Shown here: in pieces, positions 1 through 64,000 of the stretch | Position numbering within the stretch: position 1 is the stretch's first letter | Layout of the letters: each line of letters starts with the position of its first letter | Assembly: GCF_030817275.1 (NCBI RefSeq) | Contig: NZ_JAUSZD010000002.1 | Coordinates: forward strand, 4,588,001 to 4,652,000 | Length of the DNA: 64,000 nucleotides | Source: Paenibacillus sp. V4I7 | GTDB taxonomy: Bacteria > Bacillota > Bacilli > Paenibacillales > NBRC-103111 | Direction of reading: 5' to 3' | Made by a program: the position numbers and the translations under genes | Notes under the pieces: model-generated | Told to the model about the DNA's origin: nothing | What the model saw: the letters and a program-made list of their open reading frames with translations, nothing else | Databases searched by the model: none

Positions 1-1594
1 GAATTGTATCTTTTTCATCCATGTTTTCAATTTGAACATCTGTAAGTTCCGGTTTGCCTTTCGTTACCGTACCCGTTTTATCAAGCACGATGGTTTGCAC
101 TTTTTGCATCGATTCTAAATGTTCCCCGCCCTTAAATAGGATCCCAAATTCCGCCGCGCGACCGGATCCAGCCATAATAGAGGTTGGTGTTGCAAGTCCT
201 AAAGCACAAGGGCAAGCAATGACAAGGACTGCAATCGCCTTTTCCAGCGCAGTTGCAAACTCACCAGGAGCAACCCAGATATACCAAATCAGAAATGTTA
301 CAACAGCAATTCCTACAACAATCGGGACAAAGATACCCGAGATCACGTCAGCGATACGCTGAATAGGCGCTTTTGATCCTTGGGCTTCTTCTACAACTTT
401 GATAATTTGAGCAAGAGCTGTCTCTTTCCCAACACGGGTTGCTTTTATTCTTAAGCTGCCGTTTTTATTAACTGTAGCGCCAATAACGGCGTCACCGGCT
501 TTTTTCTCAACAGGGATACTTTCCCCCGTAAGCATGGATTCATCAACAGCGGACAAACCATCTACAACTTCACCATCGACTGGAATTTTCTCACCCGGTT
601 TTACAAGAACAATATCCCCAATGATAACTTCTTCAACTGGTATAGCCATTTCTTCACCATTTCGAATGACTAACGCTGTTTTCGCTTGAAGCCCCATCAA
701 TTTCTTGATGGCTTCAGAAGTTCTCCCTTTTGCCAACACTTCAAATAATTTACCTAAAATAATCAAAGTAATAAGTATCGCGCTTGTTTCATAATACATA
801 TCAGGCGCATGGTGATGGGCATCAACTGAAGTTACCCACTGCAGCGTTAGGTATAAACTATAGAAGTACGCGGCTGATGTTCCCAGAGAAACAAGCACAT
901 CCATATTGGCGCTTTTATTACGAAGGGCTTTGTATGCCCCTACATAAAATTGCCAACCGATAAGAAACTGTACAGGTGTGGCAAGCACGAGCTGCACCCA
1001 AGGATTCATCAAGAACTCGGGCAAGTAGATCCACGATGTAAACGTAAAGTGACTCACCATTGCCCACAGAAGTGGTAACGAAAGGATTGCCGATACCGCT
1101 AACTGTAATTTCTTGTGGCGTATCTCTTTTTGCTTATAATCGCCTTCAGCTGCCACTTCCTCTTTACGTACGGCTTTGTATCCGAGTTGATCGACCTTGT
1201 TAACTATATCGCTTACCGAAACTTCCGCAGCACTATACTCAACATGGGCAGTTTCTAATGCAAGGTTAACAGTAGCTTTGCTAACTCCTGGCATTTTATT
1301 TAAGCCTTTTTCAATACGTGTGGCGCACGCTGCGCATGTCATACCTACGATATTAAAATCCACGGCATCCTTTACGGTGCTGTAACCCAGATCCAGTATT
1401 TTTTCTTCCATGGCAGATACGCTGATTTGACTCGGATTATAAGTCACTGATGCCTTCTCGAGGGCAAAATTAACATTGGCATCTGATACACCGTCTAATT
1501 TCTTCAATCCTTTTTCTATCCGGTTCGCGCAGGCCGCACATGTCATGCCCGTAATTTGCAAACTCGCTTGTTGCTGCTCTAATGGTTTCGCCAT
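1..1594 (-). CDS. copA: Copper-exporting P1B-type ATPase CopA (C-terminus cut by window edge)
   Basis: Membrane Cu(I) efflux ATPase of the P1B-1 class. The start is an ATG at 1594 with AGGAGG about 8 bases upstream; 531 codons lie in the window and the reading frame is still open at base 1. The N-terminus carries two heavy-metal-associated domains, each with a GMTCAAC copper-binding motif (first Cys pair at residues 19 and 22). The membrane region includes the ion-channel motif ACPCALG, followed by the phosphorylation motif DKTGT near the window edge. The missing part should hold the ATP-binding domain remainder and the last membrane helices. It follows copZ and csoR on the same strand but has its own CsoR-type operator just upstream, so it is probably derepressed by Cu(I). 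The two N-terminal metal domains are the number seen in Bacillus CopA. Confidence 0.95.
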
Positions 1595-1615
1595 TTCAGT
1601 CCCTCCTGTAGTCAC

Positions 1616-1632
1616 ATACCCCCATGGGGTAT
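1616..1632 (-). promoter_or_regulatory. CsoR operator upstream of copA
   Basis: ATACCCCCATGGGGTAT contains TACCC-N5-GGGTA, the two-fold symmetric GC-rich core typical of CsoR sites. It sits 22 bases before the copA start and downstream of the copZ stop, so copA can be controlled separately from csoR-copZ. Confidence 0.8.
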
Positions 1633-1690
1633 AATTTTTTCAAAAAAAATAGGTGTTACTATTGAGCCGCATGCAGCGGCTCATCATCCT

Positions 1691-1894
1691 TTATTTTGCA
1701 ACGTCATAGCCTTGATCTTCGATTGCTTCTTTAATAGCGTCCAAAGTAACTTTAGACTCATCGAAATCTACAGTAACGGATCCACCATTCAAATCAACTT
1801 TGCCGGAAGCACCAAGTTTCTTAACTGCGCCTTCAACGGAATTCACGCAATGACCGCAGGACATACCTTCAACTTTAAGTGTAACTGTTTGCAT
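1691..1894 (-). CDS. copZ: Copper chaperone CopZ
   Basis: A 67-residue cytosolic Cu(I) chaperone consisting of one heavy-metal-associated domain with the MSCGHC metal site (Cys13 and Cys16). It would pass Cu(I) to the N-terminal domains of CopA, which lies directly downstream on the same strand. It starts 17 bases after the csoR stop and is presumably co-transcribed with it. Length and motif are normal for the family. The central residues GMSCGHCVNSVEG match the canonical alpha-1 start of CopZ proteins. No anomalies were seen. Confidence 0.95.
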   Translation of the reverse strand: MQTVTLKVEGMSCGHCVNSVEGAVKKLGASGKVDLNGGSVTVDFDESKVTLDAIKEAIEDQGYDVAK

Positions 1895-1911
1895 GTCTTA
1901 TCTCTCCCTTA

Positions 1912-2244
1912 TTATTTCATTAATTTATTCATGGTAACCATTAGCTCTTTAATAACCTCATTATCGCCTTCTTGAATGCGTTCGATCACACAGCTGTTTA
2001 GATGATGCTCGAGAAGCAGTTTCCCAACACCGTTTAAAGCTGATTGAACCGCGGCGATTTGATTTAACACATCATCACAATACGTATCCTTCTCAATAAG
2101 ACCTTTAACACCTCGAATTTGTCCTTCGATGCGATTGAGCCTAGAGATCAAATTGTTTTTTGTTTTATCAGAATGATGACTTTTTCGATCACTGCCCGAA
2201 TGACAACCGTCCTCATTTAATTCTTGTTTATCATGTTGTTCCAT
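1912..2244 (-). CDS. csoR: Copper-sensing repressor CsoR
   Basis: A 110-residue all-helical DUF156-family repressor that releases DNA on binding Cu(I). The copper ligands are placed as in characterised CsoR proteins: Cys56, then His81 and Cys85 (spacing 25 and 4, as in Bacillus subtilis Cys45/His70/Cys74). The N-terminal 30 residues are an unusual His/Asp-rich extension with several His and one Cys, possibly an extra metal-buffering tail. It heads the csoR-copZ unit. A site resembling known CsoR operators lies 27 bases upstream of its start, consistent with autoregulation. RcnR/FrmR-type paralogues are excluded by the Cys-His-Cys pattern. Confidence 0.93.
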   Translation of the reverse strand: MEQHDKQELNEDGCHSGSDRKSHHSDKTKNNLISRLNRIEGQIRGVKGLIEKDTYCDDVLNQIAAVQSALNGVGKLLLEHHLNSCVIERIQEGDNEVIKELMVTMNKLMK

Positions 2245-2270
2245 AGCATTTCCTCCTCACATTTAGAATA

Positions 2271-2293
2271 TACCATACCCCCTTACCCTATAT
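2271..2293 (-). promoter_or_regulatory. Probable CsoR operator upstream of csoR
   Basis: Read on the minus strand this is TATAGGGTAAGGGGGTATGG followed by TA. The GGGGGTATGGTA half matches the right half of the Bacillus copZA operator as I remember it, but the left half is degenerate. Its position immediately upstream of csoR supports autoregulation. Confidence 0.55.
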
Positions 2294-2348
2294 CAAGCCC
2301 TTTTTAAGATTTTTTTCCATAAAAATTGACTGGGTCCACTTATAGAGT

Positions 2349-2663
2349 TTACCAACCAAACTTCACAAGAGTATACATGATAAAACCTAATGAAATCGTG
2401 GCAGAGAGAAAAGTCATAATAATCACCCAGGGCACCTTAGACTTATGTTTAAATAAACGATACATCGATACAAGCATCGTTATAATGGTTGCAATGATCA
2501 TGATACGTCTAATCCAAAGTGCTGCTGACATTGTCGCCATCATATTCGTTGAGCCGCCCAAAAGAAGTAAAATCCCCATATGAAGCCAATGATGGGATGA
2601 AGCCAGAAAGGAAAAAATAAACGATAATATACTTGTAGCTGTTTGACTTTTTTTATATTTCAT
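2349..2663 (-). CDS. Small membrane protein of unknown function, coupled to MarR gene
   Basis: A 104-residue protein that I do not recognise as a family. Three or four hydrophobic stretches are visible (about residues 8-36, 47-64 and 77-100), separated by short basic loops, so it is probably an integral membrane protein. Its ATG lies inside the last codons of the upstream marR gene (11-base overlap, GATGAAATATAA). This implies translational coupling and a shared promoter controlled by the MarR protein. The function may therefore be tied to the signal sensed by that regulator, perhaps export or membrane stress, but nothing in the sequence proves this. Confidence 0.7.
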   Translation of the reverse strand: MKYKKSQTATSILSFIFSFLASSHHWLHMGILLLLGGSTNMMATMSAALWIRRIMIIATIITMLVSMYRLFKHKSKVPWVIIMTFLSATISLGFIMYTLVKFGW

Positions 2664-3105
2664 CCTGTTTCCCCTTGTTTTTTAATAAAGCAGCAGTAAA
2701 TTTATGAAGTCCCTCGCGAAACAGTTGCTGATCATCTTTGGTCATATGTTGCAAAACATTTTGATAAAATCGAATGGACTGCTGACGAACCTGCTCAATT
2801 GTCCGTTCACCTTTTTCTGTAAGAGAAATTAACATTTCTCTTCGGTTTTGTTCGTTGATTTCCCGGCGTACGAAGCCTCCTTTTACTAGCCCATCAACAA
2901 GTCGGCTTACTGAACTTCGTTCTAGATGCAGCCTATCTGCTAATTCACCAAGTATTAGAGTGGAGTTCTCAACTTCTTGTAAAGCATATACCTGTGATAC
3001 TGAAAGTTGAAAACCACATGGGGTTACGGTTTGCTCTAATAAACCAAAAAGCCTGATAAATTTTTGTACATTCAATCGAAGTTCCAAAATATCGTTTATT
3101 TCCAA
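2653..3105 (-). CDS. MarR-family transcriptional regulator
   Basis: A winged-helix repressor of 150 residues. The HTH and wing region is recognisable around LGELADRLHLERSSVSRLVD, followed by the RR-x-I-x-E-x-N-RR wing. The frame is open upstream to an ATG at 3153, but that ATG lies inside a perfect palindrome. I choose the TTG at 3105 because AAGGAG ends 8 bases before it and the family-like sequence begins there. The resulting layout puts the operator just upstream of the ribosome site, so the protein very likely represses itself and the downstream small membrane protein. The effector is unknown. Confidence 0.85.
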   Translation of the reverse strand: MEINDILELRLNVQKFIRLFGLLEQTVTPCGFQLSVSQVYALQEVENSTLILGELADRLHLERSSVSRLVDGLVKGGFVRREINEQNRREMLISLTEKGERTIEQVRQQSIRFYQNVLQHMTKDDQQLFREGLHKFTAALLKNKGKQDEI

Positions 3106-3120
3106 AATAACCAACTCCTT

Positions 3121-3153
3121 ATGTGTATAATACATATAATGTATTATACACAT
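3121..3153. promoter_or_regulatory. Perfect 33-bp palindromic operator upstream of the MarR gene
   Basis: Two perfect 15-base arms (ATGTGTATAATACAT and its complement) surround a 3-base spacer. It lies 2-34 bases upstream of the ribosome site of the MarR gene. The symmetry, size and position are those of an autoregulatory MarR operator; it also contains TATAAT-like sequence and may cover the -10 region. Confidence 0.75.
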
Positions 3154-3299
3154 AAAACTCGATATTGGAAATACACAAAATCAAACTTAAAATCTTTAAC
3201 ATCATAAACCTCCTAAAGAACTTGTTTCACTGGAATTTGAACAATGCAGCACCATGTTGGCGTATCAAACATTATATTAATGATATCAGTGATCAAACA

Positions 3300-3330
3300 A
3301 GAAAATCGAGCTCATTAAGCTCGATTTATC
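3300..3330 (-). terminator. Rho-independent terminator downstream of the monooxygenase remnant
   Basis: Stem AAATCGAGCT / AGCTCGATTT with a 5-base loop, followed on the minus strand by a T-rich run. It closes the cadC-cadA-monooxygenase unit. Confidence 0.75.
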
Positions 3331-3372
3331 TTATTTATTGAAGACCTTCACCAGCGATCAAAAAATTGATTC

Positions 3373-4081
3373 TTAATTCTCGGCTATATGCTTTGCATCA
3401 ACTCCAACGCCACCGATCAGTGCAGATCCTCTTCTGTATTGCCACGGTAATCCCAAAAAGTATAATCCTTTAACCTTTGAAACCCCCCTGCTGTGAATCG
3501 GCTTCCCTTTTCCGTTTAAAATGCCAGGGATCTGGATCCAACTATAATCCGAATGGAAACCCGTTGCCCATATCACATTTTCAACTTCCACTTTACTTCC
3601 GTCGTCAAATGATATTAATTTATGATGAGTTCCATTAGTTCTGGATTTGATTGTTACTTTTCCTTCTCTGATTAAGGTTTTAAGTTCAAGACCAAATATC
3701 GGATCACCCTGTTACTAATTAATTGACCTAGTTTACTATGAATATTAGCGCTCAATACACCCAGCTTATCAAACCACCAAAAGATACTTTTTCCCATAAT
3801 ATCGAGCGGAAAGAACTTCAGTTTATGCCCGATCGATAAATAAACATCTCGTTCTTGGTAGCGAATCCGTTAGGATCACCTTCAAGCGGAAGACCTGGCA
3901 AGGAACTGTAACATCTAGGCGTGAACAAGACTAAGGAATCATAGCGATTTCTCCAGACATCGCCAATGTTTTGTTCTTTACCGATGATGAGAAAAGATAT
4001 GTTCTTTTCTTTTAGGAAATGCGCCGCGGCTAATCCTGCTTGACTAACACCAATAATTATGACGTCAATCTCAGTTTTCAT
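3373..4081 (-). pseudogene. Broken flavin-containing monooxygenase / CzcO-like oxidoreductase
   Basis: The first 87 codons from the ATG at 4081 encode an FAD-binding Rossmann start (IIIGVSQAG, with Val-Ser where Gly-x-Gly is usual) and the QNIGDVWRNRYDSL motif. The frame then stops. The continuation resumes in other frames: near 3820-3720 it reads HKLKFFPLDIMGKSIFWWFD, and from about 3700 to 3373 it reads through the conserved VIWATGFHSDY segment to a normal C-terminus. Family members are about 340-360 residues; here only about 236 codons fit. So roughly 100 residues, including the NADPH-binding glycine motif, have been deleted, and at least one further frameshift is present. It starts 27 bases after the cadA stop with its own GAGGTGATGA ribosome site, and was probably the last gene of the cad operon. 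Confidence 0.85.
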
Positions 4082-4108
4082 TCATCACCTCTTCATTCAT
4101 AATTCGTT

Positions 4109-6343
4109 TCACCCCTTAACTTTCACTAATCGCATACTATTCATAATTACAATTAAAGCTGCGCCTGTATCACTAATCACAGCAATCCATAGGGTAAGTA
4201 AATCAGGGAAAATCAAGATCAAAGCAATAGATTTAACGATGAGCGAAAACCCAATATTTTGTTTGATTATTCGTATTGTTTTACGGCTCAATTTAACAGT
4301 ATGGGGTAGTTTTCCTAGATTGTCAGCCATCAACACGATGTCTGCGGTTTCCATAGCTGTGTCAGTTCCTGCTCCACCCATTGCAATACCTATATTGGCA
4401 GTTGCAAGCGCAGGAGCATCATTTATGCCATCTCCAACCATCGCTACAATGTTGCCTTCTTCTTGAAGTTCTTTAATGGCTTTTACTTTATCTTCGGGTA
4501 ATAGCTCTGCAAAATATCGGTTTACCCCGGTTGCAGAAGCAATTTTTTTAGCGGTACCTTCATTGTCGCCTGTTAACATCACAACTTGGTTGATGTGGGC
4601 GGCTTGAAGTCCTTTAAGAGCTTTTACGGAAGTAGGACGAATAGCATCTGCAACGGCAATTAAACCGAATATCTTCTCTTTAGTTCCAATAATAACGATT
4701 GAATTTCCTTCTTGTTGAAGGGATAAGATTCGTGATTCTAGTTCTCCTAGAGAAGCGCTTAGTTCCTGGAACAATTTAAGGTTTCCTGCAAAGTATTCCT
4801 TATCTCCGATAATCGCGCCAACACCTTTACCTACGATGTTTCTGAACTTATCGCCTAGAAGGGTAGAGACGCCTTTATCTTTGGCGTACTGGGCTACTGC
4901 TTTTGCAATGGGATGTGTAGAGTATTCCTCTAATGTTCGGGCAATACGGAGCAACTCAATTTCACTCGATCCAGCTAATACAACTTGAGATACCTTTGGT
5001 TTTCCCTCCGTTAAAGTACCCGTTTTATCAAAAGCAATCGCTGAAATCCTTCCTGCTATTTCTAAGAAGGCTCCACCTTTGATAAGAACCCCGTTCTTGG
5101 CTGCATTTCCTATAGCTGAAACAATTGCCACTGGCGTTGAAATAACCAATGCACAAGGACATGCAACAACCAATAATTCTAATCCTTTATAGAACCACTC
5201 TCCCCATGTTCCAACACCAACAAGCGGGGGGAAAACCATCACGACGAGTGCAAGAATAAATACAATTGGCGTGTAAATACGAGCAAATTTATCTACAAAA
5301 GCTTCCGTAGGAGCCTTTTGTTCTTGCGCCTCTTCGACCAAGTGAATGATTTTGGAGATGGTCGTATCTTCAACCAACTTGGTTACTTTAATCTCTAATG
5401 ATCCGTGTTCGTTAATTGTACCTGCGTATACACCATCACCAACATGCTTATCAACAGGAATGGATTCTCCTGTAATTGGCGCTTGATTTACACTCGATTC
5501 TCCGCTAATTATTAGTCCGTCCAACGGGATTTTATCGCCTGGTTTAACAACAATGACATCACCAACAGAAATCTCCTCTACGGACTTTCTGACAAGTTCC
5601 TGACCATTTTTCACGAATGCTTCGGGAGGTGCTAGGTCAATTAAGCTTCGAATCGAATTTCGAGTCTTTTCAATGGACTTCGATTGAAGAACATTTCCTA
5701 GTGCAAACAACCAAACTACCAAAGCGCCTTCTAACCACTCACCAATTGCCGAGGCACCAAGCACAGCTGCAGTCATTAATACATTCATATCCAATGAAAG
5801 GCTTTTCACAGCATAATAGGCGCTTCTAGCCGGTTTATAGCCACCTATTATAATCGATACTGCGTAAAGCAGAGTAGTAAAGCTTGGTGAAACATTCGCG
5901 TAGGAGCCAAGAAAACCAAAAATAAGTAGAACTCCTGATAAACTTATAAGGTTTGTACCTGAATTGTCTGTTTTGACCTCAGCACTTTTCCTCTTGTTCG
6001 AAACTAGCGTAGCTTTATAGCCGGATTTGGATACTTCTTTGATGATTTCTTCGACTGAACTGTCGTGTTCAGCAGTCATTTTTCCAGTTGAGAAATTGAC
6101 ACTTACCCTCTTGACCGAGAGAAGGGTTTTCATATGATTTTCTAAGGTTACTGCACAGGAAGTGCAATCCATCCCGCCGATCAGAAAATCTGATTTTTGA
6201 CCAGATTGGCCTGCAGTATTTTGTACTTGTGGAGTTTCAGATACTTTACAACAATCATCCTCACAACCGGCATTTGTATTTGAACTGGCACTTACATCCA
6301 GCAAGATTAGGTTTTTTTTGAATTTCGGTTCTTTGTCCGACAT
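4109..6343 (-). CDS. cadA: Cadmium/zinc-exporting P1B-2 ATPase
   Basis: A 744-residue membrane ATPase that pumps Zn(II), Cd(II) or Pb(II) out of the cell. It has a soft-metal N-terminus with Cys-rich GCEDDCC and one heavy-metal domain with GMDCTSCA. The channel motif ACPCALV is followed by phosphorylation site DKTGTLTEG and the hinge motif GDGINDAPAL. The last membrane pair carries Lys in IVKSIAL and Asp in VISDTGA, the ligand signature of the Zn/Cd subclass rather than the Cu subclass. It begins 15 bases after the stop of the ArsR-type sensor, forming a cadC-cadA operon. The degraded monooxygenase follows. Confidence 0.93.
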   Translation of the reverse strand: MSDKEPKFKKNLILLDVSASSNTNAGCEDDCCKVSETPQVQNTAGQSGQKSDFLIGGMDCTSCAVTLENHMKTLLSVKRVSVNFSTGKMTAEHDSSVEEIIKEVSKSGYKATLVSNKRKSAEVKTDNSGTNLISLSGVLLIFGFLGSYANVSPSFTTLLYAVSIIIGGYKPARSAYYAVKSLSLDMNVLMTAAVLGASAIGEWLEGALVVWLFALGNVLQSKSIEKTRNSIRSLIDLAPPEAFVKNGQELVRKSVEEISVGDVIVVKPGDKIPLDGLIISGESSVNQAPITGESIPVDKHVGDGVYAGTINEHGSLEIKVTKLVEDTTISKIIHLVEEAQEQKAPTEAFVDKFARIYTPIVFILALVVMVFPPLVGVGTWGEWFYKGLELLVVACPCALVISTPVAIVSAIGNAAKNGVLIKGGAFLEIAGRISAIAFDKTGTLTEGKPKVSQVVLAGSSEIELLRIARTLEEYSTHPIAKAVAQYAKDKGVSTLLGDKFRNIVGKGVGAIIGDKEYFAGNLKLFQELSASLGELESRILSLQQEGNSIVIIGTKEKIFGLIAVADAIRPTSVKALKGLQAAHINQVVMLTGDNEGTAKKIASATGVNRYFAELLPEDKVKAIKELQEEGNIVAMVGDGINDAPALATANIGIAMGGAGTDTAMETADIVLMADNLGKLPHTVKLSRKTIRIIKQNIGFSLIVKSIALILIFPDLLTLWIAVISDTGAALIVIMNSMRLVKVKG

Positions 6344-6358
6344 CTCAATCCCCCCGTT

Positions 6359-6688
6359 TTAGTAAAGGTCTGTATCACATTTGGTAACACCATCATGGAC
6401 TAGGGATAGTACCGTATCGAACATATGTAACATTTCCTTAATCTTCTCATTGCTTAAACTGTAATACACATATTTCCCTTCTTGCCTTCCAACAATAATC
6501 CCGCAGCCCTTCAAACACGCGAGGTGTTGGGAAATGTTCGATTGATTCCCTTGAATTTCATCAACGATTTGAGATACAGGTTTTTCTTTATCTTTAATAC
6601 ATGCCAGTATTTGAAGACGTGTCTTATCGCTAAAGCCGCGAATGAACTTGGCTTTAACATCTAATTGCTCTAATGGAATTTGATTCAT
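6359..6688 (-). CDS. cmtR: ArsR/SmtB-family metal sensor, CmtR-like (Cd/Pb)
   Basis: A 109-residue winged-helix repressor at the head of the cadA operon. The recognition helix region reads NQSNISQHLACLKGCG. Cys58 and Cys62 together with C-terminal Cys104 reproduce the arrangement of mycobacterial CmtR (Cys57, Cys61, Cys102), which senses Cd(II) and Pb(II). The classical CadC N-terminal CxC-type site is not present. Derepression by Cd/Pb would induce the downstream ATPase. The A/T-rich stretch at about 6705-6735 upstream (AATATTCACTAATAT) is a plausible operator, but its symmetry is poor, so I do not list it separately. Confidence 0.9.
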   Translation of the reverse strand: MNQIPLEQLDVKAKFIRGFSDKTRLQILACIKDKEKPVSQIVDEIQGNQSNISQHLACLKGCGIIVGRQEGKYVYYSLSNEKIKEMLHMFDTVLSLVHDGVTKCDTDLY

Positions 6689-6928
6689 TGAGACTACCTC
6701 CCCACGAATTAATATTCACTAATATATGTGTCAAATTAAAAACCCCAACATTTGTGATGGAGCTTTGGTTTTATGGACTGCACAGCAATTTGCATGCAAA
6801 CTCCGCAGCGGGTACCATGGTCATCCCATATAACTGATTTCAAAACAAATTATTTACTTAGTGATAATACTCCAATTACATATGCACCGTACAATTGAAA
6901 TATCTTATAGTGGCGGAGGCATTGAACT

Positions 6929-7117
6929 ATGACATCCAAAGTAGTGCTTTCATTGGTCTGTTTTTTATTCCTATCTGCTATTGATGTCGCTGCAACAGAG
7001 AGTCATGTTGTTGGTCCTTACTCACCAGAATTATACGATTCCACGGAACAATTTGAATATGAATTTGAGTGGTTAAATGGTACGATCATAGCCAACCCCT
7101 ACGGTACAAGTAAATAA
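6929..7117 (+). CDS. Small secreted protein, unknown
   Basis: A 62-residue reading frame with GGAGG nine bases before the ATG. The N-terminus is a convincing signal peptide (Lys4, then a hydrophobic core of about 14 residues, with an AT-E boundary near residue 23). The mature part is short, acidic and aromatic, ending NPYGTSK. I recognise no family. It lies alone on the plus strand between the divergent cad operon and the convergent pst operon, which adds no functional hint. The ribosome site and signal sequence together make it more likely real than chance. Confidence 0.5.
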   Translation: MTSKVVLSLVCFLFLSAIDVAATESHVVGPYSPELYDSTEQFEYEFEWLNGTIIANPYGTSK

Positions 7118-7152
7118 TCTATTAGACCTTCGTGCTTTTCTTATAGGAACAA

Positions 7153-7221
7153 AAAAGGAAGCAGCCGATATCAAACAGATCCTTTATCAGGTCTGTCATT
7201 GAGAATCAGGTGCTTCCTTTT
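7153..7221. terminator. Terminator after phoU, probably bidirectional
   Basis: Outer inverted repeat AAAAGGAAGCA / TGCTTCCTTTT encloses an inner imperfect hairpin (ACAGATCC / GGTCTGT). T-rich ends on both strands suit termination of the pst operon and of the facing small gene. Confidence 0.75.
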
Positions 7222-7260
7222 CAATTTATTAGGACAGTTACACTATCCGGCTATCATGAA

Positions 7261-7920
7261 CTATACATTCAAATCGTTGCGTTTCCCTGTAACCATATAA
7301 ATGACGCCCTCGCCGATATTCGTGCAATGATCGCCGACGCGTTCCAAGAATAGAGCTGCATTCATTAGTTGGGTTATTTGGCGGTTTTTCATGAAATCAC
7401 CATCCAATAACCGGGTTAGCTCATCTACAATACTACTATATAGCTTATCTACTTCATCATCCTTCTCAGCCAAAGCCGCCGCGCGATGGATGTTACGTTC
7501 TGTATAGGATAGAAGGCTTTCTTGGAGCATAATTTTTGTAAGTTCTGCCATCCTAGGAATATCTACGAGTGGCTTTAATAATTCTTCACCGTTCATGCGG
7601 ATACATATCTTGGCGATGTCAACCGCATGATCGGCGATGCGCTCCAGGTCCGTAGCGATTTTGAGCGCCGTGCTAATGATTCTGAGATCACCTGCCATAG
7701 GTTGTTGAAGGGCAATCAATCGGAGAGAACTCTCTTCGATACGTATCAACATCTCGTCAACGAGATCATCCTGCTCAATTGTTTTTTTCGCTAGTTCGTC
7801 ATCCATCTTTGCGAGTGCTTCAACAGCCTGATGGATTAAATACTCTACTTGGCTCCCCATGTTAAGCAGGTCTTTCTGTAAAGATACTAACGATTGATGA
7901 TAACTAATTCGATTATCCAA
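7261..7920 (-). CDS. phoU: Phosphate uptake regulator PhoU
   Basis: A 219-residue, two-repeat helical-bundle protein that links the Pst transporter to phosphate signalling. The PhoU repeats are visible with metal-binding E/D-rich patterns such as ATDLERIADHAVDIAKI and the second-repeat FLERVGDHCTNIGEG. The start is TTG at 7920, seven bases after GGGGAG; no in-frame ATG fits as well. It is the last gene of pstS-pstC-pstA-pstB-phoU, 37 bases after pstB, and is followed by a strong terminator. Length is normal. Confidence 0.95.
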   Translation of the reverse strand: MDNRISYHQSLVSLQKDLLNMGSQVEYLIHQAVEALAKMDDELAKKTIEQDDLVDEMLIRIEESSLRLIALQQPMAGDLRIISTALKIATDLERIADHAVDIAKICIRMNGEELLKPLVDIPRMAELTKIMLQESLLSYTERNIHRAAALAEKDDEVDKLYSSIVDELTRLLDGDFMKNRQITQLMNAALFLERVGDHCTNIGEGVIYMVTGKRNDLNV

Positions 7921-7957
7921 AATGAAGCTCCCCTTTTCCTGATTCTCGCTAACTTAA

Positions 7958-8710
7958 TTATCCGAAACGACCTGTAATATAATCTTCCGTTCTTTGATCG
8001 GATGGCGTAGTGAAAATTTTATCTGTTACATTGGTTTCGATGACCTCACCATTTAAGAAGAACGAGGTATCGTCCGAAATACGTGCAGCTTGCTGCATAT
8101 TATGAGTTACGATAATAATCGTATATTTATCTTTAAGTTCTCTAATTAGTTCCTCGATCTTTAACGTTGAGATTGGATCCAAAGCTGAGGTTGGTTCATC
8201 CATTAGTAGAATTTGTGGATTTACAGCTAGCGCTCGGGCAATACAAAGGCGCTGCTGTTGGCCTCCCGACAGGCCATATGCTGATTTTTTCAGGTTATCA
8301 CTCACTTCTGTCCAAAGGGCAGAGGCTTTTAAGCTGCTTTCCACAATATGATCTAATTGCGCTTTATCCGTTATTCCGTGAATACGCGGGCCATAAGCAA
8401 TGTTATCATAGATGGATTTGGGAAAAGGGTTTGGCTGCTGGAATACCATGCCAATATTTTTGCGAAGAAGCTCTACATTGACGTCTGGATGGTAAATTTG
8501 TTCACCCGCAATTTGGACATCGCCTTCAATCCTGATGCCTTTGATCATATCATTCATCCGGTTTAAAGTACGCAATAAAGTGGACTTCCCACAGCCCGAG
8601 GGACCAATAAAAGCTGTAACCGAATTTTTGTTAATTTGCATACCGACATTTTTTAAAGCATGAAACTCGGAATAATATAAATTCAGTTTATCGATGTTAA
8701 CAATAGACAT
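7958..8710 (-). CDS. pstB: Phosphate ABC transporter ATP-binding protein PstB
   Basis: A 250-residue ATPase energising high-affinity phosphate import. Walker A is GPSGCGKST (about residues 36-44), the ABC signature is LSGGQQQR, and Walker B is [12 protein letters not shown], with the switch His in VTHNMQQA. The length and the start MSIVNIDKL are typical. It lies 23 bases downstream of pstA and 37 bases upstream of phoU in the operon. Confidence 0.96.
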
Positions 8711-8733
8711 ATGGTAATCCCCCTGATCCTATT

Positions 8734-9603
8734 CTAAAACTTTCGTTGATACTTATTTCGCAAATAAATGGCGAAAGCATTCATGCTTAGCAGCATGATT
8801 AGCAAAATAATAATACCCGCGGCGGCAAGATATGCAAATTCAGCTTGCGGTTGACTTGCCCAGTTGTAAATTTGAATGGGCATTACAGTAAAGGTATCCA
8901 TAGGAGATTTAGGTAAAAATGCCACGTAGGATACAGCGCCAATAACAATAAGCGGTGCTGTTTCACCGATTGCTCTGGACAAAGACAGAATAGATCCGGT
9001 CATAATACCTGGAATGGCAGACGGCAAGACAACACGAACGATGGTTTGCCACCGGTTAGAGCCAAGTGCGAAAGAAGCATTTCTTAACGATTGCGGAACT
9101 GTTTTGATCGCTTCTTGGGAAGATACAATAATAATCGGGAGAACCAACAATGTCATCGTTAGAGCACCTGATAGTACGCTTCGCTCTAAGGCAAGCAACC
9201 GTACAAAAACAGTTAGTCCAAGTAAACCGTAAACAATGGATGGAACACCAGCAAGATTAGCAATATTCGTTTGAATAAATCGGCTAAACCTTGTGTCTTT
9301 TGCGTATTCTTCCAAATAGATAGCCGTGGATACACCGATGATAAACGTCAACGGAGCCGTAATGAGCATTAACCACAATGTTCCTACTAAGGCTGCTTTT
9401 ATGCCCGAATTTTCAGGAATGCGAGAAGCGAAATTGGTAAGAAAGCCCCAACTTAGCCAGCTACCACCTTGAACAACGACTTGTATTAATAATAAAGCTA
9501 GAGCTATAACTCCAAAACAGGTTGAGATGTAAAACAGGGAATGATAGACTTTATTCTTTCTTTTCCGTTTCGTGATATGCTGCAGTTCTTCCGTTGTTGC
9601 CAT
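8734..9603 (-). CDS. pstA: Phosphate ABC transporter permease PstA
   Basis: A 289-residue inner-membrane permease subunit with six hydrophobic segments. The EAA-type loop is visible around QSLRNASFALGSNRWQTI with the conserved SRAIGETAPL motif. The ATG at 9603 shares its A with the TGA of pstC (TGATG), a one-base overlap implying translational coupling. A TTG one codon upstream is possible but less likely. It forms the channel heterodimer with PstC. Confidence 0.95.
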   Translation of the reverse strand: MATTEELQHITKRKRKNKVYHSLFYISTCFGVIALALLLIQVVVQGGSWLSWGFLTNFASRIPENSGIKAALVGTLWLMLITAPLTFIIGVSTAIYLEEYAKDTRFSRFIQTNIANLAGVPSIVYGLLGLTVFVRLLALERSVLSGALTMTLLVLPIIIVSSQEAIKTVPQSLRNASFALGSNRWQTIVRVVLPSAIPGIMTGSILSLSRAIGETAPLIVIGAVSYVAFLPKSPMDTFTVMPIQIYNWASQPQAEFAYLAAAGIIILLIMLLSMNAFAIYLRNKYQRKF

Positions 9604-10580
9604 CAATATTCCTCCCTGAACTTTCTAGAGATATAACCAGCTAGAATATTCATAACAAGGGTCATAACGAAAAGTGTTATACCTACGGCATATATCGTCA
9701 GATATTCAATAGAACCGTAACGTGTATCTCCCGAACTTACGGACACAATATATGCAGTTAATGTTTGTATACTTTCTAGTGGATTAAAGGACAAATGAGC
9801 CAAGTTACCAGCTGCCAAGGTCACAATCATAGTTTCCCCTATAGCACGTGACAATCCCAAAACGAAAGATGCTATAATCCCAGATAATGCAGCTGGGGCA
9901 ACAATTTTGATCGCTACTTCTAGCTTGGTCGAACCAAGTGCATAGGCACCATTGCGTAATGAGGCAGGAACGGCAACCATAGCGTCTTCACTCATAGAAG
10001 ATATGATAGGTATGATCATAATACCAACAACAATACCTGCACTTAATGCGTTAAAGATTTCAGTTTGCGGAATGATAAATTTAAGTACTGGTGTAACAAA
10101 TGTTAAAGCGAAGAATCCATAAACAATCGTCGGAATTCCCGCAAGAATTTCAAGAATAGGTTTAACGACATTTCTAACCTTGGGTTGAGCATACTCACTT
10201 AAATAAATAGCGCTTCCTAATCCGATCGGGATAGCTACAATGCTTGCAATAACAGTTACAAGTAAAGTGCCTGTGATTAGCGGAAGCACGCCAAATTCTG
10301 GGTCACTAAACAAAGGTGTCCATTTGGTTCCACTTATAAAATCCCATATTGGAATTTCTCTAAAAAATCCAATGGATTCAAACACCAAGACAAACACAAT
10401 GCCAACCGTTGTTAAAACAGAAATCCCTGCGAAAAATGCTAATATTTTCGGTATCAGCACGTCAGATGAGAGCATCTTTTTTTTCATTTTAAAACTTGTT
10501 ATCTTATTTTGTTCTTGATGATCCAATGTTGAGTTGATATTCGTTTTCGTTTTAGTTTTCATCACATGTTCCATTCCCAT
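9603..10580 (-). CDS. pstC: Phosphate ABC transporter permease PstC
   Basis: A permease subunit of about 325 residues. It has an extended basic N-terminal tail, six membrane segments, an EAA loop with SLRNGAYALGSTKLEV, and the motif SRAIGETMIVTLAAG. I prefer the ATG at 10580 because GTGGGGG lies 8 bases before it; the GTG at 10595 that also opens the frame overlaps this ribosome site. It is separated from pstS by 113 bases containing a stable hairpin, and is coupled to pstA at its end. Confidence 0.94.
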   Translation of the reverse strand: MGMEHVMKTKTKTNINSTLDHQEQNKITSFKMKKKMLSSDVLIPKILAFFAGISVLTTVGIVFVLVFESIGFFREIPIWDFISGTKWTPLFSDPEFGVLPLITGTLLVTVIASIVAIPIGLGSAIYLSEYAQPKVRNVVKPILEILAGIPTIVYGFFALTFVTPVLKFIIPQTEIFNALSAGIVVGIMIIPIISSMSEDAMVAVPASLRNGAYALGSTKLEVAIKIVAPAALSGIIASFVLGLSRAIGETMIVTLAAGNLAHLSFNPLESIQTLTAYIVSVSSGDTRYGSIEYLTIYAVGITLFVMTLVMNILAGYISRKFREEY

Positions 10581-10615
10581 TAGCATTTCCCCCACTTATT
10601 GCATTTAATATCATG

Positions 10616-10666
10616 AAAACCGTGACATTCCATAGGGCTTGCGCTCTAATGGATGCCACGGCTTTT
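10616..10666 (-). terminator. Intercistronic hairpin between pstS and pstC
   Basis: On the minus strand AAAAGCCGTGGCATCCATTAG pairs imperfectly with CTATGGAATGTCACGGTTTT across a small loop (about 20 paired bases). It probably acts as partial terminator or 3' stabiliser, letting pstS mRNA exceed that of the membrane components. Confidence 0.7.
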
Positions 10667-10693
10667 CTTACATGTATTGGGTGGATGGTTAGA

Positions 10694-11692
10694 TTATTTC
10701 AGAAGATCCAAGTTTTTATTCATGGTATCTTGTGGAAGTTTGATGTATTTAACAGCTTCAACCAGTTTTGCACCATCAGCGCTGTTATAATACTTCAATA
10801 ATTCTTTAATATGCGGTTGTTCCATAGATTTTTTCGTCGGATATATATAAATGTAACGAGCAAGCGGAACATAAGTCATTTTTTCGATTGATTCATGTGA
10901 AGGCAAGACAGCAGGAGCATTCGCATCTTTTTTGATGGCAACTGCATTTAATTTTGCTTCATTTTCTTTGTAGTAGGAATAACCGAAGTAACCCATTGCA
11001 AATTCATCACCAGAAACACCTTTTACAAGTACATTATCATCTTCAGATGGTGTGTAGTCGCTGCGGGATTCTTTTGCTTTCCCGTTAATTGCTTCCGTAA
11101 AGAATTCGAAAGTACCTGATGCCGTTCCTGGACCATACAACTTGATTTCTTTGTCTGGGAATTCAGGGCGAATTTGGTTCCATTTTTTTACTGTGCTATC
11201 TTTGGACCATATTTTTTTAAGTTCATCAACTGTTAATTCTTTAGCAAAAGTATTCTTTTTATTAACAACGACAGTAATACCGTCAAGAGCTACTGGCATT
11301 TCGATAGCTTCTGTACTTAGCTTTGTTTTTAATTCATCAAGTTCTTCTTTTTTGAATTTACGGGACATGTCAGCAATGTCAATCTCACCAGCGATTAATT
11401 TCTTCGCGCCGTTCCCAGACCCAGACTCAGCGACAGTAATTTTAACATCTTTATTTTTTTTCATAAATTCCTCGGCAACCGCTTGGGAAATTGGGAATAC
11501 CGTGGAAGAACCATCAATCTTGATGTCACCTTTTAAACCAGCAGGAGCCGGAGCAGTTGTTGCAGTAGTGCCTGTAGTTGGTGCTGCACCTTGATTTTGA
11601 TCGGGTGCTGCTTTACCGCACGCAGATAATGATAAAGCTAAAACAACGGACGTTATTGCGATTGTACTCTTACGCGAAAAAACCTTAAACAA
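10694..11692 (-). CDS. pstS: Phosphate-binding lipoprotein PstS
   Basis: Extracellular phosphate-binding protein anchored as a lipoprotein, about 332 residues. A basic signal peptide leads to the lipobox LSLSACGK. The phosphate-binding signature is seen in IDGSSTVFPISQAVAE and in the AESGSGNGAKK region. The frame opens at a GTG (11701), but that codon overlaps the ribosome site GGGAG; the TTG at 11692 lies 8 bases after it and gives a normal signal peptide. It is the first gene of the pst operon, preceded by direct-repeat Pho boxes at 11774-11790. Confidence 0.95.
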   Translation of the reverse strand: MFKVFSRKSTIAITSVVLALSLSACGKAAPDQNQGAAPTTGTTATTAPAPAGLKGDIKIDGSSTVFPISQAVAEEFMKKNKDVKITVAESGSGNGAKKLIAGEIDIADMSRKFKKEELDELKTKLSTEAIEMPVALDGITVVVNKKNTFAKELTVDELKKIWSKDSTVKKWNQIRPEFPDKEIKLYGPGTASGTFEFFTEAINGKAKESRSDYTPSEDDNVLVKGVSGDEFAMGYFGYSYYKENEAKLNAVAIKKDANAPAVLPSHESIEKMTYVPLARYIYIYPTKKSMEQPHIKELLKYYNSADGAKLVEAVKYIKLPQDTMNKNLDLLK

Positions 11693-11773
11693 TTCAACCA
11701 CTCCCTAATATTTTCTTTTTTCAACTCTACTACTTCATAATACCCTGCAATTGTTTTCTTTATTTAATACATT

Positions 11774-11790
11774 TGTAAACGGAGTGTAAA
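11774..11790 (-). promoter_or_regulatory. Pho box of the pst operon
   Basis: On the minus strand TTTACA-N5-TTTACA, the 11-base-period direct repeat bound by PhoP in Bacillus. A weaker third repeat (TTTCAG) lies one step upstream. It is located about 80 bases before pstS. Confidence 0.75.
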
Positions 11791-11840
11791 ATATCTGAAA
11801 TTCGAGTTTATTTTCATAGAGTTCGAGATTCCCTCTTTAT

Positions 11841-11867
11841 TCGACAATAATTTACATCAAATTAACA
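11841..11867 (+). promoter_or_regulatory. Plus-strand Pho-box-like repeats facing the chemoreceptor gene
   Basis: TCGACA-N4-TTTACA-N5-TTAACA reads on the plus strand, about 80 bases before the chemoreceptor ATG. The last two repeats match the PhoP consensus well. It may instead assist the divergent pst promoter. Confidence 0.45.
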
Positions 11868-11945
11868 TACTAACGATATTGAATTAATCCTCTACTAGTA
11901 CAATTGAACTATTACATAGACATACCTATATATAGGAGGAAACTT

Positions 11946-13694
11946 ATGAAGAGATTAATTCATTTCAAGAACAGGATAACATTTACTATGAAAGCCAAAT
12001 TAATTGTAAGCTTTTCTTTATTATTTATTATTTTCACAGCTGTATCTATTTTTAATTTAACTCAAATGAATCAGATTAAGCGGCAGTTTTCTTTTCAAAA
12101 TATACAGTCAGATAAACAATTGCTTTCTTTAAATCTCAAAATAAAGGTAAATGAATTGGATGCTTTGAAATCCGCGATGATAATTTCAAAGAATACGGAA
12201 CTTGTTAGTCCATTCAAACAAAAATCAGAAGAGTTTTATACATTGGTAGCTCAGATTTTAGCTACCGCCTCCAATTCCGACGAACGAAATTGGAGCGCCC
12301 GTCTAACGAATACTTCAAAGGAATATACAGTTACATTTGATACCGCGCTTTCCGTTGTTGAGAATAAAAGTCTATCCACTCAGGATATTGCTAAGCAATT
12401 AGAAGCTATACATACCTCTTCACAAGTACATAAGGAATATATATTTGAACTCGTCGACAAGTTTAGTCAAGCATATATAGATGATGCGGCAAATGCAGTA
12501 ATTAGCTCAGGCAAGCTTCTAGATAACACCGTTAAAGTGGCACTTATTACTTTGTTCCTTGTTTTACTCTTTACCCTTTTCATATCATTTGTACTTATTC
12601 GATCCTTCATGAAACCAATTCAGCGTTTGCAAAACGCAGTAAAACAGATAGCAAGCGGGGATTTGCGCAATAAGATTAACAGCAAGGCGAAAGACGAACT
12701 CGGTCTTCTTAGTCAAAACTTTGACCATATGATTGATGGAGTACGCAATATGCTGCAACATACACAAACGATTGCCTCCTCTATGTCTCATCACTCTCAA
12801 ACGTTTCGAGAGTTTTCAGGAGCGACAGCTACAGCCAATCAAGACATCATTCGATCGATTCAAGAGATTTCTACTGGAGCGGAGAAGCAGGCAGACTATT
12901 CGGACAAGAGCAGCGCTATTCTAACTGAGTTGTCCAAAGAAATACGTCAAATATCCGATTCTACAAACATGATGCTCCACACTAGTCGGGAAGCTGCTTA
13001 TAATACTCATCTCGGCTCGAAGTCGATGGAAGCTTTGAAATCTGCGGTGGTTCACTCCGAGGAAATCCTTCACCAGGTCTACATGGCGATGGAAAATCTA
13101 TCAAATAGCTCTGCGCAAATTCGTAAAATCGTAGGAAGCATCACCGAAATATCCACCCAAACCAACGTGTTAGCCTTGAATGCCGCGATAGAAGCAGCAA
13201 GAGCGGGTGAGCATGGTCGCGGCTTTTCCGTCATTGCTGAGGAAGTTCGGGTGTTATCTGTGCAAACGAATAATTCTTCCAAGGGAATTGATCAAATCGT
13301 TCAATCGCTGCTTTCGCAAATGTCAGGGCTTGAATCGTCATTAGCTGCGGCTAAACTCTCCTTTGGTGAGCAAAACCAAAAGATGAATGATAGCTTAGGG
13401 GCCTTCAATGAAATTCGTGAATCCATGGACGGTCTTTCGAATCAAATCGATCAGGCACACGTATTGATTGAGCAAGCGGAAGAGAAAAACGCCACACTAG
13501 TTGAATCGATTCAGCAAGTAGCTGGCATTGCTCAAGAAACTGCAGCAGGCGTTGAAGAAGTCAATTCCTCATCAACTCAACAAGATATAGCCATTCAACA
13601 TATCGCAACGCAGTCGGACGATATCTTAGGGCTTGTCTTACAACTGTCTGAAGAAATCAGCAAGTTTAAAATCTCAAATGAAGACGATCAATAG
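11946..13694 (+). CDS. Methyl-accepting chemotaxis protein
   Basis: A transmembrane chemoreceptor of 582 residues. A first membrane segment is at about residues 20-40, an extracellular four-helix-type sensing domain of about 150 residues follows, and a second segment is at about 197-220. Then come a HAMP domain and a long coiled signalling domain with the hairpin-tip sequence [20 protein letters not shown]. The ATG at 11946 follows AGGAGGA by five bases; a TTG 14 codons earlier lacks a ribosome site. The ligand is unknown. Pho-box-like repeats upstream suggest expression under phosphate limitation, and the sigZ-like gene follows 86 bases downstream. Confidence 0.92.
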
Positions 13695-13723
13695 AACAAG
13701 TTCCTTCTAATTTCTCGAAAAAG

Positions 13724-13750
13724 TGCATCCATTTGCAAATTCGTACGTCT
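13724..13750 (+). promoter_or_regulatory. Putative ECF-sigma promoter of sigZ
   Basis: TGCATCC-N11-CGTACGTCT, 31 bases before the sigma factor ATG. The same motif with identical spacing occurs before the cysteine-rich gene at 14367. The CGTC in the -10 region is typical of ECF promoters. Confidence 0.65.
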
Positions 13751-13780
13751 CTATAATAAAAACAATGCTGGGGGAAGAGT

Positions 13781-14350
13781 ATGAACACCGAAGAAGTATG
13801 GAGATCATTTTATAGTCCTTTGCGGAATTTCATTATTAAACGGGTAAAAAGTGAGCAAGATGCTGATGACATTCTACAGAATGTTTTTATCAAAATAGAC
13901 GCTAATCTAGATACTCTAAAGGACGATCAGAAGCTGCAATCTTGGATATATCAAATTACTCGAAATAGCATTATTGATTATTACAGAAGAGAACAATTCC
14001 AACTGAAGGCTGAATTACCAACAGATTTACCTTTAGAGGAAACTGAGGATCTCAATGAGGCTATTAAGGAAATAGCCTCTTGTATCAGACCCATGATCGG
14101 GCAGCTCTCCAATAATTATCAGCACGCTCTTGAACTAACCGAATTAGGGGACTACACTCAAAAACAACTAAGTGAGCAACTGGGTATTTCTTTTTCTGGA
14201 GCAAAATCTAGAGTACAGCGCGGCAGGGAGAAGCTAAAAGAGCTCTTGCTTAATTGTTGTAATTTTGAATTTGACCGGTTAGGCAATATCATTGATTACA
14301 CTTCTCGAAATAATAACAAAACTAAATGCAGCGCATCGGATTGTTGTTAA
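13781..14350 (+). CDS. sigZ: ECF RNA polymerase sigma factor, SigZ-like
   Basis: A 189-residue alternative sigma factor. Region 2 is seen in EQDADDILQNVFIKI and SWIYQITRNSIIDYYRR; region 4 is ELGDYTQKQLSEQLGISFSGAKSRVQRGREKLK. As in SigZ proteins, a C-terminal extension follows with LNCCNFEFDRLGNIIDYT and a final CSASDCC, so five cysteines sit outside the core and could sense metals or redox state. No membrane anti-sigma gene is adjacent, and the extension may itself regulate activity. The ribosome site GGGGGAAGAGT precedes the ATG. The shared motif upstream of this gene and of the next suggests autoregulation. Confidence 0.88.
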   Translation: MNTEEVWRSFYSPLRNFIIKRVKSEQDADDILQNVFIKIDANLDTLKDDQKLQSWIYQITRNSIIDYYRREQFQLKAELPTDLPLEETEDLNEAIKEIASCIRPMIGQLSNNYQHALELTELGDYTQKQLSEQLGISFSGAKSRVQRGREKLKELLLNCCNFEFDRLGNIIDYTSRNNNKTKCSASDCC

Positions 14351-14366
14351 TAAGATAAAAACGAAT

Positions 14367-14393
14367 TGCGTCCTTACGTATTATCGTGCGTCT
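14367..14393 (+). promoter_or_regulatory. Putative ECF-sigma promoter of the cysteine-rich gene
   Basis: TGCGTCC-N11-CGTGCGTCT, identical in layout to the element before sigZ (one base different in each half). It lies 44 bases before the ATG of the cysteine-rich protein. Confidence 0.65.
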
Positions 14394-14437
14394 ACAGATA
14401 TGTAACACACACTTTAATCATTAGGGAGGAAAAGAAT

Positions 14438-14626
14438 ATGAGCAAACAAAATAATAAGGACGAACAAGGAAATTTAAGAAATGAAAGCTGTTGTGGGGGA
14501 CCTGCACCGATTGAGACAAATGCGTGTTGTTCAGAAGATGCGAATGCGAAGGCTGCTGGGCAGGATGGTTGTGGTTGTAATTCGAATTCAGTTACAACTA
14601 AGACTGCTTTAAATTCCTGCTGCTAG
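14438..14626 (+). CDS. Cysteine-rich small protein (CC/CGC motifs), putative SigZ target
   Basis: A 62-residue hydrophilic protein with eight cysteines arranged as CC at 18-19, CC at 30-31, CGC at 45-47 and a terminal CC. GGGAGGAAAA is placed five bases or so before the ATG. There is no signal peptide or membrane segment. The vicinal cysteine pairs suggest binding of soft metals or metalloids, or a redox role, but I recognise no named family. The terminal SCC resembles the terminal DCC of the preceding sigma factor. It is followed directly by a strong terminator, closing the unit. Confidence 0.75.
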   Translation: MSKQNNKDEQGNLRNESCCGGPAPIETNACCSEDANAKAAGQDGCGCNSNSVTTKTALNSCC

Positions 14627-14648
14627 TACAATCTAAATTAACAAAATA

Positions 14649-14688
14649 ACGCCAGTGTAACGGATATCCCGCTGCACTGGCGTTTTTT
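14649..14688 (+). terminator. Rho-independent terminator
   Basis: ACGCCAGTG / CACTGGCGT stem, loop of about 19 bases, then a run of T. It ends the sigZ and cysteine-rich gene unit. Confidence 0.85.
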
Positions 14689-14698
14689 TATTACGTCA

Positions 14699-14884
14699 TT
14701 ATTCCTCTATGATTAATGCCGAATCGGCAAGTAAATAATAGGTTTCTTGGTCCGTTCCGAATACGATAACTCGCCATTCACTGTCATAATCCATATCATT
14801 TACTTCTGAATGGTGCAGCGATGTACGTTGCCCGTTCTCTTGCTGATTACGTGATATTTCATCGCGTATGCCTCCCTGTTTCAT
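14699..14884 (-). CDS. Hypothetical short protein, possibly frameshifted
   Basis: A 61-codon frame with no recognisable family. The second half (MDYDSEWRVIVFGTDQETY onward) looks protein-like, while the first half looks like chance sequence. The only good ribosome site, AGGGAGG, lies inside it and precedes an ATG at 14862 in another frame, which encodes about 20 residues before stopping. One frameshift would join that better start to the protein-like second half, so this may be a decayed small gene. Confidence 0.3.
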   Translation of the reverse strand: MKQGGIRDEISRNQQENGQRTSLHHSEVNDMDYDSEWRVIVFGTDQETYYLLADSALIIEE

Positions 14885-15188
14885 CTAACAACGATTATAC
14901 ATCAAAGCTATTTCGCAAAGAGTCGGGAATTAATGGATTTGGCATTACAAGTCACAATAGGCGGCGACGTTAAAACTTTCCGATCCGACTTGGCTGCGTG
15001 TATGATAGTCTATTGTTCTCCGGTAGCATAAAGGGGCATTTGTTTGGTAAAATGAACGTTACGAGCAAGAACGTTTTTTGAAAAGTTAACTGGGTCTAAT
15101 AGGAACTATTTTATACCAACATTTATAGATAAACTTTTAAATGGGTTGAAGTTTTGGGAATAATAATGGACGAGGAGTGGTTTCTACG
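14885..15188. other. Intergenic stretch without a recognised gene
   Basis: About 300 bases between divergent small genes. Only the weak repeat AACGTT-N9-AACGTT at 15056-15077 stands out, followed by a T run, too short a stem to call a terminator. The ribosome site GAGGAG for the next gene is at its end. Confidence 0.5.
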
Positions 15189-15608
15189 ATGTACGAACTA
15201 AAAACAAAAGAAACGGACAGCAGTGTCCTTGAGTTTATTGAAAATGTCGAAAGCGTTAAGAAGCGTGAAGACGCATATAAATTATTAGATATTTTTACTG
15301 AAACGACAGGTTATGAAGCGAAGATGTGGGGACCTAGTATTATTGGATTTGGCTCCTATCATTATAAATATGAATCCGGTCACGAGGGCGATGCACCGCT
15401 AGTTGGTTTTTCACCTAGAAAAGCCAAAATAAGTTTATATTTTGCGACAGGTGACACCAAACGAGAGGAGTTATTAAAGGACTTTGGCATACATACGGCA
15501 GGAAAAGCGTGTGTATATATCAATAAAGTAGCAGATATCGATGTTGAGGTATTAAGGGCCTTAATAAACCAATCTATCCTATTTTTGAAAGAGTTTTATC
15601 CGAATTAA
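15189..15608 (+). CDS. DUF1801 family protein (YdhG-like)
   Basis: A cytosolic protein of 139 residues matching the DUF1801 pattern: an N-terminal helical part with VESVKKREDAYKLL, then the motif KMWGPSIIGFGSYHYKYESG and FSPRKAKISLYF. Function is unknown; members resemble the fold of iron-chaperone-like YdhG. The ATG at 15189 is used because GAGGAG lies about 11 bases upstream; the GTG at 15177 overlaps that site. It converges with and overlaps the last 30 bases of the acetyltransferase gene. Confidence 0.8.
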   Translation: MYELKTKETDSSVLEFIENVESVKKREDAYKLLDIFTETTGYEAKMWGPSIIGFGSYHYKYESGHEGDAPLVGFSPRKAKISLYFATGDTKREELLKDFGIHTAGKACVYINKVADIDVEVLRALINQSILFLKEFYPN

Positions 15609-15956
15609 TAACCTCAGACTTAGCTCTTTTACCATTTTCACAACTTCAATTTCATAATTTAGATGTTTATAGAAATTCACGGCACGATCGTTCTTGATAA
15701 AAACATTCAGGATTAACTGTCGGTAGCCTTTTTGGCTTGACCACTCTTCTGCTTTGGTCATTAGTGCCTTGCCGACCCCTTTGCCTTCACCTTGTGGAGA
15801 AACTGCAATCGCCACTATATAACCTTGTTCTATACCGCTTAAATTATCTTTATGTGGCTTTACTTCCAAAAAACCGAGCAGCTCCCCCGTTTCTTCTTCC
15901 GCCACAAAAATTTCTGTACCAGGAGTACCTCTTAATATTAAAATTATGGTTTGCAT
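15579..15956 (-). CDS. GNAT-family N-acetyltransferase, probably 5'-truncated
   Basis: The acetyl-CoA-binding core is clear: VAIAVSPQGEGKGVGKALM (motif A, with the Q/R-x-x-G-x-G/A loop) and NDRAVNFYKHLNYE (motif B). The protein is only about 125 residues and begins directly at the third or fourth beta strand. The usual N-terminal 25-40 residues (first strand and helix) appear missing, and no strong ribosome site precedes the ATG at 15956. The neighbouring gene upstream is compositionally foreign, so truncation at an insertion junction is plausible. Substrate unknown; function may be lost. Confidence 0.65.
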   Translation of the reverse strand: MQTIILILRGTPGTEIFVAEEETGELLGFLEVKPHKDNLSGIEQGYIVAIAVSPQGEGKGVGKALMTKAEEWSSQKGYRQLILNVFIKNDRAVNFYKHLNYEIEVVKMVKELSLRLLIRIKLFQK

Positions 15957-15971
15957 GTTCAAACCTTAACG

Positions 15972-16874
15972 TCATATGCCGTTCGTGTGTTCGAAAAGGA
16001 CTTCATCGATAGCGCGTCGGGATATTGCAGCGAGTACGGGGTTCGTATCTAAGTAGTATGCGAAGGCGATCAGCCCGAAGGACAGTGCCCAGCCGCGACC
16101 TCGAGCCCAGGTCGCGTCATCAACCGTTAGCGCTGCGCGGAATAAATCACGGTTTTCGGCGGAGAGGAGAGTCCACGCGACCATTAAGTCGCATGCAGGA
16201 TCGCCTACGCCCAGAGTACCGAAGTCTATGACGGCGGTTAACCGGCCCTGTTCAACCAGTAGGTTTCCCGGATGGAGGTCTCCGTGGAGCCAGACTGCCT
16301 TACCCTGCCACACTGGTGCCTGGAGGGCTGCTTCCCACGCAGCGGTTGCCACGTCCGTATCTAGCATGTTGTTCAAGGTTGCGATTGCGTTCCGGACAGA
16401 TGCATCTCGCATAGCCAATGGCACGCCTCTGCCAGAGTTGTGCGGTCCTGGGGCTGGCCCCCCAGCGGGATCGATCCGCTGCAAAGCGGCTACGAATTGA
16501 CCCAATGCGGTCGCTGCTTGGTGCGGATTGTCGATTCGCCCGATGGTTGCGTTCTCTCCTTCGAGCCACCGATACACGGACCAGCGACAAGGGTAGCCCT
16601 CGGCGGGCATCCCCATCGCGAGCGGGGTAGGAATCGAAAGCGGTGTTAGCGGGGCAAGTTTCGGTAGCCAACGGTGCTCCTTCTCCACCTGCGCAATTGC
16701 CCATTCGACGCGGGGTAATCGTACGGTCATATCCTCGCCGAGCCGATAGATCGTGTTGTCCGTCCCGGCTGATTCGACCGGCTGGATGCGATGGTCTGCC
16801 CATTGCGGAAATTGTGCAGCGATCAACCGCTTCACGAGAGCTAAGTCGATCACTATCTCATTCGCTTGGCTCAT
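15972..16874 (-). CDS. Aminoglycoside phosphotransferase family protein, likely acquired
   Basis: A 300-residue kinase-fold small-molecule phosphotransferase. The catalytic motif LHGDLHPGNLL and the metal-binding VIDFGTLGVGDPACDL are intact, and the N-lobe has EKEHRWLPKLAP. These families modify antibiotics or related small molecules; no sequence feature tells me the substrate, so I do not call resistance. The gene is visibly richer in G and C than its neighbours, with many overlapping open frames on both strands, as expected of an acquired GC-rich gene. It stands alone between a truncated GNAT gene and a GyrI-like gene. Confidence 0.82.
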   Translation of the reverse strand: MSQANEIVIDLALVKRLIAAQFPQWADHRIQPVESAGTDNTIYRLGEDMTVRLPRVEWAIAQVEKEHRWLPKLAPLTPLSIPTPLAMGMPAEGYPCRWSVYRWLEGENATIGRIDNPHQAATALGQFVAALQRIDPAGGPAPGPHNSGRGVPLAMRDASVRNAIATLNNMLDTDVATAAWEAALQAPVWQGKAVWLHGDLHPGNLLVEQGRLTAVIDFGTLGVGDPACDLMVAWTLLSAENRDLFRAALTVDDATWARGRGWALSFGLIAFAYYLDTNPVLAAISRRAIDEVLFEHTNGI

Positions 16875-17019
16875 TTGAATACATCCTTCCGCAATTTTGA
16901 TTTATCCACTTTCTTGCTCTGAATGAAGCAAATTTCCATTTCATAATAGCATAGTAAGGTTTTTCAAACGTAGTAAAGGATAACTATAGCTAAACTTTCC
17001 TGCTCTTACTTGAATAATC

Positions 17020-17049
17020 AAAAAGGAGCTGCCGCGAAGCACACTCCTC
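17020..17049 (-). terminator. Terminator downstream of the GyrI-like gene
   Basis: On the minus strand AGGAGTGTGC, loop TTCGCG, GCAGCTCCT, then TTTTT. It closes the GyrI-like gene. Confidence 0.65.
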
Positions 17050-17108
17050 CATTAATAATTTCGTTAGCGTAATAGGAACCTAGATGACTACCACTTGGCT
17101 TCCTTGGT

Positions 17109-17618
17109 TTATTTCGTACGAATAGGGAAAAACAAGTCTATCTCGGAGTTGGGATCATCCGGCTGGGTATAACGCTGATCATAAAACTCGAATTCATATT
17201 TACCCGTGCGGGAACCACCGTCGTATTCGTAAGGACTGTTCGGCAGCCAATGTCCCCAAAAATGCCCAAAGGCATCGCCTATACCGTCAAGAGGACCCCG
17301 ATGCGTCAGCACGATATAGCGCGCAGCTGGTACTTCGATGCGCGTCATGCCCTCGGGAATGTCACCATCCTGAGAGATTTGTACAGAGGCCGTATAATTG
17401 AATGGTTCGCCGGGCGGATTGTCCGGATTTTGCAGCATAAGTCCGTAGCTTCGCCAACCGAGCTGACTAGAAACTTCTGGAATGCGCTTATTAAATTCCC
17501 CCCACAGCTTGGCAATGGCGTTCTCGGACGGTGGCACAGACATATCAAAATGAATCTTTTCGGTCATTCCAACAACGATGAAGGCTGGTTTTTCGATAAT
17601 TTTAGTTTCGATAATCAT
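17109..17618 (-). CDS. GyrI-like / AraC effector-binding domain protein
   Basis: A 169-residue protein consisting of a single GyrI-like small-molecule-binding domain. It begins MIIETKIIEKPAFIVVG, then has the W-x-x-F segment, a TASVQIS strand, and the C-terminal YDQRYTQPDDPNSEIDLFFPI, typical of the duplicated beta-alpha-beta fold. There is no HTH domain, so it is a stand-alone effector-binding protein and may bind drugs or act on cyclopropanoid compounds as some family members do. It is monocistronic, with its own terminator and a promoter region facing the bidirectional terminator at 17768. Confidence 0.85.
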   Translation of the reverse strand: MIIETKIIEKPAFIVVGMTEKIHFDMSVPPSENAIAKLWGEFNKRIPEVSSQLGWRSYGLMLQNPDNPPGEPFNYTASVQISQDGDIPEGMTRIEVPAARYIVLTHRGPLDGIGDAFGHFWGHWLPNSPYEYDGGSRTGKYEFEFYDQRYTQPDDPNSEIDLFFPIRTK

Positions 17619-17767
17619 GAGTGGTTATTCTCCTTATTTTGGGATGTGGGGATGTTACGCACTTGCTTATTCTGATAATGGAATTTTTATCCATATGCAA
17701 ATTATAGAGTACATACGTTCCCTTGTAAACGTTTTTTTATGTTTTTAATACGAATACATCTTTGAAG

Positions 17768-17811
17768 AAAACGAAAATAGGAGCTGCTACAAAGCAGCTC
17801 CTATTTTCGTT
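17768..17811. terminator. Strong bidirectional terminator
   Basis: Perfect stem AAATAGGAGCTGCT / AGCAGCTCCTATTT with four-base loop, extended by further pairs and flanked by A and T runs. It ends the MDR dehydrogenase gene. Confidence 0.85.
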
Positions 17812-17906
17812 TTCGTAGCGGAATGACAATCATTTTCTTCCAATACTTCAATCCCATTCATTTTTGGAAATTGGGAGCGACAGATTCTTCCCGCATATTT
17901 GAAAGC

Positions 17907-18824
17907 TTAATTAATCCTAAGCACAATTTTCCCGCGACCGTGCCTGGTTTCGATAGCCAGGTGTGCATCTTCCGCCTGGTCCAACATGTAGATCTGCCTG
18001 ATCTGGATGTGAAGCCTGCCCTTTGAATGAAGATCCACTAGTTCTGCAAGCTGGGCTGCCGAACGTTCCCCGCGGACGACGCGAAGTCCGAGCTCCTCAA
18101 TGAGGTCGTACGCGAAGAACGTACAGATGCGGTTCTTGTCCCTCACCAATTCCACCGCCGCTCGAATCCCTTCACCTCCGGCCGTATCGAACACGGCGTC
18201 AACACCATTCGGTGCGAGTGCCCGTACCCGCTCGGCCAGACCTTCCTCATACGTAACCGGTATGGCGCCCAGCGAACGGAGAAATTCGTGGTTGCTCTCG
18301 CTGGCTGTGCCGATAACGGCCTTGGCTCCCAACTCCTTAGCCAGCTGTACGGCGAAAGCGCCTAGCGATCCGGCCGCGCCGTTGATCAGGATTGTATCGC
18401 CCGGTTTCACTCCAATCGCCTTCAAGGCGATGTAAGCACCCTGACCGTTGCCAGTCAACCCGCCTGCTTCTTCCCAGGACATGGTATCTGGCTTGCTCAC
18501 GATCTGATCGGCGCTGACAACAACATATTCAGCGTAGCCATTCAATGTTGTGAAGCCGAGCACTGGGTTGCCCACGGAGAAGCCGGTTACACCGTCCCCA
18601 ACCTGATCCACGATTCCTGCGAATTCATTACCCGGAATTTGCGGAAGATTCACCGCGACCCCATATGATGGCGTCCAGCCGCTGCGTATGGCGCAGTCGT
18701 AATGCTGTACACCAGCGGTTTTCACGCGGACCCTAACTTGACCCGGACCTGCCTGCGGATCCGGAAACTCCATAACTCTCATGACTTCCGGTCCTCCGAT
18801 TGAAGTAAATGCTGCTGCTCTCAT
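17907..18824 (-). CDS. NADP-dependent medium-chain oxidoreductase (quinone reductase type)
   Basis: A 305-residue zinc-independent MDR enzyme. It has a GroES-like N-domain with GNEFAGIVDQVGDGV and the Rossmann motif INGAAGSLGAFAVQLAKELGA, with no Cys-rich structural zinc loop. It probably reduces quinones or alpha,beta-unsaturated carbonyls. It lies 103 bases downstream of the MFS pump gene on the same strand, probably co-transcribed, with a divergent LysR regulator upstream of the pump. This suggests a detoxification unit. Substrate unknown. Confidence 0.88.
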   Translation of the reverse strand: MRAAAFTSIGGPEVMRVMEFPDPQAGPGQVRVRVKTAGVQHYDCAIRSGWTPSYGVAVNLPQIPGNEFAGIVDQVGDGVTGFSVGNPVLGFTTLNGYAEYVVVSADQIVSKPDTMSWEEAGGLTGNGQGAYIALKAIGVKPGDTILINGAAGSLGAFAVQLAKELGAKAVIGTASESNHEFLRSLGAIPVTYEEGLAERVRALAPNGVDAVFDTAGGEGIRAAVELVRDKNRICTFFAYDLIEELGLRVVRGERSAAQLAELVDLHSKGRLHIQIRQIYMLDQAEDAHLAIETRHGRGKIVLRIN

Positions 18825-18927
18825 AGGATATTCCTCCTTGTTTGTTCGATCAGAATGTCAAAATGCAACGTACAATTTCCCGCTGAACGGATCCTTTACG
18901 ATTGTTTGCTTTTGAATAAGATCATCG

Positions 18928-20298
18928 TCATGTCGCTTTCCTCTTGCGTTCGGCTCTGCCGAATTGAAAATAATAGATCAGTAAAATCATCGCATGCAAG
19001 AAGGCAAGAACAAAATAAATATTGCTGTAAACGAACGCGACCGGAAACGAATTTGCCGCATTCCAAACGGAACTTGCGCCTTGATCAATTGTCGTGCTGT
19101 AAATACTTGCGGAAACGGCCCCAGCAACAAAGTTCAGCATCGCGAGCAGTCCCATGCCGACCCCCGTCTGTTCCTTTGGCAGTGTTCGGGAAATCGTATT
19201 GGACAAGGCAATCATCATGAACGATTGCCCCACATTGCCGAAGATCAGAAAGACGGCGATATAAACAGGTGAGATTCCCGCAAAGGAAGACAATAGAGCA
19301 AAACAGGTCAATAACAGCAAAGATGCCACGTAATAAAGGAATGGATTACCTTTTGCATCCGCCAGCTTGCCTGCTTTTCGACCCAGAATTGCAGTCGTGA
19401 CGGCTGCCGGAGCTATCGCGAAGCCGATCAGTCCCGGTGCCAGATGGTTGACTTGGGACAATAGCTGGGGGCTCAGAAACGCTAGTGAATAACCGATCCC
19501 TGTCGTCAGAAAAGCAATCGCCAGCACAAGGGAATAGCTTTTATTACGGAACAGTTCTGGCCGGATGAACGGTTTCGCCACAGAACGGATTCTTGCTATA
19601 AACAAGACGAACAAAATAAGACAGCCTGCAGCCGGCATCCACGCCTCGTACGTGATCGCAAGTAGCAGCAACGCCGCTGTTCCAGCGAGCAGTCCGCCGC
19701 CTATCCAATCGATGTTGCCTGCATCTTCATGTTCATTATCCAAATATTTGCGGTAGTAGGGCAATGTGAATAGAGTAAAGAGCGGCATGCAGAACAGCCA
19801 ACGCCAATGAACTATACTGACCACCAAAGTGGCCACGAGCGGGCCGATTGCACCGCCGATTGCCAAACCGGTCATTGATATCCCCAGTGCCCGTCCCCGG
19901 CTCTCCGGAGGAAAATAACGAACCGGAATAATGCTGGCCGTTGCTGGAACTACCGCAGCCCCTGCCGCCTGCAAAATCCGGCTAAGCAGAACCATCCAGT
20001 AAGCTTGGGCAACGAGGCCGATCAGGGAGCCGAATACAAAAAAGATCAGACCGAACGTCAACAGATTTTTGAGCTTATAGATGTCGGCCAGCTTCCCATA
20101 GATCACGGTTCCGATGGCATATATTAGTAAAAAGGCTGACGTAACCCAACTCACTTGCGCGAAGGAAAGCTGAAATTCCGCGCGGATCTCGGGCAATACG
20201 ATATTGAACATAGACGCACTCATCACAGAGATGACAAGCGTGAATGCGAGAATTCGGATCAATTTTTCTCCTGCTTGCTGTTGAACTCCGGTTTCCAT
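18928..20298 (-). CDS. MFS multidrug efflux transporter (14-TM type)
   Basis: An integral membrane proton-drug antiporter of about 456 residues. MFS motif A is visible as YGKLADIYKLKNLL, and motif C-like glycines occur in GLAIGGAIGPLVATL. Overall layout and length resemble TetL-type 14-helix pumps. I choose the ATG at 20298 (with AGGA seven bases upstream) rather than the GTG at 20337. It is transcribed divergently from the LysR gene, 184 bases apart, and is followed by the MDR reductase. The substrate cannot be told from sequence. Confidence 0.87.
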   Translation of the reverse strand: METGVQQQAGEKLIRILAFTLVISVMSASMFNIVLPEIRAEFQLSFAQVSWVTSAFLLIYAIGTVIYGKLADIYKLKNLLTFGLIFFVFGSLIGLVAQAYWMVLLSRILQAAGAAVVPATASIIPVRYFPPESRGRALGISMTGLAIGGAIGPLVATLVVSIVHWRWLFCMPLFTLFTLPYYRKYLDNEHEDAGNIDWIGGGLLAGTAALLLLAITYEAWMPAAGCLILFVLFIARIRSVAKPFIRPELFRNKSYSLVLAIAFLTTGIGYSLAFLSPQLLSQVNHLAPGLIGFAIAPAAVTTAILGRKAGKLADAKGNPFLYYVASLLLLTCFALLSSFAGISPVYIAVFLIFGNVGQSFMMIALSNTISRTLPKEQTGVGMGLLAMLNFVAGAVSASIYSTTIDQGASSVWNAANSFPVAFVYSNIYFVLAFLHAMILLIYYFQFGRAERKRKAT

Positions 20299-20482
20299 TT
20301 CTTCATCCTGCTTTCCGTAAGGTGGAGTTCCGTACACCGAATTCGAATGGCAAGCCCTTCTTCCCGGGAAGTTTTTTATTTCGCTTGCATAGTTTGATTT
20401 TACAGCGGATAATTGATAAATAAAAAATACATCTTACTCTATATCATACATTCCTTTGAGTATATAAGAGGAGGGATTATAG

Positions 20483-21352
20483 ATGGAACTGCTGCAATTG
20501 CAGTATTTTCGTACGGTTGCCAGAATGGAGCATATGACGAAGGCAGCACAAGATCTGCGGATCGCGCAGCCCGCTCTCAGCAAGACGATCGCCCGGCTAG
20601 AGAAGGATGTAGGCGTGCCGCTATTTGACCGTCATGGCAGGCAAATTCGGCTTAATACGTTTGGCAAAGCGTTTTTGGATAAAGTGGAAGCGGCGCTCAC
20701 CCTATTGGAAGAAGGACAGAAAGAAATATCCGATCTTGCGGGATTGGAGTACGGGAGCATTCATTTGGCGACATCGACGCTAGATCGTCTGTCAGAACCT
20801 TTGAGCTCTTTCCTTACTCTTCACCCGAATGTTAATTTTCGGATCACTCAGGCCTCGCTGGAAGAAATGGCTCATCTCCTTGAAGTCGGAGAAGTGGATA
20901 TTTGCTTTACACCTTTGCCTATGGAAAGGCCGGATTTCAGTGTGTCGTCCGTATTAAACGAAGATGTATATCTGGCAGTTCCTCCGTCGCATCGATTAGC
21001 GGGCCTTCACAGCGTTCGCTTGAACGAGGTGGCTGATGAACCGTTTATCGGTTACAAAGAAGGTTTTCCTTTTCAAAAAATGAATGATGATTTCTTCCGT
21101 AGAGTAGGGATATCGCCAAATTACGTCTGTCGGGTAGACGAACCTGCCGCCATATCCAATCTTGTCCGCGCCGGACTAGGCGTTGCGTTGGTCGGCAATT
21201 GCGGAGGGCCGAATTCCCCTCTTCATCTGTTGTCCATTGAATATCCTGTTTGCCAACGTCATTTTCAAATTGTATGGCATAACAAACGTTACCTCTCCAT
21301 GGCCGCTCGCAAGTTCAGGGATTTTGTGATCCAGTATTTTGCTGCTTCATAA
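20483..21352 (+). CDS. LysR-family transcriptional regulator
   Basis: A 289-residue regulator. The winged HTH at the N-terminus (LQLQYFRTVARMEHMTKAA onward, recognition region QPALSKTIARLEKDVGVPLF) is followed by a two-lobed periplasmic-binding-like effector domain. The ATG at 20483 has GAGGAGG upstream. It is divergent from the MFS pump and reductase genes, and by the normal LysR arrangement it probably controls them from the shared intergenic region. The effector is unknown. Confidence 0.9.
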   Translation: MELLQLQYFRTVARMEHMTKAAQDLRIAQPALSKTIARLEKDVGVPLFDRHGRQIRLNTFGKAFLDKVEAALTLLEEGQKEISDLAGLEYGSIHLATSTLDRLSEPLSSFLTLHPNVNFRITQASLEEMAHLLEVGEVDICFTPLPMERPDFSVSSVLNEDVYLAVPPSHRLAGLHSVRLNEVADEPFIGYKEGFPFQKMNDDFFRRVGISPNYVCRVDEPAAISNLVRAGLGVALVGNCGGPNSPLHLLSIEYPVCQRHFQIVWHNKRYLSMAARKFRDFVIQYFAAS

Positions 21353-21415
21353 GGATTTTCCTTACGGGTGAAGGGGTAAATTCAATTGATAGAAATTTGC
21401 GGACAGAAATGCAAA

Positions 21416-21446
21416 TAACTCTCCACGTCTGGAGAGTTATTTTTTA
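21416..21446 (+). terminator. Terminator after the LysR gene
   Basis: ATAACTCTCCA-CGTC-TGGAGAGTTAT followed by a T run; an uninterrupted 11-base stem. Confidence 0.9.
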
Positions 21447-21474
21447 TGCAGAGGGATAACAATTTTACTCACAT

Positions 21475-22098
21475 TTAGTTGTTGATATAGCGCTCGAAGA
21501 TGTAACCGAAATCCTTGATCTTTAACTCAGAGTGCTTATTCTTCAACCAATTGTAGGTTGATTCGTTGATTGCATCGAATTGGGCTACCGGGGAAGTAGT
21601 TTGAGTTGTGATACGACCTGTCGCTTCCTTAGCAATAACTACGCTTTGCTTCGCATAACTAAACAAGTCCTCGTTATGTGCTACCGTCTCGGAAATCTTA
21701 ATTAAGGCTTTATACAAGTCTTTGATCTGCTCGATTTGCTTCTTGTCGACATCAATCGAGAAGTTGACGTCACCGATAATGAACTTGATCTCGACGTCAA
21801 GATCGATAGTTCCTGCAGTTTCCAAATACACCTTGGAAATTGCATTTGTATGGTAGCTGTAACGTTTCAGCATACGCTTGCTGCTAATAGCACTATCTCC
21901 ATCAAGGTGGATTAGGGCAAGGTTGGTAAAGCAGTATTCGTCCTTCTTCGACTTGATGATGAAGAAAATCTTCTCGCCATCCTCATGCATGACATAATCA
22001 TCTGAATCTACCTTGTCGAAATCACTCGGACTAATAACCTTACCTATATCACTTAAACCTAATGCATCTGCCGCAAACTTCTTGAACAATGGAATCAT
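21475..22098 (-). CDS. Bacterial PH-domain protein, YvbH-like
   Basis: A 207-residue cytosolic protein. Residues about 1-125 match the bacterial pleckstrin-homology domain (DEYCFTNLALIHLDGDSAISSKRMLKRYSY is characteristic). The C-terminal part resembles the YvbH oligomerisation extension, with a helix ending NWLKNKHSELKIKDFGYIFERYI. Molecular role unknown. It is monocistronic; a TATAAT-like -10 lies at about 22170 on the minus strand. It converges with the LysR terminator. Confidence 0.85.
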   Translation of the reverse strand: MIPLFKKFAADALGLSDIGKVISPSDFDKVDSDDYVMHEDGEKIFFIIKSKKDEYCFTNLALIHLDGDSAISSKRMLKRYSYHTNAISKVYLETAGTIDLDVEIKFIIGDVNFSIDVDKKQIEQIKDLYKALIKISETVAHNEDLFSYAKQSVVIAKEATGRITTQTTSPVAQFDAINESTYNWLKNKHSELKIKDFGYIFERYINN

Positions 22099-22346
22099 CC
22101 TCTCATTTTGAAAATAAAGATAAGTCAGTTTCCAACTCGGGATTTAAAAAATCGATCCCTTAGTTTAACCCTATTATACATTAATGGTATAATTTACATA
22201 AGTAGTTGGATTGCTGTGATTAGAGTATTATGAGTCCGTCAATGTCTTTGAGGTTACAGCAAGAGTTCAATCCTGCGAAAAATTGAAATTTTCAGGTTAT
22301 ATTAAGGTTGTTTTCAGTAAATATTCAGATACTATTGTTAGTATAA

Positions 22347-22395
22347 AAATCAAATTTAACAACACTATACAATGTAGTGTTAATAGATTTGATTT
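22347..22395. promoter_or_regulatory. 49-bp imperfect palindrome upstream of the YceI gene
   Basis: The core AACACTA-N7-TAGTGTT (22361-22381) is perfect, and the symmetry extends outwards through TTTAAC / GATTTGATTT-type flanks to AAATCAAAT / GATTTGATTT with four mismatches. It lies in the otherwise gene-free 22099-22505 stretch, about 110-160 bases upstream of the YceI start. Candidate operator of a dimeric regulator, probably MarR- or TetR-like. Confidence 0.6.
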
Positions 22396-22407
22396 TTTGC
22401 AATCGAA

Positions 22408-22426
22408 AACTACGCCATGTAGTGTT
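22408..22426. promoter_or_regulatory. Second copy of the AACAC(T)A/TAGTGTT operator
   Basis: AACTAC-N5-GTAGTGTT repeats the half-site GTAGTGTT of the neighbouring palindrome. Two copies spaced 46 bases apart support a specific regulator. The rest of 22099-22505 holds the PH-gene promoter and no further gene that I can support. Confidence 0.55.
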
Positions 22427-22505
22427 CATGAAATGGAGGTTAGGTTACAGAGGCAGTTCATTTATAAAATAGTTTTTTAGATTACATCTACAAGGAGGAA
22501 TAAAG

Positions 22506-23198
22506 ATGAAACTTAAACTAACCGCGTTGGCTGTTGGAGCTGTTGTTGTATTAGGTGGAGCTTATTATGCTTATGATTACTATGCCGGTAATCATGTGAC
22601 CATTCAAGAAGCTATTCCTGTGAATGGTGCTTCTACTCAGGTCAGTACAGCTGCTGCTGTTGATACAGGTAAATTGAACGGAGACTGGAGCATTCAGCCA
22701 GATTCTAAAGTCTACTTCTCAGTAACTACATCCAAGGAAAAAGTAAACTTCGAAGGCAGCACAGTGATAGGGAACTGGGCATTAAACACCACTGATCTGG
22801 CCAAAATGAAAGCTGAAGCCGTCGTTGGTATCGATACGCTGCAATCTGGAAATTCCCAAAGGGACGGTCACATTAAAGGTCAGCAATACTTAAATGCACA
22901 AACGTTCCCTGAGGCCAAGTTTACGCTCAAATCAATCGATAACTTTCCTAAAGAATGGAAAGAAGGTGAGAAAGTTTCCTTTGACATGCTAGGAACCCTC
23001 ACAATTAAAAATACAACGAAAGACGTAGTATTTAAGACCGATGCTGCTTATAACCAGGGTGTTATTAAGCTAGGGGGCAGTACGGCCGTGACTTTTGATG
23101 ATTTTGGGATGAAGAATCCTCATACCGTTGTTCTGGACACAGAGAATAATGTGACAATCACTCTGAGTCTGGTCATGGGCAAGAAGACAACTTCATAA
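22506..23198 (+). CDS. YceI-family lipocalin-like protein, membrane-anchored
   Basis: A 230-residue extracytoplasmic protein. An N-terminal uncleaved-looking signal anchor (about residues 5-25) is followed by a Thr/Ala-rich linker and the YceI domain from about residue 60: WSIQPDSKVYFSVTTSKEKVNFEGS, then a DGHIKGQQYLNAQTFPEAKF-type motif. YceI proteins bind isoprenoid-like lipids in an extended beta-barrel; in Firmicutes they are often stress or solvent-inducible. AAGGAGG precedes the ATG. The palindromes upstream suggest tight repression, but no regulator gene is adjacent. Confidence 0.88.
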   Translation: MKLKLTALAVGAVVVLGGAYYAYDYYAGNHVTIQEAIPVNGASTQVSTAAAVDTGKLNGDWSIQPDSKVYFSVTTSKEKVNFEGSTVIGNWALNTTDLAKMKAEAVVGIDTLQSGNSQRDGHIKGQQYLNAQTFPEAKFTLKSIDNFPKEWKEGEKVSFDMLGTLTIKNTTKDVVFKTDAAYNQGVIKLGGSTAVTFDDFGMKNPHTVVLDTENNVTITLSLVMGKKTTS

Positions 23199-23209
23199 TA
23201 CTCTTACAC

Positions 23210-23251
23210 AAAAAAGAACAAAGCCGCATTCTCTGCGACTTTGTTCTTTTT
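23210..23251 (+). terminator. Terminator after the YceI gene
   Basis: AAAAAGAACAAAG / CTTTGTTCTTTTT stem with 15-base loop, T-rich tail; symmetrical enough to work in both directions. Confidence 0.85.
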
Positions 23252-23410
23252 ATTTTTGTCACTAACAGCTTCGCGCATACGTTGTTTGCCCCTCATGGTC
23301 ATATCGCCCCCACTTTCACACTCTTTATTAACCTAAACTAAGATCACATTGATGCATGATAGAAACAACTCTGCCCCAATATCGGTCTAGAGAACGATCA
23401 TAAATAACTG

Positions 23411-23425
23411 AGTATATAATATACT
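23411..23425. promoter_or_regulatory. Palindrome over the drrAB promoter
   Basis: AGTATAT-A-ATATACT contains a TATAAT -10 and lies 40 bases before the ABC ATPase start. The half-site AGTATAT also occurs next to the TetR operator at 26051, so it may bind the linked TetR protein. Confidence 0.4.
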
Positions 23426-23464
23426 GTTTACATGATCCGCAATTTTGAAAAAGGGAGATACAAA

Positions 23465-24355
23465 ATGAATATCAATTCCATTGAAGTAAACGGATTGCGC
23501 AAAAGCTTCGGCAAACAAATCGTTCTGGACGGCATAGATTTGGCGGTAGCCAAAGGTACGATTTTCGCGCTGCTCGGGCCGAACGGCGCTGGTAAAACGA
23601 CACTGATTAACATCCTGTCAACGCTGTCCGAGCCGGACGAGGGATTCGCACGAATCGAAGGGTACGACGTCGTATCCAACCGATACGAGGTCCGTAGGTC
23701 GATCAGTCTCACCGGCCAATTCGCGGCAGTTGATGAAGTATTGACTGGTCACGAGAATATCATCATGATGTGCCGGCTGTCTGGTTTATCGCGGGGGGAG
23801 TCCCGCTTACGGACAGCAGAGCTGCTGAAACGTTTCGATCTCGAAGACGCCGCAGGCAAGCGTGTGAAAACATTCTCAGGCGGCATGCGCCGTAGGTTGG
23901 ATCTTGCCGTAAGTCTAGTCGTTAACCGTCCGGTGCTCTTTCTGGACGAACCAACGACGGGACTTGACACCGTCAGCCGCCGCTCTCTTTGGGAAATCAT
24001 CTTGCGACTTAAGCAGCAAGGAATGACGATTTTTTTGACGACACAATATTTAGAAGAAGCCGACCAGCTTGCAGACGAAATCGCGGTGATGGGTCGCGGA
24101 CGAATCGTTGCAACCGGCTCCGCCGAGGCTTTGAAGGCGCGCGTCGGCGGCGAAGTCATCGAGTTGCGGAATCACATGGACGAAGTCATTCGATCCATAC
24201 CGACGAGCGGCAGTGTTCAGGATGTTCGCCACACGTTGAGCGAGATCGCCCACTTATGCCCACCGGATACACGGCTCTTCATTCGAAAGCCTAGCATGGA
24301 TGACGTCTTTCTTGCCTTAACATCCATCGATCAAAAGGAGGCTTCACTCACATGA
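23465..24355 (+). CDS. ABC exporter ATP-binding protein, DrrA-like
   Basis: A 296-residue ATPase. Walker A is GPNGAGKTT, the signature is FSGGMRRRLDLA, and Walker B is LFLDEPTTGLD, followed by a C-terminal extension of about 80 residues as in daunorubicin-resistance DrrA. The ATG at 23465 follows AGGGAG; an upstream ATG at 23432 lacks a ribosome site. It overlaps the permease gene by four bases (ATGA). It powers export of an unknown, probably hydrophobic, drug-like compound. Confidence 0.9.
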   Translation: MNINSIEVNGLRKSFGKQIVLDGIDLAVAKGTIFALLGPNGAGKTTLINILSTLSEPDEGFARIEGYDVVSNRYEVRRSISLTGQFAAVDEVLTGHENIIMMCRLSGLSRGESRLRTAELLKRFDLEDAAGKRVKTFSGGMRRRLDLAVSLVVNRPVLFLDEPTTGLDTVSRRSLWEIILRLKQQGMTIFLTTQYLEEADQLADEIAVMGRGRIVATGSAEALKARVGGEVIELRNHMDEVIRSIPTSGSVQDVRHTLSEIAHLCPPDTRLFIRKPSMDDVFLALTSIDQKEASLT

Positions 24356-25140
24356 ACGATCTTCAACCAGTTCCAAAGCCCGCTTCTTTTGCAGCAACCA
24401 ATACCGTCTTCATCGGTCGCAGTATCCTTCATAGCTTGCGCAACATCGAGTCGCTCCTTATGGCGATCATGCTGCCCATTATGTTAATGTTGCTGTTTAC
24501 CTACGTATTCGGCGGTGCAATCGATCCGAGCGGCGACTACGTGAATTATGTCGTGCCGGGTATTATTCTGTTGTGCGCTGGTTTCGGCTCGTCCAGCACG
24601 GCTGTCGATGTCGCAACAGACATGACGAATGGCATTATCGACCGGTTCAGAACAATGCCGATCCGCAGCATAAGCGTAATTACGGGGCATGTCGCCGCTA
24701 GTCTCGTCCGGAATTCGCTCGCTACTTGCATGGTCATCGGGGTGGCGTTGCTTGTCGGTTTCCGCCCTTCCGCCAACCTGTTGGAATGGCTAGGAGCTCT
24801 TGGGGTCATCTTATTGTTCATTCTGACCTTTACTTGGTTGTTCGCCGCGATCGGCCTCGTAACGGGCAGCCCTTCCGCCGCCAGCGGCTACGGTTTCGCT
24901 TTGCTATTCCTCCCTTACTTGTCCAGCGCTTTCGTTCCAACTAGCACGATGCCTGCGTGGCTGCAAGGGGTCGCTAACCATCAGCCGATTACGCCAGTCA
25001 TTGAGACGATTCGCGGGCTGTTAACCGGCACACCGGTGATGGATAACGGCTGGTGGGCCATCGGTTGGTGTGTAACGCTCCTGGTGATTGCGATCGGCTG
25101 GTGCAGCCTCGCTTTCCGCCGTATTGGCGGAAGGCGATAA
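24352..25140 (+). CDS. ABC-2 type exporter permease, DrrB-like
   Basis: A 262-residue membrane protein with six hydrophobic segments and the ABC-2 signature region FRTMPIRSISVITGHVAA. The length fits DrrB. Its ATG overlaps the ATPase stop, so both are translated together. A terminator follows, then the convergent TetR-like gene. Confidence 0.9.
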   Translation: MNDLQPVPKPASFAATNTVFIGRSILHSLRNIESLLMAIMLPIMLMLLFTYVFGGAIDPSGDYVNYVVPGIILLCAGFGSSSTAVDVATDMTNGIIDRFRTMPIRSISVITGHVAASLVRNSLATCMVIGVALLVGFRPSANLLEWLGALGVILLFILTFTWLFAAIGLVTGSPSAASGYGFALLFLPYLSSAFVPTSTMPAWLQGVANHQPITPVIETIRGLLTGTPVMDNGWWAIGWCVTLLVIAIGWCSLAFRRIGGRR

Positions 25141-25147
25141 AATAAAT

Positions 25148-25187
25148 AAAAACAGCGTTCCTGCGATGCAGAAACGCTGTTTTTATT
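25148..25187. terminator. Bidirectional terminator between drrB and tetR genes
   Basis: AAAAACAGCGTT(C)CTGC / GCAG(A)AACGCTGTTTTT stem; A and T runs on either side. Confidence 0.85.
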
Positions 25188-25210
25188 TAAATGTTAGCAC
25201 TGGATGCCAT

Positions 25211-25996
25211 TTATCCTTGACCCGATATTTTTTGCTGTAAATAATGCTCGATGCCATCCAAAATCCGTTCGAGTCCGAAATCGAGATCGTCACCAATGGG
25301 ATTATCCGCTTCGTCCGTGTAAGCACCTGACATCAAGATGGGATGTAAATATGGAAACCGATCTGGCTTGACCAACTGTTTGAGGGCGCTGCTGTAGCCC
25401 ACGCCGCTAAACGTTTCCGGACTTGCGCCTTCACGGATGGCACGGTCCATGTCTCGCGCAATTAGGCCGCATGCCCGGCTATAGCTGCTTACAAGCAGTA
25501 GGAATGACATTTTCTCAAAATCGTTAAGCAGGAAATCCCGCATTATTCTAAGCATCCAATCGATCACTTGTAGATTGCCTGGCGTGAGCGGTACGCTCGT
25601 AATCGGGATATCGCCATACCATGGATGTTTCCTGAAGACATCCACGCAAGCCCAGACGTATTCCCTCATTTCCTGACGCCACGTTTTACCCGCTACTTCA
25701 GGTGGAATCGGAATGTCGCAGACCGCGTCCTGCATGAGCACCAACAGGTCTTCTTTACTCGTAATGTAGCGATACAAAGACATCGTGGTAAAACCCAAAG
25801 ATTGGGCGACTCTGCTCATCGAAACAGCCGCAAGACCATCCCGATCGGCAATGACAATCGCTGCGTCAACGATTTTCTTGACGCTAAGCTCGCCTTTGGG
25901 CCCCCTCCGAGGCTGCTTGACGATTCCCCAGCTCAGGGTAATCCCTGACGGTAACCTATTTAATGTTTCTTCATCGATCCCATCGCCGGTCTCCAT
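25211..25996 (-). CDS. TetR-family transcriptional regulator
   Basis: A 261-residue regulator with a 35-residue N-terminal extension before the HTH. The recognition helix reads GLAAVSMSRVAQSLGFTTMSLYRYITSKEDLL. The C-terminal domain resembles the TetR/ActR type (W-rich, with IDWMLRIMRDFLLND). It converges with the DrrAB-like exporter genes and probably controls them as well as itself; a perfect palindrome lies 38 bases upstream of its start. The extension could be spurious, with translation from a later codon, but no better ribosome site was seen. Confidence 0.85.
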   Translation of the reverse strand: METGDGIDEETLNRLPSGITLSWGIVKQPRRGPKGELSVKKIVDAAIVIADRDGLAAVSMSRVAQSLGFTTMSLYRYITSKEDLLVLMQDAVCDIPIPPEVAGKTWRQEMREYVWACVDVFRKHPWYGDIPITSVPLTPGNLQVIDWMLRIMRDFLLNDFEKMSFLLLVSSYSRACGLIARDMDRAIREGASPETFSGVGYSSALKQLVKPDRFPYLHPILMSGAYTDEADNPIGDDLDFGLERILDGIEHYLQQKISGQG

Positions 25997-26034
25997 GTTG
26001 TTCGATCCTCCATCATCAGCGTAAGTCCCGAAAT

Positions 26035-26051
26035 TGTATACTTCGTATACA
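26035..26051. promoter_or_regulatory. Perfect palindromic TetR-type operator
   Basis: TGTATAC-TTC-GTATACA, a 17-bp perfect inverted repeat directly upstream of the TetR gene; likely autoregulatory. Confidence 0.7.
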
Positions 26052-26201
26052 GTATATCACAATCGCTATTATAACGCTCAGATGGAGTTCATCCCTCTTT
26101 CCATAATTACATCAAGTTTTACAAGGGGATACGTTCTCTCTGCCGGGTGGCTAGCTCCCTCATTCGCTTTATTTTGTTATCGTTTACATTCCTTTAAAAA
26201 A

Positions 26202-26226
26202 CAAAAAAATGATCCATAAGATCATT
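26202..26226 (-). terminator. Terminator of the lacI-like gene
   Basis: On the minus strand AATGATC-TTATG-GATCATT followed by TTTTTTT, 11 bases after the stop codon. Confidence 0.85.
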
Positions 26227-26236
26227 ATCATAACTA

Positions 26237-27223
26237 TTACTTCGACGGAACAAGGTGTGGCATTAAGATTTTATTCTGTACAGGATCGGTTTCACCACTT
26301 AAGCGTTTAATTAACAAATCACCAATCGTTTCCCCTAGCTCCTGAGGATTTTGCATAATGACAGATAGTTTATGATGAAACAAAGAAGAAAATTCAAGAT
26401 TGCCGAATGAGACCACTTCGATGCTATCCAGCGGCATTCCTAATTCTTGTAAACCCAAATAAACACCGAAAGTCATTTCATTATTTGCTGAAAAAATAGC
26501 TGTCGGTCGATCAGGTAATTGGCTGAAGTACCGTATAGCTTTAATGCCCGATTCTCTAGTGTAATCACCTTCAAACATGTATTCATTCGTTGGCGTAATC
26601 CCCGCTTCCTCCAGCCCGATAATCGCGCCTTGCTTTCTTTCCCTTGCGGTGCTGATGGTCTTGGGGCCATTAATAATACCTATTCGCGTATGTTTTTTCT
26701 CCAGTAAATGCTCAATGGCAGACTTAGCGGCGTAAATATTGTCTTCTGTTACTGTATCCAGTTTCAGGTTGGAAAAACGGCGGTCAGCCAAAATAACATG
26801 TATGCCTGAGTCACTGATTGCCTGAATTTGATCTCTGTTTTCACCGGTACCGGCAAGAATAAGAGCTTCAATTCTTTTTTCCATCAGAAATTCGAGAGCT
26901 TCCTTTTCTTTCTCAGGATTCTCTTCGGTGTCGATAAAGAGTAGATGATAGCCTTGCTGGAAACAGCGATGCTGAATCGTACGGGCAATTTTCATAAAAT
27001 AAGGATTCGCCATATCAGGCAGAACAATCCCCACACTGCGTGATTTTTCTTGTTTTAAGCTTCTGGCTATCGCATTTGGTTGGTAGTTGAATTTGCGAAT
27101 GACTTCCAACACCTGCTGCTTGATATCCTCACTCACATAACCGGAATTGTTCATAACACGCGAAATCGTTGCTGTGGACACCCCTGCTTCTTTAGCTATA
27201 TCCTTGATTGTCATTTTGACCAA
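26237..27223 (-). CDS. LacI-family transcriptional regulator of the sugar locus
   Basis: A 328-residue repressor. The N-terminal HTH and hinge read TIKDIAKEAGVSTATISRVM and the hinge NAIARSLKQEKSRSVGIVLPD; a periplasmic-binding-protein-like effector domain follows. The start is probably the TTG at 27223, nine bases after AAAGGA; the ATG three codons later is too far from it. It lies at the downstream end of the large sugar cluster but is separated by hairpins on both sides. Palindromes with the TAACGTTA-type centre lie before it, and related ones precede fucU and the second GH172 gene, so it is the best candidate for their repressor. The inducer is presumably the sugar metabolised there. Confidence 0.9.
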   Translation of the reverse strand: MVKMTIKDIAKEAGVSTATISRVMNNSGYVSEDIKQQVLEVIRKFNYQPNAIARSLKQEKSRSVGIVLPDMANPYFMKIARTIQHRCFQQGYHLLFIDTEENPEKEKEALEFLMEKRIEALILAGTGENRDQIQAISDSGIHVILADRRFSNLKLDTVTEDNIYAAKSAIEHLLEKKHTRIGIINGPKTISTARERKQGAIIGLEEAGITPTNEYMFEGDYTRESGIKAIRYFSQLPDRPTAIFSANNEMTFGVYLGLQELGMPLDSIEVVSFGNLEFSSLFHHKLSVIMQNPQELGETIGDLLIKRLSGETDPVQNKILMPHLVPSK

Positions 27224-27266
27224 GAGGATCCATCCTTTACATCAGCGTCATCGAGCCGATTCTCCA

Positions 27267-27280
27267 TGTTAACGTTACCA
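27267..27280. promoter_or_regulatory. LacI/CcpA-type palindrome upstream of the lacI-like gene
   Basis: TGTTAACGTTACCA; TAACGTTA core is perfect, and the whole also fits the cre consensus with one or two deviations. Autorepression or catabolite repression is likely. Confidence 0.5.
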
Positions 27281-27327
27281 CATTAATACTATCTGGAGAA
27301 CTCTGATTCGTCAACGACCGTAAATGC

Positions 27328-27367
27328 GAATAACCGCAGCCTTCAATAATGAGAGCAGCGGTTATTC
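27328..27367 (-). terminator. Hairpin at the end of the importer/GH172 operon
   Basis: GAATAACCGC / GCGGTTATTC with further imperfect pairing inside, 13 bases after the GH172 stop; no strong T run, so termination may be partial. Confidence 0.55.
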
Positions 27368-27380
27368 AATTGGATTATAA

Positions 27381-28475
27381 TCAATAATCAAAACATGTTT
27401 TCAAGTCATTCTGATTGAAGGTTAAAATATCAGCAAGCGGCAATCTTTTTGCTACAGGCAAAATAATGGGATGATCTTTATGAGGCTCTGTCTGATACCA
27501 ATATGCGGTACTGGAATAATCGTCACTGCGATGGTTATTATGTCCATGTTCAATTGTCACTTTAATGGACGTGTCGAACATCACAGGATCTTCAATGTGG
27601 AACCGGTACGCTGAGATTTTGCCTGACCAGTTCGGGCCTCCACCGAGTATAAGACCGTGATTCGGCGTACATTGTTCCTGCTGCGGGCACCATGCCGTAT
27701 TAAAGTAATCCTCCATCCCCGTACCGTGGAGTGAAGGGGGCCATGGTTCCCCATCAATGAAGATCATATCGTCCCCTTCTCCGTACCAGTTCCATTCCCG
27801 CGTCATACGCAAGTTATGAATGTTCAGGTTGCAGCCGACATAATGGCCCTTTCCAACTGCATCCAACATCACATAATTGCCGTCGCCTGTTATATTTTTT
27901 CCGCCGAATTCAAAAAGCGCATTGGAAATGGTATCTTCGATACCATCCGTAAGTTCGCGGCGCCAGATGGCATGAAACCTAAGCTCGCTATCGATCGGGA
28001 ACGCATATTGTTCGTAATCGACATAGAAGTAAAACTTGATCGGTTGATCGGCATCGGATTCAACTTCAATCCTGGCATTGCTTCCAAACGGCATCGGGAA
28101 GAAGCAATTCAGCGCTCTTCCGTCTTCCGGACTCATCGCAAGCGGCGCTGAGCTGAAGTTTTTCGTAATGCCATGACCCATACCGAAGAAATCACCGATC
28201 GGAGCCTGTACACTCGGGTTTTCTTCGCCATCCCAATACATCTTGAGTACGACTTTTCTGTGCAGGTACGTTTCGATCGCAGCGTCGTCGAGCGGCGCCA
28301 TCGTCATCCAGATATGGGTAATACAGCCGGAGCCGTCTACATCAAAAATTGTGATCTTCTCTCCTGGATAAAGCTTGCTATAGTCACGATTCCCGCCCGT
28401 TGTATCATAACTTGAAGCTCTTTTGCGCTTTCCTTGGCGAGTTCGGTATAAATCTCTTAAAGATGATCCTAACAT
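27381..28475 (-). CDS. GH172 (DUF2961) glycosidase, copy A
   Basis: A 364-residue protein with the DUF2961 hallmarks: SGCITHIWMT near residue 50, the YWDGEENPSVQAPIGDFFG segment, WYGEGDDMIFIDGE, and HGTGMEDYF. The acidic residues in the last two are where the GH172 catalytic pair is placed. Known members cleave alpha-D-fructofuranosyl or alpha-D-arabinofuranosyl linkages. There is no signal peptide, so it acts in the cytoplasm on imported oligosaccharides. It is the last gene of the importer operon, 35 bases after a permease gene. A second GH172 gene lies at 40995-42077. Exact substrate is inferred, not shown. Confidence 0.88.
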   Translation of the reverse strand: MLGSSLRDLYRTRQGKRKRASSYDTTGGNRDYSKLYPGEKITIFDVDGSGCITHIWMTMAPLDDAAIETYLHRKVVLKMYWDGEENPSVQAPIGDFFGMGHGITKNFSSAPLAMSPEDGRALNCFFPMPFGSNARIEVESDADQPIKFYFYVDYEQYAFPIDSELRFHAIWRRELTDGIEDTISNALFEFGGKNITGDGNYVMLDAVGKGHYVGCNLNIHNLRMTREWNWYGEGDDMIFIDGEPWPPSLHGTGMEDYFNTAWCPQQEQCTPNHGLILGGGPNWSGKISAYRFHIEDPVMFDTSIKVTIEHGHNNHRSDDYSSTAYWYQTEPHKDHPIILPVAKRLPLADILTFNQNDLKTCFDY

Positions 28476-28503
28476 AATCGTATCAGCTCCTAGTTGTTAT
28501 GGA

Positions 28504-28525
28504 ACCGGCATCATTTGATACCGGT
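28504..28525. repeat. Inverted repeat at the permease stop codon
   Basis: ACCGGCATCA-TT-TGATACCGGT; one mismatch, overlaps the stop of the second permease gene. May stabilise mRNA ends between permease and GH172. Confidence 0.5.
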
Positions 28526-29323
28526 CATTTTGATGCCTTCCACCAAATATCTCTGCATAAAGAAGAACAATAAGAAAGTAGGCAATGCAGCAATTACCGC
28601 CGCTGCAAGCACGATATTCCATGGAGTCACATAACCCCCGCCAACCAAATTAGCCAGTTGAACCTGAATGACCCACATCGTCTCTTTTTGTGTAATGATA
28701 AGAGGCCAGATATAGGAATTCCAGTTAGCCAGGAAAAAGCCGATTGTTAATGGCGCGATAATCGGCATCGACAGCGGCAATGCGATTCGGAAAAACGTCC
28801 CTGCCTGAGAAAGCCCCTCTATATAGGCTGCCTCTTCCAACTCCTTTGGAAATTCCCGATAGAACTGGCGGAACAGAAATATTCCATACGCGTTAAAAAT
28901 GGCAGGAATGATCAAACCGGCAAATGAGTTGGTCATGCCTAAGTTTTTCGTTATCAAATACAACGGCAGCATGATGACAGCAAAGGGAATCATTAGCGTG
29001 CTGAGCATCCATGCGAAGATCACATTTTTCCCGGGAAATTGAAACCGGGCAAGCGCGTATCCGGACATCGCATGGAACAGCATAGCAATCACCGTTACGC
29101 TCGTAGACACGATAAGGGAGTTCATAATGGATCTGAGCAAATGCGATGAGGTAACAGCCTCAACAAAATTGGCAAACTCAAATTCCGTAGGCCAAAGTTG
29201 AATGTCAAAAACATGCGTCTCGGAACGAAGAGAGCCTATGAATAACATGTAAATTGGAAAAATCATGGCGACCCCGACAATAATCGACACCGTCGGTATT
29301 ATGAATCGGTTCATTATTCGCAA
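28511..29323 (-). CDS. Carbohydrate ABC transporter permease (MalG type)
   Basis: A 270-residue permease with six membrane segments and the EAA loop EEAAYIEGLSQAGTFFRIALPLSMP. It is the MalG-like partner of the permease just upstream (11-base gap). The start is TTG at 29323 or an ATG three codons on; both are near the ribosome site. It ends KMTGIK as many family members do. No ATPase gene is in this operon; importers of this family usually share a housekeeping MsmK-type ATPase. Confidence 0.92.
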   Translation of the reverse strand: MRIMNRFIIPTVSIIVGVAMIFPIYMLFIGSLRSETHVFDIQLWPTEFEFANFVEAVTSSHLLRSIMNSLIVSTSVTVIAMLFHAMSGYALARFQFPGKNVIFAWMLSTLMIPFAVIMLPLYLITKNLGMTNSFAGLIIPAIFNAYGIFLFRQFYREFPKELEEAAYIEGLSQAGTFFRIALPLSMPIIAPLTIGFFLANWNSYIWPLIITQKETMWVIQVQLANLVGGGYVTPWNIVLAAAVIAALPTFLLFFFMQRYLVEGIKMTGIK

Positions 29324-29334
29324 AGTAGCACCGC

Positions 29335-30222
29335 CTAATCTTTAGAAGAGAAAAATTTAAGTTGGATCATAGAAAACGCGAATACGATCAAGAACAAAAC
29401 GAAAGCGAGCGCAGAAGAATACCCCATATTCAACATTTGGAAAGCTTCTTTAAAGATATAAAGCACGCTAACTTCCGTTGAATTCATTGGGCCCCCTTTT
29501 GTCATAACAATGATATGGTCGAAAATTTGAAAAGAAGCGATCGTCGTGACGATCAAAATAAACGTATTCGTTTCTCTCAGTAAAGGGAAAGTAATATAGC
29601 GAAAGCTTTGAAAGCGGGTAGCCCCGTCTATATGTGCCGCTTCGAAATAATCGATCGGAATTTCCTTAATAGCCGATAAAAAAATCGTCATGTTATAGCC
29701 GATGTTGATCCACAGCAATGTCAGAATGACACAAAAGATGGCCTGTGTAGGAGAGCCGAGAAACTGTTGTTTTCCGATACCGACAAGAGAAAGCAGTTGA
29801 TTGGCAAGGCCGTTTCTCGGATCAAGCAGGAACATGACAATGATAGCTGAAATAACCGATGTGACCGCAAATGGCAGTAAAAACATCGTTCTAACCACAC
29901 CTACTGATTTACCCCGCAGCCCGTTTACAAGCAGTGCAGAAAGCAATGCGAGGCAAAACAACAATGGCACATAAACAACGCTAAAGAGCAATGTTCGTGT
30001 TACGGAATGCCACCACTGCTCATCCGAGATTAAGGTGACATAGTTCTGAAATCCAACATACACTTTAGGTGATAATGCGTTCCAATCATGCAAACTAACA
30101 TAAAAAGCATAGAGAATCGGTATAAAAACAAATATCATTAATCCCAAAATGTTGGGAAGCAAGAAACTGTAAGCTGTAACCCATTCTTGAATCATACGGG
30201 CATTGCTGCGTCTTGGAGTCAC
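29335..30222 (-). CDS. Carbohydrate ABC transporter permease (MalF/UgpA type)
   Basis: A 295-residue permease with six membrane segments and the EAA motif YFEAAHIDGATRFQSFRYITFPLL. It begins with GTG at 30222, preceded by GGAGGGGTAAA. Together with the MalG-type subunit it forms the channel for the sugar bound by the lipoproteins encoded upstream. A stable hairpin separates it from the binding-protein gene. Confidence 0.92.
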   Translation of the reverse strand: MTPRRSNARMIQEWVTAYSFLLPNILGLMIFVFIPILYAFYVSLHDWNALSPKVYVGFQNYVTLISDEQWWHSVTRTLLFSVVYVPLLFCLALLSALLVNGLRGKSVGVVRTMFLLPFAVTSVISAIIVMFLLDPRNGLANQLLSLVGIGKQQFLGSPTQAIFCVILTLLWINIGYNMTIFLSAIKEIPIDYFEAAHIDGATRFQSFRYITFPLLRETNTFILIVTTIASFQIFDHIIVMTKGGPMNSTEVSVLYIFKEAFQMLNMGYSSALAFVLFLIVFAFSMIQLKFFSSKD

Positions 30223-30254
30223 TCTTTACCCCTCCCGAATTGAAAAGGAGGAAA

Positions 30255-30281
30255 CGTCTTGCAGTTTTACGGAGCAAGACG
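30255..30281 (-). terminator. Intercistronic hairpin between binding protein and permease genes
   Basis: CGTCTTGC / GCAAGACG with 11-base loop, then TTTCC on the minus strand. It probably lowers read-through into the permease genes. Confidence 0.65.
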
Positions 30282-30301
30282 CCCCTCTCCCCAGATTCCT
30301 G

Positions 30302-31633
30302 TTATTTCTGTTTGCTTAGAATTTCCGTGATTTTTGCATCGACGGTTTTGGCGGCGTCAGCACCTGACATTTTACCGTACATGACGTACTGCATCGCATC
30401 ACCGACGGCCTCGACCACTTCGGATGGATAACGCGGTTCTGGGATCGCGGAGTTATAAATTTCTTCAGTGAACACTTTACGCAGACCTTTGTTGTAAATG
30501 TCCTTCCCTTTTTCGACTACGGATTTACGCGGGGAGTAAGCGAACTTCACTTCCGTACCCCATTTCAATGCATGGCTCAGATCCGATGAACCGAAAGCCC
30601 ACATGACAAACTTGGCAGCTTCAGCCGCATTCTTGCTTTGACCGTTAACAGCCATTTTCCAACCCCCTGCATCCGTTGCAGCTTTACCGCCGGCAGGAAT
30701 CGGAAGCGGTGCTAGACCAATAGGCACATCTTTATATTTCTCTTCAATTCGATTGATCGCCCATGTTCCGACAATTTGCATGGCTGCAGTTTTGTTACCC
30801 AGGTTATCGATCTCCCAAGGACCGAGCTGCAGTTTTTTCGGAGACAGACCGTCTTTGAAGAAGCTTCCCCAGAAATCGAGTGCTTTGGCCGTCTCAGGCG
30901 TGTTGAATGTTGATTTGGTTCCGTCTGCGCTCAGCACGTTACCGCCTTGCTGCCACAGGAATGGATACCAGATAAAGTTGAAGTATGGTCCTTTGTCTGG
31001 CGGAATAATCAGACCCGCTACCTTATCGGTTGTCAGTTTCTTCGCTGCGGCATGAAGCTCATCCCATGTCTTAGGAACTTGAACACCGGCTTTATCCAGC
31101 ATTTCCTTGTTATAGTAAAGACCTAGTGTTTCCAATTCGAATGGCAGAGCCATGATCTTGCCGTTATAAGTTACAGCTTCAAGAGATGCAGGAAGAAAAT
31201 CCTCTTTCACGCCTGCAGGGAAATCAGGTGTCAAATCTTTCATCAAACCGGATTTGGCGAATTTCATAAAATCGCCCGGGCTGATCATATAGAGATCCGG
31301 CCCTGCACCGCTTGCAAAACCCGTAGGGAGCTTGGTCGTCGTGTAGGAGGCCTGGTCATAAGTCGAATACTCAATTTGCACTTGATCTTGCGATTTGTTG
31401 TAAGCATCGACCAAATCTTTGAAGAACTTACTCTCAGCTTCGGTGTGCATATCCCAGAAAGCCAGTTTAACTTTGTCTTTCTTGGCGGAGCTTGTTTCCT
31501 TGGTGGCTTCTGTACCTTTCGGTGTTGCTTCGCCGGCTTTTGGAGCTTCTGTCGGTGATGAACCACAGCCTAGCTGTAAAACAAGTACGGAGCTAATCGC
31601 CGCAACCCCTAACGTTTTCCAATTCCGTTTCAT
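30302..31633 (-). CDS. Sugar ABC transporter binding lipoprotein (family 1), copy 2
   Basis: A 443-residue extracellular solute-binding protein. The signal peptide ends in lipobox VLQLGCGSS and a Thr/Lys/Glu-rich linker follows. The fold signature is GFASGAGPDLYMISPGDFMKFA near the N-terminus and GGWKMAVNGQSKNAAEAAKFVMWAF near the C-terminus. It is a close paralogue of the binding protein encoded immediately upstream and lies next to the two permease genes, so it is probably the main ligand receptor. The ligand is unknown; the context suggests a furanose oligosaccharide. Confidence 0.92.
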   Translation of the reverse strand: MKRNWKTLGVAAISSVLVLQLGCGSSPTEAPKAGEATPKGTEATKETSSAKKDKVKLAFWDMHTEAESKFFKDLVDAYNKSQDQVQIEYSTYDQASYTTTKLPTGFASGAGPDLYMISPGDFMKFAKSGLMKDLTPDFPAGVKEDFLPASLEAVTYNGKIMALPFELETLGLYYNKEMLDKAGVQVPKTWDELHAAAKKLTTDKVAGLIIPPDKGPYFNFIWYPFLWQQGGNVLSADGTKSTFNTPETAKALDFWGSFFKDGLSPKKLQLGPWEIDNLGNKTAAMQIVGTWAINRIEEKYKDVPIGLAPLPIPAGGKAATDAGGWKMAVNGQSKNAAEAAKFVMWAFGSSDLSHALKWGTEVKFAYSPRKSVVEKGKDIYNKGLRKVFTEEIYNSAIPEPRYPSEVVEAVGDAMQYVMYGKMSGADAAKTVDAKITEILSKQK

Positions 31634-31721
31634 CTGTTGTATCCCCTTTCATTTCGACTACACCTTGAGTATAATCCGGGGGGACAACTGTACATAACGA
31701 GAAATAATTTAGCTAGGTGGA

Positions 31722-33068
31722 CTATTTTTGGATTTTGGACAGGAAGCGGTCGATCTTCTCTTCCATGCTCTGTGCCACTTCTTTACCGGATAGCCTGCTG
31801 TACAGTAAGCTCTGTAACGACTGGGTAAATATCCGGTTGATTTCTTCGGGATATTGCGGTTCCATCCGCTCCGTACCGAAAATTTCATTCGTAAAGACCT
31901 CTCGAAGACCGCGCCGGTAATAGTCAGAACCCGCTTCCATGACGGACTTGCGCGGGGAATAAGCGAACTTCACATCGCTGCACCATCTGAGCGGTATGCT
32001 CGTATCGCCGGAAAAAGCCCACATCACAAACTTCGCGGCTTCGCTTGCATAATCGCTTCGCGAGTTCACCGCAATTTTCCATCCGCCTGCAATCGTAAGA
32101 CGATTCCCGCCATCCGGCGTCGGCAGAGGAACGACTCCGATCGGCTGATCGGCGTATTGCGTTTCCAGCATGCGAATATTCCACGTCCCGCTCACCTGCA
32201 TCGCCGTTTCACCATTCGTCAAAATGCCAATATCCGTTGCCGGCCGTGATGGCTGCATATTAATCAACCCTTGATTCACCATACCCCGAAAAAAATTGTA
32301 CATCTCCTCGCCTTTCGTATGGCTCAGTCCGAGATTCTTACCGTCATCTGAGATTAAATCTGCACCGGTTTGCCAAAAAAACGGAAGCCAGGAGAAGTTC
32401 TGATACACACCGCCGAACGTCTCTATCGTTAAACCGCTTACACGTGAGGATCTCAGCTTCTGCGCCGCCTCCATCATCTCATTCCAGTTTTTGGGCGGCG
32501 ATATCTCATGCTTTTGAAACATTGATTTATTGTAAAATAAACCCATTAATTCGGTTTCGATCGGAACCGCATAAATATTATTATACAAAGTAACGGAATC
32601 CAGGGCTGCTGGGTAGAAATCCTCTTTCATTGCCGGTGTAAAAAACGAGTCGAGCGGCATTAACATGCTGACATCCGCTAGACGTTTAATCATGGGCGAC
32701 GATACAAAAAAGATATCCGGACCCGTTCCGGATGCAAATGAAGCGAGCAGTCTTTCCCCCGTAAAATAATCATCGCTGGACACGTACTCCACTTTGATTT
32801 CTATATCCGGATGCAGCTGCTGATACTGCTTGCCCAGCTCCTGCCAAAATTCAAACTCCTTGGACGTATGGAACGACCATAAGCGAAGCACCTTCTTAGG
32901 CGCATTCGTATCCTTGCTTTGCCCTCCCTGCGGGCGAAACAGCTTGTCGAGTTCCGGTGATTTTGCTGATTCCGTGCTTTGCTCGCAGGAAATTAGCATG
33001 CTGAACACAGCCACTACAAGCAGCAGCTTTTTGGCAAGCATTACCCTCATTGCCATTGATTTTTTCAT
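31722..33068 (-). CDS. Sugar-binding lipoprotein (family 1), copy 1, coupled to response regulator
   Basis: A 448-residue solute-binding protein with lipobox SMLISCEQS. Shared features with the downstream paralogue include SFASGTGPDIFFVSSP, GGWKIAVNSRSDYASEAAKFVMWAF, and a C-terminal segment ending in IDRFLSKIQK. The ATG at 33068 lies two bases beyond the response-regulator stop, so it is transcribed and probably translated with the two-component genes. It may deliver ligand to the sensor kinase or be a second specificity receptor. The 88 bases after it contain the promoter-like start region of copy 2. Confidence 0.9.
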   Translation of the reverse strand: MKKSMAMRVMLAKKLLLVVAVFSMLISCEQSTESAKSPELDKLFRPQGGQSKDTNAPKKVLRLWSFHTSKEFEFWQELGKQYQQLHPDIEIKVEYVSSDDYFTGERLLASFASGTGPDIFFVSSPMIKRLADVSMLMPLDSFFTPAMKEDFYPAALDSVTLYNNIYAVPIETELMGLFYNKSMFQKHEISPPKNWNEMMEAAQKLRSSRVSGLTIETFGGVYQNFSWLPFFWQTGADLISDDGKNLGLSHTKGEEMYNFFRGMVNQGLINMQPSRPATDIGILTNGETAMQVSGTWNIRMLETQYADQPIGVVPLPTPDGGNRLTIAGGWKIAVNSRSDYASEAAKFVMWAFSGDTSIPLRWCSDVKFAYSPRKSVMEAGSDYYRRGLREVFTNEIFGTERMEPQYPEEINRIFTQSLQSLLYSRLSGKEVAQSMEEKIDRFLSKIQK

Positions 33069-33069
33069 G

Positions 33070-34638
33070 TCAATCCTCCTTCCGGAAGAAAAACTGTCGG
33101 TATTCCACGGGGGTGACACCCATTTTTTTCTTGAATAACCGTGAAAAATATTTTACTTCCTGATAGCCGACCATTTGCGCGATTTCATACAATCTTAATT
33201 GGGCATCCATCATCAATGTTTTCGCCTTCTCCATACGAAGCCCAGTTAAATATTCAACAAACGAACTGCCGGTTTCGAGTTTAAAATAAGAGCTCAAATA
33301 GCTCGGATTCATTTGCACATGCCGCGCTGCGTCTTCTAACGAAATGTCTTGCGAATAGTTCGATTGCATGTAGGAGAGCGCCTTCTCGATAGTCCGATTC
33401 TGCTTCTGCGTTCTATTCCATTCCATAGACACAATACATGATTGGGTAAGACTTAACATAAATTCAACATACTCTTCGAGTGTAAAGTTCCTGTCAAATA
33501 AGTCGATAGGACGAGCCATATTCGCGAGAACTAGATCGTACATTTTTTGTTCATAGGTCAATCGAATAACGGCGGAAACCAATTGTAAGCAAAACCTCCG
33601 AAACAACCGGAACGAAACATTTCTTTGTTTGACCGTTTCTATGAACTTGGTCAGAACGAGCGAAGATTGATGGGACTGACCGCTTCGAATCGACTTGACT
33701 AGCTCCATTTCCAACGCGTTCGGGTAACCAACCTCAATGATGTCCTCCATTTTCAAATCGTCGTAATCGCTTACTGTTCCGCACCCGTAAAGCCATTTAT
33801 TTTGTAAGGCAACGCGTGCATGCTGCAGAATTTCCGGCAGCTCGAGGTAAGAGTCCGTGACGTCGCTGATCCCGATGGAAATCGATATTTTGAGCCAGCG
33901 GCTGACTTCCTCAATACTTGTTTTGGCTAACTGTCTCGTATCGTATTCATTAATCGTGAGAAAGAACAAGTGAGCACCGCTCACGAATAAAAAGTGAGAA
34001 TCCGAGTTTGTTTTCATCTCGGTAACATCCTGGACAATATTACGGACGGCAAACAAAACCAACTGTCTGTCCCCCCATTGATCCTCGTTGATCAGTTCAT
34101 CAATGAGATCCACTTCAATGACCATGATCCGAAACGTAGAAATATCGTTAGGGATTAAAGGGCTGAGCTGCTCCGGAGGCTCTTTCTCCTCTTGGAGTCC
34201 GAGCAGCCAATCCTTCCACAGCTTCGAATAATTCGGTCGGCTGGAGCTGGTCTGAGATACCGCTGGAACCAATTGTCGTTCCTTCTTCACTCTTTTCAGC
34301 ACACTCTCGATGTCCTCAGGCTTTAGAGGCTTTAACAAGTAATCGAAAGCGCCATATTTAACTGCCGTTTGCGCATATTCAAAATATCCATATCCCGATA
34401 GGATGACGACATGTACCGGATATTCCTTCAAATGACTGAGAAGATCCAACCCGTTCATATGCGGCATGCGGATATCCGTGATGACCAGATCAGGCATCTC
34501 TTTTTTGACCGCCTCCAGCGCATCATACCCGTTCTTGGCTTCACCAATCACGATCCAATCGCTGTCAAGCTTCGGAATTAAACTCGTCAGTCCTCTGCGA
34601 ACTCTCGGCTCGTCATCTACCACTAAGACCTTGTACAT
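33070..34638 (-). CDS. Two-component response regulator, AraC-type (YesN-like)
   Basis: A 522-residue regulator. Residues 1-120 form a receiver domain with acidic pocket DDE at 8-10, phospho-acceptor Asp55 in VITDIRMPHMNG, and Lys in LLKPLKPED. A variable middle region of about 280 residues follows, then two AraC helix-turn-helices at the C-terminus (EDAARHVQMNPSYLSSYFK and YEIAQMVGYQEVKYFSRLFKK). It pairs with the kinase encoded 21 bases upstream and should activate the sugar importer operon. Confidence 0.93.
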   Translation of the reverse strand: MYKVLVVDDEPRVRRGLTSLIPKLDSDWIVIGEAKNGYDALEAVKKEMPDLVITDIRMPHMNGLDLLSHLKEYPVHVVILSGYGYFEYAQTAVKYGAFDYLLKPLKPEDIESVLKRVKKERQLVPAVSQTSSSRPNYSKLWKDWLLGLQEEKEPPEQLSPLIPNDISTFRIMVIEVDLIDELINEDQWGDRQLVLFAVRNIVQDVTEMKTNSDSHFLFVSGAHLFFLTINEYDTRQLAKTSIEEVSRWLKISISIGISDVTDSYLELPEILQHARVALQNKWLYGCGTVSDYDDLKMEDIIEVGYPNALEMELVKSIRSGQSHQSSLVLTKFIETVKQRNVSFRLFRRFCLQLVSAVIRLTYEQKMYDLVLANMARPIDLFDRNFTLEEYVEFMLSLTQSCIVSMEWNRTQKQNRTIEKALSYMQSNYSQDISLEDAARHVQMNPSYLSSYFKLETGSSFVEYLTGLRMEKAKTLMMDAQLRLYEIAQMVGYQEVKYFSRLFKKKMGVTPVEYRQFFFRKED

Positions 34639-34659
34639 GTTGATCTCCCCCGTTGTGTC

Positions 34660-36438
34660 TTAACGAATATAAGGCAGGACAATGGTGACAATGGTACCTT
34701 CTCCAAAGACCGAATGTATCGTCGTCCCGTAACTCGGCCCATACTCCATCTTCAACCGCTCATCCAAATTGTAAATGCCGATGCCATGGCTTCGGCGCTC
34801 TTTAATTTGTTGGAGCTTATCCGCTGAAATACCGCCGCCGTTATCTTCAACGATGACCGTAAGCTTCATCTCTTCTTCACTCCCGGTACTCTGAACCGTG
34901 ATCCGAATGACGCCGCCTGTATCGATATCTTCCATCCCATGGATGATCGAATTTTCTAAGTAAGGTTGAAACAGCAATCTCGGTACTTTTAAATCCAACG
35001 TGTCAATTTTCACATCAAAAATGACTTCAAATTTATCTTCAAATCTCATTTCTTGCAAGTAAGCATAATTTTGCGCCCACTTTAGCTCCTCTTCGATCGT
35101 AACCAGCTGTTCGCCCGGCTTGATCGCATATCTCATAATATCGCTCAGAGAGGTAATCATACGGCTGATTCGGCTTTGGTCATTCTCGATCGCCATCCAG
35201 TTAATCGCATCAAGTGAATTGTAGACAAAATGCGGATTAATCTGAGCCTGAAGCGCCCTGACTTCAGCTTCTTTTTCCTTATTGGAAATCAATCTAACTT
35301 CCTTAATCAGCTCATTTATCCTTCCACGCATACTGAGAAACGCGGCCTGCAGCATGCCCATTTCATCTGAAGATTGGGTTAGCTGCGTCATTTCGAAATT
35401 GTCTTTTTGAATATGCTTCATCGCTAGAGCCATTTGGCGTATCGGACGTGTAATATAATTCGATGTAAATGCAGCCAGAAAAATGAATAAAGCGGCGAAG
35501 GCAACGACCGTTGCCGCTAGGAAACGCTTCAGATCATTGGTTTGCGCGTTCAAATCGGATTGCGGCACAAAGGAGAAATAATACCAACCGTTATAAGCGG
35601 AACGCAGGAATGTGCCTCGATAAGGACTGCCGTTAATTTCCTGAGTAAAGCGCCCGTCTTCCTGTTGATCCAATTGATTAAAGAAAGGATAAGTCGACAA
35701 ATTAATGCCGTAGGCATCTGGATTTCGGTTCCATATCAAGTTGCCTTGATGATCGGTAATTAATAATACGCTATTCGGGCTCACTTGAACGTTACTGATG
35801 ATTTTATCCAAAGCATCGATTTTTACGTTAGCAATTAAAGTGCCTAACGTTTGAAGAGAATCATACACATCCTTGACCTGCATGCCTACTGCAAAATAAT
35901 GCGAAGTCTTGGAATTGTACTGATTAGGCGGAAGCTCATAGCTTGGCAGCCAAACAGCCCGTCCGGTACCTAAAGAAATGAAACGATCCCACATCGGATG
36001 ATCTCGGTAAAATTGCGTAAAAAGGTTAGGTCCTTTAAAATCACCGAAATACGTAGCTTTAAGCGTGAACAAATAGATGGAATCCAAATCATCCTTCCCT
36101 CTCAGGAAGTCGCGAAGAAAGCGATTCACGGAATCGTCGCTCAGTGATATCTGATCACTTGACTTCGTTTCAATAGAATCACTGAGTTGTTTAATGATAT
36201 CTTCATGCTCATAAATATCGTTCAATTGGGATTCGTATCCCTTGAGAAGCTGGCTAACGTTTTGATTGACGAGTGTGAGTACCTGCAGCCCCTCTTTATC
36301 CGTTCTTTGTGACACGAGGTCTTTGGAGCTTTGGTAGAACAGGATGCCGAATATCATTAATGGCGATAAAATAAACAACACGAGAATAATCATTAATTTC
36401 GTCCGCAGATTCCAAGTTTTCAGGAACGATAGATGCAT
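34660..36438 (-). CDS. Sensor histidine kinase (YesM-like)
   Basis: A membrane kinase of about 592 residues. A first membrane segment at about residues 15-37 and a second at about 295-317 flank a 250-residue extracellular Cache-type sensing domain. Then come HAMP, the phospho-acceptor His in INPHFVYNSLDAINWM, and a HATPase domain with the N-box PYLENSIIHG and G-box DNGGG. I choose the ATG at 36438, which has GGAG nine bases upstream. It forms an operon with the response regulator and binding-protein genes. The stimulus is probably a sugar, possibly presented by the adjacent lipoprotein. Confidence 0.92.
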   Translation of the reverse strand: MHLSFLKTWNLRTKLMIILVLFILSPLMIFGILFYQSSKDLVSQRTDKEGLQVLTLVNQNVSQLLKGYESQLNDIYEHEDIIKQLSDSIETKSSDQISLSDDSVNRFLRDFLRGKDDLDSIYLFTLKATYFGDFKGPNLFTQFYRDHPMWDRFISLGTGRAVWLPSYELPPNQYNSKTSHYFAVGMQVKDVYDSLQTLGTLIANVKIDALDKIISNVQVSPNSVLLITDHQGNLIWNRNPDAYGINLSTYPFFNQLDQQEDGRFTQEINGSPYRGTFLRSAYNGWYYFSFVPQSDLNAQTNDLKRFLAATVVAFAALFIFLAAFTSNYITRPIRQMALAMKHIQKDNFEMTQLTQSSDEMGMLQAAFLSMRGRINELIKEVRLISNKEKEAEVRALQAQINPHFVYNSLDAINWMAIENDQSRISRMITSLSDIMRYAIKPGEQLVTIEEELKWAQNYAYLQEMRFEDKFEVIFDVKIDTLDLKVPRLLFQPYLENSIIHGMEDIDTGGVIRITVQSTGSEEEMKLTVIVEDNGGGISADKLQQIKERRSHGIGIYNLDERLKMEYGPSYGTTIHSVFGEGTIVTIVLPYIR

Positions 36439-36532
36439 GGACCCCTTCTCCAATTCACGTAGTCTTTGACAAAAGTATAACATAAGCTATCTGGAACGCA
36501 GTCAGAAAAATCATCCATCTCCATCTGCGAGA

Positions 36533-36574
36533 TGAAAGAAAAAGTGCTTTACACCTTGGTAGGTAAAAGCACTT
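36533..36574 (-). terminator. Terminator of the fucU-fucI-araB operon
   Basis: AAGTGCTTTTACCT-ACCA-AGGTGTAAAGCACTT on the minus strand with T-rich tail, 9 bases after the kinase stop. Confidence 0.85.
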
Positions 36575-36583
36575 GCAGCCTAT

Positions 36584-38257
36584 CTATGCGTTTCTGATCC
36601 GTCTCACATTTTTCATAACACTATCTATATCTTTACCAAATACATCATGAAGCCTTTTATATTGGTTGTATAAGTCCTCATAAATCTTAACATTCTCAAG
36701 AATCGGGCTTACGGTCTCCTCTTTGACTCTGGCCATAAACACGGCTGCCTCTTGGATAGAGCTGTAACCGCCTGCCTCAGAACCGGCTACAACCGCTGCA
36801 AACATCGCTGCACCGATAGCGGGAGTTAATTCGGTGTCAGACAGCCTGATCTCCATATTGTTTACATCCGCGTAAATCTGCATGAGAAGCTTATTGCGTT
36901 TCGGCAGGCCTCCGCAGGCATACAGTTCGTTCACGTCCAGGCCACCCTTGCGGAAAGCTTCTACAATCGTACGCGTACCGAAAGCTGTGGCTTCGAGAAG
37001 CGCCCGATAAATGTCTTCAGGCTTCGTGCTAAGTGTTATCCCTAGTATCAATCCGGTCAAGTCTGCATCCATTAAGGTGGAACGATTGCCGTTGTGCCAA
37101 TCCAGCGCCAACAACCCGCTTTCGCCAGGTTGCAGCTGCGAAGCCTTTTCCTCCAAAAGTTCATGGATGGAAATGCCTTTCTCTTGAGCTTCAGCTTGCA
37201 CATATGCCGGTACGGACTCCTCAACGAACCATGCGAAAATATCACCTACGGCTGATTGTCCAGCCTCGTAGCCAAACAAACCTGGAATAATGCCGTCTTC
37301 CACAACGCCGCAAATGCCCTCAACGGATCGTTCTTCCTCGGCAAGCAGCATGTGGCAAGTGGATGTGCCCATCACCATGACCATCTTCCCCGGAGAAACT
37401 ACGCCTACGGCAGGTACTGCGGCATGCGCGTCAATATTACCCACTGCAACCGCAATTCCTGGGCAGAGATTCATTTGTTCGGCAATTTCGGGCAGCAGGC
37501 TTCCGGCCAAGCTTCCGAGTGGCGATACCTCACCACGCAGCTTCGTCGCATATAAATCTGCTAAGCCGGGGTGCAGCTGCTCCAAAAACTCGCTGGATGG
37601 ATATCCTTCGTTTTTGTGCCAATTGGATTTATACCCGGCTGTGCAGCTGTTTCTTTTCAACTGACCTGTCATTTGCGCGACGATCCAGTCTGCGGCCTCC
37701 ACGAATAAATCCGCCTCCGTGTAGACTTCTGGATCTTCTTTTAATATTTGCAAGCTCTTCGCCAGCATCCACTCCGAGGATAGCTTGCCACCGTAACGCT
37801 GCAGCCACCGTTCTTCGCGGGCTTCGGCCAGCTTATTAATAGCCGTCGCTTCTTCTTGCGCCGCGTGGTGCTTCCATAGCTTTAACCATGCGTGGGGCCG
37901 TTCCTTCCATGCGTCTTTCAGGCAAAGCGGTTGAAACTCCGTATCTACGGGCAGCATGGTGCAAGCCGTAAAATCGATGCCAACGCCGATCACCTGAGAC
38001 CGATCGATCCCGGAAGCTTTGATCACGGCAGGTACGGAAGTGCGCAGCACTTCCAAGTAATCATTTGGATGCTGCAAAGCCCATTCCGGCTTCAGCTTCA
38101 TGCCGTTAGAGGGAAGAAACTCATCCATCACGCCGTGGCGATAGGGTGTCACATGTACGGCTTCCTCATGTCCATTCTGAATATCAACGAGCACCGCGCG
38201 GCCCGATTGGGTTCCATAGTCAATTCCGATTGTATAAAGCCTGTTTGATGCTGGCAT
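36584..38257 (-). CDS. araB: Ribulokinase (AraB-type FGGY kinase)
   Basis: A cytosolic kinase of 557 residues, phosphorylating 2-ketopentoses at C5. It has the FGGY N-domain start [15 protein letters not shown], the ribulokinase-specific [14 protein letters not shown] and [10 protein letters not shown], the segment [19 protein letters not shown] and the C-domain [14 protein letters not shown]. It matches AraB in length and motifs rather than fuculokinase or xylulokinase. The start is the ATG at 38257, after AAGGAGG. It stands directly downstream of fucI (55-base gap), without araA or araD. AraB is known to accept D-ribulose, so here the product is probably D-ribulose-5-phosphate. Fuculokinase activity cannot be excluded by sequence alone. 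Confidence 0.88.
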
Positions 38258-38312
38258 AAGTACCTCCTTAGAGTTTTGCTTTAGCAAAACTTTCTTCGTA
38301 AGCGTAAGCTAG

Positions 38313-40106
38313 TTAACGATATAACGGCCCGAAGTTCGCGCATGCGCGGAAATCGGCACCCGTAGGTTCCATCACGCCGAATGCGGTCCACGTACTCGGA
38401 CGGAAAACGCGATCTTCCGGAACATTATGCATGCAAACCGGAATGCGCAGCATAGCTGCCAGCGTAAGTAAATCGCCTCCAATGTGGCCGTAGCTGAGCG
38501 CGCCGTGATTGGAACCCCAGTTATTCATCACAGAGTAAACATTCTTGAAGACACCTTCACCCGTAAGGTTCGGTACGAACCATGTCGTCGGCCATGTCGG
38601 ATTCGAACGTTGGTCGAGCTTGTCATGAACGTCGTCCGGGAGCTCAACCGTATAGCCCTCAGCAAGTTGAAGAACGGGACCAAGCCCTTTGATCAAATTA
38701 ATGCGAGCCATGGTAACCGGCATTCCTTCGCGTGTCGTAAAGTCGGTGGAATACCCGCCTCCGCGGAAGAAGTCAACGGCTGGGCACCACTGCGTCGCTT
38801 CCAGACATTGCTTCGCTTCGTCCTGCGTAATTTCCCAGAACGGCTTCATGGCAGGCTTTCCGTCTTTCTCTTGTCTGCCGGTTCCATCCAGTGCCGCCGG
38901 GCCGGAGTTAATGAGGTGTATAATTCCGTTTGCTGTCATTCCTGTCAGCTGATGGCCTGTTACGCGCTTCACCGCATCCGGACTCCAGTACGTGCGCACA
39001 TCAGCGAAAATTTGTGCCGCGTCGGTCAAGAGGTGACCGAAAAGCATCGTAATTCCATTGAGCGTATCGTTCTCAGTCGCAAGCATGTAAGGCTCGCGGA
39101 TGCCGTTCCAATCAAAGGAGCTGGTCAAAATTGCTTCCATGAAGTCACCGTTCGGGAAGTGATCCGTCCAAGCCCGTTGGCCTTGGAATCCCGCTGCAAT
39201 CGCGTTGCGTCCGAGCGCTTCCTCGCCGTAACCCAATTGCGCGAGCTTCGGATTGCCCACCATCATGTCACGGGCGATGAGCGTCATTTTCACCACAGTC
39301 TCCCAATCACTTTGCTTCTGCTCATCCGTCCTTGTCAAATGCGGCGGGTTCACGTCCTGACCAATTTGACAGTTTTCTTTGGTCCACCCGAGAGCTTTCT
39401 CAAACTCCTCAGGATCATAGATTCCTCGTTCCATTCTGCGCACGAATTCGCTCATATCCACGTACTCGTTTCTCATGCCCAAGTAGTTTTGGAAAAAGTT
39501 CTCGTCTACGATGCAGCCTGCGATTCCCATCGATACAGATCCCATCGACAAATACGACTTCCCTCGCATTGTTGCTACGGCAAGACCCGCTTTGGCGAAT
39601 TGCAACAATTTAGCCTGTACATCCTCAGGGATGGAATTGTCCCCCATATCCTGCACATCTTTGCCGTAAATGCTGAATGCAGGCAGTCCTTTCTGGTTAT
39701 GAGCGCTCAATGCTGCAGCCAAGTATACGGCCCCAGGACGTTCCGTTCCATTAAAGCCCCAGATCGCTTTGGGCAAATGAGGATCCGTGTCCATCGTTTC
39801 AGTCGGGTAGCACCAGGAAGGAGTTACTGTGATCGTTACTCCGACGCCCGCGCGCGTAAACTTTTCTGCTGCCAGTGCAGCCTCCGCAACACCGCCGATG
39901 CAGGTGTCAGCAATTACGCATTCCACGTTCAACCCGTTCGAATGTTTCAAATGGTCGCTCAAGAAACGAGCCACTGTAACGGCCATATCCATCGTGACAT
40001 CTTCTAACGATTCACGGATTCCTCCTCTTCTTCCATCAATGACAGGACGAATACCGATTTTCGGCATAGAACCTTGCAAACGATTTTCAACTTTAACAAT
40101 TCCCAT
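38313..40106 (-). CDS. fucI: L-fucose/D-arabinose isomerase
   Basis: A 597-residue Mn-dependent ketol isomerase converting L-fucose to L-fuculose and, as known for the family, D-arabinose to D-ribulose. Signature sequences include [38 protein letters not shown], and [19 protein letters not shown] with the metal-binding Glu; the Asp ligand is in IFADVRTYW and the His ligand in the C-terminal domain. Length equals Escherichia coli FucI. It lies between fucU (34 bases upstream) and the ribulokinase gene, as one operon bounded by LacI-like operators and a terminator. Confidence 0.95.
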
Positions 40107-40140
40107 GATTGATCACTCCAGCTTTTCTGAAATTTGTGTG

Positions 40141-40578
40141 TTACTGGTCATCTGATGTAACGATACCTTTTCTTATCATTACGTTGGCATATAAGGCGCC
40201 TTCACTGGTAGCCACTACCGCGTAAGCATTTCTGCATCGCTCATAAAAAGCGGAACGTTCCAACGCCACGATTGGAACAGGTTGATTCGCGGCACGCTGA
40301 ACAATTTGCTTGTAATCTTCCCAAATGCCAGGCACAACAGGGTCGCCGGGATCTACTTGCATGACGGTGACTGAATCAGCAGATATATCGAGAGGAAAAA
40401 GCTTAAGCACAGCCTCAAGAAACGCGGATATTCCGTGCCCGTCTGCCCTTAATAGTCGCTTGGCGCAACTGGCCGCAGGAAAATTGCCGTCGCCTAGAAC
40501 AAGTTCATCCCCATGTCCCATCTCCATGAGAATTTTAAGCATCTCGGGTGATATAAGACTCGGTATCCCTTTTAACAA
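40141..40578 (-). CDS. fucU: FucU/RbsD-family sugar mutarotase
   Basis: A 145-residue mutarotase interconverting anomers of fucose or related sugars. The N-terminus MLKGIPSLISPEMLKILMEM and GDGNFPAASCAK, with the active-site GHGDE, are typical of FucU. I choose the TTG at 40578, nine bases after GAGAGG, because it gives exactly the family N-terminus; a TTG three codons earlier touches the ribosome site. First gene of the fucU-fucI-araB operon. Two adjoining LacI-type operators lie just upstream. Confidence 0.9.
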   Translation of the reverse strand: MLKGIPSLISPEMLKILMEMGHGDELVLGDGNFPAASCAKRLLRADGHGISAFLEAVLKLFPLDISADSVTVMQVDPGDPVVPGIWEDYKQIVQRAANQPVPIVALERSAFYERCRNAYAVVATSEGALYANVMIRKGIVTSDDQ

Positions 40579-40625
40579 GATTCTCAACCTCTCTTCTTAC
40601 AGCTGCAAGGATCTAATTTAATAAT

Positions 40626-40653
40626 GTGTAATCGATTACGTAATCGTTTACAC
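40626..40653. promoter_or_regulatory. Tandem LacI-type operators of the fucU operon
   Basis: On the minus strand TGTAAACGATTACG and CGTAATCGATTACA lie back to back, sharing two bases; the second core GTAATCGATTAC is a perfect palindrome. They lie about 50 bases before the fucU start. Confidence 0.7.
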
Positions 40654-40994
40654 ATATTCTAATTCCGCAAACATTCGTCTGTCAACCACATTTTTCTTAT
40701 TCATCCCACGCATTTTTCGAGAACAAAAATAGTCTCCCCCGCCTAAAAAATTTCCCGTTACATCTCCACTTTCGTTGCATATATAATGAAATATTCGCAG
40801 GTCATACCATTGCAAAAAAAAACTGCAGAATCCTCCGTTGTTTTTATGAACCCAAACACAACTAACCACCTTTAAGGACATGAATAGTCCGAACAGGTGG
40901 TCTGAATTGTGCCTTTATAGTTTGTAACCTATTTATTTGCTATATCCTGTCCATGCCTAGCTCAGCCAAACGATCCGTCCTATCGGCCACATCG
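40654..40994 (-). other. Gene-free stretch with a two-tier hairpin
   Basis: About 340 bases between the second GH172 gene and the fucU operators. At 40865-40901 ACCACCT-TTAA-GGAC pairs with GTCC-GAAC-AGGTGGT around a 7-base loop, giving a stem with a symmetrical internal loop. It may be a weak terminator of the GH172 gene (no T run) or a structured element. No convincing gene was seen in the rest. Confidence 0.45.
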
Positions 40995-42077
40995 TTAAAT
41001 GACTTCACGTTCATCATTCCCTGGCAGCTCAGGAAACTTCACATGAGGCTCAGCCTGATACCAGAACACAGTTGAGGCAATATCGCTTTGCTGCGGCAAA
41101 TATCTTCTTCCGGAACGCCAACCCAAATCTTGGATCGTCACCTTTAGCTCCTGTTCGAAACGGATCGGATCCATCACATGCCAGCGATACATGCCAAAGC
41201 GCTGCTGGCTGCGGTACAGACCGTCAGGCTTAATGACCTGGTGCATCCCCAGAAATGGTGTCGAATACGTGCCATACTGCCCTTGCGGCTGTTCCCAATT
41301 CCAAGCCCCGCCAAAATAATCCTCGGTTCCGGTACCGCATATCGTCGGGAATTCATCGTCACCGTCCATGTAGAATTTAATTTCTCCTTCTCCCCACCAG
41401 CCTGTATTGTTGACCTGCCAAGCCAAGTAAGTGCCTACGTAATGTCCTTTACCATTCACGCCGTCGATAAGCGTATGAACACCCTTATAAGGGACAGGGT
41501 TGCTTCTTCTCCATTGCGCATGCAAATAAGCCATGTCTTCCGGTACTTCAGTCAACGTGTAGTCGACTTGGTAATACAGAACGATCTTATCCGGTTCAAG
41601 GTTTTCAACTGTAATCTTGGCAGATTTGCGGAAAGGCATTAACCAGTAGCTGTTCATTCCCCCTGCCGGGTTGACAGCTATCGGAATCGAATTGACATTA
41701 CATCGTTCCTGCCAGCCATTGCAAAAAAAGTCGCCGAGCGGGACTTCGATGGAAGGCTCCGTCTCCTCATCCCAGTACATACGGATAATGAGGTTGCGCC
41801 AATGGCTGGGGAAGCAGGTTAACCATATATGTTGAATGGCTCCCGGCCCTTCGATTTCCGCCATTGTAAAAATCGCTCCGGCCTCAATCTCTACCGATGG
41901 AGATAACTTCCAGCCGATGCCCAAATCCCTTGCGCAATCGGCGCCCGTTCCCTCTACCGCCATGCCCCCTTTTCCATTGTCACCTTGGAAATTCTCCGCG
42001 CTGATGGATCGAGTCTTGGCATTCGATAGTCGCGCCAAACTTCCCATTCCCATATCCAAACCATTAAACATAACCAT
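40995..42077 (-). CDS. GH172 (DUF2961) glycosidase, copy B
   Basis: A 360-residue cytosolic protein of the same family as copy A but clearly divergent. Hallmarks are GPGAIQHIWLT, MYWDEETEPSIEVPLGDFF, WWGEGEIKFYMDGDDEFP and CGTGTEDYF. There is no signal peptide. The ATG has GGAG seven bases upstream. Members hydrolyse alpha-D-fructofuranosyl or alpha-D-arabinofuranosyl bonds. Neighbours are the fucU-fucI-araB operon downstream and a divergent AraC regulator upstream, with a perfect GTAAACGTTTAC operator between, linking its expression to the pentose pathway. Confidence 0.88.
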   Translation of the reverse strand: MVMFNGLDMGMGSLARLSNAKTRSISAENFQGDNGKGGMAVEGTGADCARDLGIGWKLSPSVEIEAGAIFTMAEIEGPGAIQHIWLTCFPSHWRNLIIRMYWDEETEPSIEVPLGDFFCNGWQERCNVNSIPIAVNPAGGMNSYWLMPFRKSAKITVENLEPDKIVLYYQVDYTLTEVPEDMAYLHAQWRRSNPVPYKGVHTLIDGVNGKGHYVGTYLAWQVNNTGWWGEGEIKFYMDGDDEFPTICGTGTEDYFGGAWNWEQPQGQYGTYSTPFLGMHQVIKPDGLYRSQQRFGMYRWHVMDPIRFEQELKVTIQDLGWRSGRRYLPQQSDIASTVFWYQAEPHVKFPELPGNDEREVI

Positions 42078-42146
42078 GCCGTCTCTCTCCTATCCGTTTT
42101 TAATTAAGGGTTACCTCTTGCTCTCCACCTGTTAATCCATATATAA

Positions 42147-42160
42147 TGTAAACGTTTACG
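42147..42160. promoter_or_regulatory. LacI-type operator between GH172 copy B and the AraC gene
   Basis: TGTAAACGTTTACG with perfect 12-bp core GTAAACGTTTAC; same GTAA-N-CG-N-TTAC pattern as the fucU operators. One base off a cre site, so CcpA is an alternative binder. Confidence 0.65.
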
Positions 42161-42250
42161 GTAATAATAGTATCAAATTTGTCCGTCCTATGCTTTGCCC
42201 GTAATTGTTAAAACATGTCCATTCTTGCTTTATTGGAGGCGAAGATTTTC

Positions 42251-43138
42251 ATGGAAACTGATAAAAAAAATCTCCTCATGCATCTCTCTCCGAACGTACG
42301 CAGAGCGTGGAACCATCGTGTACCTGAGATGAAGATGAAACCAAGAATTATTTTCGATTATGAGCTCTTGTATTTGGAACGAGGCGTACTTAGTGTCCGG
42401 ATTGAAGAAACGGTCTACGCCCTTGAGCCGGGCGACATCGTTCTTTTTAAACCTGGGAAAGAACATGAATTTCTAGGGTCAGTCGGTGAAAGCTGGATGC
42501 CGCACATTCATTTCGATGTGCTGTACTACGACAATTTTGAGGATGTTCCCATTAATTTCAAAAGGAAGACCGAATGTCAGGAAATCGAGACTACCTGGAT
42601 TCGTCCGGACGTGCTCGGCCATATTTTAAACATTCCCGATGTCATACGGATTAAGAATCACAGTGAGATTCATCTAAGCTTGATTCAATTGATTCATGCC
42701 TACGAAAGAAGTGATACGGACTTCCCCATCCTTCAAAAATCCCTGACACTCAGAATCCTTTATCTGATCTTGAAAGGCCTGGAGCCGGCCGTGAGTTCCC
42801 CGTTTATCCTTCATCAAACCGCTTTGGAAAACACCGTTACGCACATCATAGAAAACTATGGTCAGTCTATCAGTCTTGATGATTTATCAAAAATAGCCTG
42901 TCTAAGCGTTTACCATTTCTCAAGACTGTTCAAGCAAAAATTTGGACTCTCCCCCCATCAATTTCAAATGAAATATCGGTTTGAAAAAGCAAAGGAACTC
43001 ATGATCTACAGCCAGCTTTCCTTGACTTCCATCGCCGAAAAGATCGGCTATAGCAGCGTATTCGCCTTCAGTAAGGCATTCAAACAGTCAGAAGGTGTGT
43101 CACCTAGGCAATTCATGCAGACGTACCCGGGTGTCTAG
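42251..43138 (+). CDS. AraC-family transcriptional regulator
   Basis: A 295-residue regulator. An N-terminal cupin-like sensing domain (LERGVLSVRIEETVYALEPGDIVLFKPGKEHEF) precedes two C-terminal helix-turn-helices (LDDLSKIACLSVYHFSRLFK and LTSIAEKIGYSSVFAFSKAFK). The ATG at 42251 has TTGGAGG about 10 bases upstream; an earlier ATG lacks one. It is divergent from the GH172 copy B gene and convergent with the Opp-type importer, so it may activate one or both in response to a sugar. Confidence 0.9.
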   Translation: METDKKNLLMHLSPNVRRAWNHRVPEMKMKPRIIFDYELLYLERGVLSVRIEETVYALEPGDIVLFKPGKEHEFLGSVGESWMPHIHFDVLYYDNFEDVPINFKRKTECQEIETTWIRPDVLGHILNIPDVIRIKNHSEIHLSLIQLIHAYERSDTDFPILQKSLTLRILYLILKGLEPAVSSPFILHQTALENTVTHIIENYGQSISLDDLSKIACLSVYHFSRLFKQKFGLSPHQFQMKYRFEKAKELMIYSQLSLTSIAEKIGYSSVFAFSKAFKQSEGVSPRQFMQTYPGV

Positions 43139-43161
43139 CGGCGAATCCACACCTTTGTCAT

Positions 43162-44139
43162 TTAGCTGTAATCATTGTGCTTAAAACAGAGAACCATGTG
43201 CTCCTTGTCGATATGGACTTTTTTAGGCACTCTCGAATGGCAAATATCCTTGGCATACGTACAGCGATTTGCAAATTTACAGCCGTCAAGCCCGTACTCC
43301 TTGTCTTCCATATCAGGAAGCACCCTATCTTCGTTCCATTTCTTTCCCACTCTAGGTATTGAATCTAACAATAATTCCGTATACGGATGTGATGGCTTAT
43401 TTAATATAAGTTTCGCATCGCCGAATTCAATTAATTGCCCGCGATACATCGTCGCAATATAGTCGCTAACATAGTAGGCCGTTGAAAGGTCGTGCGTAAT
43501 GTAAATAAAATTAACTTTGTACTCGTCTTTGAGCTTTTTAAACAAATTCACAATATTCATACGCATGGAAGCATCAATCATCGCTACAGGTTCATCGGCG
43601 ACAATCAAACTCGGTTTAGGAATCAATGCCCGCGCGATAGAAATCCTTTGCAGCTCTCCACCTGAAAATTGATTCGGATACTTCCCCCTAATATGGTCAA
43701 GTTCAAGCCCGACTGAATGCAAGACTTCACTCACAACCATTTGGGCTTCTTGTTTATTCTTGGCGATATCCAGGTTCAATGCCGTTTCAAATAAATAGGT
43801 GTCCACCGTTTTTCTCATACTGAATGAGGTGAAGGGGTTCTGGAAAATGGGTTGTACTTTCTTTAGGAACTCTTTTCGGTTTTTTCGTTTGTCGTAATGA
43901 GTCAAAGGGATTCCATCTAACTTAATCTCGCCCGATGACGGTTCTTGCAGGCGCAGAATCATTCTGGCCAATGTCGTTTTCCCGCATCCGGATTCGCCTA
44001 CGATACTCAAAATTTGCGGTTTGTCTCCTGGCAGTATCAGATCGATCTTGTCTACAGCTACGATTTTCTTGCCCAGCAGCATGCCGCCGATTTTAAACTG
44101 CCGCGAAAGATTATTGATTTCTAAGCGATTATGCGCCAT
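43162..44139 (-). CDS. Oligopeptide/oligosaccharide ABC transporter ATPase (OppF type)
   Basis: A 325-residue ATPase. Walker A is GESGCGKTT, the signature is FSGGELQRISIARAL, Walker B is LIVADEPVAMID, and the C-terminal CxxxxxC region DGCKFANRCTYAKDIC is the cluster-like motif of Opp ATPases. The start is the ATG at 44139, overlapping the end of the OppD gene by 11 bases. Last gene of the importer operon. Confidence 0.92.
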   Translation of the reverse strand: MAHNRLEINNLSRQFKIGGMLLGKKIVAVDKIDLILPGDKPQILSIVGESGCGKTTLARMILRLQEPSSGEIKLDGIPLTHYDKRKNRKEFLKKVQPIFQNPFTSFSMRKTVDTYLFETALNLDIAKNKQEAQMVVSEVLHSVGLELDHIRGKYPNQFSGGELQRISIARALIPKPSLIVADEPVAMIDASMRMNIVNLFKKLKDEYKVNFIYITHDLSTAYYVSDYIATMYRGQLIEFGDAKLILNKPSHPYTELLLDSIPRVGKKWNEDRVLPDMEDKEYGLDGCKFANRCTYAKDICHSRVPKKVHIDKEHMVLCFKHNDYS

Positions 44140-45127
44140 GCTTCTCCACCTCCGCGGCAATATCCACATCACTCAGCAAGTGGCAGCTGGCAAAATGATC
44201 TGCCCCAATCTCATATCGGGCCGGTTCCCTGGTACGGCATAAGTCCATAGCAACAGGGCATCTTGCCGCAAACCTGCATCCTGCGAGGGGCTGTTTCAAA
44301 CTAGGAGGCGTGCCAGGAATTCCTTCCTTCTGACTGTTGTCACCTACTTTAGGCAGTGCGCTAATTAACATTTTGGTATAGGGATGCTGGGGATTAGTAA
44401 AGATCTGTTCCGTCGGCCCAACTTCGATCATTTGCCCCGCATACATAATGCCCATTCGATTCGTGATTTGATAATGGACACCCATATCATGGGAAACGAT
44501 AACCATTGAATTCCCCATTTTCTTTTGGACGCGGGACAGCATGGTCAAAATTCCTCTTTGGACGATAACGTCCAGTGCAGTTGTCGGTTCGTCAGCCAGT
44601 ACAATTTCCGGATGGAGAAATGTAGCCAATGCAATCAACACACGTTGCCGCATCCCTCCGCTTAATTGATGGGGATAAGCGTTCAACACTTCAGGCGAAA
44701 GCTCCAATTCTTTCAAATAGGCCGCGATTTCGGCTTCCAGCTCTTTTTTGTTCTTTTTATCATGGTATTTGCTGATTGCATCGAAAAACTGGCTTTTGAT
44801 TCTGGCCACAGGATTCATTACGTGCATCGCACCCTGCGGTACATAAGAAATGATCTTCCACCAACTTTTGTGGATGTCACCGTTTTGATAAACCAGCGGA
44901 TTGCCATTTTTATCTGTCGAATGGATCTCTACGGAGCCTTCTGAAATTTCCAGGGGATAGCTGATCAAATCGTACATGACTTTCAATAATGTCGATTTGC
45001 CGCAGCCCGACTCACCTGCAATGCCAAAAATTTCATTTTTTCGAACTTCAAAATTGACATGGTCCACGGCTTTCACGTATTCAGTCAGCATGTTGTATTG
45101 TGCGCTTACGTTATTTAATCGCAGCAT
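44129..45127 (-). CDS. Oligopeptide/oligosaccharide ABC transporter ATPase (OppD type)
   Basis: A 332-residue ATPase with Walker A GESGCGKST, signature LSGGMRQRVLIALA, Walker B IVLADEPTTALD and the C-terminal cysteine motif AGCRFAARCPVAMDLC. It is one base downstream of the OppC-type permease stop and overlaps the OppF-type gene. Energises the importer formed with the two permeases. Opp-type systems next to sugar regulators often carry oligosaccharides rather than peptides. Confidence 0.92.
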   Translation of the reverse strand: MLRLNNVSAQYNMLTEYVKAVDHVNFEVRKNEIFGIAGESGCGKSTLLKVMYDLISYPLEISEGSVEIHSTDKNGNPLVYQNGDIHKSWWKIISYVPQGAMHVMNPVARIKSQFFDAISKYHDKKNKKELEAEIAAYLKELELSPEVLNAYPHQLSGGMRQRVLIALATFLHPEIVLADEPTTALDVIVQRGILTMLSRVQKKMGNSMVIVSHDMGVHYQITNRMGIMYAGQMIEVGPTEQIFTNPQHPYTKMLISALPKVGDNSQKEGIPGTPPSLKQPLAGCRFAARCPVAMDLCRTREPARYEIGADHFASCHLLSDVDIAAEVEKHGA

Positions 45128-45128
45128 G

Positions 45129-45953
45129 TTATTTCCCCCTCCTTAACGCAGAATATTGTTGATATCCTGTCATAGTCAGGAATAGAGCAATGAAAATCAA
45201 AACAATGGCGATTACGGGTGAACCGATCCACCACCATCGTCCGGCTAACATAGCCTGATGCTGGTTTGCCCAGTAGATCATCGTTCCCAGTGTCGCTTTC
45301 TCGTTGCTGGACATTCCGATTACGGCCAAACCGGATTCGGAGCCTATGGCAACCAGGATCGTATTAACGAAGTTCGCAACGGACCAACCCGCCACATAAG
45401 GAAATATTTCTTTCACAATAATTTTCATTGTGCTTTCACCTGAAAACACAGCGGTATTGATAAATTCTCGCTCACTCAACGATAATGCCATGGAACGAAG
45501 CTGTCTTGCCGGCCACGGCCAGTTAAAAATAATTAATACGAGTGCGATGTAAAATAACGAGGCTCTTCCTTTCATCAAGCTCCCTAATAGAATCAATATC
45601 GGCAGGGAGGGGATCACGATAAAAGAATCCGTAAGCAACGTAATCGCTCTGTCGAGAAAGCCACCTTTAAATCCAGCCAAGAGACCGAGCAGCGCGCCAA
45701 TCACCGTTGCGAAAAAGGCAACCACAATCCCTATAATAAAGGAGTTTTGTACAGACTTAGCCAATAACCAAAATGTATCTTGACCAAGATTGGTCGTACC
45801 GAAAAAATGAGCCGAACTCGGTTTTAAGTTTTTCGGATATGTCCCCCACTCGGTGGGGTTGCCCGGGTGGAAAAGAGGAAGGATAAATCCTAAAATCAGA
45901 AAGATCCCCAAAATGAACACCCCGGTTTTCAAACGAAAGTTCCAATTTTTCAT
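45129..45953 (-). CDS. ABC transporter permease (OppC/DppC type)
   Basis: A 274-residue permease: first membrane helix at residues 10-27, an extracytoplasmic loop with HFFGTTNLGQDTFWLL, then five helices and an EAA-like loop SEREFINTAVFSGESTMKIIVKEIFPY. Typical OppC architecture. It lies 13 bases downstream of the OppB-type gene and abuts the ATPase genes. Confidence 0.92.
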   Translation of the reverse strand: MKNWNFRLKTGVFILGIFLILGFILPLFHPGNPTEWGTYPKNLKPSSAHFFGTTNLGQDTFWLLAKSVQNSFIIGIVVAFFATVIGALLGLLAGFKGGFLDRAITLLTDSFIVIPSLPILILLGSLMKGRASLFYIALVLIIFNWPWPARQLRSMALSLSEREFINTAVFSGESTMKIIVKEIFPYVAGWSVANFVNTILVAIGSESGLAVIGMSSNEKATLGTMIYWANQHQAMLAGRWWWIGSPVIAIVLIFIALFLTMTGYQQYSALRRGK

Positions 45954-45966
45954 GCGTATTCCTCCA

Positions 45967-46965
45967 CTACTTATAACGCACCCGGGGATCCAGGAACGGA
46001 TACAAGAAATCTATAATAAATGTCGCGCCTGCCACAGCAATAATCGAAATGGTAATCGTTCCCATAATTAAATTATAATCTGATTGCAAAATGGCTCCAA
46101 AGATTAAAGTTCCTATCCCCGGATAGCCGAATAAGTATTCCGTTATCAATGCGCCGTTAAAAATACTCCCGAGCTGCAGAGCAAGCATGGTAACTTGAGG
46201 CAATGCGGCATTGGGCAGCACATATTTGGTCATGATTTTTCTTTCTTTCAGCCCTTTCAAGCGGGCGAAGTGCACGTAATCTTCTTCTGCAATGCCAGAA
46301 GACAATGTTTTCATACTAATGACCCACCAGCCGGTTCCGACTAAAATAATAGAAAGCGCCGGAAGCGCCGAGTTCACAAGCAGACTCTTGATATGCTCCC
46401 AGGAAAAGCCTTTCCCCATAAAATTCGCCGAAAGCGGGAATATGGGAATGATGTAAGCAAAAAGCATGATTAAAATTAACGCAAATATATAATAGGGAAT
46501 TGGATACAAGGCGATAGAAATGGCTTCCAGTACTTTGGAATACGCTTTCTCCTTGCGGAATCCTGACAAGAGACCGATGGCATTTCCGATAAGCCAGGAA
46601 ATCAATGTGGATATAAGCAGCAATCCCATTGTCCACGGCAATGCACGACCAATGAGCTCGTTTACCGGTGTCGGGTAATTGGCCAGAGACGGTCCGAAAT
46701 CATGGGTAAAAACAACTCTTTTGATAAAACCGAAATATTGCTGCACGATCGTACCTTGCAAACCGAACGATTCGTTTAATGTTTTACGCATGGACTCAAC
46801 TGCTCCCGGCTCCATAAAAGCCGATTTGGAAGTCATTCGACCGATCATTGCTTCCACGGGATCAGAAGGTAAAAATCTCGGCACAAAAAACACCGTTGTG
46901 ATGCCGATAAATACGACGAGTACAAACGTTATTGCTCTGGAAAGCAAAAACTTATAAAATCCCAC
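45967..46965 (-). CDS. ABC transporter permease (OppB/DppB type)
   Basis: A permease of about 332 residues. The N-terminal helix is LLSRAITFVLVVFIGITTVFF, the long first loop is followed by five helices and an EAA loop, ARLKGLKERKIMTKYVLPNA. I use the GTG at 46965 (VGFYKFLLSRA), with GAGGGG 11 bases upstream; GTG at 46974 is possible. The frame extends further upstream through an intercistronic hairpin, so that extension is not used. Confidence 0.9.
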   Translation of the reverse strand: MGFYKFLLSRAITFVLVVFIGITTVFFVPRFLPSDPVEAMIGRMTSKSAFMEPGAVESMRKTLNESFGLQGTIVQQYFGFIKRVVFTHDFGPSLANYPTPVNELIGRALPWTMGLLLISTLISWLIGNAIGLLSGFRKEKAYSKVLEAISIALYPIPYYIFALILIMLFAYIIPIFPLSANFMGKGFSWEHIKSLLVNSALPALSIILVGTGWWVISMKTLSSGIAEEDYVHFARLKGLKERKIMTKYVLPNAALPQVTMLALQLGSIFNGALITEYLFGYPGIGTLIFGAILQSDYNLIMGTITISIIAVAGATFIIDFLYPFLDPRVRYK

Positions 46966-47015
46966 AGGAGTCACTTCCCCTCTTTTAACATCTAGATCCA
47001 ATGGTAAGGCTAAAA

Positions 47016-47048
47016 TCGCATACCGAGCCAAACGGGCCCGGTATGCGA
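47016..47048 (-). terminator. Intercistronic hairpin between oppA-type and oppB-type genes
   Basis: TCGCATACCG / CGGTATGCGA, 10 perfect pairs with a 13-base loop, then TTTTA on the minus strand; partial terminator or mRNA stabiliser for the binding-protein gene. Confidence 0.7.
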
Positions 47049-47069
47049 CCTATGTTGGTAAATAAGGCT

Positions 47070-49043
47070 TTACTTACCCGTAGGCTTGAAGTGAGGCGTG
47101 TAGTATTTAAACTGTGACCACCACCACCACGGGCCTTCAAATGCATTTTTAGATGTTTGGAAACCAGTCCAATAATACGTATCGACAGGAACGAATTTCG
47201 AGGTGCCGAACATAGGGATGAACGGCATACCCTTAACGAATTCCTTATTGATTTCAGTAATATGGCTAATAACCTTAGGGTCGCTGCTTTGCATGCCGGC
47301 TAACTCGTCGATCAATGAGCTTACTTTGTCGTTGGCCCAGCGATTGCGGTTACCTGGCGCTTGTTTTCCGTTATCAACAATGTATTGTTTATGCCATCCT
47401 TGGAAGTTAGCGGTGCTGTCAGGCAGCAAACCGCAAGCCGGCCAATAGGAACCAACCTCAAATGCGCCTGTAGATTCACTATCCCAGAATGTAGCGCCAT
47501 CCATTTGTTGAACATTTGCGTCAATGCCGTTCTTTTTCCAGCTGTCTGCTACCGCAAATGCAAGTCGCATAGATTGCACTTCGAAGTTGGCAGGTGCGTT
47601 GATCGTCACTTTCCATGGTGTGCCGTCAGGTTTCAACCATTTGTCGCCTTGCTTCTTGAATCCTGCTTTTTCAAGCAGTTTACCGGCTTGGGCAGGATCG
47701 TATTTATACCAACCTACCCCAAAGGTGTTCACAGCTTCTTTCGTATCTGTCGGCAAACCTTTAATGCCTTGCTGCTTCAACATTTCCACCATGTCTGTCG
47801 CATAGCTTTCGTCAAATGGCTTGTAACCGTCGCTTAGTTGGAAGTCTTTAAGCCAACCTACCATAGGCTTGTGGTATTTCTCTTGCAGCACAGAGATCGG
47901 CGGAAGTTGAATCGGTGAAACTCTCAGCATCCCGCCGAAAGTAGCCAAGGATACGTTCTTGATATCCGTCATCAAAGCCATCGCCCAGCGTACGTCCTCA
48001 TTGTTGTACGGGGCTTTCGAAGCGTTAAAAGACATACCTCGTTCACAAGGGTCATTCATATCTGCGTAAGGGAAGTTTTCATACCAGGCAAGAGCCGTTT
48101 TGTTCTTTTGACGAAGTACATCCCAACTCTCAGGCGTAATATCCTGCAGAATGTCCATCTCATGTTGAATGGATGCGATGATCCGTTTTTCTTCCGGCCC
48201 GAAGAACTTGAACAGGATGTATTGCGCGCCGGGCTCACCAACGATTTTACCGATATCGCTCTTTTGCCAGTCTTTGCGTTTCTCATAGAGGAACCAGTTC
48301 CCCTGTGGATCACGTGATTTCAACGTATACGGTCCGAGACCGACAGGATCCTTGAACTTAAATTTCGTCGGATCTTCTTTTTCCCAAATATGTTTAGGCA
48401 TGACTCGGAAGGCAGTTCCCCAGATGACTACACCTAATTTTTGGGCTAATCTAGTTTCAGGGTTAACCGTTTCTACCTCGATCGTATATTTATCTAGCGC
48501 TTTCATACTTTTCACGAGGCTCGCGTAATAACCGCTATATCCGAGTTCTTTCGTTTTAATGATCATATCTGACGTGTACACGACGTCATCTGCCGTGAAT
48601 TCCACACCATCGGACCAAGCTAATCCCTCTTGCAGCTTGAATTTGAATTTCGTATTGGTGTTGTCCAGAGGCTCCGGAAATGTCGCCGCCAAGTCAGGAA
48701 TTTGTTCCCCTTTTTCTGTATTAATTTCCCATAAGCTAGAGAAAATCAATTGATGGAACCCGGCATCCATCGGCACCGCACCTGGCACGTAAGGATTCAC
48801 CAGATCCGGGTCAGCGGTTTTACCGCTCAAAATGTCAACAATCAGTGTTTGATTTCTTGGCGTACCGACATCGGTCATTTTCCCGCCGCCCACAGTGTTT
48901 GCAGCGGTTGCAGCTGCACTTGCCGTTGGTTTATCCGAGTCCGTACTTGCAGGCTCTTGCGTGTTAGATGCTTCTTCACTGCATGCACTCATCAGCAGCA
49001 TTAACGCTAAAACCAAGCTGATAAAACCTTGCTTTTTTCTCAC
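47070..49043 (-). CDS. ABC transporter substrate-binding lipoprotein (family 5)
   Basis: A 657-residue extracellular binding protein. Signal peptide with lipobox LLMSACSEE and a Ser/Thr/Ala-rich linker; the family-5 signature region is near LQEGLAWSDGVEFTADDVVYTSDM. It is larger than most peptide-binding OppA proteins and resembles family members that bind oligosaccharides (Trp-rich C-terminus, GPWWWWSQFKYYTPH). First gene of the importer operon, preceded by the two-component genes on the same strand. Ligand is not determinable; the setting favours a plant or actinobacterial glycan fragment. Confidence 0.9.
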   Translation of the reverse strand: MRKKQGFISLVLALMLLMSACSEEASNTQEPASTDSDKPTASAAATAANTVGGGKMTDVGTPRNQTLIVDILSGKTADPDLVNPYVPGAVPMDAGFHQLIFSSLWEINTEKGEQIPDLAATFPEPLDNTNTKFKFKLQEGLAWSDGVEFTADDVVYTSDMIIKTKELGYSGYYASLVKSMKALDKYTIEVETVNPETRLAQKLGVVIWGTAFRVMPKHIWEKEDPTKFKFKDPVGLGPYTLKSRDPQGNWFLYEKRKDWQKSDIGKIVGEPGAQYILFKFFGPEEKRIIASIQHEMDILQDITPESWDVLRQKNKTALAWYENFPYADMNDPCERGMSFNASKAPYNNEDVRWAMALMTDIKNVSLATFGGMLRVSPIQLPPISVLQEKYHKPMVGWLKDFQLSDGYKPFDESYATDMVEMLKQQGIKGLPTDTKEAVNTFGVGWYKYDPAQAGKLLEKAGFKKQGDKWLKPDGTPWKVTINAPANFEVQSMRLAFAVADSWKKNGIDANVQQMDGATFWDSESTGAFEVGSYWPACGLLPDSTANFQGWHKQYIVDNGKQAPGNRNRWANDKVSSLIDELAGMQSSDPKVISHITEINKEFVKGMPFIPMFGTSKFVPVDTYYWTGFQTSKNAFEGPWWWWSQFKYYTPHFKPTGK

Positions 49044-49139
49044 TTCGACTCCTCCTTTGTACGATTTATTAGATTGTATCAGCTGTGCAAAATTAAAAAT
49101 TTTAATAATCTTTGATTTCTTTTAAAAGCATTAGCACTT

Positions 49140-50606
49140 TTATGAAACCGTTTTCTGAAAATCCTTGGGGCTCATATTTTCAACGTTTTTAAACACAGTG
49201 CTAAAATAAGCAGCATCTTGAAAACCTACCATTTCTGCCACTTGATACACTTTTAAATCCCTTTGTCTTAAAAATTGCTTCGCCATACGCACCCTGACTT
49301 GATTCAAATATTCACTGAAAGTGATATTCATATATTTCTTGAATTGGGTGCTAAAATACCATGGATTCAGAAACACGGTGTCCGAAACCGTCTTCAAGCA
49401 TAGATCTTCCATATAATGAGTTTCAATATATTTCTTCACAACATGAATGTATTGAGGCGTAGGCCCTTCGACATGCAAATTCGTAACGATGTCCATGATC
49501 ATATTTTTCAACCAATCTAATAACGTTCGGCAGGTGGGCAACAGCTTGATTTTTTCAATATAATCCGCAAATTCACCGCTAATAGGTTGAAGTCCATGAT
49601 CCATCAATTGATGTTCCAAATACAGTACTTCTTTCACTGCCTCATTCTTTAGCAATTTCGGATCCCAGAAAGAATCCCTGTGATACAGTTGATTCCACTT
49701 CGTTTCTAGATAGTGACTCAATTTTTCAAAATCTCCATTCAACAAATATTTTCCCAGTATTTCGCTTGAAAAGTAATGGCTAAAATGCAGCGTTTTTTGC
49801 TTGTCCACATATTTCTGGTACATCTCCACATCCAAAACTAGGGTCATTTCATTGAATTGTAAAAAGTCAATCATTTCCACACAAAAATCAAACGTATGAC
49901 TCAAGCGCGCCGGGCCATGATGGCAGTCGGCAACGACCCAGTTCGTGGAATAACCTCTCTGGAACAAGCTTTGCCGATAACCGTAAAATCGCTGCCTTGC
50001 TGCGGTTACATCTAAGGAATGTTGAAAAAGGATTACGTAATGAGGATCAACCGCGATACATTCAACAAATTCCTTGGGCATATTCCCTTTCTTCAATTCT
50101 TGTTTGAGATGCTCCATAAATCCCGAATCTGTGCATCCTTGAACGGAAACAACGGCCATTTTTAGGTTATCGTAATCGGCATACTTTTCGAACCATTCTT
50201 GCTCTTCCGAAATAACCGCTTTATTATCACGCTGCACGATACCTTCTTCAAGCTTACGTAAAATATCCAAAATACTCTGATAGTGACACGGCTTTAATAA
50301 ATAATCATACGCCCCGTTCTTCATTGTCTGTCTGACGAATTCAAAATCGTCGTATCCGCTCAAAACAACCACTTCGGTTTGCGGGTATAACGTCCGAATC
50401 TGTTTTGTAAGTTCAATTCCATCCATATCAGGCATTTTCACATCCGTAATCACGACATCGACGCAAACATCTTGGAGAATGGTCAGTGCCTCCGCAGCGC
50501 TTTGAACCATGCTTATTACTTCGTAATTCGGGCAATATTTGTTCAAAATATGTGAAATTCCATGTAAAACAGTCTTCTCATCATCAACGAGCATCATTTT
50601 GAGCAT
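49140..50606 (-). CDS. Two-component response regulator, AraC-type (YesN-like)
   Basis: A 488-residue regulator. Receiver domain with acidic DDE at 8-10, phospho-acceptor Asp55 in VITDVKMPDMDG and the LLKPCHYQS lysine; a variable middle section; C-terminal AraC helix-turn-helices with DTVFLNPWYFSTQFKKYM and YQVAEMVGFQDAAYFSTVFK. It pairs with the kinase gene 36 bases upstream and lies directly before the Opp-type importer genes, which it should activate. Confidence 0.93.
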   Translation of the reverse strand: MLKMMLVDDEKTVLHGISHILNKYCPNYEVISMVQSAAEALTILQDVCVDVVITDVKMPDMDGIELTKQIRTLYPQTEVVVLSGYDDFEFVRQTMKNGAYDYLLKPCHYQSILDILRKLEEGIVQRDNKAVISEEQEWFEKYADYDNLKMAVVSVQGCTDSGFMEHLKQELKKGNMPKEFVECIAVDPHYVILFQHSLDVTAARQRFYGYRQSLFQRGYSTNWVVADCHHGPARLSHTFDFCVEMIDFLQFNEMTLVLDVEMYQKYVDKQKTLHFSHYFSSEILGKYLLNGDFEKLSHYLETKWNQLYHRDSFWDPKLLKNEAVKEVLYLEHQLMDHGLQPISGEFADYIEKIKLLPTCRTLLDWLKNMIMDIVTNLHVEGPTPQYIHVVKKYIETHYMEDLCLKTVSDTVFLNPWYFSTQFKKYMNITFSEYLNQVRVRMAKQFLRQRDLKVYQVAEMVGFQDAAYFSTVFKNVENMSPKDFQKTVS

Positions 50607-50642
50607 ATAAAGGTACCCCCTCTTTATATTTAATGATAGCGC

Positions 50643-52325
50643 TCACATCACTGCCGCCAGATTTATCTCTTTTCTTATGCCCAGTCTCACTTTAATTGTT
50701 GTTCCTTTTCCGACTACACTGTCAATAGAAACCCCATACTCCTCTCCATACATATACTTCGCTCTTTGATGAACGAGTTGGATCCCCAACCCCGCTTCCT
50801 CGCTTACAGACTCGCAAGTTGACAAGAGCATCTGAATTTTCCCCTCTGACATGCCAATCCCATTGTCGGCCACCTCAAAATACAAACCATCCGCATCCAT
50901 ATAACCCCGAATTTGAATAATTCCATCATGCTTCATATCCTGGAAGGCATATTTAATGGCATTTTCAACCAATGGTTGAATGACCAGCTTAGGAATTTTA
51001 TAGTCCACTATCTCATGTTGAATCTCAAATTCATATTGCAATTTATCTTCATATCTCATTCTTTGGATCATCAAATAATTCGCTAACTGTTCCATGTCTT
51101 CCGTCACTGTCACAAACTCATTTTGATGCGATATCGAGTACCTGAGAATATTGGAGAGGGCAACAATACTTCCTCCAATCTCCTCTTCTTCTTTCATAAT
51201 GGCCTTCCAATAAATCATATCTAACGAATTGTACAAAAAATGAGGATTTAACTTGGAGAGTAAGCTCAGTAATTCTGCTTTCCTATGATGTGTCTGCTGC
51301 TGATAGATCGTTTCAATGAGATGATTAATCCGTTCTACCATGTAATTGAAATGAGAGAAGATCGTTCTAAATTCATCATTGCTCTTATGATCCAGAACAA
51401 CGTGTAAGTTGCCTTGCTGAACACTTTCCATCCCTCTCATGATCTTTCTTAAAGGCCGCAAAACGACCTGTGCCGTAGCGATCGCGAATGCCATAATAGC
51501 CGCTAGAATACAGATGACCATGAAAATAAAAATCCGATTGAATTGGTCGATTTGATGTAGAATTTCGGCTTGAGGCACAGCTCCAATGATCTTCCACCCC
51601 TTTTCCTCGAGCTCAACTTCCACTTGGGTACTGAGCATATTGTCCAGAACGGACACCGGTTTTCCAATGAACTCCCGATTTTTCGCGTAAATGATCGTAT
51701 TATCTTTGGCAAGGTAGGCCTTCCCTTCCTTTCCCAGATGCACTTCATCTAAAATCTGACTAAAAAGGAGTTCATTCAGACTAATTTTGAGTATGCCCAA
51801 ACGATCTTTTTCATGAATCAGACAAAGGGCGGAGAAAGAATACGGTTCCGACTGTAAATCCGTCCATACCATTTCATCTGGATTGTTTTTGAAACCCTCA
51901 TTTAACAACTTTTTAATCGTTTCATCCGCTTCAAAAACAGCAGTCGAGTAGTATAAATTAATCGGCTGTGTGCTGACTGGAAAGATGTAGATATTGTCTA
52001 TCCATTCCATATTGGTTGTTCTTAATATTTCATTACTGATTTTGTATTTGGCGATATTGTAATTAATCGTATGATTTTTAAGATCCGATAAATAATTTTT
52101 CACAACTTGATTATTTCTCATCCCCACTGCCAAATTATTAAACTGCTTCGTTTGAAGCTCTACCCGTTTTCCAACCTGATTAACGGTTTCTTGAAAATAG
52201 GTGTCCGACTTTTTCAAAATAATGGCGCCCATCCAATGCTGAAATATCCCGATCTGCAACAGTAAGATAAGACTAGAAAAAAGTATAAAAAATAGGATGA
52301 TCTTCGACTTGAGCGAAGTATGCAT
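50643..52325 (-). CDS. Sensor histidine kinase (YesM-like)
   Basis: A membrane kinase of about 560 residues. Two membrane helices (about 7-29 and 265-290) enclose an extracellular sensing domain; HAMP follows with RGMESVQQGNLHVVL, then the His motif LNPHFLYNSLDMIYWK and a HATPase domain with VIQPLVENAIKYA and DNGIGM. I use the ATG at 52325, preceded by AAAGGAG; an earlier in-frame ATG has no ribosome site. It controls the adjacent Opp-type importer through the response regulator. Confidence 0.92.
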   Translation of the reverse strand: MHTSLKSKIILFFILFSSLILLLQIGIFQHWMGAIILKKSDTYFQETVNQVGKRVELQTKQFNNLAVGMRNNQVVKNYLSDLKNHTINYNIAKYKISNEILRTTNMEWIDNIYIFPVSTQPINLYYSTAVFEADETIKKLLNEGFKNNPDEMVWTDLQSEPYSFSALCLIHEKDRLGILKISLNELLFSQILDEVHLGKEGKAYLAKDNTIIYAKNREFIGKPVSVLDNMLSTQVEVELEEKGWKIIGAVPQAEILHQIDQFNRIFIFMVICILAAIMAFAIATAQVVLRPLRKIMRGMESVQQGNLHVVLDHKSNDEFRTIFSHFNYMVERINHLIETIYQQQTHHRKAELLSLLSKLNPHFLYNSLDMIYWKAIMKEEEEIGGSIVALSNILRYSISHQNEFVTVTEDMEQLANYLMIQRMRYEDKLQYEFEIQHEIVDYKIPKLVIQPLVENAIKYAFQDMKHDGIIQIRGYMDADGLYFEVADNGIGMSEGKIQMLLSTCESVSEEAGLGIQLVHQRAKYMYGEEYGVSIDSVVGKGTTIKVRLGIRKEINLAAVM

Positions 52326-52437
52326 GCCGTTCTCCTTTGCAATGAGGTTCATACTCAAATTGTAATCCCATTTATCAAATAAAGATTTAGCCGAACTGAA
52401 CAAAACTTATCCCAAATTGCTCAATTGAATGATGACG

Positions 52438-52471
52438 TAAAAAAACAGGCCACCCGTAAGAGGCGGCCTGT
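52438..52471 (-). terminator. Terminator of the secreted-enzyme gene
   Basis: ACAGGCC / GGCCTGT stem with inner GC pairs, T7 tail on the minus strand; isolates the secreted protein gene from the kinase gene downstream. Confidence 0.85.
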
Positions 52472-52542
52472 AAGAAATTGATTCAACGATGAGTGAAGCG
52501 AGTATTTTGAATCGATACATGCTTTTCACCATCCTTGTTCTG

Positions 52543-54648
52543 CTATGGTTTTTCCAAAACGATATCATCAACTTGAATCCATGAGTCAACCCCCGGAGCC
52601 CAATAGCCAACGAAAAGTGTGACGGATGTATTAGAGCCAGAATTAAAGGCGATTGTTTGCTGTGTATAGTTCAGTAAACCTCCATAATTAACTTCGCTAA
52701 TGACGCCTCCAGACGAGTTGCGTACGCCGAAGAAACCGCCCGAGAAGTTGTTCGAGTTCCGAATCCAGCCCTTCAGCACATAATTGGTGTTCGGCAGCAC
52801 GTTCACTTGCTGCATCAGGGCGTTCCAATTCGTTGTCGACGTTCGGATCCAGGCGTTATTCGCCCCGCTATGCGCAAAACCGCTGCCTCGGTCGATGCCT
52901 TTGCTGTCCGGCCCATCCGTAGTCCAAGGTGCGGAAACCGTTGAATTCGCTTGATTCTCAAAGCCCGCATCCTGCACGACACCGCTGGCATAGTAGACCG
53001 CCAATTCACTGATGGAGGTAAATTTTGCACTGCCTCCGGGCGTACCGATGATGCGTATGCCGTCTCCCCAAGTGTCGTCAAACGTAAACGTATATGACTT
53101 ATTGGGACCTGCCGTATTGTTATAAGGGTAATTCGGCCCGACCTGCACGTTCGTTGCGTCTACCCATTGCGAGTTACGGCGTATCTGCACCTTCAAGTCG
53201 CCACTGAACCAGCCGCCGTCGCTAAACATTTGCCCGGTTGTGTAAACGAGTTTGTTCATGTTGTAATTCCGAGGCCACATATAGCCCCACCAGTCTGTCG
53301 TCTTATTCTCTTGATCCCAGCTATCCTCATTTTGCGTGGTGCTGTCGTCATTGTAGAATTGTGTATTGCCGTAATGCGCAACCTTCTCGATAGGCTTCGT
53401 ACCGTTTGCCGGAGCTGCCAAATTGATCGTGTCACTTTTCAAGTTCGCCGCTGTAGTCGAAACGTATGGTTCTACGACGAACTTGCGCAGCGAGAAGTTA
53501 TAATTGGTCGCTCCGCCGACGAATGTGTTGGACTGTACGTACATCGTTTTCCCGTCGGCGCTAATGTATTTGGAAGGGATAACCGTCGTGTATCCGCCAT
53601 TCTTCGTATCCGACCAAGGATAACCGCCAAAATCTTTGGTCATGAACTTTTTCCACGGCCCCCATGGCTGCGGCGCTTCGTAAAATTCAAATGTGTACTC
53701 CGTCCACGACGTATACAAGTAACGATTTAATGCTTTATTATAGACAATACCGCCCTGCGACAAGACTGACGTATTGCTCGGATGGGCGGAATCGCGGGTG
53801 CTTGCGTAAATGCGCCGGTCGTCCTGAAGCACAGGCTTTCGCAGGTTGATATCGCTCGACCAGGTCGCGTTCCCATTCAAGTCTCCGGTGTAAAACTCCC
53901 AAGTCGTACGGTTTTGGATACTCGACTTCGGTATTCTCGCGAGGAACAGCTTGTTGGGATCGGACACCGTATTGTCGAACGAATCCCGCCAGTTATTATC
54001 GAGCCCGTAAGCGTATACATAATTGTCAAACGTATTCCACGCTGAATTTTGTCCATAGTCAAGGAACATAATTGTAGTGAATGTATGATTGTTAAACATC
54101 GGAGCTGCTGTGTTCCATGTCCAAGTCGTACCGTGATCTGTCGATTTCGCGATCGTCGCATTCGGCGCATCATTGAAGTCGAGGTTTAAATCCTGCACGG
54201 CCAAATAGAGTTCTCCGTTCACGCACACCATCCCGGTCGGCTTGCGGTTGTAAGAGCCACTTGTGTTCCAAATTTGTCCAACTGCATGATTAGTGGCAAG
54301 CGTCGCACCGCTAAGGCTGCCAATGCTGCCGGAAATGCGGTTGACAGCGATGTCAGGGTTCGGTGGCGCAGGCGGTATGCTGTTTGGTGATGTCGAACCG
54401 AGCGTAAAGCCTTTTCCATCTCCGTTGGCCGCATACAGATGGCCGTCATCTGCCCAGCACGATGCCCATAAGTCGCCTTGTGAAGCCGTATTGATTGTAT
54501 CCGACGATTCGATTGCTGTTGTGGAGAAAAAAGTGCTGTCCTGCGGCACGACTGCGTGCGCCGGTAATGACGGCGCACCTGCAAGCATCCAGCAAGAAGC
54601 CACTGAAACCAGAATTACGCATTTGCTTTTTTTCCTAAATGTCTTCAT
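52543..54648 (-). CDS. Secreted three-domain glycan-active protein (DUF4185-like beta-propeller plus CBM-like modules)
   Basis: A 701-residue protein with a clear signal peptide (residues 1-32, ending PAHA). Domain 1 (about 40-400) looks like a five-bladed propeller of the DUF4185/sialidase-like type: DLWASCWADDGHLYAANGDG, then KPTGMVCVNGELYLAVQD and SKSTDHGTTWTWN-like and EAPQPWGPW repeats. Domain 2 (about 405-550) is beta-rich with WWGYMWPRNYNMNKLVYTTG and WGDGIRIIGTPGG. Domain 3 (about 555-701) is a CBM4/9-like sandwich, VQDAGFEN to WIQVDDIVLEKP. DUF4185 proteins include the GH183 endo-D-arabinanases, so it is a candidate extracellular depolymerase. The family assignment is from memory of motifs and is uncertain. 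It has its own terminator and a leader with short ORFs. Confidence 0.65.
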   Translation of the reverse strand: MKTFRKKSKCVILVSVASCWMLAGAPSLPAHAVVPQDSTFFSTTAIESSDTINTASQGDLWASCWADDGHLYAANGDGKGFTLGSTSPNSIPPAPPNPDIAVNRISGSIGSLSGATLATNHAVGQIWNTSGSYNRKPTGMVCVNGELYLAVQDLNLDFNDAPNATIAKSTDHGTTWTWNTAAPMFNNHTFTTIMFLDYGQNSAWNTFDNYVYAYGLDNNWRDSFDNTVSDPNKLFLARIPKSSIQNRTTWEFYTGDLNGNATWSSDINLRKPVLQDDRRIYASTRDSAHPSNTSVLSQGGIVYNKALNRYLYTSWTEYTFEFYEAPQPWGPWKKFMTKDFGGYPWSDTKNGGYTTVIPSKYISADGKTMYVQSNTFVGGATNYNFSLRKFVVEPYVSTTAANLKSDTINLAAPANGTKPIEKVAHYGNTQFYNDDSTTQNEDSWDQENKTTDWWGYMWPRNYNMNKLVYTTGQMFSDGGWFSGDLKVQIRRNSQWVDATNVQVGPNYPYNNTAGPNKSYTFTFDDTWGDGIRIIGTPGGSAKFTSISELAVYYASGVVQDAGFENQANSTVSAPWTTDGPDSKGIDRGSGFAHSGANNAWIRTSTTNWNALMQQVNVLPNTNYVLKGWIRNSNNFSGGFFGVRNSSGGVISEVNYGGLLNYTQQTIAFNSGSNTSVTLFVGYWAPGVDSWIQVDDIVLEKP

Positions 54649-54649
54649 A

Positions 54650-54730
54650 TCACTTAGCCACCTTCTTTTTTAAAATACTCTCGGATTTTCTGCTGAGGCT
54701 ATGTTCTCCGACCTTCATTCAACAAGGCAT
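54650..54730 (-). other. Leader with two very short ORFs before the secreted enzyme
   Basis: AAGGAGG lies six bases before an ATG at 54730 that encodes only M-P-C and stops. A second ATG follows at once (54718) and encodes 22 Lys/Ser-rich residues ending TGA, one base before the enzyme ATG. The second ORF could couple translation to the enzyme gene. No known leader peptide is recognised. Confidence 0.4.
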
Positions 54731-54880
54731 GTCACACCTCCTTGTAACCGTAACCATTCTCCGATTACATGGCTAATATTATCAGACTACTTACCTATTT
54801 TCTTTGTTGGTATTTGTTATTCATTGTCCATTCTTGCTACTCGCGAAAACGTATACGTACTTTGCCGAGTACATACAATC
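54731..54880 (-). promoter_or_regulatory. Promoter region of the secreted-enzyme gene
   Basis: About 150 gene-free bases between the leader and a terminator. On the minus strand it contains GGTTACGGTTACA near 54755, a weak half-match to the locus operator, and A/T-rich promoter-like sequence. I cannot place -35 and -10 boxes securely. Confidence 0.35.
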
Positions 54881-54922
54881 AAAAAAGCCTTTCAAGTGAA
54901 TATAATCCACTTTAAAAGGCTT
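54881..54922 (-). terminator. Terminator of the third importer operon
   Basis: AAGCCTTTTAAAGTG / CACTTGAAAGGCTT on the minus strand followed by TTTTT; about 110 bases after the permease stop. Confidence 0.8.
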
Positions 54923-55030
54923 CGATTTGTTCCTCTTATTATAAATTTCAGCTGACTCTGCAACTATTTCCTGGGTAATATCTCCCTGATTCTGAGTAAC
55001 TTGGTATCCCACATCGGTTACATCTTTCCG

Positions 55031-55867
55031 TCAGCCCTTTGTGGCTCCTGCTGCGACTCCTTTGATGAAATACTTTTGCAGCGCGATAAATGCGATAAGA
55101 ACAGGAACGATAGACATGGCCGTACCGGCAAACACCATATCCCATCGAGACGCATATTCACCTACAAAACCAAATATTTCTACAATCATCGTTTTTGGTT
55201 TATCGGATGGAAGCACGAGGCTAGGCATCAAGAAGTCGTTCCAAATTCCGAGGCCTTGAAGTACCACCATACTCGCCGTACAAGGTCCCAGCAGCGGAAA
55301 TACAATTCGCCAAAATATACCGTATTTGGAACATCCGTCAATCTCAGCGGCTTCTTCAATCTCGCGAGGAATTCCCTTCAAAAAGCTCGTATACAGCAAA
55401 CATCCGAACCCAACCGAACCGGAAATATAGATAAGAACCGGGGATCCCAAACTTCCATACAACCCTAGCATTTTCATTTCCTTGAACAACGGAATCATAT
55501 ACACTTGAAAAGGAATCATCATCCCGGCTAGAAAGTATACATACACAAGATATGTCCACATTTTGTTCGTTCGTTCAATCGCATAAGCCGCCATTGGAAT
55601 AACACCGACCATGCAAATAATCGAGACTAGGGTCAATAGAATACTATTCAACATAGCATGAGGAAAATCAGTCTCTGTCAATAAATATTTAAAGCTTTCT
55701 ACATACAAGCTGGTTGGAAATGCGATCGCATCTCGCAAGATCTCTCCATTGCTTTTGAATGCCGATATGAGAGTGAAATAAATGGGAAAAAAGAAAATAA
55801 TAGCGATAAATAAGGTTATGATAAAGAGGAGCAGATCTAACCCTTTTTTTTGTCTTAGTGTTTTCAT
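55031..55867 (-). CDS. Carbohydrate ABC transporter permease (MalG type)
   Basis: A 278-residue permease with six membrane helices and EAA loop EIEEAAEIDGCSKYGIFWRIVFPLLGP. I use the ATG at 55867, one base past the upstream permease stop; the frame extends 18 codons further but overlaps that gene. Works with the MalF-type subunit; no ATPase gene is nearby, so it probably uses a shared one. Ends FIKGVAAGATKG, common in this family. Confidence 0.92.
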   Translation of the reverse strand: MKTLRQKKGLDLLLFIITLFIAIIFFFPIYFTLISAFKSNGEILRDAIAFPTSLYVESFKYLLTETDFPHAMLNSILLTLVSIICMVGVIPMAAYAIERTNKMWTYLVYVYFLAGMMIPFQVYMIPLFKEMKMLGLYGSLGSPVLIYISGSVGFGCLLYTSFLKGIPREIEEAAEIDGCSKYGIFWRIVFPLLGPCTASMVVLQGLGIWNDFLMPSLVLPSDKPKTMIVEIFGFVGEYASRWDMVFAGTAMSIVPVLIAFIALQKYFIKGVAAGATKG

Positions 55868-55868
55868 G

Positions 55869-56774
55869 TTACATCTGAACCTCCCTTTTGCGAAGAACCT
55901 TAATTTGAATAATCGAGACAATCATGATCAATATGAATAGTACAAGCGATAGTGCCGTTCCATAACCTTGTCTTAACTCACCAAAACCTACTTTATAGAT
56001 GATATAAGTCAATGTTTCTGTCGAGAAACCAGGACCACCATCGGTCATAACGGCGATTTGATCGAATATTTTCAAAGATCCAATCATCGACAGCATCATA
56101 CATACCGTAAAGGCACCCGCAAGCAAAGGAAATGTGATATGTCTGAATTGCTGCCAGCGGTTGGCTCCATCAATACTTGCCGCTTCGGTTAATTCAGGCG
56201 GGATCCCTTGAAGACCGGCTAAATAAATAATCATATAGTAGCCTGATGCCTTCCAAACTGTAAAGATGATGATAGCGATGAGTGCATAATCTGGATTTCC
56301 AAGCCAATCAAGCTTTAGAGAAGATAAGTTTAACTTATCCAGTATCTGCGTAAGCACACCGAAGTTATAGTTTAAAATAATTGTCCAAACGAAACCCAAT
56401 ACGATACCGCTTAATAGAACTGGCAAATAAAATATGCTTCTAAAGAGGTTTCTGAACCATTTCACTTGATCAACCAACATAGCCAGGGCTAAAGCAATGA
56501 TATTCTCTAAAACAACCAAAACAATGGAAAGAATGAGTGTATTTTTGAGAGCGTTATGCACGCGGTCACTGTGCCACATTTCTACAAAGTTATCAAAGCC
56601 AATATAACGGATATCATTACTTATTCCATCCCATGAAGTAAAACTTAGATACAAACTGCCAAATGTAGGAACAATTACGAACATGGTATATAGAATAAAA
56701 GCTGGTAGAAGAAATAGTACGGAATAGGAAAGCCACGACTTCTTTCTCTTTTCTCTTTGTATGGTGGTTGCCAT
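55869..56774 (-). CDS. Carbohydrate ABC transporter permease (MalF/UgpA type)
   Basis: A permease of 301 residues with six membrane helices and EAA loop ELTEAASIDGANRWQQFRHITFPLL. The ATG at 56774 is preceded by GGAG; a TTG five codons earlier is possible. It follows the binding-protein gene after a stable hairpin and overlaps the ribosome site of the next permease. Confidence 0.92.
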   Translation of the reverse strand: MATTIQREKRKKSWLSYSVLFLLPAFILYTMFVIVPTFGSLYLSFTSWDGISNDIRYIGFDNFVEMWHSDRVHNALKNTLILSIVLVVLENIIALALAMLVDQVKWFRNLFRSIFYLPVLLSGIVLGFVWTIILNYNFGVLTQILDKLNLSSLKLDWLGNPDYALIAIIIFTVWKASGYYMIIYLAGLQGIPPELTEAASIDGANRWQQFRHITFPLLAGAFTVCMMLSMIGSLKIFDQIAVMTDGGPGFSTETLTYIIYKVGFGELRQGYGTALSLVLFILIMIVSIIQIKVLRKREVQM

Positions 56775-56802
56775 TCTCTCACGCTCCAATAGGCTTAAAG
56801 AA

Positions 56803-56832
56803 GGAGAACCTCCGCTGCCTGCAGAGGTTCCT
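56803..56832 (-). terminator. Intercistronic hairpin between binding protein and permease genes
   Basis: GAACCTCTGC-AGGCA-GCGGAGGTTC on the minus strand, a ten-base stem with one mismatch, located shortly before the permease start. Confidence 0.65.
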
Positions 56833-56849
56833 TCATTTGTAGCCGAGTA

Positions 56850-58181
56850 TTATTTTTTCATTGCTTTAACGGCAGCATCCCATTCCGCGTCCGCTTTTTT
56901 CATGTAATCTGCGCTGAAGTCCTTTTTAATTATCCAATCCTGAGCAAGCTTATAGAACCAGTTGCGCCATGTTGGAGGCATTTGATTCTCACCCCAGAAC
57001 GCATTGATTTGAAGGGATTTAATTGTCTTCGGATCAGCCATCAAATCGAGAACCTCTTTAAGCTGGGGACTGGCTTCATAGCTGATTTTCTCTTTGGTAG
57101 AAGGAATTGCGCTCGCTGATTTCAGATAAGCCGCATAGTTGTCTTTGCTGAAGAAGAACTTAATAAATTCGCTCATCGCTGCCACTTTATCCGGATCTTT
57201 AGCTGCCGCAGCGGATAGCGTCCATCCAGAAGGTTTCGCCAACCCGTTGACAATAATTCTGCCTTTTTGATCTGGAACCGGATAGAAACCAAATTCGAAT
57301 TTAGGATCCGCTTGCGCAATTTGCGGGAACATCCAAGGACCGGAGAACAAGCTGGCCGCTTTGCCTGTTACAAGCATCGAAGCCGTTTGGTTATCAGCTG
57401 TACTCATAAAGCCCGGATCTACATATCCTTTAGTAAAGAGTTCAGTGAAAAGAGTCATCGCTTTCGTAGGTCCTGCGTCCGCGAAGCTTACTTCACCTTT
57501 AGAACGCTTGGAATTCCAGTTAGGGTCATCGCCATGAACTTCGTCCATGAAAAATTTATTAATCCAGAAGCCCCAGTGGAAAATATCCTTGCCGCCCATC
57601 ACGATCGGCGAAATGCCTTTGGCCTTCAACTTCTCCTGTGCTGCAAGAAAGTCTGCGTAAGTTTTAGGCTCTTCTGTTATACCTGCATCTGCATAAGCTT
57701 TTTTGCTGTAAATAATCCCGTGTGGCGGTTCCAGAGCGATTGGCGCATTATAGACTTTACCGTTTACTTGAGGAATCGATTCGAACAAACCTTGCAATTC
57801 CTTAGGTAATTCTGCAAGTTTACCATTATCAGCGAATAGCTGCGTGTCACGCATTTCAACCAGATCCGGGAATTCCCCTACTGCATCCTTCGTTTTCAAG
57901 AAATCCAGGTAGGAAGCCGATGTAGTTTCACTAAGATCTTTAATTTTGATATGAGGATTAGCTTTGGTAAAGGCCGATATCGAATTAGCTACCGCTTGTT
58001 TCGTTGCTGGATCACCTGTCGCGTAAATAACGCTGAAGGTCACATCTTTCTTAGGTGCTGCACTTGCAGCTGTTGAAGCTGCTGGAGAGCTTGAGTTCGT
58101 AGTTTCTTTTCCGCCGCATGCTGTTAGAACAAGAGCAATCGCTGTCGTTCCTACTAATACTTTTGTCATTTTTTTGGACAT
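56850..58181 (-). CDS. Sugar-binding lipoprotein (family 1)
   Basis: A 443-residue extracellular binding protein. The start is the ATG at 58181 with AGGGAGG ten bases upstream; the open frame beyond it is non-coding. Lipobox ALVLTACGG and a Ser/Ala-rich linker. Mature part shows VSAFTKANPHIKIKD-like and GKAASLFSGPWMFPQIAQADP features of family-1 binding proteins. First gene of the third importer operon, downstream of a terminator that isolates it from the two-component genes. Ligand unknown. Confidence 0.92.
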   Translation of the reverse strand: MSKKMTKVLVGTTAIALVLTACGGKETTNSSSPAASTAASAAPKKDVTFSVIYATGDPATKQAVANSISAFTKANPHIKIKDLSETTSASYLDFLKTKDAVGEFPDLVEMRDTQLFADNGKLAELPKELQGLFESIPQVNGKVYNAPIALEPPHGIIYSKKAYADAGITEEPKTYADFLAAQEKLKAKGISPIVMGGKDIFHWGFWINKFFMDEVHGDDPNWNSKRSKGEVSFADAGPTKAMTLFTELFTKGYVDPGFMSTADNQTASMLVTGKAASLFSGPWMFPQIAQADPKFEFGFYPVPDQKGRIIVNGLAKPSGWTLSAAAAKDPDKVAAMSEFIKFFFSKDNYAAYLKSASAIPSTKEKISYEASPQLKEVLDLMADPKTIKSLQINAFWGENQMPPTWRNWFYKLAQDWIIKKDFSADYMKKADAEWDAAVKAMKK

Positions 58182-58367
58182 GTCTGATAATCCTCCCTTT
58201 ATGAATCCATTGACGGTGACCTGTCGATTTACATCTGATTCGGCCCTGCATCTATTCCGTGATTTCAATTTAACACATGCAAATTTGCTTTAGAATGAAG
58301 TTTTTTAAGTTCCATATGCATGATTTTAAGATGTGTTGAAAAATGTCGTTTTAACAAACTCAGAATA

Positions 58368-58407
58368 GAAAAAACCTCCACCAACTTCTATTATCAGCTG
58401 GTAGAGG
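58368..58407 (-). terminator. Terminator of the third two-component operon
   Basis: CCTCTACCA / TGGTGGAGG stem followed by TTTTTT on the minus strand, between the response regulator and the binding-protein gene. Confidence 0.8.
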
Positions 58408-58433
58408 ATCATTTAAAGAGGGTCAAGCGCATG

Positions 58434-60029
58434 TCATTCTTTCCGTGTCTTATATTCTTGAGGCAGCTTGCCATAGCTTTTCTTGAACATATCGCTAAAC
58501 TGCCTGGCATTATTGTACCCGACCTGCTCAGCGATTTCATAAACCATCAAATCCGTTTGCAGTAATAATTTAACCGCTTGCTTCAGGCGAATATCGGTCA
58601 AATACTGTTTAAAATTCTCATTCGTATGTTTTTTGAAAAAGCTGCTGAAATAATAGGGATTCATATACACCATGGAGGCAATGCTTTCGAGCGTAATGTT
58701 TTCACTGTAATGCTGCTCCATATATTCTTTCACAAACTTCATTTGCTGAGCTTCCTTGCCTCCACCTGCTAGATGCAGCTGCTCTAGCATATCTGTGATT
58801 TTGGAGGTTATAAATGCTTTCAACTCCTCGAAATAATTGAACGCATGCATCGAAAGAGTCCACTCCTGCTGCTCCTGCTTCGAAGCGCTAGGCCCTATGC
58901 CGACCCCAGTTAACTCCTCTGTCAGCTCCATGAGTACCGTATAGCAGCTCATCACTGCTGCCTCTTTACTTCCACGAGCTAATGCCTCTACTTGAGTGAA
59001 CAATTCTTCCATTCTCAGCGTCAGCTGCTCTCTCTTTTTAGCAAGCAGATCTTGCATGATGGATTGTCGAATCTCATTCAATTGTCGTTCCGATTCATGT
59101 CCTGCTATGGGCAGCGATAGCCGCGGAATCACTTTGCCGCCGCCGGTGAAAAAGCTGCTTTTAAGCGCTTGCACCGCTGATGAGTAAGAGCTCTTGATTT
59201 GATTGATGTCCGAAACCGTTTCTCCTACGCTAATGGTAAGGCTTATTTTCAAAAAATAACGGACCTTGTCCAGAATTTCTTCGGCTAAAGGTAATATACC
59301 ACGTTCTGCCGGATGATTGACGATCGCGCATAGGTTATCAGACTTACGAATGACTAATCCCAATCCATATTCACGAAGCAGCTCATCGGTCAGATTCGAA
59401 ATCGCAAATAGCAATAGACGTTTCTCATGCTCCTCCCATTTACTGTTTAATACCTGAAGCTGCTCTATCTCTAGCATCATAATGGTAAAACATTCTTGAG
59501 GGAAGTGCGCGTCTAAAGCCTGCAGCTTGCGTGCTGCTTCTTCCATACGGATATCGCCTTCCGTTAACCGATCGAACAATTCCTCTAGCTGCGTGTTTTT
59601 ATCCTTTTTCTCATAAACAGTTAACTTGCCTTTGAAGGTTTGTTCTTCGCTTTCTTCCTGCAGCAGGGCTGCAGCTTTTTGCACGGCTTCAAGAAGCAGG
59701 TTCTTCTCGATAGGCTTCACTAAATAATCTACAGCACCGAACGCTAGCGCATCCTTGGCATAAGAAAACTCTTGATACGCGCTGATAAAAATAATTTTCG
59801 TATGAAGTCTACGCTTTTGTACTTCCTTAATAACATCAATCCCTGTACCATCGGGCATACTAATATCCGTTATGACCAGATCCGGACTTTCCTTCTCAAT
59901 GAGCTCAATGAGCCCTTTTCCCGTCCTTGCTTCCCCAATGATTTGAATGCCGAGCTCTTGCCAGGGGATCAGCTTTCTCAAGCCTTTAATAATAATCGGT
60001 TCATCATCGGCTAGTATGGCGTTCAGCAT
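58434..60029 (-). CDS. Two-component response regulator, AraC-type (YesN-like)
   Basis: A 531-residue regulator. Receiver domain with DDE at 8-10, phospho-acceptor Asp55 in VITDISMPDGTG and LVKPIEKN lysine; a long middle region; C-terminal AraC domain with IASMVYMNPYYFSSFFKKHT and YEIAEQVGYNNARQFSDMFKK. Its start overlaps the kinase gene end by 26 bases. Probably activates the importer operon downstream and perhaps the beta-helix protein gene upstream. Confidence 0.93.
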   Translation of the reverse strand: MLNAILADDEPIIIKGLRKLIPWQELGIQIIGEARTGKGLIELIEKESPDLVITDISMPDGTGIDVIKEVQKRRLHTKIIFISAYQEFSYAKDALAFGAVDYLVKPIEKNLLLEAVQKAAALLQEESEEQTFKGKLTVYEKKDKNTQLEELFDRLTEGDIRMEEAARKLQALDAHFPQECFTIMMLEIEQLQVLNSKWEEHEKRLLLFAISNLTDELLREYGLGLVIRKSDNLCAIVNHPAERGILPLAEEILDKVRYFLKISLTISVGETVSDINQIKSSYSSAVQALKSSFFTGGGKVIPRLSLPIAGHESERQLNEIRQSIMQDLLAKKREQLTLRMEELFTQVEALARGSKEAAVMSCYTVLMELTEELTGVGIGPSASKQEQQEWTLSMHAFNYFEELKAFITSKITDMLEQLHLAGGGKEAQQMKFVKEYMEQHYSENITLESIASMVYMNPYYFSSFFKKHTNENFKQYLTDIRLKQAVKLLLQTDLMVYEIAEQVGYNNARQFSDMFKKSYGKLPQEYKTRKE

Positions 60030-61806
60030 ACGTAATCACCTCTTGTCCAAGCGGAATAACCATCCTTACGGAGGTACCTATATCCTTACTACTAGTAATC
60101 TCAATACCGTAATCCGACCCGTACAACGTTACGATGCGATCGTGAACATTTTTTAACCCGATGCTGCTGCTCCCTGATTCCACCGAATAGCTGCTCTCCA
60201 ACTTCTGACGAACCTGCTGCAGTGTTTCTTCCGTCATCCCAATACCATCGTCATCGACCGTTACGCTAAGAAGATGATCCGATAGCTTCTCAGCTATAAC
60301 TCTTATGGTTCCTTTGCCAGACTTAGGCATGATACCGTGATACACCGCATTCTCAACGATGGGCTGTATTGATAGTTTCGGTAACACGCAGCCCAAGACA
60401 TCCCCTTCATAGCGGAAATCCATGGCTAGCTTGTGTTCACCATAACGAAGCTCCATAAGCCGGAAATACTGCTCTATGTTCGTCTTCTCTTCTTGCAGAG
60501 TCACCGTTTCTTGGCCGTAATCCAACACATATTTCAACTGATGTGATAGTGATAAAATCATATCCCCAACTTCATTATCGTCATTGGCTACCGCACTCAT
60601 TCGAATGACTTCCAAGGTGTTATACAAATAGTGCGGCCGGATTTGACTCTTTAAAGCGTTAAGTTCCGCTTGCTTCTGCTTAATCTGGGCGACATATACC
60701 TCGTTGATGTAATCTTGCAGACGAACCACCATTTTGTTAAAGCCGCGGGACAATAAACCGAGCTCATCAACCGATTGCACGGTCACTTGCGTATCAAAAT
60801 TGCCTGATTCTACCTTTGCCATTTCTATTGTAATACTGCGAATCGGTTTAGAGAACCGTTTGGAGAACCATACGGCAACCATGATTAGTGACACCATACA
60901 TAACCCGATCACAATCGTGATGGTTCCAATGATTTGCTGAATTTTCTGAAACATCTCTTCCTTATAAAGCTCGCCTACAATTTTCCAGGAAACATTCACA
61001 TTATCTTGCTGCCTATAAAGATAGTCACTGGATTCCGTAGGGGTATAGGTTAACCCAATATTGGCTTTGTTATTACTGTATAACACCGTATTGTTCTGAT
61101 CTAACACGTAGATCACATCCTTGGGATTTAGCATCATTTGATTGAAAATTTCATCGAATGCTTCCATCCCGACATCCATGAAGAATGTCCCTACGATTCG
61201 CCCTTCAAGCCCCTTTGCCCCAAGCACATCAATCAAATTCCGTCCAAAGGTTAAAACTTGCGTATTTGATCCCAGATAGTAACTTTCAGGATGAGTAGGA
61301 AAATAGGTGAGTTGGTTGCGATTTAGCAGCAGCGCATTCCCCCACTCTTTATTCGGGTAGTCGTAATCAAAATCTAATGGCTTCTTTTCTTTATTGAGGC
61401 TTTGGAAATTCCCGTTCGGATAGACAAAAAACACACTCTGGAGATGGATATCCGTATATAACGCTGTAAGCAGGAAATTGTCCACGATTTTAACCGAATT
61501 CGTATCAACTTCAAGATTCTGAGCCGCGATAGCCTCTCCAAGCTGTCCATACATACCGCCAACACCATAAGAATACATCAGTTTGGAAATATTATTGTAT
61601 TTCATATACATGTCATCCACATTTTTGCCGGCAAATAAGAGCATTTGTTCGAAGTTGTTAATTACATATTTTTCCATATAATTACTAAACGTATTTAGTG
61701 AAATATAACTTAAAACAAGCAGCGGAATTAGCCCAACGGTAATAAACGAAAGGGTAAACTTGGCGAAAATGCTTTTGCGTAGTCGCAGCAGTGTCCTATT
61801 TTTCAA
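60004..61806 (-). CDS. Sensor histidine kinase (YesM-like)
   Basis: A 600-residue membrane kinase. Helices at about 15-38 and 295-318 bracket a Cache-type extracellular domain. HAMP is followed by the His motif IRPHYLYNTLEVIRMS (an Arg replaces the usual Asn) and a HATPase domain with SIQPIVENAVYHG and DDDGIGM. Its ATG begins after a short gap downstream of the beta-helix protein gene's terminator. It is co-translated with the response regulator. Confidence 0.92.
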   Translation of the reverse strand: MKNRTLLRLRKSIFAKFTLSFITVGLIPLLVLSYISLNTFSNYMEKYVINNFEQMLLFAGKNVDDMYMKYNNISKLMYSYGVGGMYGQLGEAIAAQNLEVDTNSVKIVDNFLLTALYTDIHLQSVFFVYPNGNFQSLNKEKKPLDFDYDYPNKEWGNALLLNRNQLTYFPTHPESYYLGSNTQVLTFGRNLIDVLGAKGLEGRIVGTFFMDVGMEAFDEIFNQMMLNPKDVIYVLDQNNTVLYSNNKANIGLTYTPTESSDYLYRQQDNVNVSWKIVGELYKEEMFQKIQQIIGTITIVIGLCMVSLIMVAVWFSKRFSKPIRSITIEMAKVESGNFDTQVTVQSVDELGLLSRGFNKMVVRLQDYINEVYVAQIKQKQAELNALKSQIRPHYLYNTLEVIRMSAVANDDNEVGDMILSLSHQLKYVLDYGQETVTLQEEKTNIEQYFRLMELRYGEHKLAMDFRYEGDVLGCVLPKLSIQPIVENAVYHGIMPKSGKGTIRVIAEKLSDHLLSVTVDDDGIGMTEETLQQVRQKLESSYSVESGSSSIGLKNVHDRIVTLYGSDYGIEITSSKDIGTSVRMVIPLGQEVITYAERHTSR

Positions 61807-61876
61807 AATCTCACCTCATTCCTAAACGCAATCCTTGTAAGACTATCATAACAAAAAGCTCCTATATTACCACCGC

Positions 61877-61912
61877 AAAAAAATCCCTATATCTCAAAGA
61901 TACAAGGATTTT
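61877..61912 (-). terminator. Terminator after the beta-helix protein gene
   Basis: AAATCCTTGTATCT-TTG-AGATATAGGGATTT on the minus strand, with two mismatches, followed by TTTT; 5 bases after the stop. Confidence 0.75.
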
Positions 61913-61917
61913 CTTAT

Positions 61918-63360
61918 TTAGGAATGAAAGGAAATATCCTTTGTGTACTCATTCATATCTATATTTCCTTGCTCAATACTCAGGATCAATTCACCATTAA
62001 TCCGAAGATTGATGAATTGGACGCCTTCTACGGCGCGATCTGCATCAAATCCATGAATACGATTCGGGTTCGTATTCCTTCCGTTATACGAGACGTTCCG
62101 GAACGTAATGTTTTCAATTCGGTTGCCTGCAACTGGATTGTAGTCCTTATTCCAAACGACACGCAGGTCAAACAATTGACCTAATTCAAAATCCTCCACC
62201 CGAATGTTATCATAGGTCACATTTCGGACTGTATTCTTATCTCCGGCGTTAATCGCCATGGCTCCCCAATAATTAACCTGCGGCTCATGGTGCTCCAGGA
62301 TATCGATATTTTCGAACAACACATTCTCAATCGTATCCCCATCCTGGTCATGGTCACCGTGGGTTCCGATCATCAACGCATGAGCGACATCCGCCCAAAA
62401 TATCGAATTGCGCACCGTCAGATTTCTCGCATCTCCATGATAATCCCAGCGTGTACCATAAAAGGCTATGCAATCATCGGATGTGCGTAAAAAGACATCA
62501 TCAATCTCGATGTTAGAGCTCGCCATCATATCGATGCCGTCCGACCAACCGCGCGTACTAAACGACTTGAAGTTACGAATATGGATATGCTCCGACTTCC
62601 CGATATAAATACTATAATGCGGTGGATCCAACGTCATGATGCCTTCGATGGATATATGCGTGGAAAACAGGATTCGGATGCCTCGAAACGCAGAGAACCG
62701 ATGAAAGTCAGACAAATAAAGGAACCCTCTGCCCCGAATCTGGACATTCTCCACATGCTCACAAACGAGCGATCCTACTACGATTGCGCCTCCAGCTATA
62801 TAAACGGTCGTGTTTGACGGTATTCGCAGGATGGTTTCCTCCAAATAATGCATACCTGGAGCAAAGTAAATGACTTTTGGCGTATGGCCTCCTGGTAGAA
62901 TAGGTGCTGCGGCCAAGCGATAGATATCCTCGGTACGATGAATGGCAGGCTTTAGCAGAAGCACGTTCGGATCGTCCTGCTGCGGCACACTCTCTTCTAT
63001 GGGGTTGGCAAAAAGATGAAGGTTACTAAATCGCTCACCGTTGATTTCAATGGACAGCTTACGTGGACGATCCAATGTAAAAGTAACAACATTCTCATTC
63101 ATCGAAAATGGAACATGGGTGGATAGCGGACGTATAACCGCTTGGTCGACTTCTTGGTTTAGCACTGTCACCTGAACCTCGATCGTTCCTTCCATGTCGA
63201 AATAAACCATGGATGCAGAGCGAACGTTATGCATATCTACCTTCACTTCATAAACGAACAGCTGCTGCCACTCTTGACCCGTTGTACGTACTTTTACAGT
63301 GAAGTCATTCCGTCCAATAGCACCTTTTGGCGCCTCATAAACTATTAATCTGCTAGTCAT
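61918..63360 (-). CDS. Right-handed beta-helix glycosidase-like protein (GH28/GH49-like)
   Basis: A 480-residue protein. The first 130 residues form a beta-sandwich-like cap (SMNENVVTFTLDRPRKLSIEI). The rest is a parallel beta-helix with VYIAGGAIVVGSLVCEHVENVQIRG and the catalytic-type blocks SDGIDMMASSNIEIDDVFLRT, SDDCIAF and IGTHGD, comparable to GH28 polygalacturonases (Asp, Asp-Asp, His-Gly). It has no signal peptide, unlike most secreted GH28 enzymes, so it would act inside the cell on imported oligosaccharides. The substrate is unknown; dextranase-like GH49 is an alternative. It lies between a partial gene upstream and the third two-component system. Confidence 0.72.
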   Translation of the reverse strand: MTSRLIVYEAPKGAIGRNDFTVKVRTTGQEWQQLFVYEVKVDMHNVRSASMVYFDMEGTIEVQVTVLNQEVDQAVIRPLSTHVPFSMNENVVTFTLDRPRKLSIEINGERFSNLHLFANPIEESVPQQDDPNVLLLKPAIHRTEDIYRLAAAPILPGGHTPKVIYFAPGMHYLEETILRIPSNTTVYIAGGAIVVGSLVCEHVENVQIRGRGFLYLSDFHRFSAFRGIRILFSTHISIEGIMTLDPPHYSIYIGKSEHIHIRNFKSFSTRGWSDGIDMMASSNIEIDDVFLRTSDDCIAFYGTRWDYHGDARNLTVRNSIFWADVAHALMIGTHGDHDQDGDTIENVLFENIDILEHHEPQVNYWGAMAINAGDKNTVRNVTYDNIRVEDFELGQLFDLRVVWNKDYNPVAGNRIENITFRNVSYNGRNTNPNRIHGFDADRAVEGVQFINLRINGELILSIEQGNIDMNEYTKDISFHS

Positions 63361-63548
63361 TATTTCCTCCTGAATATCATTAAGTTTCCAGATGCACCCA
63401 CCAGATCAATACGCTTTCCAAGCTTATCATGAGGGTGAACCTCCTGAAATGCTGTTTTTTAAGATCAAACTGAGGTTTTTTAGGATGATGAAACCGCTAC
63501 AGCTCCACAGAGAGTTCATCGTGTATACTCAAATTATGCAGTTATTTT

Positions 63549-64000
63549 TTACTTACCACACACTAATTCATTGTGGATGAGAATACCATCTTTGTATTCC
63601 AAGATATTTACAGTTATTTCGTCATGTTCAATTTGATTGACCGTTATGATTTGTATTCTGCCGTCTTTAAGAATCACTTCGACCGTATTTGCATCGGCAG
63701 CCTGCACGGATAGGATCATGCTTTCCGTCTCGAAAGGTTCAACGATGGTGATATATCGGCCAATGGTACCTTTCGTCCTTACAGCGTACGTTTTGCGTCT
63801 TTGGGCTTCATCACCAGGGAAGGCATCGGCTCCAATCAATCCTACAAAACGCACAGCATTTATTCCTGATAAATCAAGGGTTAGGATGCCCACCTTGTCA
63901 TGGTCAACTGGACTTGTAGGTATGGCCTTCGGGTATTCATTCCCTACGATCGTAACCCGTCCACCCTCGTAGTCCTTACCTATACCGCAGCCACGATCAA
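63549..64000 (-). CDS. C-terminal part of a large NPCBM-like-domain protein (cut by window edge)
   Basis: The frame is open from the right edge and ends at 63549, leaving 150 codons. It begins with DRGCGIGKDYEGGRVTIVG, then NEYPKAIPTSPVDHDKVG and LTLDLSGINAVRFVGLIGAD. This is the pattern of NPCBM carbohydrate-binding modules. The last 75 residues form a beta-rich tail (RYITIVEPFETESMILSVQA) that recalls the C-termini of heparinase II/III-like lyases. The catalytic part lies outside the window, so the enzyme class is a guess. It is upstream of the beta-helix protein gene on the same strand, 188 bases apart. Confidence 0.6.
   Translation of the reverse strand, partial: DRGCGIGKDYEGGRVTIVGNEYPKAIPTSPVDHDKVGILTLDLSGINAVRFVGLIGADAFPGDEAQRRKTYAVRTKGTIGRYITIVEPFETESMILSVQAADANTVEVILKDGRIQIITVNQIEHDEITVNILEYKDGILIHNELVCGK

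Follow-up and report, generated by a model that had tools for sequence, protein, structure and literature searches.

A gene cluster of Paenibacillus that very probably allows its host to feed on D-arabinan

Mycobacterial-type cell walls are the main known source of D-arabinan, an unusual sugar polymer whose degradation genes were named in two 2023 papers. Among the closest described systems, the D-arabinan PUL of Microbacterium arabinogalactanolyticum (MIAR_33170-33320) combines four DUF4185 genes with an ABC importer, a signal-less GH172 enzyme (ExoMA1), and a putative isomerase and kinase (PMC10509167). PUL42 of D. gadei, a Bacteroidota PUL, was found by proteomics on D-arabinan; in the part of the report considered here (PMC10115798), it has predicted fucose isomerase, DUF2961 (GH172), and DUF4185 genes, as does the locus described below, both DUF4185 proteins tested are active endo-enzymes, and an ABC importer is not mentioned.

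How does a locus from a phylum other than that of Microbacterium compare? The window—the whole 64,000-nucleotide stretch of Paenibacillus sp. V4I7 DNA that was analyzed—contains at 26-55 kb a region that we consider, with good confidence, to be a D-arabinan utilization locus, best read as a Bacillota form of the Gram-positive type already described. The Gram-positive set is complete: an extracellular DUF4185 protein, an ABC importer, a signal-less GH172, an isomerase, and a kinase, for which a pathway of the same kind was proposed in Microbacterium (PMC10509167). In contrast to the Microbacterium PUL, however, the locus has a single, divergent DUF4185 protein, here called type W, and no GH116, while an extra Opp-type importer (making two importers), two two-component systems, and a second GH172 are present. 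The natural source of the substrate is likely the arabinogalactan or lipoarabinomannan of Mycobacteriales. Every gene named in a preliminary description of this DNA is an intact open reading frame at its reported position. Families were assigned with Pfam and NCBIfam, and 20 open reading frames of 27381-54648 were scanned. The features are as follows:

26237..27223, minus strand: LacI-family regulator that probably represses the locus (Pfam LacI 71 bits, Peripla_BP_1 123 bits)
27381..28475, minus strand: GH172b, probably cytoplasmic, DgGH172c-like, AWC motif (PF11175 281 bits)
28511..30222, minus strand: two ABC permeases, perm1 and perm2 (PF00528; block conserved in relatives)
30302..33119, minus strand: two SBP_bac_1 solute-binding proteins, SBP1a and SBP1b (PF01547 133 and 152 bits)
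33070..36483, minus strand: importer 1 response regulator and histidine kinase (Pfam)
36584..38287, minus strand: ribulokinase AraB, putative dedicated copy (TIGR01234 734 bits)
38313..40106, minus strand: FucI-type isomerase, putative dedicated copy (TIGR01089 1046 bits)
40141..40587, minus strand: FucU-type mutarotase (PF05025 132 bits)
40628..40651, no strand: tandem LacI-type operator-like palindromes upstream of FucU-FucI-AraB (two exact GTAAWCGWTTAC)
40995..42077, minus strand: GH172a, probably a cytoplasmic exo-alpha-D-arabinofuranosidase, ExoMA1-like (PF11175 333 bits)
42148..42159, no strand: operator-like palindrome between GH172a and AraC (exact match)
42215..43138, plus strand: AraC-family regulator, divergent (HTH_18 75 bits)
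43162..47031, minus strand: Opp-type importer, OppF, OppD, OppC, and OppB (Pfam)
47070..49043, minus strand: SBP_bac_5 binding protein, lipoprotein-like (PF00496 157 bits)
49140..52403, minus strand: importer 2 response regulator and histidine kinase (Pfam)
52543..54648, minus strand: predicted secreted type W DUF4185 protein (PF13810 45.1 bits)

A further block with an importer, a two-component system, and a GH28 gene adjoins the locus at 55031-63360. We set it outside because there was no GH28 match in the 20 kb stretch of genome G140 that holds that genome's type W gene.

In the pathway that we propose, secreted type W would bind D-arabinan through its C-terminal module and cut it with Asp59 and Asp77, and two ABC importers under sensor control, one of Opp type and the other served by two SBP_bac_1 proteins, would bring in the D-arabino-oligosaccharides. 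Cytoplasmic GH172a, with GH172b, would take off alpha-D-Araf units, as strong homology suggests; FucU and FucI would convert D-arabinose to D-ribulose; and a dedicated AraB would pass D-ribulose 5-phosphate to the pentose phosphate pathway. The D-arabinan reading of the preliminary description is thus retained, supported by an ExoMA1-level match, an EndoMA1 module, dedicated FucI and AraB, fuller loci in relatives, and co-occurrence across genomes. It needs qualifying in its secreted step, where an endo-D-arabinanase role can be put only conditionally, and in its lack of a GH116 exo-beta-D-arabinofuranosidase among the 20 reading frames scanned; the genome has one GH116, ~0.5 Mb away from the locus.

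Neither GH172 protein has a signal-like N-terminus (a feature judged by eye for both and for type W, without SignalP), in keeping with their proposed place in the cytoplasm. GH172a spans the whole DUF2961 domain (PF11175 positions 1-235 of 235) and, as far as sequence can tell, is a close relative of the crystallized exo-alpha-D-arabinofuranosidase ExoMA1 (8ic8; 480 bits, E = 5.3e-143, residues 11-359 aligned). Aligned to 8ic8, it carries Asn, within the motif AWN, at the position of ExoMA1 N253, where the fructosidase alphaFFase1 has Gly and where Asn excludes fructofuranosides (PMC10509167). This selectivity Asn occurs in 62 of 63 GH172a relatives of at least 60% identity, the motif not being found in the remaining one, and GH172a is probably a cytoplasmic exo-alpha-D-arabinofuranosidase. 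GH172b matches 4kq7, 7v1v, and 8ah3 at 293, 279, and 273 bits. Because it has Cys rather than Asn at the N253 position, we compare it with DgGH172c (8ah3)—a demonstrated alpha-D-arabinofuranosidase, active on pNP-alpha-D-Araf, with the identical Cys—and do not class it as ExoMA1-type. Its nearly equal scores against alphaFFase1 and DgGH172c (279 and 273 bits) would suit a locus for alpha-D-fructofuranosides (difructose anhydride), as the GH172 membership of alphaFFase1 would suggest. We rejected that reading as very improbable, however, because the ExoMA1 structure indicates that Asn at this site, as in GH172a, blocks Fruf, and because FucI, the ribulokinase, and the D-arabinan-type module would have no evident role in it. 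The residues of the two proteins at this position argue against enzymes acting only on fructosides.

FucU, FucI, and the AraB-type kinase were all recovered as first named. FucI lies above the cut-off of the L-fucose isomerase equivalog TIGR01089, and FucU, at 125.5 bits, lies below the NCBI fucose-mutarotase cut-off of 141. The FucI match would be expected if the locus served L-fucose catabolism (FucI/FucU) and its glycosidases were unrelated, a reading to which we give only a slight chance and which we rejected: the locus frames scanned include no fuculokinase or fuculose-phosphate aldolase, and the genome has a separate fucU-fucI-kinase-aldolase operon, although its kinase and aldolase reach none of the NCBIfam cut-offs shown, rhamnulokinase being the best fit for the kinase. 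Moreover, the locus FucI clusters in the tree with the FucI of other such loci. Least probable of all is the use of plant L-arabinan; AraB and AraC family members are present, but neither AraA, AraD, nor an L-arabinofuranosidase family was found among the 20 reading frames scanned (nor was FucA), and with araA and araD missing beside araB, we rejected it too.

Under the D-arabinan reading, FucI and AraB are, by their phylogeny, second, dedicated copies. The other genomic fucI, in the separate operon, is 72% identical to the locus copy and the other araB 63%; in the trees, locus copies of both enzymes group apart from other copies, with a 95/100 split for AraB. Escherichia coli evolved on D-arabinose recruited fuc enzymes and AraB (PMC6452873), and D-ribulose is a substrate of purified AraB (PMC12307932). 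The Paenibacillus locus pairs the same two enzyme types, but as dedicated copies in one locus, with AraB rather than a fuc kinase beside FucI. From families, paralogue trees, and the published E. coli work, we infer that FucI makes D-ribulose from D-arabinose and AraB phosphorylates it to D-ribulose 5-phosphate.

What does type W do? It had been described as a secreted, DUF4185-like protein, and this stands in that its N-terminus is signal-like and the proposed profile check gave a PF13810 match (45.1 bits against a gathering cut-off of 39.5), covering only profile positions 70-267 of 309 (residues 115-335). It is not a canonical GH183, however, and the window genome contains none. Type W appears from its sequence to be a divergent DUF4185 clade distant from GH183, in which 34 of 61 members match PF13810 at E 0.001. 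A beta-propeller (~30-400) is followed by a discoidin-like part (~400-555), recognized through weak matches in relatives only, and by a binding module (557-700). The best fold match is EndoMA1 (GH183; 8hhv/8ic1; E = 7.5e-27), from which type W differs in the additional part between propeller and module and in a propeller so distant that pairwise comparison gives no sequence match. Asp59, Asp77, and Gln298 are invariant in 79 of 79 type W sequences. Asp77 shares an invariant column with the second catalytic Asp of GH183 (D51 of EndoMA1), whereas Asp59 lies three columns off the nucleophile D33 in MAFFT and is unmatched in the global hhalign alignment, and local profile alignments begin past it. 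We rejected its placement on the nucleophile by alignment, given this disagreement; what supports it is spacing, since the 18-residue spacing of Asp59 and Asp77, with Asp-Leu, fits D33/D51 in 78 of 79 sequences (one being unmatched). In the type W protein of L180, Pfam start positions put Asp59 on the nucleophile, if ungapped. Gln298 replaces the third carboxylate (E243 of EndoMA1), and for this reason we file type W as a related clade and not as GH183. Loss of that Glu nearly abolished EndoMA1 activity, but the corresponding mutant of DgGH4185b was still active.

The C-terminal module is homologous to the D-arabinan-binding module of EndoMA1 (E = 1.2e-15) and keeps its five subsite-A positions D365, F379 (as Trp), R381, W468, and Q470 (D586, W600, R602, W690, and Q692 in type W), whereas the outer positions N361, Y382, and N383 are not conserved. 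The module has 19 other matches, spread over 9 of 392 genomes, and each of them follows a canonical GH183 domain, as judged by position and frame length. Type W may be an endo-D-arabinanase, a role we infer and do not put higher because the clade is distant, the Glu is missing, and only one of the two Asp is placed by alignment. It is conceivable, though unlikely, that the locus takes in only short D-Araf oligosaccharides freed by other organisms, with type W a binding protein or minor exo-enzyme that leaves the polymer uncut. The Gln, the spacing-based first Asp, and the lack of a canonical GH183 would suit this, as would genome G144, where the genes for import and for the cytoplasmic steps are retained and GH172a is 99% identical, yet no DUF4185 was found. 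Against it stand the invariant Asp pair, the signal-like N-terminus, the EndoMA1-type module, and the fold match. A further idea, to which we give slightly less than an even chance, is that type W forms a separate glycoside hydrolase family: secreted, D-arabinan-active, and GH183-related, with an Asp/Asp/Gln site and its own linkage specificity. Horizontal transfer would then account for part of its spread among Bacillota, Mycoplasmatota, Actinomycetota, Myxococcota, Bacteroidota, and Acidobacteriota, and in this Paenibacillus it alone would open the polymer.

How widespread are these genes? In a sample of 392 genomes of the window's order, 65, or about one in six, have a GH172a orthologue, including each of the 18 that have a canonical GH183 and each of the 7 that have full-length type W; these counts are not independent because the genomes are related. 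In several bacterial phyla, type W is repeatedly found next to known D-arabinan genes: GH172, GH183, GH116, or FucI lies near it in 48 of 80 loci (32 have no such marker nearby), and GH172 is present in 47 of 49 genomes with type W. Relatives with fuller loci have a canonical GH183 (491 bits, profile against EndoMA1), and the locus of G340 is complete, containing both a canonical GH183 and a GH116 (ExoMA2, 697 bits). Paenibacillus sp. Root444D2 (L106) has an orthologous locus. The isomerase and kinase vary more in their presence. No FucI or AraB was found near GH172a in 10 of 21 genomes (20 kb each side, contigs permitting), nor in 15 of 15 narrower stretches (L080-L094); G366 and G189 have locus-type AraB but FucI solely of the other clade, G199 has neither locus-type enzyme, and G006 yielded no FucI. 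If the D-arabinan reading is true, about a sixth of the sampled genomes hold an ExoMA1-type enzyme, and a common bacterial group may consume Mycobacteriales cell walls. For the dissection of lipoarabinomannan and arabinogalactan, type W would provide a new tool, and the FucI and AraB route of laboratory-evolved E. coli would have been fixed in nature as dedicated copies.

The LacI and AraC regulators of the preliminary description are also present, with LacI just outside the range it had given, and their probable sites of action are the palindromes ahead of FucU and GH172a. An operator search with a stricter pattern gave an excess over expectation, and one allowing 3 mismatches did not (13 observed vs. 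10.5 expected); no good operator-like site was found upstream of the window's type W gene. Operator-like pairs also precede FucU or FucI in G140, G144, G098, and G176 as well as LacI-FucI in G331, and a LacI orthologue adjoins GH172b in G144 and G098. The two ABC importers each have the histidine kinase and response regulator ascribed to them (Pfam). Importer 1 (28511-36483) comprises a pair of permeases and the SBP_bac_1 proteins SBP1a and SBP1b; the automatically assigned GTG start of SBP1b (33119) overlaps the regulator gene, and the true start is therefore probably further in. Importer 2 (43162-52403) pairs SBP_bac_5 with OppBCDF, and of the nearest solved chains to its binding protein, 4pft and 1vr5 bear the name oligopeptide-binding and 4pfu the name mannoside sugar-binding. 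G340 (L205) has the same six-gene importer 1 block within its fuller locus, and the unit of two-component system, Opp importer, and GH172a recurs in L085 and L086.

How is the candidate D-arabinan locus built, and how new is it? All genes named in the preliminary description are present and intact at the positions it gave, as judged from open reading frame and family scans of the window, and they run in the following order from right to left:

52543-54648, minus strand: secreted DUF4185 protein
minus strand: histidine kinase and regulator
minus strand: importer, SBP_bac_5-OppB-C-D-F
plus strand, divergent: AraC gene, between the Opp importer genes and GH172a
40995-42077, minus strand: GH172a
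minus strand: FucU, FucI and AraB
minus strand: histidine kinase and regulator
minus strand: two SBP_bac_1 proteins and two permeases
27381-28475, minus strand: GH172b
minus strand: LacI

Directly upstream, 55031-63360 encodes a GH28 protein and a further ABC importer that has a two-component system to itself; this stretch is probably a distinct locus of the pectin type. Systems of this kind are already known; new are the phylum, the secreted protein and the second importer. A non-exhaustive literature search found no paper on such a system in Paenibacillus or other Bacillota. The two D-arabinan papers, in the sections consulted, cover Actinobacteria, Bacteroidota, Myxococcus, a predator and a phage; neither main text contains the words "Bacillota" or "Firmicutes", and "Paenibacillus" appears only in the title of one reference (PMC10509167, PMC10115798). 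Families, key residues, the paralogue split and co-occurrence are reported here as computed.

The resemblance of the secreted protein to DUF4185, noticed earlier from the sequence alone, was borne out by a PF13810 match that covers positions 70-267 of the 309 in the profile and scores 45.1 bits (cut-off 39.5), and this is the only DUF4185 product found in its genome. The C-terminal 145 residues of the protein match (E 1.2e-15) the D-arabinan-binding module of EndoMA1, a GH183 enzyme of Microbacterium arabinogalactanolyticum. Five residues hold the best-bound arabinose of that module in the EndoMA1 crystal structure (PMC10509167), and all five are kept in the window module, Phe379 as Trp; the outer residues N361, Y382 and N383 are not. 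The EndoMA1 authors warn against treating the module as an established CBM at this stage (PMC10509167). Matches to the module alone number at least 19 more, in 9 of 392 genomes of the order; judged from position and frame length, every one of the 19 follows a full canonical GH183 domain, single or tandem. Such full domains (≥190 bits) occur in at least 18 of the 392 genomes, all among the 65 with a GH172a orthologue; the module, GH183 and type W counts are lower bounds, since one search scored no more than two candidate places in each genome and the other no more than five.

How does the secreted protein relate to canonical GH183? It belongs to a divergent DUF4185 clade, here called type W, which is very distant from canonical GH183 in a quick tree. 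A scan of genome contigs returned 97 relatives of its domain, 80 of which were retained; they come from Paenibacillus, Cohnella, Bacillus, Lentibacillus, Haloplasma, many actinomycetes, Archangium, Niabella and an acidobacterial MAG. PF13810 matches 34 of 61 clade members at E 0.001 (the window protein plus 60 chosen out of 74 usable). Asp59, Asp77 and Gln298, numbered on the window protein, are invariant in 79 aligned sequences (the window protein plus 78 others with long, stop-free matches, two loci being dropped); the scan patterns span residues 190-215, so conservation is biased there, and the three residues lie outside. Aligned with the canonical GH183 proteins of relatives, Asp77 shares an invariant column with their second catalytic Asp, and the position of Gln298 is occupied in them by Glu, a result repeated in two profile comparisons including hhalign. 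Asp59 lies three columns away from the first catalytic Asp in alignment with canonical GH183, is spaced 18 from Asp77, as are Asp33 and Asp51 in EndoMA1 (17-22 in canonical relatives), and precedes Leu, as does Asp33; by its spacing it would fit the first catalytic Asp. The corresponding Asp of a type W protein from a Microbacterium MAG (L180) shares a profile position with that of an EndoMA1-like protein, reckoned from Pfam start points, if ungapped. With propellers only, hhalign joins type W to canonical GH183 at 99.1% (E 1.9e-18), and Foldseek with a type W model (pLDDT 87) ranks EndoMA1 (8ic1/8hhv) best at E 7.5e-27, partly owing to the binding module, and the next match at 1.6e-11; whole-chain TM-scores of the predicted model are low (0.34-0.49). 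As judged from profiles and a predicted fold, these comparisons tie the two groups together.

Which genes accompany type W? In 48 of 80 loci, and in 39 of the 53 loci of at least 21 kb, type W has one or more of GH172, canonical GH183, GH116 and FucI as neighbours, counted within fetched flanks that reach no further than 10 kb and are sometimes short; several genomes supply two loci. GH172 was near in 42 of the 80 (39 at ≥40% identity), GH183 in 17, GH116 in 6 and FucI in 2; the Paenibacillus sp. Root444D2 record, the same locus as in G140, is scored as a miss, since the GH172a adjoining type W in G140 falls just beyond its flank. The chance of a GH172 in a 21 kb stretch is about 1%, estimated from 113 GH172 matches in 49 genomes. 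These 49 (1.4-13.8 Mb, from 50 of the 80 loci given by genome) carry GH172 somewhere in 47 cases, and both that lack it are Archangium, the sources of L107 and L141. Within the order, full-length type W occurs in at least seven genomes, inside or beside D-arabinan-type genes in six (the window genome, G140, G176, G199, G024 and G111) and about 108 kb from GH172a in G098. The seven do not include a 226-aa remnant in G174 (L201 9431-10111, 94% identical) or a G104 match of 31%; both genomes lie outside the 65 with GH172a, and a search of the G174 genome gave no GH172a match at E 1e-60.

The Microbacterium MAG carries, in this order and with other reading frames between, a GH172a relative, a type W gene (373 aa), a second type W gene and a 999-bit EndoMA1 match. 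MIAR_33220 of M. arabinogalactanolyticum, an uncharacterised extracellular protein of 300-400 aa, is numbered between the GH172 MIAR_33200 and EndoMA1 MIAR_33230 (PMC10509167), and it may be a type W protein because order and size agree with the MAG. The second type W protein there (L180 4375-5955) has no obvious signal peptide and follows a lipoprotein-like copy. Two Archangium (Myxococcota) type W proteins (L107 and L141; 10001-12004) carry the binding module. These two nest in the Paenibacillus branch of a quick tree (SH-aLRT 96 and 99); transfer is suggested, perhaps with use in attack rather than feeding.

On which furanosides might the GH172 enzymes act? Residues 11-359 of GH172a align to ExoMA1, the exo-alpha-D-arabinofuranosidase of M. 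arabinogalactanolyticum with a solved structure (8ic8, E 5.3e-143), whereas the fructoside enzyme alphaFFase1 scores far lower (160 bits). The Asn253 side chain of ExoMA1 blocks fructofuranosides, and alphaFFase1 has Gly299 there (PMC10509167); GH172a, like ExoMA1, has Asn. In the fetched loci that Asn is present in 62 of 63 distinct matches at least 60% identical to GH172a, the motif not being found in the remaining one, and in 16 of 20 in the 40-60% class. Orthologues at ≥64% identity, counted by hand, occur in 65 of the 392 genomes; matches at E 1e-60 occur in 100, including a class of ~43-57% identity. Among solved structures GH172b groups with 4kq7, alphaFFase1 and 8ah3. The last fits DgGH172c (HMPREF9455_02479), given its PDB title "DG02479 GH127"; DgGH172c is active on pNP-alpha-D-Araf (PMC10115798), and its Cys at the selectivity position is shared by GH172b and the third GH172 of the window genome (L095, G000:C2:5673859-5674908). 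This third gene adjoins an AraC and another SBP/permease/regulator set, and many relatives have members of its ~50% identical class.

Does the locus have its own sugar-handling paralogues? E. coli evolved on D-arabinose used FucI/FucK/FucA and AraB (PMC6452873), and D-ribulose is a substrate of purified AraB (PMC12307932). In the window genome fucI is present twice, as are araB-like genes (100% and 63%), beside five weaker kinase matches. Its second fucI, checked in this genome only, belongs to a fucU-fucI-FGGY kinase-aldolase set arranged like an L-fucose operon; this kinase best fits rhamnulokinase, and both it and the aldolase fall below every cut-off shown. In trees from 14 hand-picked genomes, all ten locus FucI copies lie inside one clade of 11 (n = 22, support 100/99), the 11th member being a G024 copy distant from that genome's locus, and a branch with 95/100 support parts the 11 locus AraB copies from the 8 others (n = 19). 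There are exceptions: G366 and G189 carry the locus AraB, yet their FucI is of the other clade only; G199 has neither locus type; and FucI was not found in G006. Up to 20 kb each side of GH172a, FucI or AraB occurs in 11 of 21 genomes and neither in 10, and both are absent near GH172a in 15 stretches of narrower extent (L080-L094). There is no fixed link between GH172a and FucI/AraB.

The locus is fuller in some relatives. A single stretch of G340 holds AraC, GH172a, LacI, FucI, AraB, GH172b, GH183, an importer and a DUF6259 protein, then a GH183 with two binding modules, a 330-aa protein (in whose place G366 and G111 have a dehydrogenase), GH116 (697 bits to ExoMA2, the M. arabinogalactanolyticum GH116), GH183 and LacI, together with the kinase-regulator-SBP-SBP-permease-permease block seen in the window. 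DUF6259 proteins in fuller loci (L047 11275-13524, L045 8951-11185, L057 11236-13461, L202 10967-13267) are possibly another enzyme for D-arabinan, and a zinc alcohol/polyol dehydrogenase recurs (L057 8093-9094, L045 13273-14274). The one GH116 of the window genome (875 aa, L005 1171-3798) lies ~0.5 Mb from the locus; because it keeps, by eye, the residues reported for ExoMA2 (Glu431, His446 and Arg483), this genome may encode the beta-D-Araf step outside the locus. The TCS-Opp-GH172a unit occurs also in another genus (L085, L086). We infer what the importers carry, as we do all activities, regulation and ecology of the locus: because its nearest solved structures (4pft, 1vr5, 4pfu) are titled unspecific, oligopeptide-binding and mannoside-binding, the Opp-type binding protein could possibly take an oligosaccharide.

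The palindrome GTAAWCGWTTAC, which we take to be of the LacI type, has three exact copies in the window: two in tandem ahead of FucU and a single one ahead of GH172a. Allowing one mismatch gives 5 matches, where 0.56 would be expected; one of the 5 lies within a regulator gene. It was found in 9 of 21 stretches from relatives and was absent from the scanned stretches of G340, G111, G199, G228 and G152. Pairs stand upstream of FucU or FucI in G140, G144, G098 and G176, and in G331 a pair precedes LacI-FucI; the G176 pair lies between FucI and the divergent type W gene.
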